In this document: positions 1 through 64,000 of the stretch, piece by piece
How the letters are laid out: each line of letters starts with the position of its first letter
Position numbering within the stretch: position 1 is the first letter of the stretch
Assembly (NCBI GenBank): GCA_020161665.1
Contig: JAIUPA010000034.1
Location: 1-64,000 of the forward strand
From: Pseudomonadota bacterium
Lineage (GTDB): Bacteria; Pseudomonadota; Alphaproteobacteria; Rhizobiales; Rhizobiaceae
DNA length: 64,000 nt
Direction of reading: 5' to 3'
Made by a program: the position numbers and the translations under genes
The notes under the pieces: model-generated
What the model saw: the letters and a program-made list of their open reading frames with translations, nothing else
Database searches by the model: none
Told to the model about the DNA's origin: nothing

Positions 1-72
1 CGTCTTCGCGCCCGCCTCCTGCTCCTTCAATATCCCGATGACCTGTTCTTCCGTGAACCGTGAACGCTTCAT
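1..72 (-). CDS. IS3-family transposase OrfA, partial (N-terminal 24 residues)
   Basis: The reverse strand translates from an ATG at 72 as MKRSRFTEEQVIGILKEQ followed by EAGAKT, then leaves the window. This is the characteristic beginning of IS3-family OrfA, a helix-turn-helix protein that binds the element's ends. A GAGGAG-like ribosome site lies a few bases upstream of the ATG. Only the first part of the helix-turn-helix is visible. In this family OrfA is normally followed by OrfB (DDE integrase) through a programmed frameshift; that part is not in the window. Confidence 0.75.
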   Translation of the reverse strand, partial: MKRSRFTEEQVIGILKEQEAGAKT

Positions 73-137
73 TCGTCCGTCTCCTCAATTGCGACGGACT
101 CTACCAAATTTTGGAGGAATTTATGGGGCTCAGGTCA
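1..137 (-). mobile_element. End of an IS3-family insertion sequence (rest lies outside the window)
   Basis: The reverse strand holds the beginning of an IS3-type OrfA, preceded by about 65 bases of non-coding DNA. Read on the reverse strand, the probable tip begins TGACCTGAGCCCC at about base 137, which resembles IS3-family terminal repeats. The tip falls inside the end of the neighbouring DUF1214 frame, so the element appears to have inserted there. The other inverted repeat and the target duplication are outside the window, so the exact boundary is inferred. Confidence 0.6.
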
Positions 138-567
138 ACAGGGCAATCGCAAAGGTTCCGGCGCCATCATGCTGAACCATGCGGGAATTGAGGGCCGTTG
201 GCAGGCCGGCATTGGCAGGCGTTCCCTCGCCGATGGCGATGGCTTGCAATGTCCACAGGCGCGCCGCCGGTGAGGCGCCGCTCATGGCATAGTCGCAGGC
301 TGCATTGAACAGGTCTCCGTCGCTATCGCGCTTGGCCGTAAACATGACGGCCTCGGCCCCGGCATAAAGCAACTGTCCGTTTCGCGAGCGATGGGCCTTC
401 GCATAGGGGTCCGCATCGGCGGTTTGCGCCAGTGGAAAGGCTTCCCATGGGCCGGAGGTCAGAACGCCGAACCCCGTCGTCGCATCAAGCGCCTTGCGCA
501 CCGACCATATGCCGCCGCCAAATGCGACGCCCAAGGCGATGAGAACGAGAATCGGGAAACGGAACAC
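130..567 (-). pseudogene. DUF1214 membrane-anchored protein, C-terminus replaced at an IS junction
   Basis: The frame encodes about 145 residues: one N-terminal membrane helix (FPILVLIALGVAFGGG) and a periplasmic part with LLYAGAEAVMFTA and a PPARLWTL-like SPAARLWTL stretch typical of DUF1214 proteins. Rhizobial relatives are, from memory, about 190 residues and continue past the point where this frame stops. The stop codon lies within the apparent IS tip, so the last 40 or so residues seem to be lost. GTG at 567 is preferred as start because GGAG sits six bases upstream; an in-frame TTG at 582 lacks a site. It follows the penicillin-binding protein gene by about 25 bases, suggesting one operon. 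Function unknown. Confidence 0.6.
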
Positions 568-591
568 GGGAATCTCCGGCAAACTCAGCCA

Positions 592-2730
592 TCATTGCGA
601 TGGCGGAGCGGGAAGCGCAAGCGGGGGCGCATTCTTCAGGCGCTCGGCCGTCTGGCGAAGCAGCGTTGAAGTCTCGCGGGAAAGCTGGCGCGGGCGCACC
701 AGAGGCGGCAGGATGTCACCGGGTGTTGCAGCCTTGGCAAGGGCCTGAGGACGCGCGCCGGACGGCAGGGGATTGTCGATGCCGGGAATGGCGCGAAGCT
801 CGATCCCCTGATGCGCATAGTCCATCAGGCGCTTGAAGGTCTGCGCGGGCAACGAGCCGCCGGTAATGTTGTTGGTCGAGGTGTAATCATCATTGCCGAA
901 CCAGACGGCAGCCGTGTAGTTGCCGGTAAAGCCCACATACCAGGCATCGCGATAGGACTGCGTGGTGCCCGTCTTGCCGCCCGAGACAATACCGTTGTCG
1001 AGCGCCGCGCGCCGGGCCGTGCCGTTGACCGGAATATTCACCAGCATCCGGTTCATGGAGCGCGTAGCCTGTTCCGAAAGCACGCGCTTGGCCGGGGCTT
1101 CATCCCGCTCGAAATCGTAAAGCACCTTGCCATCATAATCGAGGATCTGCTGGATGCCGTGCCGATGGGATTGGAAACCGCCCGCCGGGAAAACGGCATA
1201 GGCCGTGGCCTGATCCAGCACCGTGACTTCCGACGTGCCAAGCGGAATGGTCTTGTCGGTACGAAGCGTCGTTTCAACCCCCATGGCCTTGGCCATTTCG
1301 GCAATGCGGTCGGTGCCAAGCTCGTCGCGGGCAAGCTTCACCGGAATGGTGTTGATAGAGGCCGCCAGCGCCGACATCAGCGTGACGCGACCGGAATAGG
1401 AGCGGCCATAATTTTGCGGCGACCAGCCGCGCCAGGTGATCGGCCCGTCAACGACGACCGATTCCGGTGTAAAGCCGCGCTCCATCGCCGCCGCATAGGT
1501 GTAGACCTTGAAGGACGAACCGGGTTGGCGAAGGGCTCGCGTGGCACGGTTGAACTGGCTTTCACCATAGTCGCGACCGCCGACCATGGCGCGCACCGCT
1601 CCGCCGTTTTCGACCATGACCAGCGCCCCTTGAGAAACCTTGCTGGCGGTGCCGAACTCGCGGATGGTGCCTTCCACCGCCACTTCGGCGGCGTGTTGCA
1701 GGCCGGTATCGAGCGTGGTGCGCACCATCAGCGTGTGTTCGGGAAAGCGTTCCGAAAGCCGCACCGTTTCATCAAAGGCCCAGTCGAGGAAGAAGTCCGC
1801 GGTCTCAATCGTCGTGCGATCCACCACGGTTGCCGGGTTGCGCCGCGCCGCCATCACCTGACCTTCGGTCATGAAGCCGGATTGCACGAGGTTTGACAGA
1901 ACCACATTGGCGCGGGCGCGCGCCGCAGGCAGGTTCATATGCGGGGCATACTTGGCCGGGGCCTTGAACAGACCGGCGAGCATCGCCGCTTCGGAGAGCG
2001 TTACATCCGTTAGCTTCTTGCCGAAATAGAACTGCGAAGCGGCCGCCGCGCCAAACGTGCCGCCGCCCATATAGGCGCGGTCGAGATAGAGCGACAGGAT
2101 TTCTTTCTTGGAAAGATTGGCCTCAAGCCAGAGCGCCAGAAAGGCTTCCTTGATCTTGCGGTCGAAGGAGCGCTCGTTGGTCAGGAACAGGTTCTTGGCA
2201 AGCTGCTGCGTCAGCGTCGAACCACCCTGAACGACGCCGCCAGCACGCGCGTTCTCGCTCATGGCGCGGGCAAGGCCGATAAAGTCGATGCCGAAATGGT
2301 CGAAGAAGCGGCGGTCTTCGGTGGCCAGCACGGCCTTGACGAAATGGTCCGGCAATTCCTCGGCAGGCACCGAGCCTTCATGAATGATACCGCGATGGCC
2401 AATCACGTTGCCGTAGCGATCGAGGAAGGTCACGGCGAAATCGGCGCGGTTCTTCCAGTCGCCCTTGGTGGCCTCAAATGCGGGCAGGGCGAGCGTCAGC
2501 ATCAGCACGGCACCGGCGGTGCCGAGCGTCATGGCTTCCCCCATGGCCTCGAACAGAAGCTTTTTCCAGCCCCGCACGCGAAAACGCCGGAAGAAGATGG
2601 TAATGTCTTCCCAGATTTCGCCAGCCCGAAAACCGAAGTTCCAGAGGGTCGAATCAATCCACGAATCGATCCTCAGCAGGAAGTGTGTCTTCCGGCGCTT
2701 GGGTGGTTCGGGTCGGTTTTCTTCGCTCAC
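592..2730 (-). CDS. Class A penicillin-binding protein (PBP1A family)
   Basis: Bifunctional peptidoglycan synthase: an N-terminal membrane anchor (hydrophobic run AGAVLMLTLALPAF) is followed by a glycosyltransferase domain with the EDRRFFDHFGID motif (catalytic Glu) and GGSTLTQQLAKNL. A penicillin-binding transpeptidase domain follows, with the active-site Ser in GSSFK, an SxN motif in AASINT and the KTGT triad in GGKTGTTQ. The C-terminus is proline-rich. It polymerises lipid II and crosslinks stem peptides on the periplasmic face. The start is uncertain: GTG at 2730 gives 712 residues and agrees with the usual beginning of relatives, while an upstream in-frame TTG at 2799 has no ribosome site. 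It is divergent from the YcgN gene. Confidence 0.92.
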   Translation of the reverse strand: MSEENRPEPPKRRKTHFLLRIDSWIDSTLWNFGFRAGEIWEDITIFFRRFRVRGWKKLLFEAMGEAMTLGTAGAVLMLTLALPAFEATKGDWKNRADFAVTFLDRYGNVIGHRGIIHEGSVPAEELPDHFVKAVLATEDRRFFDHFGIDFIGLARAMSENARAGGVVQGGSTLTQQLAKNLFLTNERSFDRKIKEAFLALWLEANLSKKEILSLYLDRAYMGGGTFGAAAASQFYFGKKLTDVTLSEAAMLAGLFKAPAKYAPHMNLPAARARANVVLSNLVQSGFMTEGQVMAARRNPATVVDRTTIETADFFLDWAFDETVRLSERFPEHTLMVRTTLDTGLQHAAEVAVEGTIREFGTASKVSQGALVMVENGGAVRAMVGGRDYGESQFNRATRALRQPGSSFKVYTYAAAMERGFTPESVVVDGPITWRGWSPQNYGRSYSGRVTLMSALAASINTIPVKLARDELGTDRIAEMAKAMGVETTLRTDKTIPLGTSEVTVLDQATAYAVFPAGGFQSHRHGIQQILDYDGKVLYDFERDEAPAKRVLSEQATRSMNRMLVNIPVNGTARRAALDNGIVSGGKTGTTQSYRDAWYVGFTGNYTAAVWFGNDDYTSTNNITGGSLPAQTFKRLMDYAHQGIELRAIPGIDNPLPSGARPQALAKAATPGDILPPLVRPRQLSRETSTLLRQTAERLKNAPPLALPAPPSQ

Positions 2731-2856
2731 GTCGGAGAATTTCCTTGAAACCGGAGGCGTATTTTGCGCTTTGGCGGAAAATGATGGAAATCGGCTCAAA
2801 GAACAAGAAGCCCATCAGGCTTGTTTGAAACTTGTTTGCAAGGAAAGTGGCGCGCG

Positions 2857-3336
2857 GTGGAAAAACCCTTCTGGAAAACCAAGACCCTCGACGAGATGAA
2901 TAATGAGGAATGGGAAAGCCTGTGCGATGGCTGCGGGCTTTGCTGTCTCAACAAGCTTGAGGATTGGGATTCGGGCGACGTGGTGTTTACCTCGGTGCGC
3001 TGTCAGCTGATGGATGGCGAGACCTGTCGCTGCGTCGATTACCCCAACCGGCAGGACACCATTCCCGACTGCATCCAGCTGACACCCAACGAGGTGCGCG
3101 AAATTCCGTGGCTGCCGCCAAGCTGCGCCTATCGGCTGGTGCGCGACGGGCTGGACCTTTATTGGTGGCATCCGCTGGTCTCCGGTGATCCGGACACCGT
3201 GCACATGGCTGGAATTTCCGCCAAGGGTCGCACGGTGCCTGAAGAGGGTATCGATGTGGAGGACTATGAGGATTACGTGGTCGAATGGCCGCTGACGGTT
3301 CTGGAAGACGCTCCTGAGACGCCCCCCAAAGGATAA
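2857..3336 (+). CDS. YcgN-family cysteine-cluster protein (UPF0260)
   Basis: A cytosolic protein of 159 residues beginning [14 protein letters not shown], with the family's cysteine arrangement CDGCGLCC near the N-terminus and further cysteines in [17 protein letters not shown] and PDCIQL. The pattern looks like a metal or iron-sulfur binding site, but no biochemical role is established for the family. GTG at 2857 is chosen because AAGGAAAG lies about nine bases upstream; an earlier TTG at 2821 would add twelve atypical residues. It is divergent from the penicillin-binding protein and followed closely by the copper promoter. Confidence 0.85.
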
Positions 3337-3351
3337 GCGACGTTTCGCCCC

Positions 3352-3382
3352 TTGACCTTCCCATGATGGGAAGCCTTACATC
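3352..3382 (+). promoter_or_regulatory. CueR/HmrR-type copper-responsive promoter of copA
   Basis: A -35 box TTGACC at 3352-3357 overlaps a perfect 17-base palindrome CTTCCCATGATGGGAAG at 3357-3373, followed by a weak -10 (TTACAT/TACATC) near 3376-3382. The overlong spacer of 18-19 bases with a dyad inside it is the hallmark of MerR-family activators, and the half-site CTTCCC matches known CueR/HmrR operators. The cognate regulator is encoded in the same operon at 5903-6343. Confidence 0.85.
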
Positions 3383-3404
3383 CGTTCCTGAAAAGGAATT
3401 TTCC

Positions 3405-5906
3405 ATGACGGATGACACGGTAATCAAGAGCGAAACCGGCCAAGGGCAGGGCGGACATTTCACGCTGGCCGTCGATGGCATGAGCTGCGCGTCCTGCGTG
3501 CGCCGCGTCGAGCAGGCTGCCGGCAAGCTTCCGGGCGTCGCGGCCCCCGCCGCCAACTTTGCCACGGGCCGCCTGACGGTGGAGCCGGGCACGGGCTTTT
3601 CTGTGACGGCGCTCGCCAGTGCGGTTCGAAGCGCCGGGTTCGACGTGCCGGAACAGCAGGTCGATCTCGAGATCGAGGATATGAGCTGCGCCTCCTGCGT
3701 CGGACGCGTGGAAAAGGCGCTGAAGAAAATCCCGACCGTCAGCGAAGCCAGCGTCAATCTGGCAACGGGCCGGGCGCATGTCCGGGTCATCGGGCGCGAT
3801 GTGCCGATGAGCGAATTGATCGCCGCCGTGCGCGGTGCGGGCTATGGCGCGCGTGCCGTTGAAGGCGAAAGGACGCAAGGGGGCGATGCTCGCGAGACGG
3901 AGCTGAATGCCCTGAAGCGCGATGCCCTGATCGCCGGGCTTTTGACACTGCCGCTCTTCGTGCTGGAAATGGGCGGGCATATCTGGCCGCCCTTCCATCA
4001 CGGACTGATGGAGATCATTCCCACACAAACGCTCTACTACCTCTATTTCGCACTGGCGACGGCGGTGCTTTTCGGGCCGGGAAGACGATTCTTCATCAAG
4101 GGCTTCGCCACGCTTTCTCATGCGGCACCCGATATGAATGCGCTGGTGGCCATGGGGTCCGGAGCGGCTTGGGCCTATTCGGTGGTCGCGACCTTTGCCC
4201 CGCGCTGGCTGCCCGATGGCGCGGATTACGTCTATTACGAAGCGGCGACCGTCATCGTCACGCTGATCCTGATTGGGCGTTTGCTCGAAGCCCGTGCCAA
4301 GGGCAAGGCGGGCGAGGCGATCCGTAAGCTGGCCGCCCTTCAGGTGCGGGACGCCCGCGTTGAACGCGATGGCACTGCCCGCGACGTGCCGGTGAGCGAG
4401 GTCATGGTCGGCGATGTGGTGATCATCCGTCCGGGCGAGCGCCTGCCGGTTGATGGTGTGGTGATCGAAGGCCAAAGCTACATCGACGAATCGATGATCT
4501 CCGGCGAACCGCTGCCGGTGAAGAAGACGACGGACGATGCTGTGACGGGCGGCACGGTCAATGGCACGGGCGGTTTGCGCTTCCGCGCCACCCGCGTCGG
4601 GGCCGATACGATGCTTTCCGGCATCATCCGCATGGTGGAAGAAGCACAAGGCGCCAAACTGCCGATTCAGGCGCTGGTGGACAAGGTCACGGCCTGGTTC
4701 GTGCCCGCCGTGATGGCGGTGGCCCTGCTGACCTTTGTTGTGTGGATGGTCTTCGGGCCGCAACCGGCGCTCGCCCATGCTCTTGTCAGTGCCGTGGCGG
4801 TTCTGATCATCGCCTGCCCCTGCGCCATGGGACTGGCAACGCCCGCAGCCATCATGGTGGCGACGGGCCGGGCGGCGGAGGCAGGCGTCCTCTTCCGGCG
4901 AGGTGACGCGCTGCAGACGCTGGCCGATACGGACATGATCGTGCTTGATAAGACCGGAACCGTCACCGAGGGACGCCCGGCACTGACCGATCTTCTTTTG
5001 GCCGAAGGCATGACCCGCGCCGATGTGCTGGCCGCCGCCGCTGCGGTAGAGGCTCGCTCCGAACATCCGCTCGGCCTTGCCGTTGTGCGCGCCGCCGAAG
5101 CCGAAGGGCTGGTGCTGCCGCCCGTGTCCCGCTTCAAGGCGGTGGCCGGCTATGGCCTGAGCGCCGAAGTGGATGGCCGCAAAATCGCCATCGGTGCAGA
5201 CCGTTACATGGAAAAACTGAATCTGCCTCTGAACGCGTTTGCAGGCGAGGCGGCGCAACTGGCGGCGGAAGGCAAAACGCCATTCTTCATCGCGCTGGAT
5301 GGTCAGGTGGCGGCGATGGCTGCCGTCTCCGATCCGTTGAAGGCAAGCAGCAAGGCGGCCATTGCCGCCCTGAAGAAGCTCGGCCTTTCGGTGGCCATGG
5401 TGACGGGCGACAGCCGTGTGACCGCTGAGGCCATTGCCCGGCAGGTCGGCATTGATCGCGTCGTGGCCGAAGTGTTGCCTGAGGGCAAGGTGGACGCGGT
5501 GCGCGCCTTCCGGGCCGAAGGGCACAAGGTCGCCTTCGTCGGCGATGGCATCAACGACGCCCCGGCACTGGCCGAGGCAACCGTCGGCCTCGCCATGGGA
5601 ACGGGAACGGGTGTCGCGATCGAAAGCGCCGAGGTGGTGCTTTCGGCGGGCGATCTGATGGGGGCGGTCCATGCCGTGGAAATCAGCCGTGCGGCCCTTG
5701 CCAACATTCGCCAGAACCTGTTCTGGGCCTTTGGCTATAACGTGCTTCTGATCCCGCTGGCGGCGGGCGCGCTGTACCCGGCCTTCGGGTTGACGCTATC
5801 GCCGATGATCGGGGCGGGTGCCATGGGGCTTTCGAGCGTCTTCGTGCTGGGCAATGCGTTGCGTCTGCGCCGCCTGCACCTGACAGCACGCAAGGAGGCG
5901 GCATGA
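3405..5906 (+). CDS. copA: Copper-exporting P1B-type ATPase
   Basis: Cu(I) efflux pump of the inner membrane, 833 residues. Two N-terminal heavy-metal-binding domains each carry MSCASC (residues about 25 and 93). Transmembrane helices, the actuator motif SGEP, the intramembrane metal site ACPCAM (CPC), the phosphorylation site DKTGT, the nucleotide-binding SEHPLG motif and the hinge GDGINDAP follow in the usual order. ATG at 3405 has AAAAGGAA upstream; an in-frame ATG at 3363 lies within the copper operator and is rejected. It is the first gene of a copA-cueR-copZ unit. Confidence 0.96.
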
Positions 5907-6343
5907 ATATCGGCGACGCCGCTGCCGCATCGGGCATTTCAGCCAAGATGATCCGCTATTACGAGGAGATCGGGCTGATTGCGAGGGCCGACCGCACGGC
6001 CAGCAATTATCGAACCTACAGCATGGAGGCGGTGCATTCGCTGCGCTTCATCCGCCGCGCCCGCGAACTCGGTTTCTCGCTGGAGGAAACCGCAACGCTC
6101 CTGAAACTCTGGGCCGACAAGTCGCGCACCAGCGCCGCCGTCAAAAGCGTGGCGAGCGCCCATGTGGTGGAGCTGGAGCGCAAGATCGCCGCTTTGCAGG
6201 ACATGCTGGCGACGCTGAAACATCTGGTGGACGGCTGCGACGGCAATGAGCGCCCTGACTGTCCCATCCTCAACGATCTGGCAGGCGAGGGACAACGCGC
6301 CTGCTGTCATGGCGAACACGACGCAACACAAAAGGAGACTTGA
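5903..6343 (+). CDS. cueR: MerR-family Cu(I)-responsive regulator (CueR/HmrR)
   Basis: A 146-residue protein with an N-terminal winged helix ([14 protein letters not shown]), a dimerising coiled coil and a metal loop with Cys112 and Cys120 (CDGNERPDC), the two-cysteine, seven-residue spacing that binds monovalent Cu, Ag or Au. Ser77 matches the residue that in CueR favours +1 over +2 ions. Its start overlaps the copA stop (ATGA), so the two are translationally coupled and the regulator probably activates the promoter at 3352-3382. A terminal Cys-rich tail (ACCHGEH) is typical of the subgroup. In rhizobia this gene is also called hmrR. Confidence 0.93.
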
Positions 6344-6346
6344 AAA

Positions 6347-6547
6347 ATGACCGCGACCTTCAAGGTGAATGACATGACCTGCCGCCATTGCGAGAAGACG
6401 GTGCGCGAGGCGCTGGAAAAGGAAATGCCGGAAGCCGATGTGGTGATCGACATCGCCGAACGCACGGTTTCGGTCGAGGGCGATGCATCGAAGGCTGAAA
6501 ACGTCATCCGCGACGCAGGCTACACGCCCGAAGCGATTGCCTCCTGA
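6347..6547 (+). CDS. copZ: Copper chaperone CopZ-like (single HMA domain)
   Basis: A 66-residue cytosolic ferredoxin-like heavy-metal-associated domain with MTCRHC near residue 10. It would carry Cu(I) to the CopA N-terminal domains. It begins three bases after the cueR stop with AAAGGAGA upstream, making it the third gene of the copper operon. Confidence 0.93.
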   Translation: MTATFKVNDMTCRHCEKTVREALEKEMPEADVVIDIAERTVSVEGDASKAENVIRDAGYTPEAIAS

Positions 6548-6568
6548 TACCCCCTTGCAAAATCGCAT

Positions 6569-6604
6569 CCGTCAATACATATAGAGAATTATATGTATTG
6601 ACGG
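6569..6604. promoter_or_regulatory. Perfect 15-bp inverted repeat in the leader of the AhpD-like gene
   Basis: CCGTCAATACATATA (6569-6583) is followed by a six-base loop GAGAAT and its exact reverse complement (6590-6604). The right arm reaches the GACGG that forms part of the ribosome site (ACGGAGA) of the gene starting at 6614. It has no U-tract, so it is not a normal terminator. It could be an operator for a dimeric repressor or an RNA hairpin that masks the ribosome site. Confidence 0.7.
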
Positions 6605-6613
6605 AGACGCGAC

Positions 6614-6961
6614 ATGGCCAAGGACTATATTGAAATCACCAGGGAAATCTCGGGCGGCATGCGCGAACTGCGCAAGGATGCGCCTGATCTGATGCAGGGC
6701 TTTTCGGCCATGGCGGGTGCCGCCATGAAGGATTCGGCCCTTTCCAAGAAGACCAAGGAATTCGTGGCACTCGGCATTGCCATTTCCACGCGCTGCGACG
6801 GTTGCATCGGCTTCCACACCAAGGCGCTGATTGATCTTGGCGCGACGAAGGAAGAATTCGTCGAGGTTCTGTCGACCGCTGTTTACATGGGCGGCGGTCC
6901 CTCGGTCATGTATGCGGCCAATGCCATGATCGCCTGGGAGCAGTTTGCCCCGAAGGCCTGA
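6614..6961 (+). CDS. Carboxymuconolactone decarboxylase/AhpD-like protein
   Basis: A 115-residue all-helical protein of the AhpD-like family with the redox motif CDGCIGFH (CxxC plus the conserved His) at about residue 60. Members are often small peroxidase or disulfide-reductase-like proteins acting in oxidative stress; the real substrate is not predictable. It has its own leader with the inverted repeat at 6569-6604 and does not look like part of the copper operon, although the shared neighbourhood fits a metal or redox stress role. Confidence 0.88.
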   Translation: MAKDYIEITREISGGMRELRKDAPDLMQGFSAMAGAAMKDSALSKKTKEFVALGIAISTRCDGCIGFHTKALIDLGATKEEFVEVLSTAVYMGGGPSVMYAANAMIAWEQFAPKA

Positions 6962-7001
6962 GGCAAGTCAGAAAAAATTCCCAAGAATAGGAAAATAATC
7001 A

Positions 7002-7030
7002 TTGACACCGTGACGGTGCTTTGATAGGGT
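7002..7030 (+). promoter_or_regulatory. Probable sigma70-type promoter in front of the GTA cluster
   Basis: TTGACA (7002-7007) is separated by 17 bases from TAGGGT (7025-7030). Inside the spacer lies a perfect dyad CACCGT-G-ACGGTG (7006-7018), a possible operator. Transcription from here would cross two terminator-like hairpins before reaching the first GTA gene. Both promoter and operator are inferred from sequence only. Confidence 0.55.
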
Positions 7031-7087
7031 TTCTGCATAGTCGCAAAGTTGCGCCGAAAGGCGGCCTTGCCGAACAGATTACGCAAG

Positions 7088-7116
7088 AAGGCTCGGGAAA
7101 CCGGGCCTTTTGTTTT
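7088..7116 (+). terminator. Intrinsic terminator with GAAA tetraloop
   Basis: AAGGCTCGG (7088-7096) pairs with CCGGGCCTT (7101-7109) around a GAAA loop, with one T-G wobble, followed by TTTTGTTTT. It is the first of two tandem terminator-like structures between the promoter at 7002-7030 and the first GTA gene. Confidence 0.75.
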
Positions 7117-7124
7117 GGATCATC

Positions 7125-7156
7125 AAGCCGCCCCGTTTCCGCGAGGCGGCTTTTTT
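7125..7156 (+). terminator. Second tandem intrinsic terminator upstream of the GTA
   Basis: AAGCCGCC (7125-7132) pairs with GGCGGCTT (7145-7152) and runs into six T residues ending just before the first GTA start. Together with the hairpin at 7088-7116 it either ends a short transcript starting near 7037 or acts as an attenuator of the GTA operon. Confidence 0.8.
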
Positions 7157-7169
7157 CATGGAGAAGGGC

Positions 7170-7712
7170 ATGGAGCTTCCGTCGTTTCATCCTGAACTCT
7201 TCCGGCCTTGGGCCGACGATCCTCTTTATGGCGATCCGCCCTTGCCGGATGATCTGCGCTCGCCGGAAATCAAGGCGGAAGCCTTGCCGGAAGGGGCGGA
7301 TCTCCGGCTTCTCTTGAACGACATGACGATGGAAATGCGCGGCCAGTTCGACGCGTTTCGTCTGTTGCGGGAGGCGAGCCGCCCGCTCGACGCCGATGAG
7401 GATGATCCGGGCGGCAAGCTTGCCCGCGCTGATCTCAAATCCGCCACCGACGCCATGTCGCTGATCGTTCGCACGCTGGAAAAGATCGACACCTTGCAGC
7501 GTCAGATCGCCCGCGACCGCCGTGATGAAGCCGACAGGAATGCCGAACCGCAAGGTTATGATGACGCCAAACGCCATTTCCTCGATCTTATCGAACGGCG
7601 CGCTGAAGAACGTGCCCGCATCCTCTTTGAAGCCTGGCTGCATGAGCGCGCTGCCGCTTCTGATGGGGCCGCCGCCGCCAACGCTCCGCCACCAGTGGAC
7701 GATGAAGGCTGA
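7170..7712 (+). CDS. GTA small-terminase-like protein (RcGTA g1 position)
   Basis: A 180-residue acidic, largely helical protein with a central helix pair (LSADAMSLIVRTLEKID region) and a C-terminal charged helix (LDLIERRAEERARI). It lies directly in front of and overlaps the GTA large terminase, the place where RcGTA-type clusters encode the small terminase that recognises DNA and feeds the motor. I recognise position and general make-up rather than a diagnostic motif. ATG at 7170 has GGAG six bases upstream; an in-frame ATG at 7158 touches the T-run of the terminator and has no ribosome site. Confidence 0.65.
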   Translation: MELPSFHPELFRPWADDPLYGDPPLPDDLRSPEIKAEALPEGADLRLLLNDMTMEMRGQFDAFRLLREASRPLDADEDDPGGKLARADLKSATDAMSLIVRTLEKIDTLQRQIARDRRDEADRNAEPQGYDDAKRHFLDLIERRAEERARILFEAWLHERAAASDGAAAANAPPPVDDEG

Positions 7713-8901
7713 GGAAAAGGGCGCGGATGTCTTCGGCTTTGCCAGCCATCTTCTGACCGATTGGGCCTTTCAGGGACGATCCACACAACAGCCGCCGCCG
7801 GGTGACTGGCGCACTTGGCTGATGATGGGCGGGCGCGGTTCCGGCAAGACACGGGCCGGTGCCGAATGGGTGCATGCGATGGCCTGTCGCGGTGGGCGCC
7901 ACTCGGATCTGCGCATTGCACTGGTGGCCGAAACGCTGGGTGATGCCCGCGAGGTGATGGTGGATGGCGTGTCCGGCATTTGCCGCATTGCCCGCCGCAT
8001 GGTGCCGGAGTTCGAAAGCTCGCGCCGCCGCCTTGTCTGGCCGAACGGCGCGATGGCGCAGATTTTCTCGTCAGAAGACCCGGAAAGCCTGCGCGGACCA
8101 CAATTCCATTACGCGTGGTGCGATGAACTGGCGAAATGGAAATACGCGCAGGAAACCTACGACATGCTGCAATTCGGTTTGCGGCTGGGTGAGGACCCGC
8201 GCCAGCTGGTGACGACGACGCCCCGGCCCGTGCCGCTGTTAAAACGGCTGATGGCGGACCCGGCAACGCGCCTCGTGGTGATGAAGACGGCGGAAAACCA
8301 CGCCAATCTCGCCCCCGGTTTTCTCGCAGCGCTTACCGAACGCTATGGCGGAACGCGCCTCGGGCGGCAAGAACTCGACGGCGAAGTGATGGAAGATCGT
8401 GACGATGCCCTGTGGCGGCGCGATCAGCTGGAGCGGCTGGTTATCCGCCTGCCGGGGTCGCTCGCCCGCATCGTCGTGGCGGTGGACCCGCCCGCCGGAT
8501 CAGGGGCCGCCTCCTGCTGCGGCATTGTCGTGGCCGGATTGGAGGAGGGCGGTCGGGCCGTGGTGCTGGCCGATTGCTCGGTGGAGGGGCATTCGCCCGC
8601 TGGCTGGGCGCGCGCTGTTGTGGCGGCCGCCCGCCGCTTTGGTGCGGATCGGGTGGTCGCCGAAATCAATCAGGGCGGCGATATGGTCACCTCAGTGCTG
8701 GCAAGCGTCGAGCCGACCTTGCCGGTGGCGACGGTCAGAGCCACGCGCGGCAAGTTTCTGCGCGCCGAGCCGGTGGCCGCCCTCTACGAACAGGGCCGTG
8801 TCGTCCATGCCGGACGCTTTCCGGCACTGGAAGACCAGATGTGTGATAATAGAACAAGCGGGAAACATACAGGCAAAACAAGCGGATACGTTTTGCACTG
8901 A
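7702..8901 (+). CDS. GTA large terminase, 5' part, interrupted by prophage at attL
   Basis: Packaging ATPase/nuclease of the gene transfer agent. Walker A GGRGSGKT (residues 43-50), Walker B with acid pair in YAWCDELAKW, and nuclease acids in VAVDPPAGS and VVAEINQGGD are present. Native sequence stops at LEDQMCD (codon 382); 17 residues encoded by phage DNA follow to a stop at 8901. The missing 38 residues, including the PDRLDALVWA segment, are at 27183-27300. Removing the prophage across its 8-bp repeat restores 420 codons exactly in frame. ATG 7702 is chosen; it overlaps the previous gene by 11 bases. A longer version from 7642 is possible. Confidence 0.92.
   Translation: MKAEEKGADVFGFASHLLTDWAFQGRSTQQPPPGDWRTWLMMGGRGSGKTRAGAEWVHAMACRGGRHSDLRIALVAETLGDAREVMVDGVSGICRIARRMVPEFESSRRRLVWPNGAMAQIFSSEDPESLRGPQFHYAWCDELAKWKYAQETYDMLQFGLRLGEDPRQLVTTTPRPVPLLKRLMADPATRLVVMKTAENHANLAPGFLAALTERYGGTRLGRQELDGEVMEDRDDALWRRDQLERLVIRLPGSLARIVVAVDPPAGSGAASCCGIVVAGLEEGGRAVVLADCSVEGHSPAGWARAVVAAARRFGADRVVAEINQGGDMVTSVLASVEPTLPVATVRATRGKFLRAEPVAALYEQGRVVHAGRFPALEDQMCDNRTSGKHTGKTSGYVLH
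8839..8846 (+). repeat. attL core of the prophage
   Basis: ATGTGTGA, identical to 27175-27182. It encodes the MCD of the terminase. The flanking bases differ (AG before and TA after here; AA before and CT after at the right end), so the visible identity is limited to eight bases. Confidence 0.85.
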
Positions 8902-9118
8902 TCCAGCTAAAAACCAAGAACATGCACGGAACATCTGCCCCAACTGTAAAACGGTTTTGTGCGATGTGGCGCGCGCAGCGCTCTACCTTGTTGAGCATCG
9001 CGAAGAGTGCCTTGGGCGCTCCATTCCCGTCCTGAAAGAGCGCTTCGGGCTTCGAAATATCGAGGCCATTGAGGCAACGAAGATTGCTCACGGAATCGAA
9101 TATGGGAGGGCCGTTTGA
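8843..9118 (+). CDS. Small CPxC protein at the left prophage end, start inside att
   Basis: About 91 residues from a GTG within the att core; contains ICPNCKTVLCD, a possible zinc-binding cluster, and a helical C-terminal half (EAIEATKIAHGIEYG). No function recognised. In the integrated state the only starts are weak (GTG 8843, with GGAAG of the terminase gene nine bases upstream). In a closed circle the right end would supply ATG-AAA-TGT in frame with this GTG, with a GGTGA site, giving a better beginning MKCVII. It overlaps the next gene's start. Confidence 0.5.
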   Translation: MIIEQAGNIQAKQADTFCTDPAKNQEHARNICPNCKTVLCDVARAALYLVEHREECLGRSIPVLKERFGLRNIEAIEATKIAHGIEYGRAV

Positions 9119-9348
9119 TGGTTGCTCCTAGCGTTCCTGATCGCATCATTGAGTTGATGCATGAATATCGACTCGTAGGCGTGTTGTCGGTGACTGCTGA
9201 CGATCTGGCTCGGGCGCTGCGGATCAAGCATTCGCTTATTGTAGACGCTCTTCAGGTGCATATCCGGAATGGTGTGGTTCATTACGCCAAAAAGCACCCG
9301 CGCTCCTCTATGTCTCGATACGAGCTGGGTGGAGGTTGCAACAAGTGA
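9118..9348 (+). CDS. Small prophage protein, possible winged helix
   Basis: A 76-residue protein with a predicted helix-turn-helix-like pattern (VTADDLARALRIKHSLIVDA) and a basic tail. ATG 9118 overlaps the previous stop and has GGGAGGG eight bases upstream. It belongs to a row of four small left-arm genes that all look like DNA-binding proteins, where a siphophage often keeps control or replication genes. No specific family recognised. Confidence 0.6.
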   Translation: MVAPSVPDRIIELMHEYRLVGVLSVTADDLARALRIKHSLIVDALQVHIRNGVVHYAKKHPRSSMSRYELGGGCNK

Positions 9349-10130
9349 CCTCTACCATTCCCGTTTCTTCCGCCCTGCTTAAGAGCTTGTCTCAGGGCAG
9401 GGTGTACGATGCTGACTTGGCGCGCGCATATGAGACTGGTGAAGCACACACGCGGCGCGCCAGTAGCGGCCCGGCCTTGTCAGTCTCGCGCCTTTCCTCG
9501 CGGTTCATTTCGCGCGGAACTCGCAAGCACCCGACATCACCCGACAAAGAGGCATCCCGCGAGCGCAAGCGTTCGTGGGCGGGCTCGGGCATGCCGCGCT
9601 TCATGTGGCGTCACTACACGGAGGGAGAGCGTGCCGTGTTGTGCGTTGTCGGTGATCAGGTGAGGAAGCACGGGTATTGTGACTTGCCGATTGATCGTGT
9701 CGCGGCGGTTGCTGGCGTCAGCCGTACAACGGTTCAGAACGCCTTGCGAAAGGCTCGCGCGTCTGAGTTGGCGCATGTCACGGTGGAAGAGCGTCCACGC
9801 GCTGGCAGGAAGAACCTCACCAACATCATCCGGATTATTTCAAGTGCATGGCTTGGCTGGTTGAAGCGCTGCATAGGGTTCAAAAAGGTTAGCCCCACGG
9901 TAGCGAAGGAATCTAGACCCTCTTTCAATGAGCCTGTTGCAAGGTCGCAAGGGGCTTTTGAGACTGGTGGAGCTGGATGCGAAGAGCCAAGCATTCACCC
10001 AATGAACGCTCCTGATGGTTCTGTTTCTGTGAACACGCCGCTTTGCACCTTGCCGAGGAGAAAGACGCTCTCTGAGAGGCTTATGAACGGTGCGTTCTAT
10101 GGATCGTCATGCTCTGCGGGTGCGACATGA
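9345..10130 (+). CDS. Prophage helix-turn-helix protein
   Basis: A 261-residue protein. The middle part (FMWRHYTEGERAVLCVV, then LPIDRVAAVAGVSRTTVQNA) is a clear helix-turn-helix of the kind found in phage replication-initiation or GntR-like proteins; the ends are low in complexity and rich in Ser, Arg and Pro. The start is GTG 9345, overlapping the previous stop (GTGA) with GGAGG nine bases upstream. It could be a DNA-binding initiator, but no helicase or primase motif is present and I would not assign replication. Confidence 0.65.
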   Translation: MTSTIPVSSALLKSLSQGRVYDADLARAYETGEAHTRRASSGPALSVSRLSSRFISRGTRKHPTSPDKEASRERKRSWAGSGMPRFMWRHYTEGERAVLCVVGDQVRKHGYCDLPIDRVAAVAGVSRTTVQNALRKARASELAHVTVEERPRAGRKNLTNIIRIISSAWLGWLKRCIGFKKVSPTVAKESRPSFNEPVARSQGAFETGGAGCEEPSIHPMNAPDGSVSVNTPLCTLPRRKTLSERLMNGAFYGSSCSAGAT

Positions 10131-10375
10131 CGATGCTCTATCCCTACACGGACAAGCAGATTGCGGTTCTTCGTGCTGTTGCTCGCTCATCGGTCAAGTC
10201 TGGGAAGTGCAGCGTTGGTCACAATGGTCTAGCAAAGCTTGCGGGAGTTGGTCGAACAACGGTGCGCGAAGCTTTGCGGCTAGCCGAGGAGCGCGGTGAT
10301 ATCCGAGTGAGTAGACGCTTGTCGGATGGCGAAACGAACGTGATTTACATCAACGTGAATGAGTGGCTTGGCTGA
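10127..10375 (+). CDS. Small winged-helix DNA-binding protein (prophage)
   Basis: An 82-residue protein with YTDKQIAVLRAVARSS followed by GLAKLAGVGRTTVREALRLA, a compact winged helix similar in layout to the middle of the gene just before it (both have an AGVxRTTVxxA recognition helix), so the two may share an origin. ATG 10127 overlaps the upstream stop. About 200 bases without a convincing gene separate it from the portal gene; a 40-codon frame there shows no recognisable feature. Confidence 0.65.
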   Translation: MTMLYPYTDKQIAVLRAVARSSVKSGKCSVGHNGLAKLAGVGRTTVREALRLAEERGDIRVSRRLSDGETNVIYINVNEWLG

Positions 10376-10578
10376 TGATGGGCGTTTTCGCTTGGCCGGG
10401 GGGTGGTCTTCGACTTTGGGCAGGTGAAGGGGACCGGCGCGGGGAGAAACGTGTGAGAAATTTTCTAATTACGATGATTTTTTGCCGGAAAAACAAACAG
10501 TAGCAGACAGTTAGACGGGAATGCAAGGCCTTGCTTTGCTACGTTCTCCCGCTTCGCCCATTCTGGCATAAAATCGGA

Positions 10579-11817
10579 ATGGCAAATTTTCTCCGCAAGC
10601 TCTTCCGGTCTGAACAAAAAGCGCTCACCGATGAGCAGCTTCTCGAAATGATTGGCGCTGGTCTTCCGACGGCAACAGGTGTTGCGGTTTCGGCTGAAAT
10701 CGCGCTTCGCGTCCCTGCAGTTGCTGCCGCTGTTCGCACGATTTCGGAAGCTGCCGCGTCCTTGTCAGTCAAGGTTGTTGAGATCGGTAAAGGCGGCGTT
10801 GAGACAGAGGTGTTTGATCACCCGGTTTCGGCCCTCCTCAAGAGCGAGGCAAACGAGTGGACGAGCGGATTTGAATTTATCCGCTCCATCATGGTCGATG
10901 CGTTGACGCGTGATCAGGGTGGCCTTGCCTGGGTGAACCGTCCGAACGGTGAGCCGGTTGAAATGATCCGCTATCGGCCCGGCTATATCGGCGTCGATTT
11001 CCCCGACGATACTCTCCAGCCGCGCTATCGCATCGGCGGTGTTATTCAGCCCTCCGGAAACATTATCCATCTGAAAAGCACCTTCGACAAAAGCCCGCTT
11101 ACCCTTTGCCGGGAAGCCATCGGGGTTGCGATTGTCATGGAGAAGCACGCGGCCCGTCTTTTCGGGCGCGGCGCGCGTCCGGGTGGCGTCATCGAAAGCC
11201 CTAAGCCGATAGGGGCAGAGGGTGCCAAGTCCATGATTGCGGGCTTCAAGGCGGCGATGGAGGGGGCTGATAATTCGGGCAAGACGGCCATTCTCTGGGA
11301 CGGTGCAACATGGAAAGCCATGACGCTTTCCAGCGTTGACGCACAATTCCAGCAGCTTCGCCTTTTCCAGCTTCAGGAAATCGCCCGCGCCTTCAACATT
11401 CCGGCTTCTCTGATTGGCGATCTGACGCGGGCCACATGGTCGAACAGTGCCGAAATGCAGAGGCAGTTTCTGCAGCTCTGCCTTGAGCCTTGGTTGCGGG
11501 CGCTGGAAAGTGCCTTCAGGCGCGCGCTCTTCTCCAACGATGAACGCCGCCGCTTTGCCGTTCGTTTCGACCGCGACGATTTCACGAATGTTGATTTGAC
11601 GGCCCGCGCGACGGCGATCAGCAGCCTCGTTTCCTCCCGTGTCTTGAACCCGAATGAGGGCCGTTCGTGGCTCGACCTGCCGCCATATGATGGCGGCGAT
11701 GTCTTCGCCAACCCGAACACTGGAGCCAGTCAGCCGGGCTTGGGCCACAACGGCGGCCCCAAGCTTGAAGACAATCCGAACGATACCGGCAAGGAGCCGC
11801 CCGTCGATGACGCTTGA
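10579..11817 (+). CDS. Prophage portal protein (HK97 family)
   Basis: A 412-residue portal of the HK97-type family: the segment IARAFNIPASLIGDLTRATWSNSAEM is the conserved core of this family (it spans the clip/stem region) and the protein begins with a short basic helix (FLRKLF). Twelve copies form the ring through which DNA enters the capsid. The C-terminal tail is Pro/Asn-rich with GHNGGP. An in-frame ATG at 10531 exists but the 10579 start gives the family's usual beginning. It opens the structural operon. Confidence 0.93.
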   Translation: MANFLRKLFRSEQKALTDEQLLEMIGAGLPTATGVAVSAEIALRVPAVAAAVRTISEAAASLSVKVVEIGKGGVETEVFDHPVSALLKSEANEWTSGFEFIRSIMVDALTRDQGGLAWVNRPNGEPVEMIRYRPGYIGVDFPDDTLQPRYRIGGVIQPSGNIIHLKSTFDKSPLTLCREAIGVAIVMEKHAARLFGRGARPGGVIESPKPIGAEGAKSMIAGFKAAMEGADNSGKTAILWDGATWKAMTLSSVDAQFQQLRLFQLQEIARAFNIPASLIGDLTRATWSNSAEMQRQFLQLCLEPWLRALESAFRRALFSNDERRRFAVRFDRDDFTNVDLTARATAISSLVSSRVLNPNEGRSWLDLPPYDGGDVFANPNTGASQPGLGHNGGPKLEDNPNDTGKEPPVDDA

Positions 11818-12199
11818 AGATATCAACGCAAACCTTGTTGATCAGGATCGGGGCCGCTGGCTCGATGTTCTTGACCCGTGGGAAGGAAAGCCCATCGGCC
11901 TGAAGCTGTTGATGGCCGGGCCTGATGGTGATGTTCAGCGCAAGGCGCGCATTGCCATGATGGATGAGTTGTCTGAGGCCTCGGATGCTGAGGGCAAGGT
12001 TTCCTTTGAGCAGCGTGAAAAGGCGCGCATCAACTGCCTCGCCCGCGCTGTTGTGAACTTTGAGGTTTCGGAAGCGTTCGCCGCTGGCCTGCCGTTCTCG
12101 CACAAGGCTGTTCTGAAGCTTCTGGGCGTTGCCTGGATACAGGCGCAGGCCGACGCTTTCGCGGGGGATCGCTCCAACTTCAAGAGTGAGGTGGTGTGA
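11807..12199 (+). CDS. Prophage protein of unknown function between portal and protease
   Basis: A 130-residue, mostly helical acidic protein beginning MTLEDINANLVDQDRGRWL. It overlaps the portal stop by 11 bases, with AAGGAG ten bases upstream, and itself overlaps the protease start. Small helical proteins in this place in rhizobial phages are usually annotated only as hypothetical structural genes; a role in head assembly is inference. Confidence 0.7.
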   Translation: MTLEDINANLVDQDRGRWLDVLDPWEGKPIGLKLLMAGPDGDVQRKARIAMMDELSEASDAEGKVSFEQREKARINCLARAVVNFEVSEAFAAGLPFSHKAVLKLLGVAWIQAQADAFAGDRSNFKSEVV

Positions 12200-12702
12200 T
12201 GGATCGGCTCTACATCGAAACGAAGATGGTTTCCGATGAAGCGGGCGCAATCTCTGGGCTTGCTTGGAAGTTTGGCGTTCCTGATCGGGTTGGGGATGAC
12301 ATTCTTCCCGGCGCTTTCAAGGGCGTGAAACTGCCTGTTCCTATGCTGTTCGGTCACGACATGAACGACCCTATCGGTACGTGGGACGTGGCAACCGAGA
12401 AATCGGACGGCCTTCACCTGACAGGAAAGATGCTGGTCGAGGAAGTCGCCCGCGCGCGTGAAATACACGCCCTTGTCCAGTCTGGCGCGGTTCGTGGTCT
12501 TTCCATCGGCTTCATTATCAAAAGTTCCAGCCCGCGTGTCGGCGGTGGCCGGACGATCAAATCCCTTGAACTTCTTGAAGTCAGCCTCGTGACGGTGGGT
12601 ATGCACCCCGGCGCGAAGGTCACTTCGGCCAAATCGGCAGTGCAAGCAATGAACCTTGCCGCTGCCATCAACCGCGCAGCAGCGCAGATTGGAAGGAACT
12701 GA
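12199..12702 (+). CDS. Prophage prohead protease (HK97 family, S78-like)
   Basis: A 167-residue protease with the family's elements: LFGHDMNDPIGTW (catalytic His) and SGAVRGLSIGF (catalytic Ser), and an EVSLVTVGMHPGA sequence corresponding to EVSVVxxPANP. It cleaves scaffold or the capsid delta domain during head maturation. ATG 12199 overlaps the preceding stop. Confidence 0.92.
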   Translation: MDRLYIETKMVSDEAGAISGLAWKFGVPDRVGDDILPGAFKGVKLPVPMLFGHDMNDPIGTWDVATEKSDGLHLTGKMLVEEVARAREIHALVQSGAVRGLSIGFIIKSSSPRVGGGRTIKSLELLEVSLVTVGMHPGAKVTSAKSAVQAMNLAAAINRAAAQIGRN

Positions 12703-12703
12703 C

Positions 12704-13909
12704 ATGCAGCATGTCACCAAACAGGCGCTGCTCGGCAGCGTGGCAATCATCGAACGTAAGGGCGAGGAAGACGATCCGGTTTCCATCGTCACCAAGTCGC
12801 TCGATGATCTTCAGAAGAAGGTGAGCGAGGAACTGGCGAAGGTTCCGAACGGTACGGAAATCAAGGCGCTCGTGGATCGCATTGCCGAACTGGAGAAGAA
12901 GAGCAACCGGCCCGGTGGCGGTGGCTCCAGCCTTGAAGAGCGCAAGGATATCGAGCGCAAGGCGCTTTCGGCCTATATGCGCACCGGCTCGGATGTCGAG
13001 GTGAAGGCGGCGGCCTCGGACAACAATGTTGATGGCGGTTATTTCGTGTTGCCGACCGTTGACATGACGATCCGCAGCCTCATGACCGACATTTCGCCGA
13101 TGCGCGGCCTTGCTGAAGTCGTCAGCATTTCCGGCGGAACCTACGAACGGTTCTATTCCATCGGCAAGCGCGGCGCTCAGTGGGTCACGGAACGTGATGA
13201 CCGCCCGCAGGATACGGCGCGCCCGGAGCTGATCAAGCATTCCTACGGCGTTGCTGAACTCTATGCTGCACCTGCCGCAACTCGCACGCTGCTTGATGAC
13301 AGTGCCGTTGATATCGCGTCCTGGCTGACGGGTAACGCAACGCATGACTTTGCGGAAACCGAGGGTGAGGCCTTCCTGACCGGATCCGGGACGGACAATT
13401 CCCCGCGCGGTCTCCTGACCTACGGCACGACCGCTGAGAAGGACTTCACCCGTGCATGGGGCAAGTTCCAGCATCTGGAAACGGCAAGTGCAACTCTCAT
13501 CAATCCGGATGAAATCATTGATCTGGTTATGTCGCTGCGCGCTCCCTATCGGCCCAATGCACAATTCGTGATGAATACCGCGACGGCGGCGAGCCTTCGC
13601 AAGCTCAAGGACACGACCGGGAACTATCTGTGGTCCACGACCGGCAATCTCACGGATGGGATTGAGCATCTGCTGTTCGGGTATCCTGTCACCATTGATG
13701 AAGGCATGCCTTCGGTTGCGGGTGGCGCGCTTCCCATCGCCTTTGGTGATTTTCGTCAGGGCTATGTGATCGTTGACCGGCAGGGCATTCGCCTCAATCG
13801 CGACGAAATCACCCAGAAGGGGCGCATCATCTTCGACGTTTACAAGCGCGTCGGGGGCGGTGCTGGCGATTTCAACGCAATCAAGTTCCTCAAGATGAAG
13901 GCCGCATGA
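12704..13909 (+). CDS. Prophage major capsid protein (HK97 fold)
   Basis: A 401-residue HK97-fold capsid subunit. An N-terminal coiled coil (LDDLQKKVSEELAKV, ALVDRIAELEKK) forms the delta/scaffold region, followed by DGGYFVLP, PAATRTLLDDSAVDI, PNAQFVMN, LLFGYPVTIDEGMP and AIAFGDFRQGYVIVDR, all typical blocks. The protease just upstream would remove the delta region near residue 105. The same blocks recur in the GTA capsid at 30705-31949, so the two are homologous though clearly diverged. GGAAGGAA precedes the ATG. Confidence 0.95.
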   Translation: MQHVTKQALLGSVAIIERKGEEDDPVSIVTKSLDDLQKKVSEELAKVPNGTEIKALVDRIAELEKKSNRPGGGGSSLEERKDIERKALSAYMRTGSDVEVKAAASDNNVDGGYFVLPTVDMTIRSLMTDISPMRGLAEVVSISGGTYERFYSIGKRGAQWVTERDDRPQDTARPELIKHSYGVAELYAAPAATRTLLDDSAVDIASWLTGNATHDFAETEGEAFLTGSGTDNSPRGLLTYGTTAEKDFTRAWGKFQHLETASATLINPDEIIDLVMSLRAPYRPNAQFVMNTATAASLRKLKDTTGNYLWSTTGNLTDGIEHLLFGYPVTIDEGMPSVAGGALPIAFGDFRQGYVIVDRQGIRLNRDEITQKGRIIFDVYKRVGGGAGDFNAIKFLKMKAA

Positions 13910-14304
13910 CCATGAAGGACACGTATCACGATAACAAAGCCGTTCAGGCGCTTGCACCCGCTGTTGTTACGGCGTCGGGTGCCGGTGCTGCCATTGCGCT
14001 TGCCGGGTTCGCCAGTGCGCTCTTTGCGATCAACACGGGCGCGATTGTCGGCGCGGGTGATTTCAGCGTGAAGCTTCAGGAAAGCGACACGACCACGGAA
14101 GGCGACTTCACCGATGTTGCGGCGGCGGATCGCCTCGGATCTCTTCCGGCAACGCTCGCTGCCGGTTCCACCTACAAGCTTGGTTACATCGGTTCGAAGC
14201 GCAAGAAGTACGTTCGCTTGGTTGTTACCAAGGCAGGCGGTACGTCCATCGCTCTCAGTGCCGTTGCGGTTCTCGGCCATCCGAACTTCGCGCCGGTTGC
14301 CTGA
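13906..14304 (+). CDS. Prophage structural protein of unknown type after the capsid
   Basis: A 132-residue protein with an Ala/Gly-rich N-terminal half and a beta-rich C-terminal half (YKLGYIGSKRKKYVRLVVTKAGG). Its place right after the capsid with an ATGA overlap suggests a head-decoration or head-completion protein. No family recognised with certainty. Confidence 0.65.
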   Translation: MTMKDTYHDNKAVQALAPAVVTASGAGAAIALAGFASALFAINTGAIVGAGDFSVKLQESDTTTEGDFTDVAAADRLGSLPATLAAGSTYKLGYIGSKRKKYVRLVVTKAGGTSIALSAVAVLGHPNFAPVA

Positions 14305-14306
14305 TC

Positions 14307-14651
14307 ATGCCGCCTCTATCTCCTCGCATTTGCTCGTGTGGAAAGGTCGTTCGGCCCGGTCTGCGCTGCGAGTGTGAGGAGCGTCGGGCAAGAGAGCGAA
14401 AGGCCCGTCACGATGCGAAGAGGCCAAGCGCCCGCGAGCGTGGGTACACCCGAGAATGGGAACGCGAACGGAATGCGTTTCTCGAAGAGTACCCGGCCTG
14501 CCGCCGCTGCGGCAGACCGGCGACCCTCGTAGATCACATCAAGCCGCACAAAGGCGACCAGCGTCTTTTCTGGGATCGTGCCAATTGGCAACCACTTTGT
14601 GCGCCCTGTCACAACGGCTGGAAGCAATCCAGCGAAAGGAACAAGCGATGA
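14307..14651 (+). CDS. HNH endonuclease (prophage)
   Basis: A 114-residue HNH nuclease: CxxC pairs at the N-terminus (CSCG, CEC) and CRRCG, then LVDHIKPHKGD (first His), LFWDRANWQPLC (Asn) and APCHNGWK (second His, zinc cysteines). HNH proteins near packaging genes of HK97-type phages cooperate with the large terminase in cutting DNA at cos or pac sites, so this is probably part of the packaging set even though the terminases lie 3 kb downstream. It overlaps the next gene by four bases. Confidence 0.92.
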   Translation: MPPLSPRICSCGKVVRPGLRCECEERRARERKARHDAKRPSARERGYTREWERERNAFLEEYPACRRCGRPATLVDHIKPHKGDQRLFWDRANWQPLCAPCHNGWKQSSERNKR

Positions 14652-15124
14652 CCGTCTATGCAAGTGGCGGAATGAAAGTCTTCATCGGTGGTGTGAAGAA
14701 CCAGAAGAGTGAGGATTTTATCCTGGCGGATTTCAATGCTGAAGTCTGGACCGAAATCAAGGAAGTCGAGGCCGCTGGATCGGCGGGCGACACCTCGGAA
14801 GCGATCAACTTTACGGCGCTGGGCGACAAGCGCACCCGCACGATTAAGGGGCCGCGTTCTGCTGGAACCATGGAAATCGTTTGCGGTATCGACCCTTCCG
14901 ATGCGGGTCAGCTCGCCGTTGTGGCGGCTGAAAAGACCAACAGCGATTACGCTTTCAAGCTGGTGTTCAATGACGCTCCCGCTGGCGGCTCCCCCTCTGA
15001 ACGCTACTTCATCGCCAAGGTCATGAGCCAGTCTGAGCAGTTCGATCAGGCGAGCAGCGTGATGAAGATCAACATCGGGCTGGGCATCAATTCGAACATC
15101 GTCCGCGTCAGTGCGGCGGCTTAA
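14648..15124 (+). CDS. Tail-tube-like protein, copy 1 (prophage)
   Basis: A 158-residue beta-rich protein with the order expected of tail tube subunits (VWTEIKEVEAAG near the N-terminus, MEIVCGIDPSDAGQLAVVAA in the middle, GLGINSNIVRV at the end). The gene at 15557-16021 is a diverged copy with the same blocks. The function is inferred from size, layout and the neighbouring connector and tail genes. Confidence 0.6.
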   Translation: MTVYASGGMKVFIGGVKNQKSEDFILADFNAEVWTEIKEVEAAGSAGDTSEAINFTALGDKRTRTIKGPRSAGTMEIVCGIDPSDAGQLAVVAAEKTNSDYAFKLVFNDAPAGGSPSERYFIAKVMSQSEQFDQASSVMKINIGLGINSNIVRVSAAA

Positions 15125-15137
15125 CGGGGGCTGAAAA

Positions 15138-15542
15138 ATGGCTGACGTATCGATTACCGCTTCCAACGTGAAGCAGGGTTCCAATGCCATCGTGCGCGAC
15201 GGCATTGCGGGCGCAACGGTTACCGCTGGGCAGGCCGTACACAAGAGCGCCACCACGGGGAAATATATCCTCAGTGACGCTGATGGTTCCGGGCTGAAGC
15301 AGGTGGATGGGATCGCGCTGAATGGTGCTTCCGATGGGCAACCGCTGAAAGTCCAGACGGGGGGCGATTTGACGGCTGGCGGCGCGCTTGTTGCCGGTTC
15401 TACTTACTATCTGAGTACGACGCCCGGAGGTATTTGCCCGGCTGCTGATCTGGCGGCGGGCCGTGAGGTAATCCTCATTGGTATCGCCAAGAGTGCGACT
15501 GTCATGATGCTGCGCATCACTGACACGGACGTAACCCTTTAA
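15138..15542 (+). CDS. Head-decoration-like protein (DUF2190 type)
   Basis: A 134-residue protein of small beta repeats (VKQGSNAIVRDGIAGATVTAGQAV, then GGDLTAGGALVAGSTYYLS) ending in a hydrophobic strand. The layout resembles capsid-cement proteins of the DUF2190 type, which stabilise the mature head. It lies between the two tail-tube-like copies, an unusual place. Confidence 0.55.
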   Translation: MADVSITASNVKQGSNAIVRDGIAGATVTAGQAVHKSATTGKYILSDADGSGLKQVDGIALNGASDGQPLKVQTGGDLTAGGALVAGSTYYLSTTPGGICPAADLAAGREVILIGIAKSATVMMLRITDTDVTL

Positions 15543-15556
15543 GGCGCGGCGGATCG

Positions 15557-16021
15557 ATGTTCTTTGCAGCGGCTGGCTCACGTCTGTTGATTGGTGGTTC
15601 TCGTCCCGAATGGATGGCGAGGATTGCGGCGGCTGACGATTTTGCTGGCGAGGCGTGGACAGAGGTTGCCGGTGTTCAAAGCCTCGGCAGGGTTTCAGGG
15701 GAGTGGCAAACCGTCTCCGATACCCTGCCGCGCGCTTCTGATCCTGATGCACCCGTTTTTGAGAACCACGTCAAAGCCGTTCGGCCCACCTTGGCAATGC
15801 AAATCGTTGTGGCGGTTGCGGAAGATGACGCGGGCCAGCTCGGCTTGCTGGCGGCGGAATCGGCTGACACGGCATTCGCGTTTCGCCTTGTGCTTCCCTC
15901 GGGAGCTGAGCGGCTTTTCATCGCCTTGGTGATTTCAGCCGAACAAGCAATCGAGGAAGCCGGTTCTGTTCTTTGCTGGAGCTTCGGGCTTCTCCTTCAA
16001 TCAAATCTGGTGAGGGTTTAA
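15557..16021 (+). CDS. Tail-tube-like protein, copy 2 (prophage)
   Basis: A 154-residue protein that aligns along its length with the gene at 14648-15124: AWTEVAGVQSLG, MQIVVAVAEDDAGQLGLLAA, then SGAERLFIALV and LQSNLVRV at the end. It has diverged strongly, so the copies may have separate roles, for example a tube protein and a modified tube or adaptor ring. The stop overlaps the next start. Confidence 0.55.
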   Translation: MFFAAAGSRLLIGGSRPEWMARIAAADDFAGEAWTEVAGVQSLGRVSGEWQTVSDTLPRASDPDAPVFENHVKAVRPTLAMQIVVAVAEDDAGQLGLLAAESADTAFAFRLVLPSGAERLFIALVISAEQAIEEAGSVLCWSFGLLLQSNLVRV

Positions 16022-16320
16022 TGTCGATTGTTTCTCTCGAAGACATGAAGGCGCATCTGAACATCATTGATGCGATTGATGACGCCTTGATCGTGAAAAA
16101 GATCGATGCGGCAGAAGCGCACCTTTGCCGGGTGTTGGGCTTCTCGATGGAGGCGGAATATCCGGAAGGTGTTCCGGAAGACCTCAAAGAAGCAGTCCGG
16201 CAGCTTGCCGCCCACTGGTACGAAAACCGCGAAGCTACATCGGCGGGCGTCTCCATCTCGACGGTTCCTCTCAGTGTCGAGGAAATCGTTCGCGAGCGAA
16301 GGGTGTACGTCTTTGGCTGA
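16021..16320 (+). CDS. Head-tail connector (gp6-like, prophage)
   Basis: A 99-residue all-helical protein of the HK97 gp6-like connector family: it begins SLEDMKAHLNIIDAIDDALI, the usual first helix, with ALKQ-like LKEAVRQLAAHWYENRE at the end. It forms the ring under the portal. Its GTA counterpart is at 32039-32608. Confidence 0.82.
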   Translation: MSIVSLEDMKAHLNIIDAIDDALIVKKIDAAEAHLCRVLGFSMEAEYPEGVPEDLKEAVRQLAAHWYENREATSAGVSISTVPLSVEEIVRERRVYVFG

Positions 16321-16825
16321 GGCTCGCGATCTTGCACGTATTCAGCAGCGCATGAACGCCATTCCCAAGGCGGTCAAGCTCGCCATTCGCCCGGCAATGG
16401 AACGGGCTGCCGATGATATCGTTGACCTGGCGAAATCACTTGTGCCCGTCAGTGACCCAAATGGGGGAACGTTGCGCGATAGCATTGGATGGACGTGGGG
16501 CGTGGCTCCATCCGGCACGATCACCCTTGCTTCAAGTACCGCTGGCGAACTGACGATCACGATTTATGCGGGGAGTGATGAGGCATTCTATGCCCGTTTC
16601 GTTGAATTCGGAACGCAGTCCGGTGTGTTTGGTCAGCGCGTCGGCAATCCGGGTGCGGCTGTTCGCCAGAGCAAACGGAAGGGGCGTAAGAGTTATCGAA
16701 CCCATCCGGGTACGCCAGCGCAGCCGTTCTTTTTCCCGGCCTATCGCCTCGGCAAAAAGAAGGCCTCCATGAAAATCAAGCGCGCCATTTCCAAGGCCGT
16801 CAAAGAGAACTGGGGGAAGAAATGA
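16313..16825 (+). CDS. HK97 gp10-like tail-completion protein (prophage)
   Basis: A 170-residue protein with the family's basic helical N-terminus (RIQQRMNAIPKAVKLAIRPAME), the segment DIVDLAKSLVPV-GTLRDSI, FVEFGTQ and a PAQPFFFPAYR end, as in phage gp10 (DUF-type minor tail) proteins that link tail and head. The start is TTG 16313, eight bases before the end of the preceding gene, with AAGGGTG upstream; an ATG a few codons later is the alternative. Confidence 0.85.
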   Translation: MAEARDLARIQQRMNAIPKAVKLAIRPAMERAADDIVDLAKSLVPVSDPNGGTLRDSIGWTWGVAPSGTITLASSTAGELTITIYAGSDEAFYARFVEFGTQSGVFGQRVGNPGAAVRQSKRKGRKSYRTHPGTPAQPFFFPAYRLGKKKASMKIKRAISKAVKENWGKK

Positions 16826-17235
16826 CGCCGGAACTCGTCTTTCAGAAAGCACTTCGGACGCGCCTGACGGAATCGGCGGCGCTGACCGCATTGGTTCCGG
16901 GATCCTCGATCCTTGATCGCAACGAGCGGCCCACGCCTGATCCTTCAATCATCATCGGTGAAGGGCAGGCGGTCGATGAAGGTGATAGTCTTGCCCGCAA
17001 TCGCTACCGCATTTACCTCGATCTCCATGTCTGGAAGAAAGAGGCGTCCCTTGAAGGGGTGAAGCTCATTGCCGGATTGATCAGGCAGGCCGTAAAAAGC
17101 GGCCGCATTTTCCTCGACGCTCCATTCCATTGCGCCGATTGTCGGGTGTCTTCGACCCGTTTCATGCGCGATCCTGACGGCCAGACATCGCATGCGGTGG
17201 TGGCGATCAGCGCGCTTGTCAGCGAGGTGGAGTGA
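16822..17235 (+). CDS. DUF3168 tail-terminator-like protein (prophage)
   Basis: A 137-residue protein of the DUF3168 family (ALTALVPGSSILDRNERPTPDPSI at the N-terminus, YLDLHVWKKE in the middle), thought to cap the tail tube and fix its length. ATGA overlap with the preceding gene. The GTA counterpart is at 32941-33348. Confidence 0.87.
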   Translation: MTPELVFQKALRTRLTESAALTALVPGSSILDRNERPTPDPSIIIGEGQAVDEGDSLARNRYRIYLDLHVWKKEASLEGVKLIAGLIRQAVKSGRIFLDAPFHCADCRVSSTRFMRDPDGQTSHAVVAISALVSEVE

Positions 17236-17549
17236 TGCGCGCTGGACGCCTCGATAGGGTTATTACCATTCAGCAATATACCGAGACGGTGAACGATCTT
17301 GGAACGCCGTCTTTCGCCTGGGCAAGTCTTACGGTGATGCGGGCGCAAATCATCCAGACCAATACCGAGGAATTCATTCGAGCCTTCGGGGCGAGTGATG
17401 AAACGGTGATCATTTTCCGCACCCGCTTTCATGACGGCGTTGCCCTCGCTGACCGCGTGGTTTTCGACGGCGATATTTTCAACATCAAGGACATCAAAGA
17501 GGTTGGGCGTCGTCGCGGGCTGGAAATCCGTTGTGTGAGGGCGTCATGA
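17235..17549 (+). CDS. Phage head closure protein (SPP1 gp16-like, prophage)
   Basis: A 104-residue beta-barrel protein beginning MRAGRLDRVITIQQYTE, typical of head-closure or head-tail-joining proteins; WASLTVMRAQI and ADRVVFDGDIFNI follow. It seals the connector after packaging. The start overlaps the preceding stop. The GTA counterpart is at 32609-32944. In this element it lies after the terminator and gp10 genes, the reverse of the GTA order. Confidence 0.87.
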   Translation: MRAGRLDRVITIQQYTETVNDLGTPSFAWASLTVMRAQIIQTNTEEFIRAFGASDETVIIFRTRFHDGVALADRVVFDGDIFNIKDIKEVGRRRGLEIRCVRAS

Positions 17550-17968
17550 GTACGCGAGGCAGGAAAGCGGAACTACGGGTTATAGAGGGTGGCTTGGGCG
17601 AGGCTCCTGAAATACCGCAACACATTCCCGCTGAAATGCATGCCGAATGGAGCGCCGTGGTCGGTGATCTGACGGCCCGCAAACTGTTGACAGATTCCAT
17701 GCTGGGAAGTGTCGAGGCCTACATTATGGCCCTTTCGAATATGCGCCTGGCTCAAAAGGCGCTCGATGATCATGGCCCCTTGGTGCAAGGCGAGCGCGGC
17801 GGCCTGAAGCAGAACCCGGCTGTTAGCCTTCTTGGGAAGTCTCAAAGTGCTGTTCAGCGGCTTTCTGCTGAACTCGGTCTCACCCCGGCCTCTCGTTCAA
17901 AGCAGGGGATGGGTTCCGGATCGAACGCGGAGGATGGTGAGCATGAGCGAACCCTTTTTGACCTCTGA
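17546..17968 (+). CDS. Small terminase subunit (P27 family, prophage)
   Basis: A 140-residue protein with the P27-type features: a basic start MSTRGRKAELRVIEGG, IPAEMHAEWSAVVGDL, ALSNMRLAQKALDDHGPLV and NPAVSLLGKSQSAVQRLSAELGL. It recognises phage DNA for packaging. It ends overlapping the large terminase gene. Unusually, the pair sits after the connector genes rather than at the beginning of the structural operon. Confidence 0.9.
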   Translation: MSTRGRKAELRVIEGGLGEAPEIPQHIPAEMHAEWSAVVGDLTARKLLTDSMLGSVEAYIMALSNMRLAQKALDDHGPLVQGERGGLKQNPAVSLLGKSQSAVQRLSAELGLTPASRSKQGMGSGSNAEDGEHERTLFDL

Positions 17969-19538
17969 CTTTTCACATATCCCTGATCCGTTCGGGTACG
18001 GCGAACGGGCCGTCAGGTTCCTTCGAAACCTGAAGCACCCAAAATCCACGCTGCCCGGAAAGCCTTTCCAGCTTGACCCGTGGCAAGAGGAAATCGTTCG
18101 CCGCATCTATGGCCCTCGTCATCCGGACGGGCGGCGCAAGGTGCGAACCGTCGCCATGCTTTTGCCGCGCGGAAACCGCAAGACTTCGCTCGGTGCGGCG
18201 CTGGCGCTCCTTCACACCATAGGCCCGGAAAACATTCAGGGTGGTGAAGTGATGAATGCTGCTTCTGACCGGAAGCAGGCGCGCATTGCCTATGAAGAGG
18301 CCTTGAACATCATCCGTTGTGATAGCCGGATCGATGGGCGCGTGAAGCTGACAGACAGCCGCAATCGCATCCAGAACCCGAAAACGGGTGCGTTCATGGA
18401 GGCGGTCTCTTCTGACGCGGCAACCGCCCATGGTCATACGCCCGTCTTCGCCCTGGTCGATGAAATCCACGCTTGGAAAAAGCGCGATCTTTGGGAGGCT
18501 ATCCGTTCCGGTCTTGTGAAGGTTCCCGGATCGCTTCTTGTCGTGATCTCGACGGCTGGGCGCGGACAGCAAAATCTCGCATGGGATTTCTTCGACTACG
18601 CCCGAAAGGTGGCGCGCGGTGAGGTTGCCGATGAAACAGTATTGCCGGTTCTTTATGAAGCGCCACGCGATTGCGATTGGCAGGACGAGTCCGTTTGGTA
18701 TTCGGTCAATCCCGGACTGAGACACGGTTATCCCGACATTGAGGGGTTGCGGCAGGCCTGCCGTGAGGCGGCTGAAATCCCGGCTGAGCGTGAAGCGTTC
18801 AAGCAATACAATCTGAATATATGGCTCGATTACTCCGATGATCCGTTCGTTGACATGTCGGTTTATGATGAAGGGGCCTTCCCGGTCGATCCTGATGACC
18901 TTGAGGGTGAACGGTGCTGGCTTGGTGTGGACTTGTCGTCAACCGGCGACCTGACATGCGTTGTGGCCTGCTGGAGCGTCAACGGGGCTTTTGCTGTCCA
19001 TCCTTGGTTTTTCTGCCCTGAAGAGCGATTGCGCGCGCGGGCTGAGCGCGACGGCGTTTCTTACGTGCGCTGGGCAGAAGAGGGGTTGATTACGCCCACG
19101 CCCGGCGCTGCGGTTGACTATCGGTTTGTCGAAGATCGCATTCGCGAACTTTGCGCCCGGTTCATGGTTTGCGAAATCGCATTCGATCCGCACATGGCGC
19201 GCAATGTCCTGAACAATCTTCTCGAAGACGGCTTCCCGGCAGTGGAAATGCGGCAGGGCTGGGCAACCATGGCACCCGCTGTCAACGAGCTGGAGCGGGC
19301 TATTATCGGTCGCCGGTTCCATCATGGCGGTCATCCGATTCTGCGGTGGAACTTCGATAACATCGCCGTTCAGACAGACAGTGCCGGAAACCGTTCCTTC
19401 CACAAGGGCAAGAGCCGGGATCGCATTGACGGCGCGGTGGCAACGGCAATGGCTGTGGCTCGCTGTGCTGCCGGTGATACCGGCGTTTCTTCCTATGACA
19501 CTTTCACTGGCAACATTGAGGAATGGAGTTTCGCCTGA
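17943..19538 (+). CDS. Large terminase (prophage, terminase_1 type)
   Basis: A 531-residue packaging motor. Adenine/Walker A region MLLPRGNRKTSLG, Walker B with acid pair FALVDEIHAW, coupling motif VVISTAGRG, nuclease acids in WLGVDLSSTGD and the terminal DRIDGAVATAMA. It is not closely related to the GTA terminase interrupted by this element (different Walker A and overall length), so it would not simply replace it. ATG 17943 overlaps the small subunit. Confidence 0.95.
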   Translation: MSEPFLTSDFSHIPDPFGYGERAVRFLRNLKHPKSTLPGKPFQLDPWQEEIVRRIYGPRHPDGRRKVRTVAMLLPRGNRKTSLGAALALLHTIGPENIQGGEVMNAASDRKQARIAYEEALNIIRCDSRIDGRVKLTDSRNRIQNPKTGAFMEAVSSDAATAHGHTPVFALVDEIHAWKKRDLWEAIRSGLVKVPGSLLVVISTAGRGQQNLAWDFFDYARKVARGEVADETVLPVLYEAPRDCDWQDESVWYSVNPGLRHGYPDIEGLRQACREAAEIPAEREAFKQYNLNIWLDYSDDPFVDMSVYDEGAFPVDPDDLEGERCWLGVDLSSTGDLTCVVACWSVNGAFAVHPWFFCPEERLRARAERDGVSYVRWAEEGLITPTPGAAVDYRFVEDRIRELCARFMVCEIAFDPHMARNVLNNLLEDGFPAVEMRQGWATMAPAVNELERAIIGRRFHHGGHPILRWNFDNIAVQTDSAGNRSFHKGKSRDRIDGAVATAMAVARCAAGDTGVSSYDTFTGNIEEWSFA

Positions 19539-21775
19539 TGGCTGAAGATGAAGAGCGCCTTGTTGTTCTGCTGGAAGCGCGGATCAAAGACCTTGAACGG
19601 AACATGGCGAAGGCGTCGGGCGTCACATCTCGACGCTTCCGGGAAATGTCGCTTCATTCCAAGCGGGCGACAAAGCAAATGGAGGATGATGCGGTTCGCT
19701 CGACGACCCGCATCAATCAGGCCATGGCGAGTGTTGGAACGCGTATTGGTGACTTCGGGCGGGCCTTTGGTGGAAACCTTCTGGCAGGCGCAACGCTGAG
19801 CGTGGCGGGCTTCGCTGCTGCTGTGAAGGGTGCCATTCAAAGCACGGCAGAATTAAGCCGGCAGGCGCGCCTTGCTGGCGTCGGGGTAGAGGCCTTTCAG
19901 GAACTCAAGTTCATTGCCGAACAGAACAAGATTGGCGTTGATGCTTTGGCCGATGGCTTGAAAGAAATGAACCTTCGCGCTGATGAGTTCATTTCAACGG
20001 GCGCTGGTGGTGGTGCCGAGGCATTTCAGCGCCTCGGTTACAGTGCCGAGGAGCTGGCCGAAAAGATCAAACAGCCTTCGGAACTCTTTGTCGAAATCAT
20101 CGGGCGGATGAAGCAGTTCGAACGGGCGGCACAAATCCGCCTTGGTGACGAGATTTTCGGGGGGCAGGCCGGGGAACGCTTTGTCGAACTTGTCGATCAC
20201 GGCGCGCAAGGCCTGAAGGAAGACATCCGCCTTGCCCGTGAAATGGGTATCGTCATGGAAGAGGGGATGGTCAAACAGGCTGAGGAGGTTGATCGAAAGG
20301 TCAACATTCTGGCCACTGTGATCGGCACGAAGCTCAAGGGCGCGATTGTCGAGGCGGCGCAAGGCTGGCTTCTGTTCTTCAACTCGTGGCAGGCTTTCGA
20401 AGAGCAGTCCGACAAGCGCGTGAGAAACGCCCTGGGCGATGTCTATTCCCAGATCGATACCGCAAAGCAGGAACTCGCAGACCTTGCGAACTCCAAGAAT
20501 GCCTTCCCCGGTGATATCAGCATCGACCTGAATATTGATCGCCAGAAGCAGCGCATTGACGAGCTGACCGGCGAGGCGCTGAAGCTTCGCGATATCCTCG
20601 ACAGGCGACAGGGCTACACGCCAGAAGGTGCGGTTGCGGCACCCAAACAAGAGCCGATGAAGGATACCGGCGCGGATTTTATTCGCAGCTACCGGGAAGA
20701 GCTTTCCAAGACGAACCGGGAAAGGCAGATCGCTTCGGAAGCCGAACGCATTCTGGCGGATGCTGCCAGCAAGGGCGCGAAGCTGACCCGTGATCAGGCG
20801 AATGCCCTTGCGGCGGAAAGCGTTGCCAGAGGTGAGCGGGATGCGGCGGCCCGCAAATCGGCTTCTGAAAGCGAAAAGAGCGCCAAGGCTACGGAAGCCG
20901 AACGGCAAAAGGTTGCCGATCTGATCCGCGACCTTGAAACGGAAATCGGCCTTGTATGGGCAAGCGATGAGGCGAAGCGGGCAAATGCGGCTTCCCGCGA
21001 GGCTGGTGCGGCGGCAACCGAGGGCGAGCGCCAAAAGATCATCGCGCTCAATGAGCAGCTATTCAAGGAGCAGGAAGCCCGGCAAAAGTCGGAAGAGGCA
21101 ATCCTGTATTATCGTGATCTCACCCGCGCCGGACTGGATGATCTTTTCAGCGCTTTAGAGCAAGGGAAAGACTTCTGGGAAAGCATGGGCGCAGCTGCCG
21201 TGAGTAGCCTGAAGCGCATTGCATCGACCATGCTGGATGATGTGCTTGATAGCATTTTCAAGGTGAACAATGCCGCATCGGGCGGGGGCGGCGGTTTCTT
21301 CTCGTCTTTGTTTGGTGGTCTCTTCGGCGGCGGAAGCTCGCAATGGGCGGCGGCATCCTCGGGCGCTCTTGCACCTGGTCTTTATGCCAACGGCGGCGCA
21401 TTTGGCCCATCCGGAGTAACGGCGTTCGCCAAGGGTGGATCATTCACAAACAAGGTTGTTGATCGACCAACCCTGTTTCCTTTCGCCAACGGCACGGGGT
21501 TGATGGGTGAGGCTGGGCCTGAGGCCATTATGCCATTGAAGCGGGACGCATCCGGCAGGCTCGGTGTATCTGCGCCGGGCGGGCAGGGTGCGCAAGGTGG
21601 CGCTGTTCAGGTTTCCAGCACCGTTGATGTTCGTGTTTCGGTTGATGACAGCGGCAACCTGAAGGCCTTTGTAGAGAATACCGCCTCTCGCGTGTCTTCC
21701 AGTCAGCTCGGCCAATATGACCGGCAAATGCCGGTGCGCGTTCGCCAGATCAACGCCAGCCCAAGGGTGGTTTGA
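19538..21775 (+). CDS. Tail tape measure protein (prophage)
   Basis: A 745-residue protein: N-terminal coiled coil (LEARIKDLERNMAKAS), hydrophobic helices near residues 70-110, a long charged helical middle (SESEKSAKATEAERQKVAD), a Gly-rich stretch (ASGGGGGFFSSLFGG) and the C-terminal block GLMGEAGPEAIMPLKR. The same C-terminal block ends the very short GTA tape measure at 34336-34911. It sets tail length; by the usual scale of about 0.15 nm per residue a tail near 110 nm would be expected. Confidence 0.92.
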   Translation: MAEDEERLVVLLEARIKDLERNMAKASGVTSRRFREMSLHSKRATKQMEDDAVRSTTRINQAMASVGTRIGDFGRAFGGNLLAGATLSVAGFAAAVKGAIQSTAELSRQARLAGVGVEAFQELKFIAEQNKIGVDALADGLKEMNLRADEFISTGAGGGAEAFQRLGYSAEELAEKIKQPSELFVEIIGRMKQFERAAQIRLGDEIFGGQAGERFVELVDHGAQGLKEDIRLAREMGIVMEEGMVKQAEEVDRKVNILATVIGTKLKGAIVEAAQGWLLFFNSWQAFEEQSDKRVRNALGDVYSQIDTAKQELADLANSKNAFPGDISIDLNIDRQKQRIDELTGEALKLRDILDRRQGYTPEGAVAAPKQEPMKDTGADFIRSYREELSKTNRERQIASEAERILADAASKGAKLTRDQANALAAESVARGERDAAARKSASESEKSAKATEAERQKVADLIRDLETEIGLVWASDEAKRANAASREAGAAATEGERQKIIALNEQLFKEQEARQKSEEAILYYRDLTRAGLDDLFSALEQGKDFWESMGAAAVSSLKRIASTMLDDVLDSIFKVNNAASGGGGGFFSSLFGGLFGGGSSQWAAASSGALAPGLYANGGAFGPSGVTAFAKGGSFTNKVVDRPTLFPFANGTGLMGEAGPEAIMPLKRDASGRLGVSAPGGQGAQGGAVQVSSTVDVRVSVDDSGNLKAFVENTASRVSSSQLGQYDRQMPVRVRQINASPRVV

Positions 21776-21777
21776 GG

Positions 21778-22137
21778 ATGGCCGATTTGTCAAAGCTTCT
21801 GTGTGCTGCCGTTCGCCGCAATCTTGAGAGGGGTGGCAGGCCTGTCATTCCGGCAGGCGGTGAACTTTTGTGGCGCTGGTTCAATGATATGCACAGCGCT
21901 CGCAGCTCGGGCATGAATGGCCCGAATCCGATCAGTTTTGAGGCGGTCGCGGCCTACGCCAGGCTGAACCGCTGGGCAATAGAGCCGCGTCATGTGTCCA
22001 TTCTGCAGGCCATGGACCGGGAGGTGATGGAGTATTTCAGGCGCTCGCGTCAGAGCGGCCCGCCCGGAGTGAAAGCCCTGCCGCCGATCTCGGACAGGCC
22101 GATTTCCGCCGCTGTTCTTGATGCAATGTTCGGGTGA
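21778..22137 (+). CDS. Small prophage protein after the tape measure
   Basis: A 119-residue protein with the segment ISFEAVAAYARLNRWAIEPRHVSILQAMDREVM, a pattern (helix, 'W-x-IEPRH', 'MDRE') common in small phage tail-assembly proteins that decide whether a residue is 'near the tail chaperone' type. GAGG precedes ATG 21778. The position after, not before, the tape measure is unusual for a chaperone, so the role is inferred and weak. Confidence 0.6.
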   Translation: MADLSKLLCAAVRRNLERGGRPVIPAGGELLWRWFNDMHSARSSGMNGPNPISFEAVAAYARLNRWAIEPRHVSILQAMDREVMEYFRRSRQSGPPGVKALPPISDRPISAAVLDAMFG

Positions 22138-22141
22138 TGTG

Positions 22142-23086
22142 ATGGCTTATCTTGCGAGGAAGAAAAAAAAGGAAAAGCAAAAAGCGAAGGTTTCCCAGGT
22201 CATTGGAGGAGAGCGCAGGAATCATGTGATTAATCAGGTTATGGATGTGCTGCGGGATTGGCGGTCATCAGCTTTCGAGTTTGAAGGTGTATGCCGCGCC
22301 AGTCTTCGTTCTGCACTGTGCGTTCAGGGATATGGCTGGGACCATTCGGATGCTGAGGCGGAAAGCATCTTGGCCGAGTGCTTCACCAGAATGGGCGCAA
22401 AGCGGCCTACCTGGTATGAGGGGCAGCGCGAATATCTTGAACCCCGTGAAAATTGTTCCTGGTGTTCCAAGCCTCTAGCTGACGATCTTCAGCGCAGCGG
22501 TTCGCGTTCCATGTACTGCTCTGACGTGTGCGCCCGCACTGCCATTGTGTACAGGACGGCGGCTGGAAAAGTGAGTTCCGACAAGGCCTATTCTGCTGCA
22601 TATGATGCGATGAGGCGGCTGAATTCCCCGGTTCGCCAGTGTTCGGTTTGCTCAAAAAACTTTCGTTCGGCGCACGCACCACAGCATTGTTGTTCCATTG
22701 AGTGCCGTGCCGCTTCTAGGGTTCTCATACCCACATGTACCTGCCAATATTGCGGTATTGAGTTCAGGCCGAGAATGTCGGTGAAATTTTTTGAGGATGG
22801 GCGTGGAAAGTTCTGCAGCCTCGAATGTAAGGGCAAGCACCAAAGCGAGGAGCGTTTCAACAGGCAATGTGTCTTCTGCTCTACATGGTTTATCTCAGCG
22901 TCGAGAAATGCCAAGTACTGCTCTTCCAGTTGCACAAATATGCGCTTTCGCGCATCTAAGGGCGTCTTTCCCACGAACCTAAATGTTAGGCTGTTTGACT
23001 ATCTATTCGTGACGCTACCACGGGAATCGGGGCCGCCACGGATCACCGCCGATATCTTCGATGTCTGTTTTGCGAGGGCGGCCTAA
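22142..23086 (+). CDS. Protein with four CxxC...CxxxC zinc-knuckle repeats (prophage)
   Basis: A 314-residue protein with a very basic start (RKKKKEKQKAK) and four repeats of the layout CxxC - aromatic - about 15-25 residues - YCSxxC: CSWCSKPL/YCSDVC, CSVCSKNF/CCSIEC, CQYCGIEF/FCSLEC and CVFCSTWF/YCSSSC. Each repeat can bind one zinc ion. The family is not recognised; repeats of this kind occur in nucleic-acid-binding proteins. It is the last gene of the rightward structural operon, in the place where tail-tip genes would be expected, and its base composition is poorer in GC than its neighbours. Confidence 0.75.
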   Translation: MAYLARKKKKEKQKAKVSQVIGGERRNHVINQVMDVLRDWRSSAFEFEGVCRASLRSALCVQGYGWDHSDAEAESILAECFTRMGAKRPTWYEGQREYLEPRENCSWCSKPLADDLQRSGSRSMYCSDVCARTAIVYRTAAGKVSSDKAYSAAYDAMRRLNSPVRQCSVCSKNFRSAHAPQHCCSIECRAASRVLIPTCTCQYCGIEFRPRMSVKFFEDGRGKFCSLECKGKHQSEERFNRQCVFCSTWFISASRNAKYCSSSCTNMRFRASKGVFPTNLNVRLFDYLFVTLPRESGPPRITADIFDVCFARAA

Positions 23087-23109
23087 CGATGAATTCGCTG
23101 GATCCTGAG

Positions 23110-23185
23110 GGTGGGGAAACTCCCCACCTGAAAAGCGTTGCCATCCGGAGCGCTTTTGAAAAACGTTTCAGATAAAAACGTTTTT
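23110..23185. terminator. Bidirectional terminator region between convergent prophage genes
   Basis: GGTGGGGA (23110-23117) pairs with TCCCCACC (23121-23128) over a three-base loop; AAAAGCG (23131-23137) pairs with CGCTTTT (23151-23157); and AAAAACGTTTTTT lies near 23174-23186, followed by TATTTTT. The structures lie between the rightward gene ending at 23086 and the leftward gene ending at 23204 and can stop transcription from both sides. Confidence 0.7.
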
Positions 23186-23203
23186 TATTTTTCCCGATGG
23201 GAC

Positions 23204-23482
23204 TTATTTCAGGCGCTGCGGAAGGGTTGGAATGCGCGGCTGGAGTGTGGGGAGTTTAGTCTTGGGTTCAGGTTTGGCTTCCAATGCCTTGAGGCCGGTG
23301 GTTGTAAGGCAGTAGCAGAACGCCGCCGGGTCTTGACTCCAAGGTGCCCTGGTTGCGTACCCAAGGCTTACCAGTTCGAGCGCCATGGTTTCGCTTATGT
23401 ATGGAATGTGATGTATAGGTTCATCCAAGCTAGCAGATTTCAAGGCATTGATAGCCTTGATGATGGCAGGTCTTTCACGCAT
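23204..23482 (-). CDS. Small prophage protein co-transcribed with the repressor
   Basis: A 92-residue protein beginning MRERPAIIKAINALKS, with a winged-helix-like middle (SETMALELVSLGYATR) and a proline-rich tail. It overlaps the end of the XRE-type gene upstream by eight bases, so the two are coupled. No specific family recognised. Starts further upstream within the frame would run deeply into the repressor gene and are rejected. Confidence 0.55.
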   Translation of the reverse strand: MRERPAIIKAINALKSASLDEPIHHIPYISETMALELVSLGYATRAPWSQDPAAFCYCLTTTGLKALEAKPEPKTKLPTLQPRIPTLPQRLK

Positions 23483-23744
23483 CGCTTTGACTTTCCGTCT
23501 TTTTAAGGCGAACGCCCGGCCCCTCGCCATTTTCCGGGACGAAAACAACGCCAGCTGCTTCCAATGCAGATTTTACTGCTTTCACATTATTCGCAAGACC
23601 TGTTGCGGGACCTGTGCTGGCCTCCATTCTTCGCAACGTAGGCACTGATATGTTTGCCGCAGTCGCTAACTTATCCTGGCCCATTCCTATGAGAATGCGA
23701 CCAGCCGCAATTTGTCGACCCAAAATTTGATCTTTTTCGCTCAT
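23475..23744 (-). CDS. XRE-family repressor-like regulator (prophage)
   Basis: An 89-residue protein with a Cro/CI-type helix-turn-helix (RQIAAGRILIGMGQDKLATAA, ISVPTLRRME) and the short tail FVPENGEGPGVRLKK typical of many rhizobial XRE regulators. It is transcribed divergently from the operon that ends with the integrase and is the only candidate for lysogeny control. It has no cleavable LexA-like C-terminal domain, so induction by RecA-stimulated self-cleavage is not expected. A GTG at 23753 is an alternative start. Confidence 0.82.
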   Translation of the reverse strand: MSEKDQILGRQIAAGRILIGMGQDKLATAANISVPTLRRMEASTGPATGLANNVKAVKSALEAAGVVFVPENGEGPGVRLKKTESQSDA

Positions 23745-23823
23745 ATCGATCACTAACTATTGACTTTCGCTCTTTTTGAGCGGATTCTTTCAAGAAGATC
23801 AAAACATATCACGGAGCAGCGCG
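23745..23823. promoter_or_regulatory. Divergent control region between repressor and the integrase operon
   Basis: TTGACT (23760-23765) is followed 17 bases later by a weak GATTCT, reading rightward. The dyad GCTC-TTTTT-GAGC (23769-23781) and the dyad TTCTT-TC-AAGAA just after it are candidate operators for the XRE protein. GGAG at 23813-23816 serves the gene starting at 23824. Confidence 0.45.
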
Positions 23824-24312
23824 ATGGGCTACCATTTTCGCGAACAGGAAATTTTTGTCCAAAATGAAGTATCTCGCCGGTCAATTCTGAAAGGGATTTT
23901 GGTCGGAGCCGCTGCGGGTGTGCCTGTCGCAGCGGAGGCAAATGCAACCACCGATGAAGAGCAGCTCGAAACCTGCCTGGCGCAGCTCAGCGACGTTCTT
24001 GCTCGGATGCACCCGAACATCAAATCGCCGCCCCGTCACTATCTCTCGCGCCGGGAAGATGGCTCTTTCCGCCTCGATGTTCGCGGCGATGTGGAATTCC
24101 AGCCATTCCAAGGTGACGGGGCGTATCTCGTCAGCATTGACGGGCGTATCTGCATTTACCTCGTGCGCGAAGAGCCAGTAATAACGCTGTCCGGTCGCAA
24201 TCTCGGTTACAGTCATTTCTACGGGCGGGTTTGGTGGAATGGCGCATGGAGCGATAACGAGTGCATCATCTCTCCAAACTTCATACGCAAGTTGGAGGAG
24301 GCTTCGCTATGA
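23824..24312 (+). CDS. Prophage protein with a Tat-like signal, unknown function
   Basis: A 162-residue protein. Residues 17-23 read SRRSILK, which fits the twin-arginine motif, followed by a hydrophobic segment (GILVGAAAGVPVA) and an AEANA cleavage-like end, so export of a folded protein is likely. The mature part has a helical stretch and a beta-rich half (RLDVRGDVEFQPFQGDGAYLVS, then GRVWWNGAW). The family is not recognised. GGAG lies seven bases before ATG 23824. It is the first gene facing the repressor, where phages usually have cro. Confidence 0.65.
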   Translation: MGYHFREQEIFVQNEVSRRSILKGILVGAAAGVPVAAEANATTDEEQLETCLAQLSDVLARMHPNIKSPPRHYLSRREDGSFRLDVRGDVEFQPFQGDGAYLVSIDGRICIYLVREEPVITLSGRNLGYSHFYGRVWWNGAWSDNECIISPNFIRKLEEASL

Positions 24313-24662
24313 GCATCCACTTCCGCCCCTCAGAGAATTTCAGCCGAATCGTTGAACTGACGCCGCAACTGCGCCGAGAGATCGAAGCGACCGTTGAGCG
24401 CCTGATTGCCATTCTCGACGTGTTCGATGGCGACGAAAACTGTGAAGACGATGCCTACGACGACCGGGAGGATGAGGATGAACACGGTGGCGACATTCTC
24501 GATGAGCCCCATGATGATCAGGATGAGGGTGAACCGTGGCTAGGTTGGACGGAAGTGGTCAATCAGACGGATATGTGGCGTTTAGCTGGCGGCATCCTGC
24601 TTGATGGTGAAATGGATGCCTATGGCGAGCCTGATAATTCTAAAAGCGATAACATCTTTTAG
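24309..24662 (+). CDS. Acidic prophage protein of unknown function
   Basis: A 117-residue protein: a helical N-terminus (LTPQLRREIEATVERLIAIL), a highly acidic middle (DDAYDDREDEDEHGG) and a WLGWTE segment. Similar proteins are scattered in rhizobial genomes and phages without a known function. It overlaps the preceding gene's stop (ATGA). Confidence 0.6.
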   Translation: MSIHFRPSENFSRIVELTPQLRREIEATVERLIAILDVFDGDENCEDDAYDDREDEDEHGGDILDEPHDDQDEGEPWLGWTEVVNQTDMWRLAGGILLDGEMDAYGEPDNSKSDNIF

Positions 24663-24727
24663 TCTGGTAAATTTCTAAATGAAATGATATCCATTAGCTA
24701 AAGGATTTTGATACCGTTGGAGTGATC

Positions 24728-25606
24728 ATGGCAACGTCTGGTGATTTGTCGCGAGTGGTGGCGAAGAATTTCAACTTACCTGAAGTGACGGTAGCCAACT
24801 GCTACCGCGCTCTTCGTGAGGCTGGATTAGTTCCAAAAGCAGGGAGGGGACCGCGCAGCGCTGCACCCGTTACGAGCGAAACCGCCGCCAAACTTCTGAT
24901 TGCTCTGTGTGGTTCACGATACGAAAAAGAGCCCGCGCCGAAGGTGCTGGAGAGTTTCGATGGACTAGTTTCACATTGGGCAGAATTTCGCGATGACACT
25001 ATGCATGAGTATGCGGAGTGCGACCCAATTTTCCGGCTTCCTGGATACAGTCTTCCATGCTTGGAGGCTCTTGGTCCCCGCCACAGTTTTCTTGATGGAC
25101 TTACGGCAGTTATTGAGACGGCTGCGCGTGGTGAATTTCCGTTCAAATCGGTTCGTGAGCTTAGGATCCCTAATCGCGTGACAATCGGCGTGGAGATTGT
25201 GGCCGCTCCGGTTCGCAGTGCGACTATAGAGATCATGATCGGTGGAGTTGGGCTTGGAGGTTTCGTGAGTGCGAACGTCTCCTATCGTCATATTGATGAC
25301 GAACAGCGAGATCGTGAAGAGCTTCTGGCGTTTATGGTGAACGCAGACCTGTCGATCACTAGAAGGTTTCGCGCGCCGACAATAATTGATCTTGGTGAAA
25401 TGCTAGGTGGAGAGCGGGCCGAAAGACGAAAGTCTTCTGTGGAACACGCACTCAATCAGATCGATGCTATTGTTTCTGCTGCTGACGCCAAAACCAAAAA
25501 CCTGCTGGAGACTGGTTCAGAGCATGAGAAGCAAGTTTTCCGGCTTGAGCTAAAGGCGATGATGGACAGCTTGGACCGGCTCCAGAAGGGGCTGGATGAT
25601 GGGTAA
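24728..25606 (+). CDS. Prophage protein, possible DNA-binding N-terminus
   Basis: A 292-residue protein. The first 60 residues contain a helix-turn-helix-like segment (LSRVVAKNFNLPEVTVANCYRALREAG) followed by a basic GRGPRSAAP linker; the rest shows a beta-rich centre and a helical C-terminus (NQIDAIVSAADAKTKNLL). No family assigned. It resembles regulators seen near integrase genes in rhizobial prophages. ATG 24728 has GGAG five bases upstream. Confidence 0.65.
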   Translation: MATSGDLSRVVAKNFNLPEVTVANCYRALREAGLVPKAGRGPRSAAPVTSETAAKLLIALCGSRYEKEPAPKVLESFDGLVSHWAEFRDDTMHEYAECDPIFRLPGYSLPCLEALGPRHSFLDGLTAVIETAARGEFPFKSVRELRIPNRVTIGVEIVAAPVRSATIEIMIGGVGLGGFVSANVSYRHIDDEQRDREELLAFMVNADLSITRRFRAPTIIDLGEMLGGERAERRKSSVEHALNQIDAIVSAADAKTKNLLETGSEHEKQVFRLELKAMMDSLDRLQKGLDDG

Positions 25607-25793
25607 CTCGCGATATCTGCAGGCAAAGCAGATTGCCGAAATACTCGGGTGCCGGACCGATTCGGTTCGTCGCATGTTTCGTGAAGGGAGGCTTCGCGGC
25701 GCATTTAAAGTTCCGGGAAAATCAGGGCGCATTCTCATGTCGACATCCGCTTTGCAACGGATGATGAAAGGGAAAGACGGAGGGCGTGGTTGA
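25599..25793 (+). CDS. Small excisionase-like helix-turn-helix protein
   Basis: A 64-residue protein with YLQAKQIAEILGCRTDSVRRM and a basic wing (GRLRGAFKVPGKSGRILMS), a MerR/Xis-type fold. It lies two genes before the integrase, so a directionality factor for excision is a natural role. ATG ATG at 25596/25599 gives a one-residue uncertainty; AAGGGG lies upstream. Confidence 0.75.
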   Translation: MGNSRYLQAKQIAEILGCRTDSVRRMFREGRLRGAFKVPGKSGRILMSTSALQRMMKGKDGGRG

Positions 25794-26071
25794 TGTCGGT
25801 AAAGGCTGAAAAGACTGCTGCAATCGTCCATGCTCGCCCGCCGTCCTACGTGTCGTGTGCGTCACTTGCTCTTGAGCTTGATGTGTCTGAAAGCACGGTT
25901 AGAGCACTCGTTGAAAAGGGTGTTTTGCCGAGGCCTATCAGGATCGAGGGTAATGTTCGTTGGCGTTGGGAAGATGTGAATGCTGCCCTGGGCGGTATCG
26001 TCGCTTCTGGCGGGAATAATGCGAGTGACCCTTATATGTCGGGGGCGCGCAATGCCACGGCGAAAAGGTAA
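25793..26071 (+). CDS. AlpA-like helix-turn-helix regulator
   Basis: A 92-residue protein with YVSCASLALELDVSESTVRALVEKGVLPRPIRI and RWRWEDVNAAL, the layout of AlpA/excisionase-type regulators, which in several satellites and cryptic prophages switch on excision. It starts on the stop of the previous gene and runs 20 bases into the integrase gene, so the three are one unit. Confidence 0.78.
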   Translation: MSVKAEKTAAIVHARPPSYVSCASLALELDVSESTVRALVEKGVLPRPIRIEGNVRWRWEDVNAALGGIVASGGNNASDPYMSGARNATAKR

Positions 26072-27146
26072 AGGCACAATCTCACTGCCTAAGAACGTCC
26101 ATAAGGTGACGTCGCGGGGCAAGCTCTATTTTTATTTTCAAATGGGGCGCGGCTCGGCCAATCCGGGGCCGCGCATTTCACTTCCTCGGGATCCTCACTC
26201 GCCTGAGTTCTGGTCTGCAATCCAGCAAGCGTGTGGTGGAGTTGTTTCGCTCCCTGCTGACACGTTCAATGCGGTTCTGGATGAGTGGTTGATGCATCTG
26301 CGGGTGTCCGGAGATGTGACGTCATCGACGGTGACTTTTTATGAACAGTCTCTCCAAGTTGCTCGGGCGGCTTGGGGAAGCTTGTCACCGCGTGGCTTGA
26401 AGCCCTTGCATGTTCTGGCGTTGATGAATGGGATGGGGGATCGACCTGGAGCTGCGAATAACTTTCTTTCTTCGATGCGCAGCTTCTCCAAGTGGGCGCG
26501 GCTCCATGAGCATATTGACGTCAATCTCACGGAAGGTATTTCGCCACGAAAGACCGGGGGAGGGCATAAGCCTTGGACGCCTGAGCAGATCGAGGCGGCC
26601 AAATCCAAGCTCAGCGGTGTCATTCGTCGTGGTGTTCTTCTTTACCTCTATACCGGAATGCGTGGGAGTGATGCCGTAAGGCTTGGCCCTGAGCATGTCG
26701 ATGAAGGCGGATTTTCGCTGCGAACACAAAAGAAGAAGCGGGACGTTTACTGTCCTATCCTGCCGGAGCTGGAGGAGGAAATGCGCACATGGAGCGCAAC
26801 GGAAGGCCCATATTTGCGGCAGGATGAAGGGCGCGCGCAAGGTCATCCCTACACTCGAAAGCTCTTCTCCAAGCACTTCGCTGAACAAAGGGATGCGATT
26901 CCGGAACTGGCGGGCGTCACCCTTCACGGGCTTCGTTGTACCGCCGTTATTCGGTTAAGGCGGGCCGGTCTGTCTGTCGGGCAGATCAGCGATATTGTCG
27001 GAATGTCTCTCCCAACCATTGAACGCTACTGCCGATTTGCGGACAGGAAGGCGAGCGGAAAAGCAGCGCTTGAAGCGCTCATTCGCAATGAAGCAAACGC
27101 GCCAACTGTAAAACGCAGCAAATCAGCAAAACAGAAGACAAGCTAA
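26052..27146 (+). CDS. int: Tyrosine recombinase (prophage integrase)
   Basis: A 364-residue phage integrase. N-terminal arm-binding part is basic (MPRRKGKGTISLPKN); a core-binding domain follows, then the catalytic domain with the first Arg in YTGMRGSDAVRL, the HGLR box in TLHGLRCTAV and the nucleophile Tyr in TIERYCRFAD. It would exchange strands at ATGTGTGA within the terminase gene. ATG 26052 is chosen over an upstream frame extension that would overlap the whole AlpA-like gene. Its stop is 28 bases from attR and no terminator follows before the GTA genes. Confidence 0.93.
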   Translation: MPRRKGKGTISLPKNVHKVTSRGKLYFYFQMGRGSANPGPRISLPRDPHSPEFWSAIQQACGGVVSLPADTFNAVLDEWLMHLRVSGDVTSSTVTFYEQSLQVARAAWGSLSPRGLKPLHVLALMNGMGDRPGAANNFLSSMRSFSKWARLHEHIDVNLTEGISPRKTGGGHKPWTPEQIEAAKSKLSGVIRRGVLLYLYTGMRGSDAVRLGPEHVDEGGFSLRTQKKKRDVYCPILPELEEEMRTWSATEGPYLRQDEGRAQGHPYTRKLFSKHFAEQRDAIPELAGVTLHGLRCTAVIRLRRAGLSVGQISDIVGMSLPTIERYCRFADRKASGKAALEALIRNEANAPTVKRSKSAKQKTS

Positions 27147-27174
27147 ATCAGCTAGTTACGGTGAAAAAGATGAA

Positions 27175-27182
27175 ATGTGTGA
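27175..27182 (+). repeat. attR core of the prophage
   Basis: ATGTGTGA, the second copy of the core at 8839-8846. Just upstream lies GGTGAAAAAGATGAA, which in the excised circle would stand in front of the first left-arm gene. Confidence 0.85.
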
Positions 27183-27300
27183 CTTTGGCCCGGATGGCCT
27201 CTCCGGCGGACGCTCGCCCGACCGGCTGGATGCGCTCGTCTGGGCACTGACCGCTTTGATGCTGGATGGCGCGGGCGAACCGCGTGTCCGGGGTGTTTAA
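27183..27300 (+). pseudogene. GTA large terminase, severed 3' part
   Basis: Codes for the last 38 residues of the terminase (FGPDGLSGGRSPDRLDAL and so on) after the att-encoded MCD, in the frame that joins exactly to the 5' part at 8846. The DRLDALVWA segment corresponds to the C-terminal acidic residue of the terminase nuclease. An ATG in the att core (27175) with GGTGA about ten bases upstream could in principle start a 41-residue peptide, but an independent function is unlikely. Confidence 0.88.
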
Positions 27301-27326
27301 TTAAAACGAATGGAATAGGAAAACCT

Positions 27327-27938
27327 ATGATCAACCGCCGTTTCTTCTTCGATACGGTGCGCCGCGATCTGTTTGCCGGGCGCTTGCGCCCCGGCCAGAT
27401 CGATGGGCTGAACGCCATTCTCGATCGCTTCGAGGAAACCATGCCGGAGGGCGATGACCGCTGGCTGGCCTACATGCTGGCGACCGCTTATCACGAGACC
27501 GCCGCGACGATGCAGCCGGTGCGCGAAACGCTGGCCCAGAGTGACGAAAAGGCGATTGCCGCGCTTGATCGCGCCATGGCGGCCGGTCGCCTGAAGACGG
27601 TGAAGACGCCCTACTGGCGTCTGGATGCCAAGGGTCAGAGCTGGCTCGGGCGCGGTTTCGTGCAACTGACGCACCGGCGCAATTACGAGGCGATGGCAAA
27701 AGCCACGGGCATCGATCTCTTGGCCCGCCCCGAGCGTGCCATGGAAAAGGACGTGGCGATCACCATCCTTTTCCGCGGCATGATCGACGGCCTGTTTTCG
27801 GGCAAGCGTCTGGCCGATTATTTCGCGGGCGATCTGGAAGACTGGACCGGCGCGCGCCGCATCATCAATGGTCTCGACCGCGCCGCGCTGGTGGCAGGCT
27901 ATGCCAAGGCCTTTTATGCCGCGCTCAGTTACCGTTGA
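27327..27938 (+). CDS. GH19-type endolysin in the GTA cluster
   Basis: A 203-residue glycoside hydrolase family 19 protein: MLATAYHETAATMQPVRE holds the catalytic Glu, and GRGFVQLTHRRNYEAM is the family's second signature. Without a signal peptide it needs a holin; a holin-like protein ends the GTA operon at 40873-41079. It would release particles by cutting peptidoglycan. It lies between terminase and portal, 26 bases after the terminase stop, a place where RcGTA itself has no lysis gene. Confidence 0.88.
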   Translation: MINRRFFFDTVRRDLFAGRLRPGQIDGLNAILDRFEETMPEGDDRWLAYMLATAYHETAATMQPVRETLAQSDEKAIAALDRAMAAGRLKTVKTPYWRLDAKGQSWLGRGFVQLTHRRNYEAMAKATGIDLLARPERAMEKDVAITILFRGMIDGLFSGKRLADYFAGDLEDWTGARRIINGLDRAALVAGYAKAFYAALSYR

Positions 27939-28001
27939 ACGGTGATTGAGACGGACGCATTCGCATGCTATGCGGAGCATCCAAAATGAAGGGAGTTTCG
28001 C

Positions 28002-28310
28002 GTGATCCGTCACATTGTTTTCTTCACCGTCAGGCAAGAGCATCGCGAAGCCGTGCGCGCCGGACTGTCCGGGCTGACGGCCATTCCGCACGCCAGCGTT
28101 CTGGAAATCGGCGAAAACGTGAAGAAGGATCAGTGGGATACGAATGTCGATTTCATCGTTTACGGTGAATTCGAAAGCGAGGAAGCTCTGGCCGCCTACA
28201 AGGCCGATCCCGCCTATCAGAAGTCGACGGCGACCGTTCGCCCCATTCGCGAAACCCGCATTGCGGCGGATTTCGATGCCGACAAGGCCGTCAAGACGCC
28301 CATTCTGTAA
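28002..28310 (+). CDS. Dabb-family (stress-responsive A/B barrel) protein
   Basis: A 102-residue dimeric alpha-beta barrel domain (IRHIVFFTVRQEHREAVRAGL, VDFIVYGEFESEEALAAY). Members are small stress or metabolic proteins with no fixed function. It begins with GTG 28002 after AAGGGAG and lies between the GTA endolysin and portal genes, so it may be a cargo gene unrelated to particle formation. Confidence 0.85.
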   Translation: MIRHIVFFTVRQEHREAVRAGLSGLTAIPHASVLEIGENVKKDQWDTNVDFIVYGEFESEEALAAYKADPAYQKSTATVRPIRETRIAADFDADKAVKTPIL

Positions 28311-28345
28311 GGGCAATACGCCGCCCGAACCATGAGGACATCGCT

Positions 28346-29530
28346 ATGAGAATGCCCATCCGCCTGCCGTGGCAGCGCCCGGCGGACCGAAGTTCCGTGT
28401 CTGAAAACCACCCCGAAGAGATGAAAGCCGTCGCACCCTTTGCGGCGGTTTTTTCGTCTGCGGAAGGGGGCTGGTCGAACCGTCCCTATGCGGCGCTCGC
28501 CCGTGAGGGCTATCTGCGCAACCCCGTTGGCCATCGCTGTGTGCGGCTGGTGGCGGAAAGCGCTGCCGGTGTGCCGCTTCTGCTTTATGGCGCGGACGGC
28601 GAGCTGGATGAGCATCCGGCGCTTGCCCTGATGCGCCGTCCGAATGGTCGCCAGTCCGGCATCGAGTTTCTCGAAACGCTCTATGCGCATCTTTCGGTGG
28701 CGGGCAATGCCTTTATCGAGCCGGTAACGCTGGGCGGCGAGTTGCGCGAGCTTTACCTCCTGCGCCCGGACCGGATGCGGGTGATCGAGGGGCGTGATGG
28801 CTGGCCTTCGACCTATGAATACCGCGCCGGAAATACGGTGCGCCGCTTTGCCGTGGAAGGCGAAGGCCCGCGTCTGCTGCATCTCAAAACCTTTCATCCG
28901 CTAGACGATCATCTGGGTTATGCGCCGCTTTCGGCAGCGCAGGGCGCGCTCGATCTTCACAATGCCGCCGCCACCTGGAACAAGGCGCTTCTGAAGAATT
29001 CGGCCCGGCCATCCGGTGCGCTGGTCTATCAGCCGAAGGAGGGCGGCAATCTCTCGCCCGCGCAATATGAACGGCTGAAGCAGGAACTGGAGGACGGCTA
29101 TTCCGGCGCCGTGCGGGCCGGTCGTCCGCTGCTTCTCGAAGGCGGGCTCGACTGGAAGGCCATGGCACTTTCGCCGCGCGATATGGATTTCGTCGAGGCG
29201 AAGAATGGCGCGGCGCGTGACATTGCGCTCGCCATCGGCGTGCCGCCCATGCTGCTTGGTCTGCCGGGCGATAATACCTATGCCAACTATCAGGAGGCGA
29301 ACCGTGCCTTCTGGCGGCTGACGATCCTGCCGCTGATTGGCCGGGTCATGGGGGCGGTGTCGGTCTGGTTGTCGGAAGCCTATGGCGAAAGCCTGCGTTT
29401 TGAACCGGATCTCGACCGCATTTCCGGCCTGTCTGCCGAGCGCGGAGAATTGTGGCAGCGTCTGGAGCAGGCAAGCTTCATCACCGATGCCGAAAAGCGC
29501 GAGGCTGTCGGCTACAGCGCCGAAAGCTGA
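28346..29530 (+). CDS. GTA portal protein (RcGTA g3 type)
   Basis: A 394-residue HK97-type portal with RDIALAIGVPPMLLGLPGDNTYANYQEA, the family's core block, and SPRDMDFVEAKN. It forms the DNA entry ring of the GTA head. The block differs from the prophage portal (IARAFNIPASLIGDLTR), showing two separate head systems. It starts the uninterrupted downstream half of the GTA cluster. Confidence 0.94.
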   Translation: MRMPIRLPWQRPADRSSVSENHPEEMKAVAPFAAVFSSAEGGWSNRPYAALAREGYLRNPVGHRCVRLVAESAAGVPLLLYGADGELDEHPALALMRRPNGRQSGIEFLETLYAHLSVAGNAFIEPVTLGGELRELYLLRPDRMRVIEGRDGWPSTYEYRAGNTVRRFAVEGEGPRLLHLKTFHPLDDHLGYAPLSAAQGALDLHNAAATWNKALLKNSARPSGALVYQPKEGGNLSPAQYERLKQELEDGYSGAVRAGRPLLLEGGLDWKAMALSPRDMDFVEAKNGAARDIALAIGVPPMLLGLPGDNTYANYQEANRAFWRLTILPLIGRVMGAVSVWLSEAYGESLRFEPDLDRISGLSAERGELWQRLEQASFITDAEKREAVGYSAES

Positions 29531-29578
29531 AGCATTTCAGGGGCAGGGAAGGGGAAGCGGAATCGGAATCAGTACCGC

Positions 29579-29782
29579 TTGAATCCGTTTGCGAGGACGC
29601 TCAATCACCGCATGAGCGGCTTCAGAGCCTGCGTGAAGAAGCGGATTCAGCGTCTTAAAAAACGCGTCCAAGCGATTCTGGGGGTTCACCAATTCGATGC
29701 TGTTGAGACGCTGCTTGAACGCGGCGTTGAGAACAGACCCGGCTCCTTAGCAAACCAATCGTTAATGAAAGATAACCGATGA
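29579..29782 (+). CDS. Possible small basic protein between GTA portal and DUF6107 gene
   Basis: A 67-codon frame (TTG start) rich in Arg and Lys (CVKKRIQRLKKRVQAIL) whose stop overlaps the next start as ATGA. This coupling is the only support; there is no clear ribosome site and no recognised family. RcGTA clusters can have a small gene here (g3.5). The rest of the 248 bases between 29531 and 29778 holds nothing else I can identify. Confidence 0.3.
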   Translation: MNPFARTLNHRMSGFRACVKKRIQRLKKRVQAILGVHQFDAVETLLERGVENRPGSLANQSLMKDNR

Positions 29783-30099
29783 CGGACTTCGTACAGGAGC
29801 CCGGCTTCACCGCATTGCGCCTTCTGGGCGCAGCGTCCGGGGCTGCGGTATCGCTGGTCTATATGCTGCCGAAAAGCCGGCGCGAAGCGGCCAGCCGCTT
29901 TGTCACGGGCCTCGCCTGCGGGCTGATCTTCGGCCCCTCGGCGGGTCTGTGGATTGCCCGGCAGGCCGGTTTGGCGGACCTTTTGTCCACCCCTGAACTT
30001 CTGCTGATGGGCTCTGCCGCCGCCAGCCTTTCGGCCTGGTGGGTACTGGGTGCATTGACCCGGCTGGCCGCCCATTTTGGCGCGCCGCGGGGACACTGA
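29779..30099 (+). CDS. DUF6107-family membrane protein (GTA cluster)
   Basis: A 106-residue protein with three hydrophobic helices (LRLLGAASGAAVSLVYML, FVTGLACGLIFGPSAGLWIA, LLLMGSAAASLSAWWVLGAL). Proteins of this size lie at this place in rhizobial GTA clusters. Function unknown; a role in the membrane during assembly or release is speculation. Confidence 0.75.
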   Translation: MTDFVQEPGFTALRLLGAASGAAVSLVYMLPKSRREAASRFVTGLACGLIFGPSAGLWIARQAGLADLLSTPELLLMGSAAASLSAWWVLGALTRLAAHFGAPRGH

Positions 30100-30123
30100 A
30101 CAATCACGAAACGTGGAGATTTG

Positions 30124-30699
30124 ATGATGCACGCAGAAAAGCGGGCAAACCCTTTCACGCACAAATTTGCGAGCCTTTCGCTTTCGAAACTCTCCGGTGA
30201 TGGCTCCTTCTCGGGCTATGCGAGCCTGTTTGGCGAGGTGGATCTTGCCAAGGACCGCATTGAGCGCGGTGCCTTTGCCGCAAGCCTTGCCGAACGCGGC
30301 GCGGCGGGCGTTCGCATGCTCTACCAGCACGATCCGGCCGAGCCGATCGGGGCGTGGAAGATCATCCGCGAGGATGCCCGAGGCCTTTACGTCGAGGGGC
30401 TTTTGTCACCCGGCGTGGCGCGGGCCCGCGAAGTGCATGCGCTGATGAAAACCGGCGCGCTGGATGGCCTGTCCATCGGCTTTCGCACCGTGCGCGCCAA
30501 GCGCGATCCCGCGACCGGCGTGCGCCGCATTCTCGAAGCCGACCTTTGGGAAATCTCGGTCGTGACCTTTCCGATGCTGCCATCGGCCCGGGTCTCGAAC
30601 GTCAAGAACGCGCGGTTTTTCCGCGACAAGGAAACGGAACTCGTCCGCACCCTGCGGCGGGCGACCCGCAGCATGATCATGACAACCTTCAAGGGATAA
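30124..30699 (+). CDS. GTA prohead protease (g4 type)
   Basis: A 191-residue HK97-type serine protease: MLYQHDPAEPIGAWK (catalytic His), GALDGLSIGFRT (catalytic Ser) and LWEISVVTFPMLPSA. It trims the capsid precursor encoded next. ATG 30124 has GGAG seven bases upstream. Confidence 0.93.
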   Translation: MMHAEKRANPFTHKFASLSLSKLSGDGSFSGYASLFGEVDLAKDRIERGAFAASLAERGAAGVRMLYQHDPAEPIGAWKIIREDARGLYVEGLLSPGVARAREVHALMKTGALDGLSIGFRTVRAKRDPATGVRRILEADLWEISVVTFPMLPSARVSNVKNARFFRDKETELVRTLRRATRSMIMTTFKG

Positions 30700-30704
30700 T
30701 GCCG

Positions 30705-31949
30705 ATGACCATCGACACGCATAAGACTGCCCCCGAAATCAAGGCCGTGCCGGATACGGTGGCCTCCGCTTTCGACGAGTTCATGGAGGCCTTCGAGGCG
30801 TTCCGTGAAACCAACGACCAGCGTCTGGCCGAGGTGGAGCGCAAGCTTTCGCCCGATACGCTGACCGTCGAGAAGATGGACCGCATCAACCGCGCCATCG
30901 ACGACCAGAAGAAGCTGCTCGACCAGCTGCTGCTCAAGAAGGCGCGCCCGGCGCTGGGCGGTGGGGCTTCGGCGGAACCGTCTGAACACAAGTCGGCTTT
31001 CGAGACCTATGTGCGCCGGGGTGACGAAAGCGCGCTGCGCGAGATCGAGGCCAAGGCCTTTTCCGGCAGCACCGGCACCGATGGCGGCTATCTGGCCCCG
31101 CCGGAAACCGATGCGGCGGTCGGTCGTCGCCTTGCCAATATCTCGCCCATCCGTTCGCTGGCTACGGTGCGGCAGGTGTCCGGCGCGGTGCTGAAGAAGC
31201 CGTTTGCCACTGCCGGGCTTGCCACCGGCTGGGTGGGTGAAACGGCGGCCCGCCCGCAGACCAACACGCCGCAGCTGGCCGAGCTGTCCTTCCCGACCAT
31301 GGAACTTTACGCCATGCCGGCCGCCACGCAAGGCTTGCTCGACGATGCGGCGGTCGATATCGAAAGCTGGATCGCCGGTGAGGTGGAAATCGTCTTTGCC
31401 GAACAGGAAGGGGCTGCCTTCATCAATGGCGATGGCGTGACGGCACCGAAGGGCATTCTGACCGAACCCAAGGTGGCCGACACCAGCTGGGCCTGGGGCT
31501 CCCTCGGCACGATTTCCACCGGACAGGCGGGCGCCTTCAAGGCCTCCGGTCCTTCCGATACGCTGATCGATGCGATCTACGCGCTGAAGGCCGGTCATCG
31601 CCAGAACGCCACCTTCCTGATGAACCGCAAGACGCAGAGCGCTATCCGCAAGTTCAAGGATGCCGACGGCAATTATCTCTGGATGCCGCCGAGCGCACCG
31701 GGCATGGCTGCTTCGCTGATGGGCTTCCCGGTGGCTGAGGCCGAGGATATGCCGAACATCGCCGTGGATGCCCATGCCATTGCGTTTGGCGATTTCCGCG
31801 CCGGTTATCTGGTGGTTGACCGCGTCGGCCTGCGCATCCTGCGCGACCCCTATTCCGCCAAGCCTTACGTGCTGTTCTACACCACCCGCCGTGTTGGCGG
31901 CGGCGTGCAAAACTTCGAGGCGATCAAGCTCATCAAGTTTGCCGCCTGA
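30705..31949 (+). CDS. GTA major capsid protein (HK97 fold, g5 type)
   Basis: A 414-residue HK97-fold capsid subunit with an N-terminal helical delta region (EAFRETNDQRLAEVERKL) and the blocks TDGGYLAPPE, PAATQGLLDDAAVDIESW, NATFLMNRKTQSAIRKFKD, LMGFPVAEAEDMPNI and AIAFGDFRAGYLVVDR. The block order equals that of the prophage capsid. The ATG at 30705 has AAGGG nine bases upstream; ATG 30699 is too close to it. Confidence 0.95.
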   Translation: MTIDTHKTAPEIKAVPDTVASAFDEFMEAFEAFRETNDQRLAEVERKLSPDTLTVEKMDRINRAIDDQKKLLDQLLLKKARPALGGGASAEPSEHKSAFETYVRRGDESALREIEAKAFSGSTGTDGGYLAPPETDAAVGRRLANISPIRSLATVRQVSGAVLKKPFATAGLATGWVGETAARPQTNTPQLAELSFPTMELYAMPAATQGLLDDAAVDIESWIAGEVEIVFAEQEGAAFINGDGVTAPKGILTEPKVADTSWAWGSLGTISTGQAGAFKASGPSDTLIDAIYALKAGHRQNATFLMNRKTQSAIRKFKDADGNYLWMPPSAPGMAASLMGFPVAEAEDMPNIAVDAHAIAFGDFRAGYLVVDRVGLRILRDPYSAKPYVLFYTTRRVGGGVQNFEAIKLIKFAA

Positions 31950-31967
31950 TCGGTGAAGGCCGAGATC

Positions 31968-31996
31968 GTCACCCTCGGGCTTGCCCCGGGGGGGAC
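31968..31996. repeat. Half copy of a dispersed palindromic repeat
   Basis: GTCACCCTCGGGCTTGCCCC followed by GGGGGGGACG resembles the first palindrome of the element at 59098-59173 (GTCATCCTCGGGCTTGACCC). It lies in the 89 bases between the GTA capsid and connector genes. A transcribed palindrome here could stabilise or end part of the message. Confidence 0.5.
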
Positions 31997-32038
31997 GTGT
32001 CGGAACATCGCCACGCTTCGTAATCCCCGGGAGTTTCC

Positions 32039-32608
32039 ATGACCTATGCAACGCTTGCTCCGCCGGTGGCGGAACCCCTGACGCTGTCCGAAACGAAAGC
32101 GCATCTGCGGCTTGATAGCGCTGATGAAGATGCGCTCCTGTCGTCGTTGATCCGGGTGGCGCGCGAACATCTGGAACGCGAAACCGGGCTTTGCCTCATC
32201 GACCGGACGCTGCGGCTCTACCGCGACGACTGGCCGGAGGAAGATGTGATCCTGATCGATCCCGGTCCGGTGAAAGCGGTGACGGCGGTCACGGTCTATG
32301 ACGCCGCGGGTCAGCCCTCCACCGTGCCGCTGTCCGGTTCGCGGCTGGATGGCAACACCCGGCCTGCAAGGCTTTACCTGCCTGTGCGTCCGGCGCCGGG
32401 TGCGGCGCTGAACGGTATCGAGATCGATTTCACCGCTGGCTTTGGCAGCGCGGGAACGGATGTTCCCGATACGCTGAAGCGGGCGCTTTTGATGCATGTG
32501 GCGCTGATGTTTGCCTTTCGCGGTGCCGTGGCAGCCGACAGCCAGCCGGTCGCCGTGCCGGATGGCTATGAGCGTCTCGTCGCGCCCTATCGCCTGCGGA
32601 GGCTCTAG
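32039..32608 (+). CDS. GTA head-tail connector (gp6-like, g6 type)
   Basis: A 189-residue protein beginning with the connector family's first helix (TLSETKAHLRLDSADEDALL), a long beta-rich middle and TLKRALLMHVALMFAFRG at the end. It is almost twice as long as the prophage counterpart at 16021-16320. It forms the ring beneath the portal. Confidence 0.88.
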   Translation: MTYATLAPPVAEPLTLSETKAHLRLDSADEDALLSSLIRVAREHLERETGLCLIDRTLRLYRDDWPEEDVILIDPGPVKAVTAVTVYDAAGQPSTVPLSGSRLDGNTRPARLYLPVRPAPGAALNGIEIDFTAGFGSAGTDVPDTLKRALLMHVALMFAFRGAVAADSQPVAVPDGYERLVAPYRLRRL

Positions 32609-32944
32609 ATGCCGCTGGTATTCTTTGACCCCGGCCAGATGACGGCCCGGCTTGACCTTCAGCGTTCCGTCTCCGCCCCGGACGGACAGGGCGGGGCGAC
32701 CGTTTCTCAGGAGACGGTTGCCTCGCTTTGGGGGCGGATCGAACCCGTCTCAACCACGCTGACGGAGGAAGCCTCGCAGCGAATCTTCTCCATCACGCAT
32801 CGCATCTGGATCGCCTATCGCGCCGGCCTGATGGCAGGCATGCGCTTCGTGCGCGGCGAGCGGGTGTTCACCATCCGCGCCGTCAACGATCCCGACGAAA
32901 CGCGCCGTTATCTCGTCTGCCAGTGCGAGGAGGAGGGGGCATGA
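32609..32944 (+). CDS. GTA head closure protein (g7 type)
   Basis: A 111-residue head-tail joining protein (LDLQRSVSAPDGQGGATVSQ, ASLWGRIEPVS, RFVRGERVFTIRAVNDPDE). It starts directly after the previous stop and overlaps the following start. Confidence 0.9.
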   Translation: MPLVFFDPGQMTARLDLQRSVSAPDGQGGATVSQETVASLWGRIEPVSTTLTEEASQRIFSITHRIWIAYRAGLMAGMRFVRGERVFTIRAVNDPDETRRYLVCQCEEEGA

Positions 32945-33348
32945 GTGCTGCCAATACGCTGATGACAGCGCTTCAGGCGCGGCTGGGTGGCGACGCGACG
33001 CTGATGGGGCTGACGGGCAACCGCGCGCCGGTCGACCGGCTTCTCGATCGCACGGCGCTGCCGCTCATCGTCTGGGGCGAAATGGAAACGCGCGACGCAT
33101 CGACGGCGAGCGAACCGGGTGAGGAACACTTGTTTTCGCTGGCCGTATGGTCGGACGCCGAAGGGCGGCGCGTGGCCGAAGAGATCGCTGCAAGGATTAA
33201 ATTCCTCACCCATGACGCGGCGCTTGTCCTTCCCGGCCATGCCCTTGTCAGCCTGTTTCACCGTTCGACGCGCACCCGTCGCGAGCCGAAAAGCAAACGC
33301 TTCGTCGCGGAGGTGTTCTTCCGCGCCGTGACCGAACCTAACCCTTGA
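32941..33348 (+). CDS. GTA DUF3168 tail terminator (g8 type)
   Basis: A 135-residue DUF3168 protein (LGGDATLMGLTGNRAPVDRL, HLFSLAVWSDAEGRRVAEEI). It caps the tail tube at the head side. Its start overlaps the closure gene by four bases. Confidence 0.9.
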   Translation: MSAANTLMTALQARLGGDATLMGLTGNRAPVDRLLDRTALPLIVWGEMETRDASTASEPGEEHLFSLAVWSDAEGRRVAEEIAARIKFLTHDAALVLPGHALVSLFHRSTRTRREPKSKRFVAEVFFRAVTEPNP

Positions 33349-33361
33349 AAAGGATCGCCAG

Positions 33362-33769
33362 ATGGTTGCCCAGAAAGGCAAGGACCTTCTTCTGAAAATT
33401 CATAACGGCACGGCCTATGTCACGGTCGCGGGCTTGCGCTCCAAGCGCCTGTCCTTCAATGCCGAGACGGTGGATGTGACCGATGCCGAAAGCGCCGGTC
33501 GCTGGCGTGAGTTGCTGGGCGGCGCAGGCATTCAGCGCGCTTCGCTGTCCGGCACCGGCATTTTCAAGGATGCCGCTTCCGATGCCCGCCTGCGCGAGGT
33601 CTTCTTCGCGGGCGACATCGTTTCCTGCCAGATCGTCATTCCCGATTTCGGCACGGTCACGGGCCTGTTCCAGATTTCCGCGCTCGAATATTCCGGCCAG
33701 TACAATGGCGAAATGCAGTTCGAGGCGACGCTGGAATCGGCGGGCGCCCTGACCTTCGGTGCGCTGTGA
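33362..33769 (+). CDS. GTA major tail tube protein (g9 type)
   Basis: A 135-residue beta-rich tube protein of the phage major tail family: MVAQKGKDLLLKI, YVTVAGLRSKRLSFNAETVD, VTDAESAGRWRELL and FQISALEYSGQYNGEMQFE. There is a single copy, against two tube-like genes of another kind in the prophage. AAAAGGATCGCC precedes the ATG. Confidence 0.92.
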   Translation: MVAQKGKDLLLKIHNGTAYVTVAGLRSKRLSFNAETVDVTDAESAGRWRELLGGAGIQRASLSGTGIFKDAASDARLREVFFAGDIVSCQIVIPDFGTVTGLFQISALEYSGQYNGEMQFEATLESAGALTFGAL

Positions 33770-34125
33770 TGTGTGGCCGGGCCAACCGCAGGCGCGGTGA
33801 GGTGGATGCGGTCATCGGCGGCGAACGGCGCATTTTGTGCCTGACGCTCGGCGCGCTGGCCGAATTGGAAACCGCCTTTGCCGTCGATGATCTGGCAGCG
33901 CTTGGCAGTCGTTTCGCCACGGGGCGGCTGAAAGCGGCGGACTTGATCCGCATTATCGGGGCCGGGCTTCGCGGCGCGGGCAACCTGATCAGCGATGAAG
34001 AGGTGGCAGGCCTTGAGGTGGAAGGGGGCGTTGCCGGTGCGGCGCGCCTTGTCACCGACCTTCTGGCCGCCGCCTTCCATGCCGAAGGCTGGACCGCGCC
34101 GGACCCTTGCCCAACGGACCCTTGA
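33769..34125 (+). CDS. GTA-gp10 family tail assembly protein
   Basis: A 118-residue protein of the GTA-gp10 family (LTLGALAELETAF, DDLAALGSRFATGRLKAADL). In RcGTA it is needed for tail assembly and acts like a tape-measure chaperone. The start overlaps the tube stop. Confidence 0.87.
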   Translation: MCGRANRRRGEVDAVIGGERRILCLTLGALAELETAFAVDDLAALGSRFATGRLKAADLIRIIGAGLRGAGNLISDEEVAGLEVEGGVAGAARLVTDLLAAAFHAEGWTAPDPCPTDP

Positions 34126-34343
34126 ATACCGCAGCAGGCGCACCGCAACCCTTTCCCTGGGCCGCGGTGCTGCACACCGGGCTTTGCCTGTTGCGGATGC
34201 CCCCGAACACCTTCTGGACCATGACCCCGCGTGAGTTCTTTGCCGCCGCAGGCGGGTTGAAGCCGAGAGGCGACGCCCCTTCGCGCACCGATCTTGCCGG
34301 TCTTATGGCCCATTTCCCGGATGAGGAACACGTTGATGGATGA
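34122..34343 (+). CDS. rcc01693-like tail assembly chaperone
   Basis: A 73-residue protein (PFPWAAVLHTGLCLLRMPPN, FWTMTPREFFAAAGG) typical of the small gene between gp10 and the tape measure in GTA clusters, usually named after rcc01693. TTG 34122, overlapping the gp10 stop, gives the usual length; TTG 34107 is an alternative. Confidence 0.82.
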   Translation: MNTAAGAPQPFPWAAVLHTGLCLLRMPPNTFWTMTPREFFAAAGGLKPRGDAPSRTDLAGLMAHFPDEEHVDG

Positions 34344-34911
34344 AACCGACCTGACCAGTTTTGACGGCGCATCACAGGCGCTCGGCCAGACCATTTCCGA
34401 TCTTGAGGCCCGTTCGCGGTCCTTCGGTTCGGCGCTGACGGCGGCACTGAAAGGCGCGGTCGTCGATGGCAAGGGCCTCGACAGCGTGCTTCAGACGCTT
34501 GGCCTGCGGCTTTCTTCCATTGCCCTTTCGGCGGGGCTGAAGCCGCTCGAAAATCTCGTTTCCAGCGGCATGGAAAGCGTCATGTCCGGCATTGGCAGCC
34601 TGTTTGGCTTTGCCGATGGCGGCGTGCCGGGCCGCGTCGTGCCCTTTGCCAATGGCGGCGTGGTGTCTTCGCCCTCCTTCTTCCCGATGGGCGGTGACAT
34701 GGGCCTGATGGGCGAGGCCGGAGCGGAAGCCATTCTGCCGTTGAAGCGCGGTGCCGATGGCTCGCTGGGCGTGGCGATGAACGGCGCGGCAAGCGGCCCC
34801 TCGATTGTCTTTAACGTGACCGCCACCGATGCGGCGAGCTTCCGCAAGACCGAAGGCCAGATCGCCGCCATGCTGGCGCGCACCGCCGGACGCGGCCAGC
34901 GGCAGCTGTGA
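34336..34911 (+). CDS. Short GTA tape measure protein (g11 type)
   Basis: A 191-residue tape measure: a helical N-terminal half (LGQTISDLEARSRSFGSAL), a glycine-rich FADGGVPGRVVPFANGG region and the C-terminal block GLMGEAGAEAILPLKR. The short length agrees with the short tails of GTA particles (about 30 nm by the usual scale). The C-terminal block is shared with the prophage tape measure at 19538-21775, where it has GLMGEAGPEAIMPLKR. Confidence 0.92.
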   Translation: MDETDLTSFDGASQALGQTISDLEARSRSFGSALTAALKGAVVDGKGLDSVLQTLGLRLSSIALSAGLKPLENLVSSGMESVMSGIGSLFGFADGGVPGRVVPFANGGVVSSPSFFPMGGDMGLMGEAGAEAILPLKRGADGSLGVAMNGAASGPSIVFNVTATDAASFRKTEGQIAAMLARTAGRGQRQL

Positions 34912-34943
34912 AGGTTGAGGGGAGCCCCTCATCCGGCTGCCGC

Positions 34944-35056
34944 CCCCTTCTCCCCGCAGGCGGGGAGAAGGGGAATAGGCAAGGTTTTGCCCCCCGTCTT
35001 TGGGTGGAAAGAGTCGTTCGCCAGCACAGCCCCTCTCCCCGCAGGCGGGGAGAGGG
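34944..35056. repeat. Pair of rhizobial intergenic palindromes (RIME-like)
   Basis: Two perfect palindromes with the same core: 14-base arms CCCCTTCTCCCCGC / GCGGGGAGAAGGGG at 34944-34973, and 12-base arms CCCTCTCCCCGC / GCGGGGAGAGGG at 35031-35056, each around AG. They are flanked by the CCTCATCCGGCTGCCG and GGGGTGAGGGG segments typical of mosaic elements of Rhizobiales. They split the GTA late operon between tape measure and DUF2460 gene in an otherwise gene-free stretch of 190 bases. Confidence 0.8.
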
Positions 35057-35101
35057 CCGGGGTGAGGGGCGAAAGCACAGATAATATATCAGAGGTGAAC
35101 G

Positions 35102-35743
35102 ATGACCACAGGCTTTCATGAGGTGCGCTTTCCGCTGCGCCTTGCGCTTGGCGTTTCCGGCGGGCCGGTCCGGCGCACTGAAATCGTCAATCTTTCCAAT
35201 GGTCGCGAAACGCGTAACAGCCGCTGGGCGCAGTCGCGCCGCGCCTATGATGCAGGCTCTGGTTTGCGCTCGGTCGGCGACCTTTACGAGGTTCTCGCCT
35301 TCTTCGAGGCAAGGCAGGGCGAGCTTTACGGTTTCCGCTTTCGTGATCCGCTGGACCATGCCTCCGCAGCGCCGGAAGCAGCCATCACGCCCCTCGATCA
35401 GCCGATTGGCACAGGGAACGGCACCAACCGCACCTTCCAGCTTGTGAAGCGCTATGGCGATGCCGAGGCAAGTTATGCCCGCACCATTTTGAAGCCAGTG
35501 GGGGCAAGCGTGCGCGTCGCCGTCGCGGGCGTGGAAAAAGCAGCCTCCGCCTTCCAGTGCGATCCGGCAACCGGAACGGTGACCTTCGCGGCTGGGCAGG
35601 CCCCGGCCAATGGCGCGGCGGTGACGGCTGGCTTCGAATTCGACGTGCCGGTGCGCTTTGATACCGACCGGATCGACGTGAACCTTTCCGCCTTTCGCGC
35701 CGGACGCATCCCCGCCATTCCGCTGATGGAGATCCTGCCATGA
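35102..35743 (+). CDS. GTA distal tail protein (DUF2460, g12 type)
   Basis: A 213-residue DUF2460 protein (FPLRLALGVSGGPVRRTEIV, AQSRRAYDAGSGLRSVGDLY, GFRFRDPLDHASA). It forms the ring at the tail end that meets the tape measure C-terminus. No counterpart is found in the prophage. AGAGGTGA lies in front of the ATG. Confidence 0.94.
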   Translation: MTTGFHEVRFPLRLALGVSGGPVRRTEIVNLSNGRETRNSRWAQSRRAYDAGSGLRSVGDLYEVLAFFEARQGELYGFRFRDPLDHASAAPEAAITPLDQPIGTGNGTNRTFQLVKRYGDAEASYARTILKPVGASVRVAVAGVEKAASAFQCDPATGTVTFAAGQAPANGAAVTAGFEFDVPVRFDTDRIDVNLSAFRAGRIPAIPLMEILP

Positions 35744-36618
35744 GAACGGTTCCTCCGGCTCTCGCCGCGCATTTGGCCACGGGCGTGACGACGCTTTGCC
35801 ATGGCTGGCGCCTGACGCGTCGTGATGGCCTGGTGATGGGCTTTACAGACCACGACCGCACGCTTGTCTTCGACGGCACGACCTTCCTCGCGGCCAGCGG
35901 CTTTTCCGCCAGCGGACGCGAGGAGGCGCAGGGTCTGGCGAGCGCGACCAGCGAGGTGACGGGCGGGTTTTCAGCCGAGTCGATCACGGAATCCGATCTG
36001 GCAGCAGGCCTTTATGATGGTGCGCGCGTCGAACTCTTCCTCGTCAATTGGGCCGATCCGTCGCAGCGCCTGCGGCTCAAGGTGGAGGAAGTGGGCGAGG
36101 TAACGCGTGCCGGTTCCGCCTTTAAAGCCGAACTGCGCGGCATGGCGCATCGCCTCTCGCAGCCTCAGGGCCGTGTCTATACGCGGGCCTGCGATGCGGC
36201 CCCCGGTGACGCCCGTTGCGGTGTTTCGCTCGATGATCCGCGCTGGCATGCCGAGGCGACTGTTGTGGCCGTTCTCGATGAAAGCCGCTTGCGGCTGGAG
36301 GGCTTGTCGGGCCATGCGGACGGTCTGTTCCGCAATGGCCGGCTGACCTTCACCAATGGAACGCTGGCCGGTGAGGTGGCGGAGATCGATGACCAGACAG
36401 GTGATGCCGTGCGCCTGTGGTTGCCGCTGTCCGCCCTGCCGGATGAAGGCGATGCGGTGCGGGTGACGGCGGGCTGTGACCGAAGCCTTGCCATGTGCCG
36501 TGCGCGCTTTGAGAACGCTGCGAACTATCGCGGCTTTCCTCACATGCCGGGTGCTGACTTTGCTTACTCCTATGTCGATGGCGACAGCACCCATGATGGC
36601 GGAGCGCTGTTTTCATGA
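35740..36618 (+). CDS. GTA baseplate hub protein (DUF2163, g13 type)
   Basis: A 292-residue DUF2163 protein (ATGVTTLCHGWRLTRRDGLV, MGFTDHDRTLVFDGTTFLA) with a C-terminal segment with several cysteines (TRACDAAPGDARCGVS, CDRSLAMCRARFENAANY, FPHMPG). In RcGTA the cysteines bind an iron-sulfur cluster. The gene overlaps both neighbours by four bases. Absent from the prophage. Confidence 0.94.
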   Translation: MRTVPPALAAHLATGVTTLCHGWRLTRRDGLVMGFTDHDRTLVFDGTTFLAASGFSASGREEAQGLASATSEVTGGFSAESITESDLAAGLYDGARVELFLVNWADPSQRLRLKVEEVGEVTRAGSAFKAELRGMAHRLSQPQGRVYTRACDAAPGDARCGVSLDDPRWHAEATVVAVLDESRLRLEGLSGHADGLFRNGRLTFTNGTLAGEVAEIDDQTGDAVRLWLPLSALPDEGDAVRVTAGCDRSLAMCRARFENAANYRGFPHMPGADFAYSYVDGDSTHDGGALFS

Positions 36619-37046
36619 GTATGCGCGATGATGTTCTGAGGATCGCCACGCGCTGGATCGGCACGCCCTATCGCCATCAGGCGTCGCTTGAAGGCGTGGG
36701 GACCGACTGCCTCGGCCTGATCCGCGGCGTGTGGCGCGAGCTTTACGGGGCGGAGCCGGAACTTGTGCCCGCCTATGCGTCGGACTGGGCCGAACGTTCG
36801 GGGCAGGAGCGCCTGATGGAAGCGGCAACCCGCCACTTCGGGCCATCGATCCCCTTTGCCGAAGCGCGACCGGGCGATCTCTTGCTGTTTCGCTGGCGGG
36901 CCGGCTGTGCCGCCAAGCATGCGGGCATTCTCGCTCCCGAAGGCGGCTTCATCCACGCTTACGAACAGGCCGCCGTGATCCGTTCGGCGCTGACGCCCTC
37001 CTGGGCGCGCCGCATTGCCGCCGTCCACGTTTTTCCGGAGATTTGA
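36615..37046 (+). CDS. GTA NlpC/P60 cell-wall peptidase (g14 type)
   Basis: A 143-residue NlpC/P60 peptidase with the catalytic Cys in GVGTDCLGLIRGVW, His in AAKHAGILAPEGGFIHAY. It opens peptidoglycan of the recipient during DNA entry, as part of the tail tip. Confidence 0.94.
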   Translation: MSMRDDVLRIATRWIGTPYRHQASLEGVGTDCLGLIRGVWRELYGAEPELVPAYASDWAERSGQERLMEAATRHFGPSIPFAEARPGDLLLFRWRAGCAAKHAGILAPEGGFIHAYEQAAVIRSALTPSWARRIAAVHVFPEI

Positions 37047-40000
37047 ATGGCAACGCTTCTTCTTCAGACGGCCGGTGCCGCCCTTGGCAGCGTTTTTGGT
37101 CCCGTTGGCATGATGCTTGGCCGTGCGGCGGGGGCTCTTGCCGGAAACCTCATCGACCAGCAGTTGATGGGGGGCAGCACGACCAGACGCGCCAAGCATC
37201 TGCAGACAGCTCGCATCGCAGGCGCGGATGAGGGCGCGGCGATCCCGCGTCTCTACGGTACGGCCCGTCTCGGCGGCACGCTGATCTGGGCGACGCGCTT
37301 CGAAGAGGTGCGGGTTGCCGAGCGCGCCGGTGGCAAGGCGGGCGGCAGCAAGGTGGAAAGCTATCGCTACTACGCCAATTTTGCCGTCGCTATCTGCGAA
37401 GGCCCGGTGGCAGCATTGCGCCGCGTTTGGGCCGATGGCCGCGAACTCGACCTGACGACGGTGGAAATGCGCTTTTATGAAGGGCGTGATGACCAGCCGG
37501 TCGATCCGCTGATCGAGGCAAAGCAGGGGGAGGGCAAAGCCCCGGCCTATCGCGGGGTCGCCTATGCCGTGTTCGAACGCCTGCCGCTGGATGGCTATGG
37601 CAACCGCATTCCCGTGTTGCAGTTCGAGGTGATCCGCCCGGTGGGCACGCTGGAAAGCCGCATTCGCGCCATCACCATCATTCCCGGAGCGACCGAGGAG
37701 GGCTATGCGAGTGAAGCCGTCTCGCACCTGTCTGCGCCCGGCACCAGCAGCCTTCTCAATCGCAATAATCTGATCGCGCCGACCGACTGGCAGGCCTCGC
37801 TGGATGAACTGACGGCATTGTGTCCGGCGCTTGAAAGCGTGGCGCTGGTTGTCGCGTGGTTCGGCACGGACCTGCGCGCAAGCCATTGCCGCATTGTTCC
37901 GGGTGTTGAAGCGGCTGTGCGCGGCGGCGAAAGTCGTGCGTGGCAGGTGGCGGGTCTGACACGGGCCGAGGCGCATGTCATCAGCACCGTTGATGGCGGG
38001 CCAGCCTTTGGCAGCACGCCGTCCGACAAAAGCGTGCTGGAGGCGATTGCCGATCTCAAGGCGCGCGGCCTCAAAGTGTTCCTCTATCCTTTCCTGATGA
38101 TGGACATTCCGGCGGGTAACGCTCTGCCGGACCCCTATGGCGGCACGGAACAGGCAACCTATCCCTGGCGTGGACGTATCACCGGAACAACTGAAACGGC
38201 TGCCAACGATGCGCTGGCCTTTACCGGCACGGCGACAGCCGCGAACTTTTCGACCGTGAGCGGCCTGCCGGTCTATGGCGGTGCGGATGAGGGTTATCGC
38301 CGTTTCATCCTCCACTATGCGAAGATGGCAGAGCTAGCGGGTGGGGTGCATGGCTTCATTCTCGGTTCTGAGCTGCGTGGATTGACGACGCTTCGCGCCA
38401 CCAATGGCACATTCCCCTTCGTGACGCAGATGGTTGCTCTTGCCAGCGACGTTCGCGCTTTTCTGGGCGGTGCAACGAAGCTGACCTATGCCGCCGATTG
38501 GAGCGAGTATTTCGGGCATCATCCGGACGACGGTTCCGGCAACGTCTTCTTCCATCTCGATCCGCTCTGGGCCTCTCCGGCCATCGATGCGGTCGGGATC
38601 GACAACTACATGCCGCTGTCGGATTGGCGGGACGAGGATCTGTCGGGCGTCAATCCGGATGGCTTCCGTCTGGTCGACGATGCGACGGCCATGCAGAAGG
38701 CCATCACGGCGGGTGAGGGGTTTGACTGGTATTATGCCGACGAAGCGGGCCGGGCGGCGCGCACGCGTCTGCCGATCACCGACGGGCTGGCCGGAAAGCC
38801 GTGGGTCTATCGTTTCAAGGACATCACCGGCTGGTGGTCGAACCCGCATTACGACCGGGTGAATGGTGCGGAAGCGACGAACCCCACGGCGTGGGTTCCG
38901 GGCATGAAGCCGGTGTGGTTCACAGAACTCGGATGCCCGGCCATTGATAAGGGGGCAAGCCGCCCGAATGTCTTCCTCGACCCAAAATCCGCAGAAAGCG
39001 CGCGGCCCTGGGGTTCCTCTGGTGGACGCGCCGACAGCCAGCAGCGCCGCTTTCTCGAGGCGCATCTCGACCATTGGCAGGCGGGAGGCCCGGTCGACCC
39101 GGCGCATCTGTTCCTCTGGACCTGGGATGCACGCCCCTATCCGGCCTTTCCGGAAAATACGGCGCTGTGGTCCGATGGCGCGAATTGGCAGACGGGCCAT
39201 TGGCTGAACGGGCGTCTGGGCACCGCAACACTTGCCGATACGCTGGCGGCGATCCTCACCGATCATGGCATTGGCGATGTCGATGTTAGCGCCGTTTCCG
39301 GCGATCTGGGCGGTTATGTGCAGGGCGATGTGGCCTCGGCCCGCGACCTGATCGAACCGCTGATGGACGCGTTCGGGATCGATATGCACGAGGAGGAGGG
39401 CACTCTGGTGTTCCGTTCGCAGCGCGAGGCAAGCCTGCCTCCGGTGACGCTCGACGTGCTGGCGGAGGAAGACGAGGGGCCGTTGTGGAGCGAAACGCGC
39501 GGCCATGACAGCGATTTTGCCAGCGGCGCGATCCTCAATTTCACCGATGCCGCCAGCGCGTACGAAACGGCCAGCGTCCGCTCTCGCCGCGTGGCCGGCG
39601 CAAGCGCCCGGCTTATTGCTGATAACCTTCCGGCGGTGGTGACGCGCGAACGAGCGCAAAGCGCGGTGGAAGCACGGCTTCGCGAGCACCATCTGGCGCG
39701 CCGCACGATCTCACTCTCGCTTTCGCCGCAGGATATCGTGGTCAACGCCGGGGACGTGATCAGCATTGCCGATGGCCCGAGCGGGCGCTTCATGGTGACG
39801 CGGGTCGAGGAGGGCGAGTTTCGCCGGATCGAGGCGCGGGAGTATTTTCCCGCCGCGGCATCGATCGGTGCTGCCGCCGCATCGCGCCCGGGTTCCACCG
39901 CATCGATGAGTGGCTTCGCCCCGCTGGTCTGCCTTCTTGACCTTCCGCATTACGAAGGAAGCGATGATGCGGGCCTTGCCCGTGTCGGCGCCTATGTCCG

Positions 40001-40850
40001 GCCTTGGCGGCGCGTGGTGATCTCGGCCTCGGCCAGTACGGAAAATTACGCCACGCGCGCCATTCTCGACCGTCCGGCGAAGATCGGCGCGTTGGTCGTG
40101 GCGCTTCAACCCGGTGTCGCGGGGCGTTTTGACGAGGCGAATACGATGACCCTCGATATGGGCGAGGGCGATCTGTCGTCCGTCACGGCGGTGGATGTTC
40201 TGAACGGCGCCAACCGTCTGGCGGTTGAGGCGCAAAACGGCGTCTGGGAGGTCATCGGCTTTCGTGAGGCGGTCGAAATCGCCCCCTATCGCTGGCGGTT
40301 GAGCGGCTTGCTGCGCGCCCTTGGTGGTACGGATGATGCGATGCAAGCGGGCGCTGCAATCGGTGCGCGATGCATAGTGCTCGATGATGCCGTTCAGCCT
40401 CTGGCGATGAATTCCGCCGAAGCCGGGCTTGCCCGCAACTATATCGCCGAACCCGCCACGGGTGCGATGGCGATGGCCGGTCCCTTCAGCTTTGCCGGTG
40501 GTGTGCGGGCCTCTACGCCTCTGGCCCCTGTCCACCTGCGCGCCAAACGGGAAGCGACCGGGGACATTACCCTTAACTGGACCCGGCGCGGCAGGCTTGA
40601 TGCCGATAATTGGAACGCTGCCGAAATTCCCATGGATGAGGAAGCCTTGAACTTCGAGGTGGACATCCTGTCGGGCGGCACGGTCCTGCGGACCCTTTCG
40701 GTGGGGGATGTCTTCGCCACCTATGCCGCAGCCGATGTGGCGGCGGATTTTCCAACCCCGATCAGCACGCTCGACATCCGGGTGTGCCAGATCGGCCGGG
40801 CCGTGGGAGCAGGCATTGCTGCAGTGCAGCAAGGTCTTCGCATCAATTAA
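37047..40850 (+). CDS. GTA megatron/baseplate hub with TIM-barrel domain (g15 type)
   Basis: A 1267-residue tail-tip protein. An N-terminal Gly-rich segment (AGAALGSVFGPVGMMLGRAA) resembles the membrane-active helix of such hubs, followed by RIAGADEGAAIPRLYG. A TIM-barrel glycoside-hydrolase-like domain spans about residues 430-720 (GFILGSELRGLT, DWSEYFGH, IDAVGIDNYMPLSDWRDED, PVWFTELGCPAIDKG), and a phage-tail-type hub domain and a C-terminal fibronectin-like part (PVHLRAKREATGDITLNWTR) end it. It determines attachment and DNA delivery. Nothing comparable exists in the prophage. Confidence 0.95.
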   Translation: MATLLLQTAGAALGSVFGPVGMMLGRAAGALAGNLIDQQLMGGSTTRRAKHLQTARIAGADEGAAIPRLYGTARLGGTLIWATRFEEVRVAERAGGKAGGSKVESYRYYANFAVAICEGPVAALRRVWADGRELDLTTVEMRFYEGRDDQPVDPLIEAKQGEGKAPAYRGVAYAVFERLPLDGYGNRIPVLQFEVIRPVGTLESRIRAITIIPGATEEGYASEAVSHLSAPGTSSLLNRNNLIAPTDWQASLDELTALCPALESVALVVAWFGTDLRASHCRIVPGVEAAVRGGESRAWQVAGLTRAEAHVISTVDGGPAFGSTPSDKSVLEAIADLKARGLKVFLYPFLMMDIPAGNALPDPYGGTEQATYPWRGRITGTTETAANDALAFTGTATAANFSTVSGLPVYGGADEGYRRFILHYAKMAELAGGVHGFILGSELRGLTTLRATNGTFPFVTQMVALASDVRAFLGGATKLTYAADWSEYFGHHPDDGSGNVFFHLDPLWASPAIDAVGIDNYMPLSDWRDEDLSGVNPDGFRLVDDATAMQKAITAGEGFDWYYADEAGRAARTRLPITDGLAGKPWVYRFKDITGWWSNPHYDRVNGAEATNPTAWVPGMKPVWFTELGCPAIDKGASRPNVFLDPKSAESARPWGSSGGRADSQQRRFLEAHLDHWQAGGPVDPAHLFLWTWDARPYPAFPENTALWSDGANWQTGHWLNGRLGTATLADTLAAILTDHGIGDVDVSAVSGDLGGYVQGDVASARDLIEPLMDAFGIDMHEEEGTLVFRSQREASLPPVTLDVLAEEDEGPLWSETRGHDSDFASGAILNFTDAASAYETASVRSRRVAGASARLIADNLPAVVTRERAQSAVEARLREHHLARRTISLSLSPQDIVVNAGDVISIADGPSGRFMVTRVEEGEFRRIEAREYFPAAASIGAAAASRPGSTASMSGFAPLVCLLDLPHYEGSDDAGLARVGAYVRPWRRVVISASASTENYATRAILDRPAKIGALVVALQPGVAGRFDEANTMTLDMGEGDLSSVTAVDVLNGANRLAVEAQNGVWEVIGFREAVEIAPYRWRLSGLLRALGGTDDAMQAGAAIGARCIVLDDAVQPLAMNSAEAGLARNYIAEPATGAMAMAGPFSFAGGVRASTPLAPVHLRAKREATGDITLNWTRRGRLDADNWNAAEIPMDEEALNFEVDILSGGTVLRTLSVGDVFATYAAADVAADFPTPISTLDIRVCQIGRAVGAGIAAVQQGLRIN

Positions 40851-40872
40851 TCACCGTGAGAAAGGACCTGAA

Positions 40873-41079
40873 ATGAAGAACTGGTACCAGTCGAAAACCA
40901 TCTGGGGCGCAATCGTTGTGATTCTGGCCTCGCTTCTGCGATTTGCGGGCATTGAATTCGGCCTTGCAGAACAGGCTGAACTGACCGACGCACTGACCAC
41001 CATCGCAGGTGCAGCAGGCGGCGTTCTAGCGCTTTACGGGCGTTTGACGGCAGTTTCGACCATCGTTACGCGAAAGTGA
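40873..41079 (+). CDS. Holin-like small membrane protein at the end of the GTA cluster
   Basis: A 68-residue protein beginning MKNWYQSKTIWGAIVVILAS, with two hydrophobic helices (IWGAIVVILASLLRFAGI and LTTIAGAAGGVLALYG). The start K-x-W-x-SK-x-IWG is common to small phage holin-like proteins. With the GH19 endolysin at 27327-27938 it would make a lysis pair, although the two genes are separated by the whole structural operon. Confidence 0.72.
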   Translation: MKNWYQSKTIWGAIVVILASLLRFAGIEFGLAEQAELTDALTTIAGAAGGVLALYGRLTAVSTIVTRK

Positions 41080-41100
41080 GGGGATAATTCCCCTCATTTT
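41077..41100 (+). terminator. Intrinsic terminator of the GTA cluster
   Basis: TGAGGGGA (41077-41084) pairs with TCCCCTCA (41089-41096) over TAAT, followed by TTTT. The stem starts in the stop codon of the holin-like gene, so the GTA operon ends here. Confidence 0.8.
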
Positions 41101-41187
41101 AAGCCTGTTCACGCCATTCATTTGCCATTCAGCCGTTGTGAGCTAAACACTGTTGCAACAATAGAATTCACGATGGAAAGTCGGGTT

Positions 41188-41442
41188 ATGGCATCACCAT
41201 TGATCATAACGGCCCTTGCGGCGGGCCTTTCCGGTTTTTCTTCAGCTGACGAACTGCCTCGCACACAGGTCCTGCTCGTCGCCGGAGATTGCCGTGTTGC
41301 AGCCGCGAAGGCGGTTGAACAGACGGGTGGACAGCTTCTTTCGGCACAGCCTGCCGGAGATGGGCAGAGCTGTGTCGTCACCGTTCTGGTTCAGGGCAAT
41401 GGAGAGCGTCCGCGCAAGGTTACCGTCAGGCTGCCCATGTAA
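41188..41442 (+). CDS. feuN: FeuN-like small periplasmic inhibitor of FeuQ
   Basis: An 84-residue protein with a signal peptide (MASPLIITALAAGLSGFSSADE) and a short periplasmic part with two cysteines (AGDCRVAAAK, GQSCVVTVLV). Size, export and position in front of feuP-feuQ match FeuN of Sinorhizobium, a small periplasmic protein that holds the FeuQ kinase in check. ATG 41188 has GGAAAG seven bases upstream; an in-frame ATG at 41173 lacks one. Identification rests mainly on context. Confidence 0.65.
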   Translation: MASPLIITALAAGLSGFSSADELPRTQVLLVAGDCRVAAAKAVEQTGGQLLSAQPAGDGQSCVVTVLVQGNGERPRKVTVRLPM

Positions 41443-41546
41443 GGACGTCGGAAGAATCCGGCGCTTCGGACCAATCTTGAACGTACAGGCATGAAAGTCG
41501 CGACCGCTCACAACAGGGGGTGAGGGGATGGGGCAAAGGGGACACG

Positions 41547-42218
41547 ATGCGAATTCTGGTAGTCGAGGACGATGTAAACCTGAACCGACAGCTTGCCGAT
41601 GCTCTGAAAGAGTCCGGCTATGTCGTCGATCAGGCGCATGATGGCGAAGAAGGCCATTATCTGGGGGACACCGAGCCTTACGACGCCGTGATCCTCGACA
41701 TCGGTCTGCCCGTCATGGATGGCATTACGGTTGTGGAAAAGTGGCGCGCTGCCGGCAAGGTTATGCCGGTTTTGATCCTGACCGCCCGTGACCGCTGGAG
41801 CGACAAGGTTGCCGGGATCGATGCCGGTGCCGACGACTACGTGACCAAGCCCTTCCATGTGGAAGAGGTCATGGCCCGCATCCGTGCCCTGATCCGCCGC
41901 GCAGCCGGTCATGCGTCATCGGAAATCGCCTGCGGCCCCGTGCGGCTCGACACCAAAAGCTCGAAGGCAACGGTTGACGGCGTGACGTTGAAGCTCACCT
42001 CCCATGAGTTTCGCCTGCTGTCTTACCTCATGCACCACATGGGGCAGGTGGTATCGCGCACCGAACTGGTCGAGCACATGTACGATCAGGACTTTGACCG
42101 CGATTCCAACACGATAGAGGTCTTTGTCGGTCGCCTGCGCAAGAAGCTTGGCGTCGACCTGATCGAAACGGTGCGCGGTCTCGGCTATCGTATGCAAGAG
42201 CCGAAGAATGGGAACTAG
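41547..42218 (+). CDS. feuP: OmpR-family response regulator FeuP
   Basis: A 223-residue regulator: receiver domain with acidic pocket (VVEDD), phospho-acceptor Asp in ILDIGLPVMDG and Lys in VTKPFH, then an OmpR-type winged helix (LTSHEFRLLSYLMHHMGQVVS, TIEVFVGRLRKKLG). In rhizobia FeuP acts with FeuQ on envelope and cyclic-glucan export genes. ATG 41547 follows AAAGGGGAC. It overlaps the kinase gene by 11 bases. Confidence 0.88.
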   Translation: MRILVVEDDVNLNRQLADALKESGYVVDQAHDGEEGHYLGDTEPYDAVILDIGLPVMDGITVVEKWRAAGKVMPVLILTARDRWSDKVAGIDAGADDYVTKPFHVEEVMARIRALIRRAAGHASSEIACGPVRLDTKSSKATVDGVTLKLTSHEFRLLSYLMHHMGQVVSRTELVEHMYDQDFDRDSNTIEVFVGRLRKKLGVDLIETVRGLGYRMQEPKNGN

Positions 42219-43623
42219 CAAGGGAACCCGCTCGCTCACCGCGCGGGTTCTGTTGCTCGCGACACTCTGGTTCGGGCTGGCACTGGTCGGGATTTCATTT
42301 GCGATCTCCAAGCTCTACCGCGAGTCGGCGGAGCGTGGTTTCAACGACCTTTTGCGCGCCCAGCTTTACAACGTCATCAACGCCATCGCGATCAACGATC
42401 AAAACACCTTGTCGGGAACGCCGCAGCTTGGGGATTTGCGCTATGCGCAACCGGGAAGTGGCTGGTACTGGGTGGTGGAGCCGCTCGGTGATTTCGCCAC
42501 CCCGGCACTCGTTTCCTCATCCCTTGGCGTGTCCGGCCTGCCGGTGCCGAGCATTCTCGAAGCGCCGTTCGACCGGCGCTATGAGCGTTTTTATGATGTG
42601 AAGGACAGCAGTGGCCGACGCGTTCAGGTGGCGGAAACCGAAGTGGTTCTGGATGGCGAAGGCCATGCCGCCCGCTTCCGCGTCACCGGCAATCTCGCCA
42701 TCGTGGAAGAGCAGATCGCCGACTTTTCCCGCAGCCTTCATGTTGCCCTGGCGGTGTTCGGCTTCGGCAGTCTTCTTCTCAATGGTCTTGCCATTCTCTA
42801 CGGCCTGAAGCCGCTGGTGCGCGCCCGTGAGGCGCTGGGCAAGGTGCGCAACGGCGAGGCCGAACGACTGGAAGGCGAATTCCCGCGTGAAATCCAGCCT
42901 TTGGCCAATGAGATGAACGCGCTCATTGAAAGCAATCTGCGTATCGTGGATCGCGCCCGCATGCAGGTGGGCAACCTCGCGCATTCGCTGAAAACGCCGA
43001 TTGCTGTTCTCCTCAACGAATCCAACCTCATCGACAAGCAGCAGGGTGATGTGGTGCGCGCGCAGGCTGAGGCCATGCAGGCGCAGGTGCAATCCTATCT
43101 GCACCGGGCGCGCATCGCAGCCCAACGTGATTCGGTTCTGGCTCGCACCGAGGCGGAGCCGGTGCTGGAACGGCTGGTGCGCGTCATGCGCAAGCTGAAC
43201 AAGGACATCGAGTTCACTCTCACCGTCGATCCGGCAGATGCCAAGTTGGCCATGGAGCAGCAGGACATGGAGGAGATTGTTGGCAATCTTCTTGAAAATG
43301 CGGCCCGTTACGCCAAAGCGCGCGTGACCGTGAGCGTCACCCCGGTCGAGGTTGAGGCCGAGCGGTCGCCGGACCCCGCCCGCAAGTCGTGGATCGAGCT
43401 TCTGGTCGAGGACGACGGACCGGGATTGAATGATGACGAGGCCGCCAAGGCCCTGAAACGCGGCATGCGGCTGGATGAAAGCATGCCCGGAACGGGGCTT
43501 GGACTGTCTATCGTAAACGAGATTGTCAGCGAGTATCACGGGCGCCTTCAATTGATGCGCGGCACGAGCGGCGGCTTGCGTGTTCGCATGCTTCTTCCCG
43601 CCGTTGCAAAAGACCACGCATGA
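42208..43623 (+). CDS. feuQ: Sensor histidine kinase FeuQ
   Basis: A 471-residue inner-membrane kinase with two membrane helices (VLLLATLWFGLALVGISFAI and LAVFGFGSLLLNGLAILYGL) around a periplasmic sensor of about 140 residues, a HAMP-like linker, the H-box LAHSLKTPIAVLLNES with the phosphorylated His, and a HATPase domain (GNLLENAARYAKA, EDDGPGL, GTGLGLSIVNEI). The partner is FeuP, and the periplasmic part is the expected target of FeuN. Confidence 0.88.
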   Translation: MGTSKGTRSLTARVLLLATLWFGLALVGISFAISKLYRESAERGFNDLLRAQLYNVINAIAINDQNTLSGTPQLGDLRYAQPGSGWYWVVEPLGDFATPALVSSSLGVSGLPVPSILEAPFDRRYERFYDVKDSSGRRVQVAETEVVLDGEGHAARFRVTGNLAIVEEQIADFSRSLHVALAVFGFGSLLLNGLAILYGLKPLVRAREALGKVRNGEAERLEGEFPREIQPLANEMNALIESNLRIVDRARMQVGNLAHSLKTPIAVLLNESNLIDKQQGDVVRAQAEAMQAQVQSYLHRARIAAQRDSVLARTEAEPVLERLVRVMRKLNKDIEFTLTVDPADAKLAMEQQDMEEIVGNLLENAARYAKARVTVSVTPVEVEAERSPDPARKSWIELLVEDDGPGLNDDEAAKALKRGMRLDESMPGTGLGLSIVNEIVSEYHGRLQLMRGTSGGLRVRMLLPAVAKDHA

Positions 43624-43831
43624 CATCTGGAAAATGGGCCGTAAACGTGAAAAACATACGAGCCTTTCCGGGTCGGAAGTCGTTTGGCTTTTCGTCCGGA
43701 AGAGCCTGAAAATAAAAAGAATGGGCGTTTCGGCGTTTCGAAAGAGAACCGAAATGATCTAGAGTGACGTATTCGCATCGGGCTTCAATGAAACGGAGCC
43801 GGCGCGAAAGGCCTAAAAAGAATTATCCGCC

Positions 43832-44278
43832 ATGGATCGAATCATGAATTTGCCCCTTGTCCGCGCTATCATTCTTCTGCCCGTTCTGGCTTTGGTGCTG
43901 GGCGGATGCGCCACGCGCTCCGGGGCGACGGGTGGCGGGTCGATCCTCGGCAAGAGCGGGTCTACGCCTGCTTCCGGTCCTTATCTCAGCGCGCTTGAGG
44001 GGGGTATTATCGCCCGAAGCGGTCTGCAGCTTTCGCCAAGCGATTCCAAGCGTGCTCTGGAAGCCGAGTATCGGGCGCTCGAAGAGGCCGCCACCGGCCA
44101 GTCGATCGCTTGGGAAGGGTCAAGCGCCAAGGGCAATGTTGTGGCCGCTGCCCCCTATCAGGTCGGCACCCAGAACTGCCGCCAGTATCGCCATACGGTC
44201 CAGCTTTCCGGCAAGGAAAGCATGGCCCGTGGGACAGCATGTCGCAATGCGGATGGCACCTGGTCTCCATTGACATAA
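43832..44278 (+). CDS. Outer-membrane lipoprotein, 17-kDa surface-antigen-like
   Basis: A 148-residue protein with a lipoprotein signal (VLALVLGGC lipobox) and a C-terminal domain with QNCRQYRHTVQLSGKE and GTACRNADGTWSPL, as in the RT0821/17-kDa surface-antigen family. It should be anchored in the outer membrane. It lies between feuQ and cycH with about 208 non-coding bases in front, in which I see no feature beyond a probable promoter. Function unknown. Confidence 0.82.
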   Translation: MDRIMNLPLVRAIILLPVLALVLGGCATRSGATGGGSILGKSGSTPASGPYLSALEGGIIARSGLQLSPSDSKRALEAEYRALEEAATGQSIAWEGSSAKGNVVAAAPYQVGTQNCRQYRHTVQLSGKESMARGTACRNADGTWSPLT

Positions 44279-44439
44279 GTCAAGGATAAGATAGTCCGTA
44301 ACCCACTACAAACGTGACCGAAAGGCTGGTCGGCGTGCGCCGGTCCGGCAGATGGGAAGTATGCGGCCTAACGCCTCAACTTTGCGTCATTTCCGGTTTG
44401 GCCAATGACAACTGGCCTTTTGTTGAAGTATTGGGCCTC

Positions 44440-45570
44440 ATGCTGTTCTGGATCATAATTGCCGTATTAACCGCCCTTGTCGCTGCATTGCTGCTGGCGC
44501 CGCTTATGCGTGCGCCGAAGGTTGTGGAAGAGGAGACGAGCGGCGAAGCCGAGGTCTACAAGGATCAATTGAAAGAGATTGATCGCGATCTGGCCGGTGG
44601 GCTGATCAACGCGCAGGAGGCAGAAAACGCCCGCGCCGAAATCGGGCGGCGTCTGATTGCCGTGTCGGCGCAAAGTGCCCGCAGCACTGCGGCGGGACAG
44701 ACGCTGGCGCACCGCATTGCGCAGGTGTTGGTGATCGCACTGATCCCGGCGGTCGGTCTCGGGGCCTATCTCTATCTCGGCAGTCCGGGAAATCCCGACC
44801 AGCCGCTGGAAGCGCGGCTTGCCAACCCCGGCAACAACATGGAACTTCTGGTCGCCAAGGCCGAGCGCTACCTCGCCGACAATCCCGATGACGGCAAGGG
44901 CTGGGATATTCTCGCGCCGATCTATCTGCGTAGCGGTCGCCTCGGCGATGCCGAACTGGCGTGGCGCAATGCCATGCGCCTGCAGGGCGTGACGGCTGAG
45001 CGTGTGATTGGCCTTGGTGAAACGCTGGTTCAGAACAATCAGGGCATTGTGACAGAAGACGCCCGCGCGGCCTTCCAGGAAGGCGCACGCCTTGATCCGA
45101 AAAATCCGCGCGCCCGTTTCTATCTGGCTCTGGCCATTGAACAGGCCGGGCGTCGCGACGAAGCAAAGGCTGCCTTTGAAGCCTTCTCCAAGGAATCGCC
45201 CGCCGATGCGCCGTGGCAACCGTTGCTGAAGGATCATATCGCGGCCAATAGCGGCGATGCCCCGCCCGCGGCTCCCGGAAATCCGTCGGCTGCCGATGTG
45301 CAGGCCGCATCCGGCATGAGCGCGGGCGACCGTCAGCAGATGATCCGCAGCATGGTCGAAGGGCTGGACGCCAAGCTCAAGGACAACCCGAAGAATTTCG
45401 AAGGCTGGATGCGTCTTGTGCGCTCCTACGCGATGCTGGGCGAGAAAGACAAGGCAAATGCTGCCCTGACAACCTCGCTGGAGAACTTCCCGGCGACGGG
45501 GCAGGAAGGCGCGCAACTGGTCACGCTCGGTCGTGACCTTGGCCTTGATGTGGAAGGAGCCACAAAGTGA
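44440..45570 (+). CDS. cycH: Cytochrome c maturation protein CycH (CcmI)
   Basis: A 376-residue apocytochrome chaperone: an N-terminal membrane helix ([22 protein letters not shown]), a cytoplasmic loop with [20 protein letters not shown] typical of CcmI, a second helix ([19 protein letters not shown]) and periplasmic TPR repeats. It presents apocytochrome c to the haem lyase complex. ATG 44440 is chosen over an upstream frame extension. First gene of cycHJKL. Confidence 0.93.
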
Positions 45571-46019
45571 CAAGGAAGCAGAAACGACTCGCAGTCATTG
45601 CCGGTGGCATGAGCTTCATTGTGGCGGCGGTGCTGCTCATCATGTTCGCCTTCGGCCAGTCGGTCGCCTATTTCTATGTGCCGGGTGATCTTGCAACGGC
45701 CAATCTGCAGCCGGGTACGCGAATTCGTCTTGGCGGACTCGTCCAGACCGGCTCGTGGGTGCAAGGTGCTGGAAAGACATCGACTTTCGAGGTCACGGAC
45801 ACGATTTCGACCGTGAAAGTTACCTACACAGGCATTCTTCCTGACCTGTTCCGCGAGGGGCAGGGCGTTGTAGCCGAAGGAAGCTTCGTTGCAGGCGATC
45901 CCGTGTTTGTGGCCGATACGGTTCTTGCCAAACATGACGAAACCTACATGCCCAAAGATGTCGCCGATCGGTTGAAGGCGCAAGGCGTCGAGATGGGTGG
46001 CAAGGAGGTGGTCAAGTGA
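45567..46019 (+). CDS. cycJ: Haem chaperone CycJ (CcmE)
   Basis: A 150-residue membrane-anchored OB-fold protein with [12 protein letters not shown] start, an N-terminal helix and the haem-attaching His in [11 protein letters not shown]. It carries haem from CcmC to the lyase. ATGA overlap with cycH. Confidence 0.96.
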
Positions 46020-48007
46020 TCGTTGAAACCGGCCATTACGCCCTCGTTCTGGCGCTTGCCGTCGCCCTTTTGTCATCCGTTCTGCCGGTCATCGGCGCGC
46101 GTCGCAATGATGCGGGCATGATGGCCTTTGCGTCGACCGCCTCGGTTGCCTTGTTTGGTCTGGTGCTCCTGTCCTTTTCGGCGCTGACCTGGGCCTATGA
46201 AGCGTCTGACTTCTCGGTGAAGAACGTCTGGGAAAATTCCCACTCGGCCATGCCCGCCATTTTCCGTTTCTCGGCGGTCTGGGGCAATCACGAAGGGTCG
46301 ATGATGCTCTGGCTGCTCATCCTCACCTTCTTCTCGCTTCTGGTGGCCGTCTTCGGGCGCAACTTGCCCGAATCCCTGAAGGCGAACACGCTGGCCGTTC
46401 AGGCCTGGATGGCTGTGGCCTTCATCCTCTTCATTCTGTTGACCTCCAATCCGTTCCTGCGGCTCGATGTCGTTCCGGCGGAAGGCCAGGATCTCAACCC
46501 CATCCTTCAGGACGTGGGCCTCGCCATTCATCCGCCGCTTCTCTATCTGGGCTATGTCGGCTTTTCGGTGAGCTTTTCCTTCGCCATTGCCGCACTGATC
46601 GACGGACGGCTGGATGCCGCATGGGCGCGTTGGGTGCGCCCGTGGACGCTCGCTGCCTGGACCTTCCTGACCGCCGGGATCGCCATGGGCTCCTACTGGG
46701 CCTATTACGAACTGGGCTGGGGTGGCTGGTGGTTCTGGGACCCGGTGGAAAATGCCTCGCTCATGCCATGGCTCGCCGGGACGGCCCTTCTTCACTCCGC
46801 CATCGTCATGGAAAAGCGTGAAGCGCTGAAAATCTGGACCGTTCTGCTGGCGATCATCGCCTTTTCGCTGTCGCTGCTCGGCACCTTCCTCGTGCGCTCC
46901 GGCGTGCTGACTTCGGTGCATAGCTTTGCCACCGATCCGTCGCGCGGTGTGTTCATCCTCGGCATTCTAACGCTCTTCATCGGCGGCGCTTTCACGCTGT
47001 TTGCGATCCGTGCGCCTGCCTTGAAAAGCGGCGGACTATTCGCGCCGATCTCGCGCGAGGGAGCACTGGTGCTGAACAATCTGGTGCTGACGGTCTCGAT
47101 GGCATCGGTGCTGATCGGCACGCTTTATCCGCTCGTTCTCGAAACGCTGACGGGTAACAAGATTTCGGTCGGTGCGCCGTTCTTCAATCTGACATTCGGC
47201 CTCTTGATGGTGCCGCTTCTGATCGCCACCCCGTTCGGCCCGATGCTGGCATGGAAGCGCGGCGATCTTCTGGGCGCGTTCCAGCGGCTTTACGTGGCGG
47301 CAGGTCTGGCGCTCGTTGCCGGTCTTGTCTTCTTCTATCTCGACGAGGGTGGCCCGATTTTGGCCGTTCTGGGCCTTGCCGCCGGGTTCTACCTGATCTT
47401 CGGCGCGATTGCCGACCTGTGGTATCGCTCGGGCTTCGGCAAGGCTGCAACGGGCATTGCCTGGAAGCGTCTCATCGGTCTGCCGCGTTCAGCCTTCGGC
47501 ACGGCGCTCGGTCATGCGGGCCTTGGCATTACGGTGCTCGGCGTCATTGCCGTCAGCACCTTCCAGACCGAACATGTGACGGAAATGAAGCCCGGCGAGA
47601 CGGCGGATGCCGGTGGCTATCACCTCGTTTTTGATGGCATGAACTCCATGAAGGGGCCGAACTTCACCGAGCAGCGCGCCCATTTCTCGATCAGCCGGGA
47701 TGGGCAGAAGGTGCGGGAAGTCTGGTCCTCGAAGCGTCTCTACACGGCGCGTCGCATGCCCACCACCGAGGCGGGGATTGCGACCTTCGGCGCGAGCCAG
47801 CTTTATGTGGCGCTGGGTGACCCGATGGCCGATGGGGGCATCGTTGTTCGCATCTGGTGGAAGCCTTCGGTGCTCTTCATCTGGTTCGGCGCCCTGTTCA
47901 TGATGGCGGGCGGGGTGATCTCGCTGACGGATCGTCGCCTGCGTGTTGGTGCTCCCGCGCGGCGCGCCAAGAAGATGCCCACCCCGGCGCTGGAGGCCGC
48001 AGAATGA
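46016..48007 (+). CDS. cycK: Haem lyase subunit CycK (CcmF)
   Basis: A 663-residue polytopic membrane protein of the haem-handling superfamily, with the WWD domain [19 protein letters not shown] (near residue 240) and many transmembrane helices. It joins haem to the CxxCH motif of apocytochromes. It overlaps both cycJ and cycL by four bases. Confidence 0.96.
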
Positions 48008-48462
48008 TTCGCAGGCTCCTTGTCCTTCTGGCCTTTCTCTTCGCCGCCCAGCCGGTCCTTGCGGTTAATCCCGATGAGGTCTTGAAAGATCCGGCGCTCG
48101 AAGCCCGCGCCCGGTCGCTTTCGGCCAATCTGCGCTGCATGGTCTGCCAGAATCAGTCGATTGATGATTCGAACGCCGATCTGGCGCGAGACCTTCGCGT
48201 TCTGGTGCGCGAACGGCTGGTGAAGGGCGAAACGGACGAACAGGTCATCGACTATGTCGTGTCCCGGTATGGCGAATATGTGCTTTTGAAGCCGCGTGTC
48301 AGTGTCCAGAACCTCGTTCTGTGGGGCGCGCCGGCAGGCCTGTTCGTTGTCGGTATTCTGGTTTTGATCGTCTACAGCCGCCGCCGCACGGCAACGCCGA
48401 ACGCCGCGCCGCTATCCGATGCCGAAAAGGCTGAAATCGCGCGTCTTCTCGACAAATCCTGA
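48004..48462 (+). CDS. cycL: Apocytochrome thiol reductase CycL (CcmH)
   Basis: A 152-residue protein with a signal peptide, the redox motif [14 protein letters not shown] and a C-terminal helix ([20 protein letters not shown]). It reduces the apocytochrome thiols. Last gene of cycHJKL. Confidence 0.96.
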
Positions 48463-48464
48463 CG

Positions 48465-48491
48465 GGTTGCGCCATCCTGTGCGCAACCTTT
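48465..48491 (+). terminator. Probable weak terminator after cycHJKL
   Basis: GGTTGCGC (48465-48472) pairs with GCGCAACC (48481-48488) over eight bases and is followed by a short TTTC. The T-run is poor, so termination may be partial. Confidence 0.5.
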
Positions 48492-48613
48492 CAAACCTTA
48501 CCAATTTTTCATCCGGCGGACACTTCGCAGTAAGGTGACGCCTTCTATATCTTCACCATCCACCGCCAACGCCTCCGGGCAAGCAGTCAAGTGAAGAAAG
48601 AAGGTTAGAAGCC

Positions 48614-50206
48614 ATGCTCATCCGCCAAAACGGAAAATTCGGTTCCCGCGCGCTTTTGAAGAGCACCGCCATTGCCGGTATCGCCGCCGCCATGTTGGTT
48701 ACAGGCCTGCCGACGGGCATGAGCCTTTCCCATGCCGAGCCGGTGAAGCTTGCCGCCCCGCAGATCAGCGGCTTTGCCAATGTGGTTGACGCCGTTTCCC
48801 CCGCCGTCGTGTCCGTGCGCGTCCAGTCCAATGTGAAGGAAGCGTCGAACACCGAAGGTCCGTTCTCGTTCGGCTTTGGCGGTCGCGGCTTTGACAGCCT
48901 GCCCGACGATCACCCGCTGAAGCGCTTCTTCCGTGAATTCGGCGGTCCTGGCGGCCCCGGTGGCCCGGGCGGTCCCGATGGCCATGGTCCGGGCGCTGGC
49001 CCGCGTGACCATGCCGACCGCGAAAAGGGCAAGGGTCCGCTGCGTCCCACTTCGCAAGGCTCCGGCTTCTTCATCTCGGAAGATGGCTACCTCGTCACCA
49101 ACAACCACGTGGTGGATGACGGCTCCGCTTTCACCATTGTCATGAACGATGGCACCGAGCTTGACGCCAAGCTGGTTGGCAAGGACAGCCGGACCGATCT
49201 CGCCGTGCTGAAGGTCGATGCCAACCGCAAGTTCACCTACGTTTCCTTCGCCGATGATGCGAAGGTCCGCGTTGGCGACTGGGTGGTGGCTGTCGGCAAC
49301 CCCTTCGGTCTGGGCGGTACCGTCACCGCCGGTATCGTTTCGGCCCGCGGTCGCGACATCGGTGCCGGTCCGTATGACGACTTCATTCAGGTCGACGCGG
49401 CCGTGAACCGTGGTAACTCGGGTGGCCCGACCTTCAACCTTGAAGGTCAGGTGGTCGGCATCAATACGGCCATTTTCTCGCCGGGCAACGGCGGCAATGT
49501 GGGCATTGCCTTTGCCATTCCGGCCAACACCGCCAAGGATGTTGTCGCTTCTCTGATCAAGAACGGCAAAATCGAACGCGGCTGGCTTGGCGTGCAGATC
49601 CAGCCGGTGACAAAGGATATTGCTGAGTCGCTCGGCCTCGCCGATGCCTCGGGCGCGCTCGTCGTCTCGCCGACGGAAGATTCGCCGGGCTCCAAGGCTG
49701 GCATGAAGCAGGGCGATGTCGTCACCGCCGTCAATGGCGATACGGTGAAGGATGCCCGCGATCTGGCCCGCAAGATCGCCACCTACGCTCCGGGCACCGA
49801 AGTGGACGTGGCTATCTGGCGCAACGGCAAGGCCGAAACGCTGAAGGTCAAGCTCGGCCAGATGCCCGCCGATACGGCCAAGGCGTCCACCGATGACGAA
49901 GGCTCCGACAACGGTGCGCCCGCCCAGAGCCAGCAGGAAATCGGCAAGATGGGCCTGAGCGTCTCTCCTGCCAGCGATGGCAAGGGCCTCGATATCGTTG
50001 ACGTTGATCCGGACTCCGAAGCCGCCGCACGCGGCATCAAGGCCGGTGAGAAGATCAGCGCCATCAACAACCAGTCGGTCAAGAGCGCTGACGAAGCGAT
50101 GAAGATCGTCGACGGCGCCCGCAAGGACGGTCGCAACAAGGCGCTCTTCCAGATCGAAAACGACAAGGGCAGCCGCTTTGTTGCCCTGCCGATCAACGAG
50201 GGCTGA
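48614..50206 (+). CDS. degP: Periplasmic serine protease DegP/HtrA family
   Basis: A 530-residue HtrA protease: signal peptide (TAIAGIAAAMLVTGLPTGM), a Gly/Pro-rich linker (GGPGGPGGPGGPDG), catalytic His in TNNHVVDDG, Asp in SRTDLAVLK and Ser in NRGNSGGP, then two PDZ domains (GWLGVQIQPVTKDIAESLGL and a second after residue 420). It degrades misfolded periplasmic proteins. It has its own 150-base leader and a strong terminator downstream. Confidence 0.95.
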   Translation: MLIRQNGKFGSRALLKSTAIAGIAAAMLVTGLPTGMSLSHAEPVKLAAPQISGFANVVDAVSPAVVSVRVQSNVKEASNTEGPFSFGFGGRGFDSLPDDHPLKRFFREFGGPGGPGGPGGPDGHGPGAGPRDHADREKGKGPLRPTSQGSGFFISEDGYLVTNNHVVDDGSAFTIVMNDGTELDAKLVGKDSRTDLAVLKVDANRKFTYVSFADDAKVRVGDWVVAVGNPFGLGGTVTAGIVSARGRDIGAGPYDDFIQVDAAVNRGNSGGPTFNLEGQVVGINTAIFSPGNGGNVGIAFAIPANTAKDVVASLIKNGKIERGWLGVQIQPVTKDIAESLGLADASGALVVSPTEDSPGSKAGMKQGDVVTAVNGDTVKDARDLARKIATYAPGTEVDVAIWRNGKAETLKVKLGQMPADTAKASTDDEGSDNGAPAQSQQEIGKMGLSVSPASDGKGLDIVDVDPDSEAAARGIKAGEKISAINNQSVKSADEAMKIVDGARKDGRNKALFQIENDKGSRFVALPINEG

Positions 50207-50219
50207 TTTCGGTCCAGTG

Positions 50220-50252
50220 CCACGCCGGGGCTAAAACCCCGGCGTGGATATT
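50220..50252 (+). terminator. Intrinsic terminator after degP
   Basis: CCACGCCGGGG (50220-50230) pairs perfectly with CCCCGGCGTGG (50237-50247) over CTAAAA, followed by ATATTT. Confidence 0.8.
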
Positions 50253-50270
50253 TCAGGGAAGGGTTGAACC

Positions 50271-51029
50271 ATGACGCAGACGGACATGACGCAGGCAACG
50301 GTCAATGATCCCGGTTGCGCCGAAAGGACTGCGGACGCTATGGTTCCGCACATGAAGATTCTCGTAATTGAAGACGATCTCGACGCTGCCGCTTACATGA
50401 TCAAGGCCTTCCGTGAGGCCGGGATTTCGGCTGACCATGCCAGCGATGGCGAAAGCGGCCTCTTCATGGGCAGCGAAAACAGCTATGACGCGATGATCGT
50501 CGACCGCATGCTGCCGAGACGCGATGGCCTCTCGGTGATCGCCGAGCTTCGCAAACGCGGCGTTAATACGCCCGTCCTCATCCTCTCGGCGCTCGGCCAG
50601 GTGGATGACCGCGTGACGGGCCTGCGCGCCGGTGGCGACGATTATCTTCCCAAGCCCTATGCCTTTTCCGAGCTTCTCGCCCGCATTGAGGTTCTGGCGC
50701 GCCGCAAGGGCACACCGGAACAGGACATGGTCTATCGCGTTGGCGATCTGGAACTGGATCGCCTGTCGCATGAAGTGCGCCGCGCGGGCAAGGAAGTGCT
50801 TCTACAGCCGCGCGAATATCGCCTTCTCGAATATCTCATGAAGAACGCCGGTCAGGTCGTGACCCGCACCATGCTTCTGGAAAATGTCTGGGACTACCAT
50901 TTTGATCCCCAGACCAATGTGATTGATGTTCATGTCTCGCGGCTGCGCTCGAAGATCGAAATCGATGCCGAAAAGCCGCTTTTGAAGACGATCCGCGGCG
51001 CGGGTTACATGATCAAGGATGACGGCTGA
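50271..51029 (+). CDS. OmpR-family response regulator
   Basis: A regulator with receiver (ILVIEDDLDAAAYM, phospho-acceptor Asp in MIVDRMLPRRDG, Lys in LPKPYAF) and OmpR-type winged helix (LQPREYRLLEYLMKNAGQVV, VIDVHVSRLRSKIE). ATG 50271 has GGGAAGGG upstream and gives 252 residues; a shorter form from 50352 (MKILVIED) is the family's usual length. It pairs with the kinase that follows. The same degP, regulator, kinase, glnE order is seen in rhizobia. Confidence 0.9.
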   Translation: MTQTDMTQATVNDPGCAERTADAMVPHMKILVIEDDLDAAAYMIKAFREAGISADHASDGESGLFMGSENSYDAMIVDRMLPRRDGLSVIAELRKRGVNTPVLILSALGQVDDRVTGLRAGGDDYLPKPYAFSELLARIEVLARRKGTPEQDMVYRVGDLELDRLSHEVRRAGKEVLLQPREYRLLEYLMKNAGQVVTRTMLLENVWDYHFDPQTNVIDVHVSRLRSKIEIDAEKPLLKTIRGAGYMIKDDG

Positions 51030-51062
51030 CCTGCCAAGGTCAGGCCGCACGGGAGAATTCCC

Positions 51063-52475
51063 TTGGCGACCCAGCTTCGCTTAATGTTCAAATCCACAGC
51101 CGTTCGCCTTTCGGCCGTCTATATCCTGCTGTTTGCGCTGTGCGCCGCCTTTCTGGTGTTTTACGTCACGGCGCTGTCCGAACGTCTTTTGACCCAGCAG
51201 ACGCGTGAGGCGTTGAAGCAGGAAGTGGCCGATGTGCAGCGGGCCTATAATGGCAACGGCATGAATGGCCTGCTACGCAGTCTGGAGCGCCGCGCTCGCC
51301 AGCCCGGAGCCGGGCTCTATATCCTCGCGTCACCCTCCGGAGAGATACTGGCTGGCAACGTCGCCAGCATCGAGCCCGGCATTATCGACAAGGAAGGCTG
51401 GACCCGCCTGCCATTCCGCTACGATCCCTACAACGAGGCGGCAGGCAATAATCGCCCGCATCTGGCAACGGCCCATATCTTTTTCCTTGATAACGGGTTG
51501 CGCGTCGTCATCGGTCGCGATCTGGGCGATCCCGATCGTTTCCGCGCCCTCGTTCGACGGGCCCTGATGGTGGCGCTTGCCATCATGGGCGGCGGTGCCG
51601 TCATCATCTGGTTTTTCATCGGGCGAAATGCCTTGAAGCGCATCGACCGCATGTCGGCGGCCTCGAAGAAGATCATGGCGGGCGATTTGTCCGAACGCCT
51701 GCCGGTCGTCGGCTCCGGTGATGAATTCGACCGGCTTTCCGGTTCGCTGAACGCCATGCTGGATCGCATCGAGAAGCTGAACGAGGGACTGCGTCAGGTT
51801 TCCGACAACATCGCCCACGACCTCAAGACACCGCTCACCCGCTTGCGCAACAAGGCCGCCGATGCGCTGGCCGGGCATGAAGGCGGTGACCGCCGGGCGG
51901 CCCTTGAGGGCATTATTTCAGAATCCGACCAACTGATCCGCACCTTCAACGCGCTCCTGATGATCTCCCGCGTTGAGGCTGGCTCCATTGCCGCCGAAAT
52001 GCAGGAGATCGACATTTCCGCCATCGCTGCCGATAGCGCCGAGCTTTATGAGCCGGTGGCCGAGGAAGCCGGTCTGGTGCTGGAAATGGATATTGCCCCC
52101 GACCTGAAGGTCAAAGGCAATCGCGAACTGGTCGGTCAGGCGCTCTCCAACCTCATCGACAATGCCATCAAATATGCTGAGGGCGTCGCCACCGATCCCG
52201 CACTCAAGGTATCGCTGCGGCGTGAGGCTGCGGGCGTCGTGCTTTCCATTGCCGATCATGGTCCGGGGGTTCCCGAAGCGCGCCGTGAGGATGTGCTGAA
52301 GCGGTTCGTTCGCCTTGATGAAAGCCGCACGAAACCGGGAACGGGGCTTGGTCTTTCGCTGGTTGCGGCCGTCATGGACCTGCATGGCGGCAAGTTGGAA
52401 CTCGACGCCACTGATACGAAAAGCGCGCAACCGGGACTGACGGTGCGCATGGTGTTTCCCGTCGAAAAAGCCTAG
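51063..52475 (+). CDS. Sensor histidine kinase partner of the regulator at 50271
   Basis: A 470-residue membrane kinase: helices AVYILLFALCAAFLVFYVTA and LMVALAIMGGGAVIIWFFIG around a periplasmic domain, HAMP (MSAASKKIMAGDLSERLPVV), H-box SDNIAHDLKTPLTRLRN and HATPase (NLIDNAIKYAEG, DHGPGVPEA, GTGLGLSLVAAV). TTG 51063 with GGGAG seven bases upstream is the likely start. The signal is unknown; linkage to degP suggests envelope stress. Confidence 0.9.
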   Translation: MATQLRLMFKSTAVRLSAVYILLFALCAAFLVFYVTALSERLLTQQTREALKQEVADVQRAYNGNGMNGLLRSLERRARQPGAGLYILASPSGEILAGNVASIEPGIIDKEGWTRLPFRYDPYNEAAGNNRPHLATAHIFFLDNGLRVVIGRDLGDPDRFRALVRRALMVALAIMGGGAVIIWFFIGRNALKRIDRMSAASKKIMAGDLSERLPVVGSGDEFDRLSGSLNAMLDRIEKLNEGLRQVSDNIAHDLKTPLTRLRNKAADALAGHEGGDRRAALEGIISESDQLIRTFNALLMISRVEAGSIAAEMQEIDISAIAADSAELYEPVAEEAGLVLEMDIAPDLKVKGNRELVGQALSNLIDNAIKYAEGVATDPALKVSLRREAAGVVLSIADHGPGVPEARREDVLKRFVRLDESRTKPGTGLGLSLVAAVMDLHGGKLELDATDTKSAQPGLTVRMVFPVEKA

Positions 52476-52541
52476 TTTAACTCCCGAAATGACAGCGCAA
52501 GAGAGGGAATCACCCTCCAGGGTCGCATAGGGAGAGATGGC

Positions 52542-55502
52542 GTGACGAAAACCGATTTGACCGGAGGACGGTGGCTGCGCGATGTTCGCGAGGGCGTAAT
52601 TCGCCCGATCAGCCAGACCGAGGCCAAGAATGTGACCTCCGTTCTGAAGGAGGCAGGCCAGCGCGAACCGGCGATTGCCGAAGTGATGGCCAGCGAAACG
52701 CCGCTTCGCGCCTTTCTGATCGCCGCTCTTTCGCTCTCCCCCTATCTTCGCGACATGACCATGGTGGACCCGAAGGCACTTGCCTTGGCGCTGACCGAGC
52801 CGCTCGATACGCTGATCGATAACGGCATCCGCGAGGCACGGGAAAGCTGGCGTCCGGTCGATGGTGCCGCCGCGCCGACGGAAGGCGAGGTGATGGCGAA
52901 GCTTCGCATTGCCAAGCGCCGCATTTCCTACACGCTGGCGCTGGCCGATCTGGCCCGCCTGACCGGAGCCCGCGAAACCACCCGTGCACTCAGCCTTCTC
53001 GCCGATGCGGCCGTGGCCGCTGCCATCGATCACCTGCTTCTGACAGGTCACGAAGGTGGCAAGGTGAAGCTGAAGGATGTTTCGGCCCCATCACAGGGCT
53101 CCGGCCTTGTCGTGCTCGGCATGGGTAAGCTGGGGGCGTTTGAACTCAATTATTCCTCGGACATTGATATCGTTGTCTTCTTCGAGCCAATGGCGGGCAT
53201 CCTGCCGGACCCGGATGATGGAACGGAAATTCTCGGCCGCATGATGCGCCGCCTCGTTCGCATCATGCAGGACCGCACCGGCGATGGTTATGTCTTTCGC
53301 ACGGACCTGCGCCTGCGTCCTGATCCGGGCTCAACGCCGCTGGCGATCCCGGTGGAAGCCGCACTTCTCTATTACGAGGGCAGGGGGCAGAACTGGGAGC
53401 GTGCGGCCTTCATCAAGGCCCGCCCCATCGCGGGCGATCTCGAGGCGGGTGAAAGCTTCATCCACGAATTGCGCCCCTTCGTGTTCCGCAAATATCTCGA
53501 CTATGCGGCCATCGCCGACATTCATTCGATCAAGCGCCAGATTCATGCCCACAAGGGCCATGGTGCCATTGCCGTCAAAGGGCACAACGTCAAGCTCGGG
53601 CGCGGCGGTATTCGCGAGATCGAGTTCTTCGCCCAGACGCAGCAACTGATTGCCGGTGGACGCATGCCCGCACTTCGCACCCGTGCCACGCAGGATGCGC
53701 TTGGCGAGCTGACGCAGGCGGGCTGGATCGATGCGGGCACGCGCGACGAACTCATTGATTGTTACTGGTTCCTGCGCGATGTCGAACACCGCATCCAGAT
53801 GGTCCGCGACGAGCAGACCCACATTCTTCCCGAAACCGAAAGCGAATTGAAGCGCATCGCCTATATGATGGGCTTTGCCGATACCGCCAGTTTCTCGAAA
53901 AAGTTGGAAGAGGTACTGCGCGCCGTCGAGCGACGCTACGCCAACCTTTTCGAGCAGGAATCAAAGCTCTCGGTTGGCACCGGCAATCTGGTCTTCACCG
54001 GCCAGCAGGATGACCCCGGCACACTCGAAACCTTGAGAAGCCTCGGCTACAAGCGGCCCGAAGACATCTCCCGCGTCATCCGCACATGGCACAATGGTCG
54101 CTACCGCGCCACCCGCTCGGTCGAGGCGCGCGAACGCCTCACGGAACTGACGCCGGAACTCCTGCGCGTCTTCGGGGAGAGCCGTCAGGCCGACGATGCG
54201 CTGCTGCGCTTTGACAGCTTCCTCTTGGGCCTGCCTGCGGGCATCCAGCTTTTCTCGCTGCTCGGCAATAATCCGGCGCTGTTGACGCTGCTCGTCAACA
54301 TCATGTCGGCGGCCCCGCGTCTGGCCGATACCATTGCCAAGCGTCCGCACGTCTTTGACGGCATGCTCGACCCCGGACTGATGGCCGAACTGCCGACGCG
54401 CGAATACCTCGCCGGGCGATTGAGCGCCTTCATTGGCGGCACGGTGCATTATGAGGAGGTGCTGGACCTCTTGCGCATCTTTGCCGCCGAACAACGCTTC
54501 CTGATTGGCATCCGTCTGCTCACCGGGGCCATCGGCGGGGCGGCGGCGGGACGGGCGTTCACCCACCTTGCCGATCTGGTGATCGGCGCGGCCTTTGAGG
54601 CCGTATTGAAGGAAATGCGCGAGGCGCACGGCAACTTCCCCGGTGGCCGGGTGGCGGTTGTCGGCATGGGCAAACTGGGCAGTTTCGAACTGACGGCGGG
54701 CTCGGATGTCGATCTCATCCTGCTTTATGACTATGACGATCAGGCCGCCGAATCCGATGGCGCGAAGCCGCTTGATCCGGTGCGCTATTTCACCCGCATC
54801 ACGCAGCGCCTGATTGCGGCACTTTCCGCCCCGACGGCAGAAGGTATCCTCTACGAGGTGGACATGCGCCTGCGCCCCTCCGGCAACAAGGGGCCGGTGG
54901 CGACCCGCATCAATGCCTATACCAAATATCAGCGCGAGGAAGCCTGGACCTGGGAGCACATGGCGATCACGCGCGCCCGGATCATTTGCGGTGACGATCA
55001 TCTGGCGAAGGACGCGGAAGCCGTCATCGCCGGTGTTCTGGCAAATCCGCATGAGCGCAGCAAGGTCTCCGCCGATGTGCTGGAAATGCGCAGCCTGATC
55101 GACAAGGAAAAGCCGCCGCGCGACATCTGGGATTTCAAGCTGATCCCCGGTGGCCTCATCGATATCGAGTTCATTGCCCAATATCTGGCGCTGACGGCAC
55201 CCGAGCGCGTGGCCGAACGGGGTTTGACGACGGCGGAAGCCCTGAAATTCTATGGCGAAGGGCGTCTAGGTGCGGAGGAGATGGAAACCTGCCATGCGGC
55301 GCTGGCGCTTTATGGCGAACTGTCCCAGATCGTGCGGCTGTGCATCGATGGCGGCTTCAATCCGAAAGAAGCACCCTCGGGCCTCATTGATCTTCTCTGC
55401 ACGGCGGCGGACATGCCGACCATAAAGGCCCTTGAAACGGAAATCGGCAGGGTCTCGAAGCTGGTCCGCCGCATCTTCCAGCAGGCGGTGAAGACGCTTT
55501 GA
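52542..55502 (+). CDS. glnE: Bifunctional glutamine synthetase adenylyltransferase/removase
   Basis: A 986-residue enzyme with two nucleotidyltransferase domains, N-terminal deadenylylase (GMGKLGAFELNYSSDIDIVV) and C-terminal adenylylase (GMGKLGSFELTAGSDVDLIL), joined by a helical regulatory region for PII. It controls glutamine synthetase in response to nitrogen. GTG 52542 has GGGAGAGA upstream. Confidence 0.96.
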   Translation: MTKTDLTGGRWLRDVREGVIRPISQTEAKNVTSVLKEAGQREPAIAEVMASETPLRAFLIAALSLSPYLRDMTMVDPKALALALTEPLDTLIDNGIREARESWRPVDGAAAPTEGEVMAKLRIAKRRISYTLALADLARLTGARETTRALSLLADAAVAAAIDHLLLTGHEGGKVKLKDVSAPSQGSGLVVLGMGKLGAFELNYSSDIDIVVFFEPMAGILPDPDDGTEILGRMMRRLVRIMQDRTGDGYVFRTDLRLRPDPGSTPLAIPVEAALLYYEGRGQNWERAAFIKARPIAGDLEAGESFIHELRPFVFRKYLDYAAIADIHSIKRQIHAHKGHGAIAVKGHNVKLGRGGIREIEFFAQTQQLIAGGRMPALRTRATQDALGELTQAGWIDAGTRDELIDCYWFLRDVEHRIQMVRDEQTHILPETESELKRIAYMMGFADTASFSKKLEEVLRAVERRYANLFEQESKLSVGTGNLVFTGQQDDPGTLETLRSLGYKRPEDISRVIRTWHNGRYRATRSVEARERLTELTPELLRVFGESRQADDALLRFDSFLLGLPAGIQLFSLLGNNPALLTLLVNIMSAAPRLADTIAKRPHVFDGMLDPGLMAELPTREYLAGRLSAFIGGTVHYEEVLDLLRIFAAEQRFLIGIRLLTGAIGGAAAGRAFTHLADLVIGAAFEAVLKEMREAHGNFPGGRVAVVGMGKLGSFELTAGSDVDLILLYDYDDQAAESDGAKPLDPVRYFTRITQRLIAALSAPTAEGILYEVDMRLRPSGNKGPVATRINAYTKYQREEAWTWEHMAITRARIICGDDHLAKDAEAVIAGVLANPHERSKVSADVLEMRSLIDKEKPPRDIWDFKLIPGGLIDIEFIAQYLALTAPERVAERGLTTAEALKFYGEGRLGAEEMETCHAALALYGELSQIVRLCIDGGFNPKEAPSGLIDLLCTAADMPTIKALETEIGRVSKLVRRIFQQAVKTL

Positions 55503-55511
55503 ATGACGGTG

Positions 55512-57848
55512 TCAGCCCCGCGGTCTGCGGGGCAGGCACAGTTCCGGCAGGCAGGGCATGGTGATCGTCACCACCGTGCCCCGTCCTTCGCGCGAGCGGA
55601 TGCTCATGCGACCGCCATGCAGCTTGATGAGCGAGCGGGAAATGGCAAGGCCGAGGCCAGAGCCTCCCTTGCTCTTGGCATACTGGCTCTGTACCTGTTC
55701 GAAGGGTTGGCCGATCTTGCTCAGCGCCGAAGCCGGAATGCCGATGCCCGTATCGGCAATGATCAGTCGCATCGAATCCCCTGTCCTGCGGGCGCGAAGC
55801 GCCAGACGGCCGCCGGGATCGGTAAATTTCACCGAGTTGGACAGAAGGTTGATGAGGATCTGCTTGATGGCGCGCCGGTCGGCGGTCATCGTCAGACCTT
55901 CGGCAATGCGCTGCTCCACAAGGATTTCCTTCTGTTCGGCGGAAATGGCCGTGAAGCGCAGGCATTCGTCGATCAGTGGCTCAAGGTCGATCACCTCACA
56001 GCGCAGCTTCATGTGGCCGGCTTCAATCTTCGACATGTCGAGAATGTCGTTGATGACGTTGAGAAGATGCTGGCCGCTGTCATGAATGTCGCGAGCATAC
56101 TCGTCGTATTTCGGTGAGCCGACCGGCCCGAACATCTGGTTGAGCAGAATTTCCGAGAAGCCCAGAATGGCGTTAAGCGGCGTGCGAAGCTCGTGGCTCA
56201 TATTGGCCAGGAACTCGGATTTTGCCCGGTTGGCCGCTTCGGCGCGCTCTTTTTCGGCCTGATAATTGGCATTGGCGACCGAAAGCTCTTCCTTTTGCTT
56301 TTCAAGCTTGGCCTGCGAGGCGGAAAGATCGCTAATCGTTGCCAGCTGGCGGCGTTCGGATTCGCGCAAACGCTCCTGATGGCGCTTGAGAAGCGAAATA
56401 TCCGTGCCGACCGAAACGCGCCCGCCATCACGGGTGCGACGCTCGTTAATCTGGAGCCAGCGTTCGTCGGCCAGTTGCACTTCGGTGGTGCGGGAGGAGT
56501 CGTTATGGTCCGGCCCGGCAATGCGCCGCTCGATGATCGGGCGCGTCATGGCGGCCTGAACGACGGCGCGCTCGGTGCCGGGCACCAGAACGGACTCAGG
56601 CAGGCCATAGGCTTCCTGAAAATGCGTATTGCACATCACCAGACGGTCGTTCTTGTCCCACAGCACGAAAGCTTCGGACGTGCATTCGATGGCATCGGCC
56701 AGACGCTGGTCGGCCTCGGCATAGCGCTGGGCCAGACGATGCTGCTCCGTCACGTCCATGGCGATACCGATCACGTGGGCGCGGCCGTTCTGCGAATGGA
56801 TGATCTGGGCGCGGGCCCGCATCCAGACATAGTGACCGCTCGCATGGCGCATGCGAAACACCTGATCGATCTGGCGATCCTTGCCGCGGCGCACCGCCCG
56901 CGCCAGCGCATAAAGATTGCCGTCGCCCGGATGCATCATCTTGGCGGCATCGGCAAAGGTCAAGACACGCTCGCTCGGCTGCATGCCCAGCATGTCATAC
57001 ATGGAGCGCGACCACACGAGGCGGCGGTTGCTGAGGTCAAAGTCCCAAAGCCCGCAGCGCCCGCGAGAAAGCGCCGTTTCCACCCGCATATTCGATTCCA
57101 GAAACACCTCATCGGCATCGCGCGCGCGCTTCACCTGTGTATAGTAGGCGTAGAGAATGACGAGAAGAATGGCCGAAATCCCGGCAAAGAGCGTACCTTC
57201 CAGCGCCACTTCGGCGCGCCAGAAGGCTTCCACCGGCTCCAGTGACCGGGCGGTCAAAAGAAGCGCCCCTTCGGTCCCCACCATGCTGATCACGGCATAA
57301 TGCGAGCGCCCGGAAATCTTCGTGCGCATGACGCCGGAAACGCTCTGCAAAGCGGCGACCTGCGGCAGGAGATTGGCGAGCCGCGTGCCGACATAGATGC
57401 GACCTTCCGGGGTGGAGCCAAATACCTTTCCATCCGTGCCGACCGCCAGAACGAAGCTTGCCTCATCAAGCCGGTCAGCCGTCAGGTAAGCGGCAAGATG
57501 GGCCTCCATGGCCGCACGGTCATCATTGACGAAAAGGGCGGAACGGCCGGTAAACGCCGCCTCACTGACAGCTGCGGTCAAGGATACGGAGTTGCGTGCA
57601 GCCTCCTCCATGCGATCATACTCGGCCAGAACGCCGAAAATGCGCGAAAGGGCAACAATGCTCAGGAATGCGAAAATCAGAACCGGAATAGCCCGCTTCA
57701 GCAGAACCTCTGCCTTCGGGTGAGGGTGAGCCGCGGTATCGTCAAACAGAAGCGGCAAGCCGCCCATGTCTGTCGCCAACCGGCCAATGCCTGGAAATTT
57801 GACACGCAGCCACCCCTCGGCTGCGGAAACCCGCCGCACGTCCGCCAT
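55512..57848 (-). CDS. pleC: PAS-domain histidine kinase, PleC/PdhS type
   Basis: A 778-residue kinase: N-terminal helix (AIPVLIFAFLSIVALSRIFG), a periplasmic domain, a second helix (FAGISAILLVILYAYYTQV), two PAS domains (LWDFDLSNRRLVWSRSMYDM and FVLWDKNDRLVMCNTHFQEA), the H-box FLANMSHELRTPLNAILGFS and HATPase (NLLSNSVKFTDPGG, DTGIGI, GSGLGLAISRSL). The H-box belongs to the DivJ/PleC/PdhS group that acts on DivK in cell-cycle control. The symbol is based on H-box type and gene order after glnE, from memory of Sinorhizobium; another family member is possible. Confidence 0.72.
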   Translation of the reverse strand: MADVRRVSAAEGWLRVKFPGIGRLATDMGGLPLLFDDTAAHPHPKAEVLLKRAIPVLIFAFLSIVALSRIFGVLAEYDRMEEAARNSVSLTAAVSEAAFTGRSALFVNDDRAAMEAHLAAYLTADRLDEASFVLAVGTDGKVFGSTPEGRIYVGTRLANLLPQVAALQSVSGVMRTKISGRSHYAVISMVGTEGALLLTARSLEPVEAFWRAEVALEGTLFAGISAILLVILYAYYTQVKRARDADEVFLESNMRVETALSRGRCGLWDFDLSNRRLVWSRSMYDMLGMQPSERVLTFADAAKMMHPGDGNLYALARAVRRGKDRQIDQVFRMRHASGHYVWMRARAQIIHSQNGRAHVIGIAMDVTEQHRLAQRYAEADQRLADAIECTSEAFVLWDKNDRLVMCNTHFQEAYGLPESVLVPGTERAVVQAAMTRPIIERRIAGPDHNDSSRTTEVQLADERWLQINERRTRDGGRVSVGTDISLLKRHQERLRESERRQLATISDLSASQAKLEKQKEELSVANANYQAEKERAEAANRAKSEFLANMSHELRTPLNAILGFSEILLNQMFGPVGSPKYDEYARDIHDSGQHLLNVINDILDMSKIEAGHMKLRCEVIDLEPLIDECLRFTAISAEQKEILVEQRIAEGLTMTADRRAIKQILINLLSNSVKFTDPGGRLALRARRTGDSMRLIIADTGIGIPASALSKIGQPFEQVQSQYAKSKGGSGLGLAISRSLIKLHGGRMSIRSREGRGTVVTITMPCLPELCLPRRPRG

Positions 57849-58088
57849 ATATCCCCGCCTTGAAACCTCGTGTGATTCGAAGCGCCGCCCGCCCGAATCT
57901 AAGCTAATGAATCATTGGTGATTCGCGTTGTCCATATGGGGCCGGTAAACAAAATCTTAAGTGCCTCATTCGAATCGATAATTTCTTCGCAACCTTCGCC
58001 AAGCATTGGAAATCTGAAGGAAAAATGTTTTAAGCGGGGAGGGCGAAAGCCGCTGTATCAGGCGCCGGAACAACAAGAGGGGACGCGC

Positions 58089-59042
58089 GTGCAGTTTTGT
58101 TTGGGAAAGCGGGCCGCGCTTGCGCTCGCGCTATGTCTGGGCCTGATCGCGCCCGCGCTGGCGGCCGAGGGCAGGGCCCCTGACCTTTATCGCAAGATCA
58201 CCGATGAGCAGGCCGAAGAAGCTGATCAGTTTGCGCTGAACAATGCCATTGCCACGGTGTTCCATGAAGCCGGGCATATGCTGATTTCCGAGTTCAATCT
58301 GCCGGTTCTCGGGCGCGAGGAAGATGCCGCCGATTCACTGGCGACGATCCTCCTTCTCGAAGGCGAAGACGAGGATATGAACAGCATTGCCGAGGACTTC
58401 GCCAATGTCTGGTTCCTGAATGCGGGGCTCGAAGACAATGACGATCTGCCGTTTTGGGATTCTCATGGGTTAAGCGAGCAGCGCGCTTACAATGTCGTCT
58501 GCCTCATGCTCGGCAAGAATGAGGAACGCTTCAAGGATTTTGCCGCCTCGATTGATTTCCCGGATTACCGCCGCGAGGAATGCAAAACCGAATATGGCGA
58601 GATGCTGGAAAGCTGGAACAAGCTTCTGGAACCGCATTCGGCCAAGGACAGCGACAAGATCGATTTCAAGATCCGCTACCTGCCGACGAAAGACCCGAAG
58701 CTGGTCTATTTCCGCAATATGGCCAAGGAAGCCGAGGTTCTGGAAACCGTGGTGGCCACCTTTACGGGCGTTTACAAGCTCAAGGATGGCATCAAACTGA
58801 CCGCCCGCGCCTGCGGGGAGGCGAACGCCTTCTGGAATGCCGACGATCGGGAAATGACGCTGTGCTACGAGGATTTGGAGCAGAGTGCGCGCCTCGATGC
58901 CCAATGGTACATCGATAACCCCGATGATGAGGCCGCCGGAAACGATGAGAAGTCATCGGACGACGACAAGCGCTCGGATGACAAGCGTTCGGATGATCGC
59001 CGCTCGGACGACAAGCGCAGCGACGATAACAAACGCAAATAG
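58089..59042 (+). CDS. Secreted DUF4344 protein (putative metallopeptidase) with a repeat tail
   Basis: A 317-residue protein with a signal peptide (AALALALCLGLIAPALAAEG) and a DUF4344-type domain containing TVFHEAGHMLISEF, an HExxH-like zinc motif followed by a downstream acidic EEDAADSLATILL. The last 40 residues are five or six imperfect copies of RSDDK. GTG 58089 has AGAGGGG upstream; the frame extends further but without a start site. The region 57849-58088 between this gene and the divergent kinase holds no other gene. Confidence 0.8.
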   Translation: MQFCLGKRAALALALCLGLIAPALAAEGRAPDLYRKITDEQAEEADQFALNNAIATVFHEAGHMLISEFNLPVLGREEDAADSLATILLLEGEDEDMNSIAEDFANVWFLNAGLEDNDDLPFWDSHGLSEQRAYNVVCLMLGKNEERFKDFAASIDFPDYRREECKTEYGEMLESWNKLLEPHSAKDSDKIDFKIRYLPTKDPKLVYFRNMAKEAEVLETVVATFTGVYKLKDGIKLTARACGEANAFWNADDREMTLCYEDLEQSARLDAQWYIDNPDDEAAGNDEKSSDDDKRSDDKRSDDRRSDDKRSDDNKRK

Positions 59043-59097
59043 GCTGCCTGAAAGGATGGTAGCCTGATTTCGATTGCATCCGTGCTTAACCCACCGC

Positions 59098-59173
59098 CGT
59101 CATCCTCGGGCTTGACCCGAGGATCCATCATGCAATGAAATGATGGATGGTCGGGTCAAGCCCGACCATGACG
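59098..59173. repeat. Dispersed intergenic palindromic element (two hairpins)
   Basis: Two nine-base-arm hairpins, ATCCTCGGG/CCCGAGGAT (59102-59124) and ATGGTCGGG/CCCGACCAT (59147-59169), lie within outer arms CGTCAT/ATGACG. Elements with GTCATCCTCGGGCTTGACCC are widespread between genes in alphaproteobacteria. It separates the DUF4344 gene from pepN. Confidence 0.8.
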
Positions 59174-59211
59174 AAGTGAGAGGTTCGCAACCGGGGTCAA
59201 AATTCGTCCCC

Positions 59212-61860
59212 TCAGCCCTTCAGCATACGATCAACGATATCCGCGACATCGGCCGAAAGCGGCTTGGCGGCGGCAATCATTTCCAGCGCCGCCTTGGCAT
59301 GGGCAGCGCGTCCCGCTTCCAGCGAACGCCAGGAACGCATGGCCGTCAGAAGACGTGCAGCAAGCTGCGGGTTCTTCGGATCGATCACAAGGATCTGCTC
59401 GGCCAGCAGGCGATAACCGGCGCCATCGGCGCGGTTGAAGCCGGTCGGATTGGCAAAGGCCAGCCCGCCGATCAGGGCGCGCACGCGGTTCGGATTGTTG
59501 GCGTTGTAGCGGCTGTCACCCATCAGGGCCTTGACGCGTTCCAGCGCATCGTCGCCGGGAATGGTGGCCTGGATCGAGAACCACTTGTCGAGAACCAGCG
59601 CGTTATTGTCAAAGCGCGTGGCAAAAGCGGCCAGAGCGGCAAGCGTCTCATCCGAATCCGGGAACTGGTAGGCCAGAACGCCAAGGGCATTGGCAAGCTC
59701 GGTCATATTGCCGGCCTCGTCAAAGGCTTCCGCCGCGCGGAACGGGCTTTTCTCAGCCATAGACAGATAGGAGAGCGCTGCATTGCGAAGCGCGCGGCGA
59801 CCGGCGCTCTTGGCGTCCGGCGTGAACTTGCCCGTGGTCGAAAGCTCCTTGTAGAGCCGCTCGAATGTCGCATGTCCCTTGTCGGCAATGGCTTTCAAGA
59901 CGGCCTCGCGACCGCGATGCACGGCATCGGGATCATTGTTCTTGCCAAGCGAGCGGGCAATATCGGGCTCGCTGGCGAGCGAAAGCACTTGCGCGCGGAA
60001 GGCCGGTTCCAGCGCATCATTCGCCACGGTTTCCAGAAGAACAGAAATGAACGTCGGGTCGGCGACAATCGGCTTCTTCTTGCGCGCGTCCTGCGTCGCC
60101 TTGACCAGAACCGGCATGCCGAGATCAGCCAAAGCCTGCCAGCGGGCGAACAGGTCGCTGTCGTGGCGGGCAATGTGAGCCAGATCTTCCTTGGTCTGGT
60201 CGAAGGAGAGGTTCACCGGGGCCGAGAAACCGCGGTTGAGGGAAAGCACCGGGCGGCTGGAAATGCCGCTGAACACGAATTCCTGCTTGCGTTCGGTAAG
60301 ATGCAGAACATCGCCCGAGACCGTACCGCCGGTGACGCCCGCTGGCTTGAGCGCCGCGCCGTTGTCGCCAATCAGCGTGAATTTCAGCGGAATATGCATC
60401 GGCTTCTTGAAACGCTGGCCGGGCGTCGTCGGGATCATCTGCTCCAGCGCCAGCGTGAAGGTGCCTTCCGTCGCATCATAGGTGGTCGAAACCGTCACCA
60501 TCGGCGTTCCGGCCTGGCTGTACCAGAGCTTGAACTGCTTGAGGTCGATGCCATTGGCATCCTCGAAGCACTTCACAAAGTCCTCGACGGTGGCGGCCTC
60601 GCCATCGTGACGCTCGAAATAAAGGTCCATGCCCTTGCGGAAGCCTGCCTTGCCGGTCAGCGTGGCGATCATGCGGGTGACTTCCGAGCCCTTTTCATAG
60701 ACTGTCGTCGTGTAGAAATTGTTGATTTCGCGATAGGCTTCCGGGCGTACCGGATGGGCGAGCGGGCCGGAATCCTCGGCAAACTGCTCGGCCTTCAGGT
60801 GGCGTACTTCCGCCACCCGCTTGACGGCGCGCGAACGCTGGTCGGCGGAAAACTCGTGGTCGCGATAGACCGTCAGGCCTTCCTTGAGACACAGCTGGAA
60901 CCAGTCGCGGCAGGTAATGCGGTTGCCGGTCCAGTTGTGGAAGTATTCATGCGCGATGATCGCCTCGATATTGGCGTAGTCGGCATCGGTTGCGGTTTCC
61001 GGGTCGGCCAGAACATATTTGTCGTTGAAGACGTTGAGGCCCTTGTTCTCCATCGCGCCCATGTTGAAATCGGAAACAGCGACGATCTGGAAAATGTTGA
61101 GGTCGTATTCGCGCCCGAAGCGCTCTTCGTCCCACTTCATGGAGCGCTTCAGCGCATCCATAGCGTAAGCGGCGCGCGGCTCCTTGCCGTGCTCGACATA
61201 GATTTTCAGCGCCACTTCATTGCCGCTCATCGTCGTGAACGTGTCTTCCACGACACCGAGATCGCCCGCCACGAGGGCAAAGAGATAGGCCGGTTTCGGA
61301 TGCGGATCGAACCAGGCCGCGAAATGGCGGCCCTCATCGTAATTGCCGCCGCCGAGGAAATTGCCGTTCGACAGCAGAAGCGGATTGGCTTGCTTGTCGG
61401 CGATGATGGTGATGGTGAAAACCGAGAGAACGTCCGGTCGGTCCGGGAAATAGGTAATGCGACGGAAGCCTTCGGCCTCGCACTGCGTGCAGTAAACGCC
61501 ATTGGTGCGGTAAAGCCCCATCAACTGCGTGTTGGCTTCCGGATCGATGATCGTGGTCACCGTCACCTCGAAAGGGTCTTCTTCCGGAAGGCCGTTGATT
61601 TCCAGCCTGTCCGGCGTCGCGGTATAGCGATCTGCGGCCAGTTCGCATTGATCAAGGAGAAGGCCGGAAAGGGAAAGCTCATCGCCATCAAGGACGAGCG
61701 GCGCGTTCACATCCACACCCGGACGGCGGTGGAAGATCAGCCGGGCTTCGACCTTGGTCTCGCGCGGGTCCAGTTCAAAAGTCAGGTCCGTTCTCTCAAG
61801 AACAAAATCGGCGGGACGATAGTCTGCCAGGCGAATAACCTGACCCGTTTCTGTGCGCAT
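59212..61860 (-). CDS. pepN: Aminopeptidase N (M1 family)
   Basis: An 882-residue zinc aminopeptidase of the bacterial PepN type. Exopeptidase motif GAMENKGLNVFND (substrate amino-group binding), zinc motif AHEYFHNWTGNR (HExxH plus W) with the third ligand Glu in CLKEGLTVYRDHEFS, and a long C-terminal helical domain. It releases N-terminal residues from peptides in the cytoplasm. ATG at 61860. The 280 bases between this gene and the divergent transporter show no convincing gene. Confidence 0.97.
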   Translation of the reverse strand: MRTETGQVIRLADYRPADFVLERTDLTFELDPRETKVEARLIFHRRPGVDVNAPLVLDGDELSLSGLLLDQCELAADRYTATPDRLEINGLPEEDPFEVTVTTIIDPEANTQLMGLYRTNGVYCTQCEAEGFRRITYFPDRPDVLSVFTITIIADKQANPLLLSNGNFLGGGNYDEGRHFAAWFDPHPKPAYLFALVAGDLGVVEDTFTTMSGNEVALKIYVEHGKEPRAAYAMDALKRSMKWDEERFGREYDLNIFQIVAVSDFNMGAMENKGLNVFNDKYVLADPETATDADYANIEAIIAHEYFHNWTGNRITCRDWFQLCLKEGLTVYRDHEFSADQRSRAVKRVAEVRHLKAEQFAEDSGPLAHPVRPEAYREINNFYTTTVYEKGSEVTRMIATLTGKAGFRKGMDLYFERHDGEAATVEDFVKCFEDANGIDLKQFKLWYSQAGTPMVTVSTTYDATEGTFTLALEQMIPTTPGQRFKKPMHIPLKFTLIGDNGAALKPAGVTGGTVSGDVLHLTERKQEFVFSGISSRPVLSLNRGFSAPVNLSFDQTKEDLAHIARHDSDLFARWQALADLGMPVLVKATQDARKKKPIVADPTFISVLLETVANDALEPAFRAQVLSLASEPDIARSLGKNNDPDAVHRGREAVLKAIADKGHATFERLYKELSTTGKFTPDAKSAGRRALRNAALSYLSMAEKSPFRAAEAFDEAGNMTELANALGVLAYQFPDSDETLAALAAFATRFDNNALVLDKWFSIQATIPGDDALERVKALMGDSRYNANNPNRVRALIGGLAFANPTGFNRADGAGYRLLAEQILVIDPKNPQLAARLLTAMRSWRSLEAGRAAHAKAALEMIAAAKPLSADVADIVDRMLKG

Positions 61861-62142
61861 AATGTTACCCGGAAATCCTGCTGATGTTGACGGCTCGAAC
61901 GGTGCGAAACATGATTCCAGGGCGCTTCACACAATTTCTCGCGATGATCTTTCCACGAAATTCTGAAGGATTGCTAAAACACGAATAAAACTGTTGGTGA
62001 TTCTGTCTGCCCGGATGCCAGCAATTTTGATTGGTCCATCAGGGGTTTTGATCATTCGCGTTTCAAATTTCCGATATATGGATCGTACCAATGGAGTCAT
62101 GAGGCGCATGATTCCCGCTTGCCTCTCGCCAAGAGTGTCCCG

Positions 62143-63084
62143 ATGCCCCCACAATCTGCCAGTCCGTTGAAAGGCATCCTGTTCAAGGTATCTTCGGTCA
62201 CGCTGTTTGTGCTGATGCAGACCTTTATCAAGGCGGCGGGCGATGGTGTCATGCCGGGGCAGGTGACGTTCTATCGCTCGGCCTTCGCCATGGTGCCGAT
62301 CATGATTTATCTGGCGATGATCGGGCAGTTACGCACGGCTTTCCGCACCGATAACTATTTCGGCCATTTCAAGCGCGGTTTTTTCGGTATTCTGGCCATG
62401 GGTTTCGGCTTTTACGGACTGTTGCACCTCCCCATGCCGGAGGCGATTGCCATCGGCTATGCCTCGCCATTGCTGACGGTTGTCTTCGCGGCCATCTTCC
62501 TCAAGGAAACAGTGCGGCTTTATCGCTGGACGGCGGTGGTTGTCGGCCTTGTCGGGGTCATCATCATTTCCTGGCCAAAACTCAGCCTGTTTCGCGACGG
62601 TGGTTTCCAGTCGCTCGAGGCGCTCGGCGCGGCCGCGGTTCTTCTCTCCGCCTTGCTGGCTGCCATGGCCATGGTGCAACTGCGCCAGTTGGTTGCCACG
62701 GAAAAGACACCGACCATTGTTCTCTACTTCTCGCTGACCGCCTCGCTGTTTTCCCTGGCAACGATGCCGTTTGGCTGGCCACCGCTTTCGCTGGATGTCA
62801 CGGTGAAGCTGATTGCGTCGGGCTTTTGCGGCGGCGTGGCGCAAATCCTGCTGACGGAAAGCTATCGCCACGCCGATGTCTCGGCCATCGCACCGTTTGA
62901 ATATACCTCGATCCTGCTGGGCACGGTGATCGCCTATCTGCTGTTTGGTGACGTACCGACGGCGACGATGCTGATCGGCACGGCCATCGTGGTGGGGGCC
63001 GGCATTTTCATCATCTATCGCGAAAACCGATTGGGTTTGGAACGACGCTTGGCGCGCAAGGCCAATACGCCCAATAACAGCTAG
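62143..63084 (+). CDS. DMT-superfamily transporter (EamA domains)
   Basis: A 313-residue protein with ten predicted transmembrane helices in two EamA halves (for example MGFGFYGLLHLPMPEAIAIG and FEYTSILLGTVIAYLLFGDV). Members export amino acids or metabolites; the substrate is not predictable. ATG 62143 is preferred to an upstream TTG at 62119. Confidence 0.9.
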   Translation: MPPQSASPLKGILFKVSSVTLFVLMQTFIKAAGDGVMPGQVTFYRSAFAMVPIMIYLAMIGQLRTAFRTDNYFGHFKRGFFGILAMGFGFYGLLHLPMPEAIAIGYASPLLTVVFAAIFLKETVRLYRWTAVVVGLVGVIIISWPKLSLFRDGGFQSLEALGAAAVLLSALLAAMAMVQLRQLVATEKTPTIVLYFSLTASLFSLATMPFGWPPLSLDVTVKLIASGFCGGVAQILLTESYRHADVSAIAPFEYTSILLGTVIAYLLFGDVPTATMLIGTAIVVGAGIFIIYRENRLGLERRLARKANTPNNS

Positions 63085-63087
63085 GCT

Positions 63088-63963
63088 TTAGCCCTTCAGG
63101 TGCTGTTGCAGCGAGAGCAGGTCCGACCAGGCCTGCGCCTTGGCGCGCGGCGCTTTCAGGATCTCGCTCGGGTGCAGGCTCGCCAGCGTCGCGACGGTTT
63201 TGTCCCCGAAGGTCAGGCTGTGCCACTTGCCGCGAAGCTGATGGATATTGCCGTTGGCCCCGAGGAAGGTGCGGGCCGTCAGATTTCCCAGCAGAAGCAG
63301 CGCTTTGGGGGCAGCAAGCTCGATCTGCCGGTCGATGAAGGGGCGGCACATATCCACTTCATGCGAAAGCGGCGGCCGATTGCCCGGCGTGCGCCATGGA
63401 ATGAGCATGGATGTCAGAACATCGTCGCGCTTCAGGCCAATCGCGCTGATCATGCGCTCCAGCAAAAAGCCCGGCGGGCCGGAAAAGGCGACGCCTTCGC
63501 GCTCGTCATCCGGCTCCGGCATCGGTCCGACGATCATCAAGCCGGAGGCAAGACTGCCGCTGGCAAAGATCGTTGAAAGCGCGCTGAGTTTCAGATTGCA
63601 GCCGCTAAAATTGCCAAGCGCTTCTTTCAGTTCATCGAGCGAGCGGGCACGGGCCGCCACTTCACGCGCTTCCGCCACCGCCTGCTCGTTGGGAACGGCA
63701 ACGGGGGCCGCCGGTTGGGGCGCGGGGGTGGCCCGAGAGGCTGAACTCTTGGCCTGCGCCGGGGTTTGCCGTGAAGGCGCGGTGCGCGAGGGCGCATCGC
63801 TCGCCTGTGCAGCGGCGGAGGAGGCCGCGCGGCTGCGCGTCGCCTCAAAGGCGGCAAAGCTGTCGACGGGCTCATCCTCGACAAGCCACTCCACGCCCGC
63901 ATCCGCATAAAAATGCAGAAGCGCGGCCAGTTCTGGCGCGTCGAGATGCTGGGCTTCGATCAT
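63088..63963 (-). CDS. Uracil-DNA-glycosylase-superfamily protein, divergent family-4-like
   Basis: A 291-residue protein with an Ala/Pro/Ser-rich N-terminal third and a UDG-fold domain: FSGCNLKLSALSTIFASGS, GFLLERMISAIGLKRDDV, NRPPLSHEVDMCRPFIDRQI, PKALLLLGNLTARTFLG and the HPS motif in LHPSEILKAPRAK. The catalytic motif, GEAPG in family 4, reads VGPMPEPDD here, and only two cysteines remain in the whole protein, so the 4Fe-4S cluster typical of family 4 is unlikely. Activity on uracil is therefore uncertain. It converges on the transporter with three bases between stops. Confidence 0.8.
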   Translation of the reverse strand: MIEAQHLDAPELAALLHFYADAGVEWLVEDEPVDSFAAFEATRSRAASSAAAQASDAPSRTAPSRQTPAQAKSSASRATPAPQPAAPVAVPNEQAVAEAREVAARARSLDELKEALGNFSGCNLKLSALSTIFASGSLASGLMIVGPMPEPDDEREGVAFSGPPGFLLERMISAIGLKRDDVLTSMLIPWRTPGNRPPLSHEVDMCRPFIDRQIELAAPKALLLLGNLTARTFLGANGNIHQLRGKWHSLTFGDKTVATLASLHPSEILKAPRAKAQAWSDLLSLQQHLKG

Positions 63964-64000
63964 GCCCGCACCTTAGCGAAGGAATGCCCGCGACAAAAGC

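Follow-up and report, generated by a model that had tools for sequence, protein, structure and literature searches.

The question raised by this locus is whether the tail of one phage-like particle could be completed with the tail tip of another. In a window of 64,000 nucleotides of Rhizobiaceae DNA (the whole stretch analysed, from contig JAIUPA010000034.1), an earlier note had described two tape-measure proteins (TMPs), one of a prophage and one of a gene transfer agent (GTA), that have a common C-terminal block and differ fourfold in length, and had suggested that the long prophage tail could carry the GTA tip. The block and the difference in length are both found. Indeed, the block starts at 21497 (GLMGEAGPEAIMPLKRDASGRLGV) within the frame 19523-21775 (750 aa; 745 aa counted from the ATG at 19538) and at 34702 (GLMGEAGAEAILPLKRGADGSLGV) within the frame 34294-34911 (205 aa; 191 aa counted from the ATG at 34336), which gives a length ratio of 745/191 = 3.9, and a regular expression of the motif matches the six frames of the window at these two places only. 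Both proteins are tape measures according to PHROGs, the long one by phrog_10574 (E 1.3e-124) and the short one by phrog_32885 (E 1.4e-13, covering the C-terminal part). They are identical at 42 of 103 positions (41%, 59.3 bits), a similarity that is not due to chance given the E values of 9e-15 in a single-pair comparison and 2.8e-9 in a whole-genome search.

The note had also warned that the block is common and the match suggestive only, and this caution proves justified. At least 592 relatives of the block are found among viral contigs. Among the best 80 of these (at least 592) relatives, the gene located 3' of the TMP gene encodes a DUF2460 protein in a single case, a phrog_1302-type distal tail protein in five and neither type in 68, six offering too little room to see the next gene; the profiles of both tip types were built from few sequences and the class with neither type may hide distant relatives. 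For example, Rhizobium phage RHph_X3_2 carries the block, and the next protein after the TMP does not resemble DUF2460 (15% to that of the window). Over 70 residues, the block of the long TMP is 78% identical to that of a sister element and 79% to that of an unrelated viral TMP (L101), and its identity to the block of its own GTA is lower (56%). In a search for relatives of the long TMP, the GTA TMP of the window ranks 23rd among 36 GTA-sized frames (181-247 aa, picked by size and not each confirmed as GTA). The block is thus generic across viral TMPs and cannot by itself tell which tip fits. The shared motif was accordingly discarded as a proof of docking, DUF2460 following the TMP in only one of the best 80 of at least 592 relatives.

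What had been taken for a prophage is a phage-like element, holding the long TMP, that lies inside the GTA cluster itself, within its large-terminase gene. The insertion is delimited by the following features:

7522-8901, + strand: 5' part of the GTA large terminase (phrog_979/phrog_2), interrupted by the element, the open frame extending a few codons into it
8839-8846, + strand: left copy (attL) of the 8-bp core ATGTGTGA
8839-27174, + strand: inserted element, with a G+C content of 56.5% versus 61.9% in the flanks
27175-27300, + strand: right copy of the core and 3'-terminal part of the GTA terminase gene (41 codons, SPDRLDALVWAL)

As the core occurs only twice in the 64 kb (8839 and 27175), the element measures 18,336 bp. 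The 5' part of the terminase, of which 453 of 459 residues align to the intact TerL of relatives (G001, G002, G182 and G005), breaks off at LEDQMCD, and the last 38 residues are found to the right of the integrase gene; joining the flanks without the element restores a single open frame that matches the terminase of relatives. The part cut off includes SPDRLDAL, which probably contains a catalytic acidic residue of the nuclease in the terminase. The gene order of the GTA in relatives is terminase, (GH19, Dabb), portal, and the GH19 enzyme gene at 27327 is part of the GTA cluster here, just as it is in G001 and G002. The element is oriented along GTA transcription. The exact insertion and the repair of the frame can be read in the DNA; from them we infer excision of the element and silencing of the GTA. 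A terminase short of 38 residues suggests that the GTA would make no particles while the element is inserted, and since the element lies inside the large-terminase gene, GTA packaging should be off until excision.

The genes of the element are the following:

9336-10130, + strand: phrog_15967 protein with a helix-turn-helix and a weak likeness to replication initiators
10531-11817, + strand: portal (phrog_12, E 1.1e-93)
12196-13909, + strand: head protease (12196-12702) and major capsid protein (12656-13909) (phrog_80, phrog_10; PF05065)
14456-16021, + strand: two tail-tube-like proteins (14456-15124 and 15557-16021, phrog_158 for both) flanking a small protein (15138-15542)
15973-17549, + strand: head-tail adaptor, neck/tail completion, tail terminator and head closure proteins (phrog_40, 5, 176, 25)
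17531-17968, + strand: small terminase (phrog_83)
17832-19538, + strand: large terminase (phrog_9, E 1.8e-143)
19538-21775, + strand: TMP, 745 aa (phrog_10574), with the GLMGEAGPEAIMPLKR/GRLGV block from 21497
21772-22137, + strand: tail assembly chaperone (Phage_TAC_18; PF23812, E 1.6e-12)
22118-23086, + strand: cysteine-rich protein of 322 aa, present in 31 of 36 sister loci
23204-23753, - strand: two small genes, both open frames, probably a repressor region
25790-27146, + strand: excisionase-like protein and tyrosine integrase (phrog_66; PF00589 E 3.3e-5, just under the cut-off; integrase tree)

The two phrog_158 tail-tube-like genes (14456-16021) stand in tandem around the small protein gene. 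The two opposite-strand genes have no PHROG match, and homologs of the 23475-23753 frame are found in sister elements. PHROGs, Pfam and further searches matched no primase among the genes of the element, in which an excisionase-like gene is present. Furthermore, no DUF2460, distal tail protein, hub, fibre or lysis gene was matched by PHROGs or Pfam among the genes from 9336 to 27146. Without distal tail protein, hub and fibre, the element would have to take its tail tip from a helper.

This gene content is shared by a family. Of 199 genomes of the family of the host, 35 have relatives of the portal (E <= 1e-40), and the relatives that carry the module come from several genera. The end of the module found in the window (TMP, chaperone, cysteine-rich protein) recurs in G182, G078, G076, G141, G068, G173, IMGVR23 and L099, and the last genes of the G134 module are those of the TMP and the chaperone. 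Four other elements (G040, G035, G020 and G005) extend from portal to TMP without a chaperone match and, judging from frames only, have no hub-sized frame in the position of tail genes after the TMP, while three (G148, G164 and G178) have a head module and a terminase and no tail-tube or TMP match. By our reading of artefactual frames, the elements of G141 and G068 seem to lie at tRNA-like sequences, outside any helper. A scan with the TAC18 chaperone led to 36 viral-contig loci, all of which have terminase, TMP and chaperone; 31 also have the cysteine-rich protein and seven a distal tail protein matching phrog_1302. None of the 36 bears a label of DUF2460, hub, NlpC or megatron, many of these contigs stopping soon after the chaperone, so that tip genes may lie past their ends. 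In 13 relatives from genomes and two contigs, no hub-sized gene was found from the TMP to the end of the element. Only one of ten large unlabelled frames that were searched is tail-related, a fibre gene in L189 that belongs to the surrounding prophage. A scan with the distal tail protein yielded three loci, a number too small to serve as a control.

These data bear on two other views of the element. The first, a decayed prophage that has lost its tip and lysis genes, would account for the small size and for the lack of both sets of genes; it appears very improbable, as the identical tipless gene set in all 36 loci, together with relatives of several genera, points to conservation and not to decay, and as the reading frames of the element are open and its attachment cores intact. 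The second, a complete phage whose tip is minimal and escapes recognition, draws on the seven elements among the 36 that have a distal tail protein and on the conserved 322-aa protein, whose structure model (mean pLDDT 83.6) has no match in the PDB at E <= 0.001. Genes with too little resemblance to known ones, such as that of this protein, could indeed encode a tip. However, the 322-aa family also occurs in the tail-less elements G148 and G178, and no hub-sized gene is left in the element, which makes a minimal tip quite unlikely.

A clear example of a TMP end resembling that of a possible helper is given by the sister element of G182 (L057, L058), whose portal is 71% identical to that of the window element. 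This element sits between pieces of 373 and 1064 aa that are consecutive parts of a single gene, encoding tail protein J, in phage phi2LM21. Gene J of a phi2LM21-like prophage of G182 is thus interrupted, and the whole J of phi2LM21 matches both halves. The TMP end and the distal tail protein of the prophage itself are encoded immediately to the left of the element. The distal tail protein of the G182 element is 65% identical to that of this host prophage, versus 29% and 27% to those of the sister elements of G141 and G068, and the end of its TMP is 43% identical to that of the host prophage over 223 residues. The TMPs of the window and G182 elements are 48% identical in their N-terminal part and 62% in their middle part and have no C-terminal match. 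More generally, the N-terminal part of the TMPs of the family is conserved and their C-terminal end is of several types. Such a variable end would be expected of a swappable dock, G182 being one clear case. The GLMGEAG block is found in one of the seven elements with their own distal tail protein versus 14 of the 29 without (the 14 include L181, the window's own copy), an association with the absence of this protein that is suggestive only.

In the window, the GTA cluster resumes to the right of the element and includes tip genes:

28346-34125, + strand: GTA genes from portal to tail chaperone, in the same order in G001, G002, G182 and others
34336-34911, + strand: GTA TMP, 191 aa
35102-40850, + strand: GTA tail tip, i.e. 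DUF2460 protein, baseplate hub protein (PF09931), NlpC-type protein and megatron (PF13550)

The GTA itself could therefore be the helper, the tube of the element ending in the distal tail protein, hub and megatron of the GTA. The only DUF2460 protein and the only PF13550 hub of the whole genome are both encoded by the GTA, and no phrog_1302 protein was found in this genome. The likeness of the TMP ends, the embedding of the element in the GTA and the precedent of G182 point in the same direction. On the other hand, BLASTP detects no similarity between the tail-tube proteins of the element and of the GTA; in RcGTA, a long loop of the tube protein touches the distal tail protein and a TMP trimer fills the channel, according to the available part of PMC7296036. 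The block is moreover generic and not closest to that of its own GTA. A visiting siphophage as tip donor fits as well as or better than the GTA and may be the helper instead. The GTA is thus the sole resident tip candidate found and not a proven donor, and its role as helper appears unlikely, if possible.

Nearly all the relatives that were searched have a GTA cluster, DUF2460 being present in 16 of 18. In one locus with an insertion, L223, the neighbouring GTA (11131-12500) lacks portal, protease and capsid and retains the genes from adaptor to DUF2460; this counts in favour of the GTA as helper, but it concerns one contig, where the element has its own TMP. By our count, portal or capsid lesions affect 5 of 11 GTA stretches downstream of an insertion, versus tail-gene lesions in one of the six that reach those genes, in metagenome contigs to which sequence errors may contribute. 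Portal or capsid lesions were also seen in L220, L222, L226 and L228. The capsid of L260, a further candidate, was dismissed as it aligns whole from its true start.

The integrase shows how closely the element is tied to its site. Among 48 viral-contig loci with related integrases, all 15 integrases that are more than 60% identical are directly followed by the co-oriented 3' end of a GTA terminase (15/48, the window's own copy included, and L229 and L230 being identical in integrase), whereas none of the 33 at 53% identity or less is at this site. The left junction is at the same terminase codon in seven other loci (L224-L230), and the elements of L260 and L223 also have the 5' part of a GTA terminase on their left. 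In the integrase tree, the window's integrase and those of the 14 other GTA-site loci form one clade (93/100), G273 being outside. In this genome, from another family of the same order (L092, 14206), an integrase of opposite direction interrupts the GTA terminase at the same codon. More distant integrases are encoded at the 3' end of the tmRNA gene in six of 44 loci scanned (L235, L239, L241, L244, L246 and L259), and our reading places those of G568, G396 and G046 at tmRNA sites as well, which indicates that the integrase family has moved between attachment sites. The search for the integrase in 385 genomes of a sample of the class retrieved the window's own only, and that for the G182 integrase in viral contigs its own contig only.

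The site hosts several kinds of phage-like element, as shown by the differing make-up of L223, L218 and L224-L229. Six complete elements of 10.2-10.8 kb (L224-L229) all have terminase, portal and integrase, most have other head genes, and homology labels reveal no tail-tube, TMP or tip match, a minority of the unlabelled frames having been searched further. The portal, protease-capsid protein, TMP and terminase of the L223 element are all of other families. In L218 (4305-7511), the element encodes a baseplate hub (phrog_177) besides its protease and TMP, so that the GTA site is not reserved for tipless elements. It can thus be argued that the GTA terminase is merely a convenient conserved attachment site without any functional tie between element and GTA: GTAs are present in nearly all relatives, which makes the site widespread, related integrases use tmRNA, and elements of different make-up share the site. 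However, a late gene of a phage-derived cluster is broken without replacement sequence, as described for helper-embedded PICIs (HE-PICIs) in the accessible part of PMC10111431, and all 15 loci have one direction, with which neutrality is still compatible. We regard a mere attachment site as a serious possibility, with a somewhat less than even chance of being correct.

In the parts available of the source (PMC10111431), HE-PICIs are satellites located in late genes of a helper prophage, co-oriented with the target, which they break without replacement sequence. They are the closest precedent for the embedding: the late gene that the window element interrupts likewise belongs to a phage-type cluster, and its frame is restored when the element is removed. 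The differences, as far as this text goes, are that the interrupted gene is that of a GTA terminase (in the window and 14 other loci) or gene J of a prophage (G182), that the hosts are alphaproteobacterial by their RcGTA-type clusters, that the element has its own tail tube and TMP and that the AlpA/Bro/primase zones were not found in it. For head-coding satellites, the precedent is provided by capsid-forming PICIs, or cf-PICIs (PMC10690885, PMC13230959 and PMC10803314, in part), which, in the portions seen of the first two, carry head, connector, HNH and terminase genes and take tail parts from a helper. Like these, the element encodes capsid, protease, portal, connectors, small and large terminase and HNH. 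Unlike them, it also has tail-tube, TMP and tail chaperone genes and would need the tip alone; therefore, it is not classed as a cf-PICI. The 10-kb elements L224-L229 resemble cf-PICIs, so far as described there, in having no tail genes by homology labels. The interrupted cluster itself has the RcGTA order (terminase, portal, protease, capsid, adaptor, tail tube, TMP, DUF2460, hub, peptidase, megatron), with the same succession as in the available part of PMC7296036, unlike which its terminase is split. The N-terminal part of the TMP is 54.8% identical over 208 residues to that of Sinorhizobium phage phi2LM21 (MF614627). Unlike the element, this 46.6-kb phage carries tip genes of its own 3' of the TMP gene. 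The search of the open literature brought up no study of satellites or prophages residing in the terminase gene of a GTA, subscription papers being mostly outside this search, and the accessible main text of PMC7947584, on GTA terminases, contains no words beginning with interrupt-, truncat- or insertion.

Globally, the element is probably a satellite-like relative of phages that needs a borrowed tail tip, the C-terminal block of its TMP being a swappable dock. It would make its own head and package its own DNA, build its own tail tube around its own TMP and take the tip from a helper, the block being the exchangeable part that would fit the tip of this helper. From gene content, the family and the variable TMP end, we infer helper dependence and docking by the block. 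The proposal that the prophage tail could carry the GTA tip can thus be divided. An own tube with a borrowed tip is well supported by the lack of an own tip gene, the embedding in the GTA and the G182 case, while the block fails as an argument (DUF2460 next to it in 1/80), the tube proteins are unlike, and the GTA's tip on the tail of the element is only possible.

The finding thereby appears to widen from two similar TMPs to a satellite-like element that lacks a tip, is embedded in a GTA and has an integrase of a clade dedicated to this site. A more far-reaching reading, which we hold to be doubtful, is that of GTA-embedded satellites with a dedicated integrase clade, in which GTA induction would transcribe, free and arm capsid-forming elements that would exit in hybrid particles with their own head (and here their own tube) and GTA tail parts; if so, a supposedly domesticated particle would have its own parasites. 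The system offers a direct test of mutual recognition between TMP ends and distal tail proteins, and of whether mobile elements parasitise GTAs or switch them off. If the proposed dependence is true, a tail tip can be all that a satellite takes from its helper, the TMP C-terminus would determine which tip is fitted, and GTAs would join phages as sites where satellites reside.

Follow-up and report, generated by a model that had tools for sequence, protein, structure and literature searches.

Gene transfer agents (GTAs) are maintained across Alphaproteobacteria. In active lysogeny, or regulated gene integrity, of which the comK prophages are an example, integration splits a gene and excision restores it. 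The helper-embedded PICIs (HE-PICIs) are small satellites with an integrase clade that targets the late genes of resident phages, one of 14 sites lying in the large terminase gene, and they disrupt the target gene without replacing it and in the same orientation (Tommasini et al., 2023; PMC10111431). Transcription of the Caulobacter GTA requires an anti-terminator, GafZ, which loads at a palindrome in the GTA promoter, the polymerase then passing the terminators of the cluster (PMC11150451). A lysozyme gene between terL and portal has been reported for the GTA clusters of Agrobacterium (PMC11409702).

The window considered here is the whole stretch of 64,000 nucleotides of Rhizobiaceae DNA that was analysed (assembly GCA_020161665.1, contig JAIUPA010000034.1, positions 1 to 64,000). 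It holds a GTA cluster with the RcGTA-type order terL-portal-protease-capsid-tail-gp12-15, syntenic in two genomes of the same genus (G097 and G171), in which terL is split by an integrated element (Table 1). Aligned to the uninterrupted terL of these two genomes, the window sequences on either side of the element share exactly 8 bp, demonstrating an empty site, and this 8-bp core is present in two copies in the window and in one copy in each of the two genomes. The element measures 18,336 bp from core to core. The profile match of the 5' part of terL stops at position 134 of 155, and past the left junction the frame runs ...LEDQMCD-NRTSGKHTGKTSGYVLH to a stop; the split gene ends within the element as ...MCDNRTSGKHTGKTSGYVLH and a stop, attP bringing no replacement 3' end for terL. 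The missing C-terminus is found between int and the GTA endolysin gene, where it reads MCDFGPDGLSGGRSPDRLDALVWALTALMLDGAGEPRVRGV up to its stop. Through the insertion TerL loses its last 38 residues, including the conserved C-terminal SPDRLDALVWAL block. GTAAAAC repeats resembling the arm sites of an integrase are conserved at attR. Since positions 27183-27301 are the cut-off 3' end of terL, the stretch joining int to the GTA genes is the attR of the element that splits this gene, and we consider it likely that the adjacency reflects a satellite-like tyrosine-integrase element that uses GTA terL as its specific attachment site. No excised circle or attP sequence was found in viral contigs.

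Table 1. Coordinates of the element, its junctions and the flanking GTA cluster in the window.
Feature	Position	Strand	Basis or remark
GTA promoter: TTGACA, spacer palindrome CACCGTgACGGTG, TAGGGT; leader	6975..7060	+	conservation
Terminator-like hairpin and T-run 5' of GTA gp1	7085..7116	+	fold z -2.1
GTA terL, 5' part	7650..8846 (start approximate)	+	PF03237 and PF17289
attL core ATGTGTGA	8839..8846	+	flank overlap on both empty-site genomes
Integrated element	8847..27174	+	between the two cores
HTH protein (phrog_15967)	9336..10130	+	first major gene past attL in most relatives
Element portal (PF04860)	10531..11817	+	
Prohead protease (PF04586)	12196..12702	+	
Major capsid protein (PF05065)	12656..13909	+	
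HNH endonuclease	14307..14651	+	
Major-tail-protein-like, neck, tail terminator and head-closure genes	14456..17549	+	
Element TerS and TerL (PF03354/PF20441)	17531..19538	+	
Tape measure protein	19523..21775	+	
Terminator-like hairpins	23109..23190	both	fold z -3.3 (+), -3.0 (-)
Repressor-like gene	23475..23753	-	relatives in several elements
Operon upstream of int	23776..26071	+	
Excisionase-like HTH gene (phrog_66; HTH_17)	25790..26071	+	adjoins int; last of operon 23776..26071
Tyrosine integrase, int	26052..27146	+	PHROG phrog_1, E 2.5e-33
attR core ATGTGTGA	27175..27182	+	flank overlap on both empty-site genomes
Severed GTA terL 3' end (FGPDGLSGGRSPDRLDALVWALTALMLDGAGEPRVRGV, stop)	27183..27301	+	sequence, empty-site comparison
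GTA endolysin	27327..27938	+	phrog_181, E 3.6e-34
GTA Dabb, portal, protease, capsid, connector, tail, TMP, gp12-gp15 (baseplate/hub)	28002..40850	+	all open

A GTA terL was identified in 147 of 200 genomes of the family, and among the matches listed, those ending prematurely at the junction come from the set's three element carriers (G000, G002 and G197). The dN/dS of the terL remnant is 0.13-0.14, compared with 0.09-0.31 for the other GTA genes, so that it appears to be under the same constraint, implying that the insertion is recent or reversible; the low ratio fits equally well a young insertion that never excises.

The same terL codons are the target of 22 insertions, 17 co-oriented with the gene (that of the window and 16 relatives) and five reversed, from six host families: Rhizobiaceae, Phyllobacteriaceae, Alloboseaceae, Nitrobacteraceae, Methylobacteriaceae and one further. 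Integrases at least 60% identical to that of the window occur in Rhizobium herbae, Pararhizobium mangrovi, Chelativorans intermedius, Bosea vaviloviae and Rhodopseudomonas palustris, as well as in a Hyphomicrobiales MAG and in metagenomic contigs, and in every one of these relatives int is followed by the same terL codons. Methylobacterium sp. W2 provides a more diverged co-oriented case, and the reversed insertions belong to four other Methylobacterium genomes and to one genome of another family (G469). Among the IMG/VR contigs with the codon site, 36 have it intact, five carry an integrase of the window type and one ends in an unrelated prophage. This last record (IMGVR_UViG_2926570559_000003) contains at least 36 kb of prophage ending at the GTA terL codons, with genes that by eye are TerS-, TerL-, portal- and lysozyme-like, and gave no match to PF00589 or PF00239. 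One metagenomic contig (L042) shows the same junction of element and GTA at 100% protein identity; in another (L045, 1357-3000) a split TerL has one of its parts inverted, through misassembly or rearrangement.

Sister integrases with 44-48% identity adjoin the tmRNA gene (ssrA) instead, a placement given by Rfam alpha_tmRNA in nine cases and by a motif in three more. They belong to related elements with head genes and lie at the end of the gene. In the integrase tree the ssrA group stands apart from the terL users, for which a single clade is compatible with the data (AU p 0.26), and this pattern suggests that the integrase may have switched its target between ssrA and GTA terL.

In the window element the reading frames of int and xis are open, as are those of the portal, capsid, TerL and TMP genes, and its TerL differs in type from that of the GTA. 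An element without a terminase of its own was ruled out by the presence of TerS and TerL. Among the element ORFs scanned we recognised no baseplate/hub or lysis genes, which a complete temperate siphophage would carry, and no clear replication genes, primase included; an Rfam search of the window gave no matches. The relatives vary in architecture. Compact forms of about 10 kb encode HTH, HNH, TerL, capsid, protease, portal, adaptor, xis and int, with no tail or lysis genes recognised, and the 18-kb forms have a tail tube and tape measure in addition. The portals, capsids, terminases and tape measures of the window element and of the 17.9-kb R. palustris element are unrelated; the latter, which has a primase-like gene, likewise showed no recognisable baseplate or lysis genes, and none were recognised in any element scanned. 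In R. herbae the element at this site (record 4200-20000) has the tape measure as its sole recognised structural gene, accompanied by VasI-like and DUF7380 proteins. Within the scanned elements and their flanks, relatives of GTA gp12-gp15 were found in the flanking GTA only, and the gp15-type hub is present as a single copy in the genome of the window, where it is that of the GTA, and in those of R. palustris, Bosea and Methylobacterium W2. This anatomy points to satellites that may depend on the tail tip of another particle, for which the GTA would be a candidate donor. Two similarities were rejected as links to the GTA. That between the element and GTA tape measures (41% over the C-terminal 103 aa) is uninformative about baseplate sharing, since this motif finds better matches (65-68%) in unrelated phages of Burkholderia and Vibrio, and free phages match the head-tail adaptor of the compact elements better (up to 40%) than the GTA does (26%).

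A promoter of the GTA about 20 kb upstream of the endolysin gene, at 7.0 kb, had been proposed from the sequence-only reading and is real by conservation: its sequence ATTGACACCGTGACGGTGCTTTGATAGGG hardly differs in G097 and G171, R. herbae and P. mangrovi have variants of it, and the hairpin and T-run before gp1 can also be seen in G097, in G171 and in P. mangrovi. The layout at 6975-7116 in Rhizobiaceae, with a palindrome between the -35 and -10 boxes and a hairpin before gp1, resembles the Caulobacter GafZ site, and by this analogy suggests that GTA anti-termination may operate outside Caulobacter. In P. mangrovi, a carrier of the element, the GTA portal gene has an in-frame internal deletion of about 85 codons (record ~450-1370).

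Integration removes the C-terminus of TerL and places 18 kb between the GTA operon and its promoter. Given that TerL loses its last 38 residues and the operon its promoter, DNA packaging should fail in a GTA with the element in residence, and transcription of its downstream genes from the native promoter should cease, unless an anti-terminated polymerase traverses the element. Int, together with the excisionase-like protein encoded beside it, would excise the element and restore terL exactly. The likeliest effect is regulated gene integrity, which has been described for HE-PICIs (PMC10111431), with the packaging of the GTA off until excision, although the shortened TerL could in principle have residual activity.

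The site may instead be neutral, which we hold to be possible but somewhat unlikely. Here terL would be used for its conserved codons, present in most Hyphomicrobiales, the loss of the GTA would have no role, and the donor of tails, if any, would be an infecting phage. Most family genomes have the site intact, these codons are also where an unrelated full prophage ends, the compact-element adaptor is nearer to free phages and the P. mangrovi GTA portal is deleted internally, all in agreement with neutrality. However, intragenic attachment sites usually come with a replacement 3' end (PMC10111431), whereas the terL users supply none, and the ssrA sisters, unlike them, sit at a gene end.

Control in the reverse direction, from the GTA to the element, seems unlikely. 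Anti-terminated polymerase from the 7.0 kb promoter of an activated GTA would run through terL and transcribe the head genes of the element, as in an analogous model proposed for HE-PICIs (PMC10111431). The conserved promoter, with its palindrome between -35 and -10 and its downstream hairpin laid out as at the Caulobacter GafZ site (PMC11150451), and the head genes at 9.1-23.1 kb, which share the orientation of the GTA, would suit such a passage; some insertions are reversed, however, and the hairpins at 23.1 kb come after the head genes.

The sequence-only reading had proposed that GTA genes are transcribed from a prophage promoter. The anatomy behind that proposal is borne out: int points into the GTA genes with the endolysin gene, within 181 bp of the int stop at 27146, as the next complete gene, and nothing like a terminator stands out between them, the segments 27100-27240 and 27230-27345 folding at z = 0.35 and 0.16. 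A consensus scan gave two weak plus-strand hairpins within int (26321 and 26614), no plus-strand hairpins between 26631 and 27797, and nothing promoter-like at 27150-28350, where a promoter of the GTA's own would have spoken against read-through (the GTA portal begins at 28346). The convergent terminator suspected at 23.1-23.2 kb corresponds to stacked hairpins that fold beyond shuffles on both strands, which fits a bidirectional terminator. What does not follow from this anatomy, although it permits it, is that the prophage promoter drives the GTA genes. The int stop lies 19-47 nt from the core in the terL insertions measured, and int adjoins att likewise at ssrA, where it runs antisense into the tmRNA, and in most reversed terL insertions, in which the GTA genes are not downstream of int in the sense direction. 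This layout is thus an inherited property of the attachment site and not tailored to the GTA. In addition, the candidate promoter (TTGACT-17-GATTCT, at 23.76 kb) is weak, falling under the scan threshold, and overlaps a palindrome beside the divergent repressor-like gene; because that gene adjoins it, the promoter is probably shut in a quiet lysogen. Firing of xis-int would lead to excision, abolishing the arrangement of int and GTA. Transcripts of xis-int may continue into the GTA, probably as a by-product of int lying beside attP.

The stronger form of that claim, in which transcription from about 23.76 kb provides the integrated element with the lysis, head and tail proteins of the GTA, is in our view quite unlikely. 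It could draw on the missing terminator, on the co-orientation of 17 of the 22 insertions and on the baseplate and lysis genes, unrecognised in the scanned elements, yet present just 3' in the GTA. Against it stand the geometry of int and att shared with the ssrA sites and the reversed insertions, the weak promoter with its adjoining repressor and a window of action that closes once excision begins. In HE-PICIs, the closest known system, the proposed control is the opposite, with late transcription of the helper reaching the satellite (PMC10111431), and passage through the Caulobacter cluster needs anti-terminated polymerase loaded at the GTA promoter (PMC11150451). That the element is a prophage decaying by chance loss of its baseplate and lysis genes is very unlikely, for even though these and clear replication genes went unrecognised in the window element, several architectures at the same site lack the same functions, two of them with unrelated packaging modules (a phrog_9-type and a gpA-type TerL), and every recognised gene of the window element is open.

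We thus return to an element for which GTA terL is the specific attachment site. If this is correct, the terL-splitting integrase clade would be a natural, possibly reversible off-switch of GTAs, helping to account for strains with seemingly intact GTA genes that make no particles, and satellites living on a domesticated, non-propagating helper would become a testable question. A GTA-parasitising life cycle is a doubtful extension: integration into terL would stop the packaging of host DNA, the element would build heads of its own, with tail tubes in some forms, and the particles would be completed and released by baseplate and lysis proteins of the GTA, expressed in cis or trans. In the literature searched we found no precedent for a mobile element that specifically splits a GTA terminase, or for a GTA satellite.

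The HE-PICIs of enterobacteria are the closest known kind, with a GTA here in the place of the helper. Like them, the window element has its specific integration site inside one of the late genes of a phage-like element, leaves the 3' end of the target unreplaced, has int beside a small HTH excisionase gene and, with its 16 relatives, is co-oriented with the interrupted gene. It differs in that the hosts of HE-PICIs are enterobacterial lambdoid prophages and not an alphaproteobacterial GTA unable to propagate itself, in an integrase without a close match in the phage collection searched (best 27%), and in having no clear AlpA or primase; moreover, most of the elements described here encode their own heads, and five of the 22 insertions are reversed. 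The compact relatives, whose gene content is given above, resemble capsid-forming PICIs (cfPICIs): they encode a capsid, portal, protease and terminase of their own, and nothing recognisable for tail or lysis. The window element, in contrast, is larger and carries a tail tube and tape measure, and the set as a whole was found through a Hyphomicrobiales integrase with no close phage match. The flanking cluster is RcGTA-like in its head-tail genes and Agrobacterium-like in its terL-lysozyme-portal order (PMC11409702), except that an intact terL is replaced by an interrupted one. As in active lysogeny, the window element splits a gene that excision would restore; in this case, however, the gene belongs to a domesticated phage and not to a cellular pathway.
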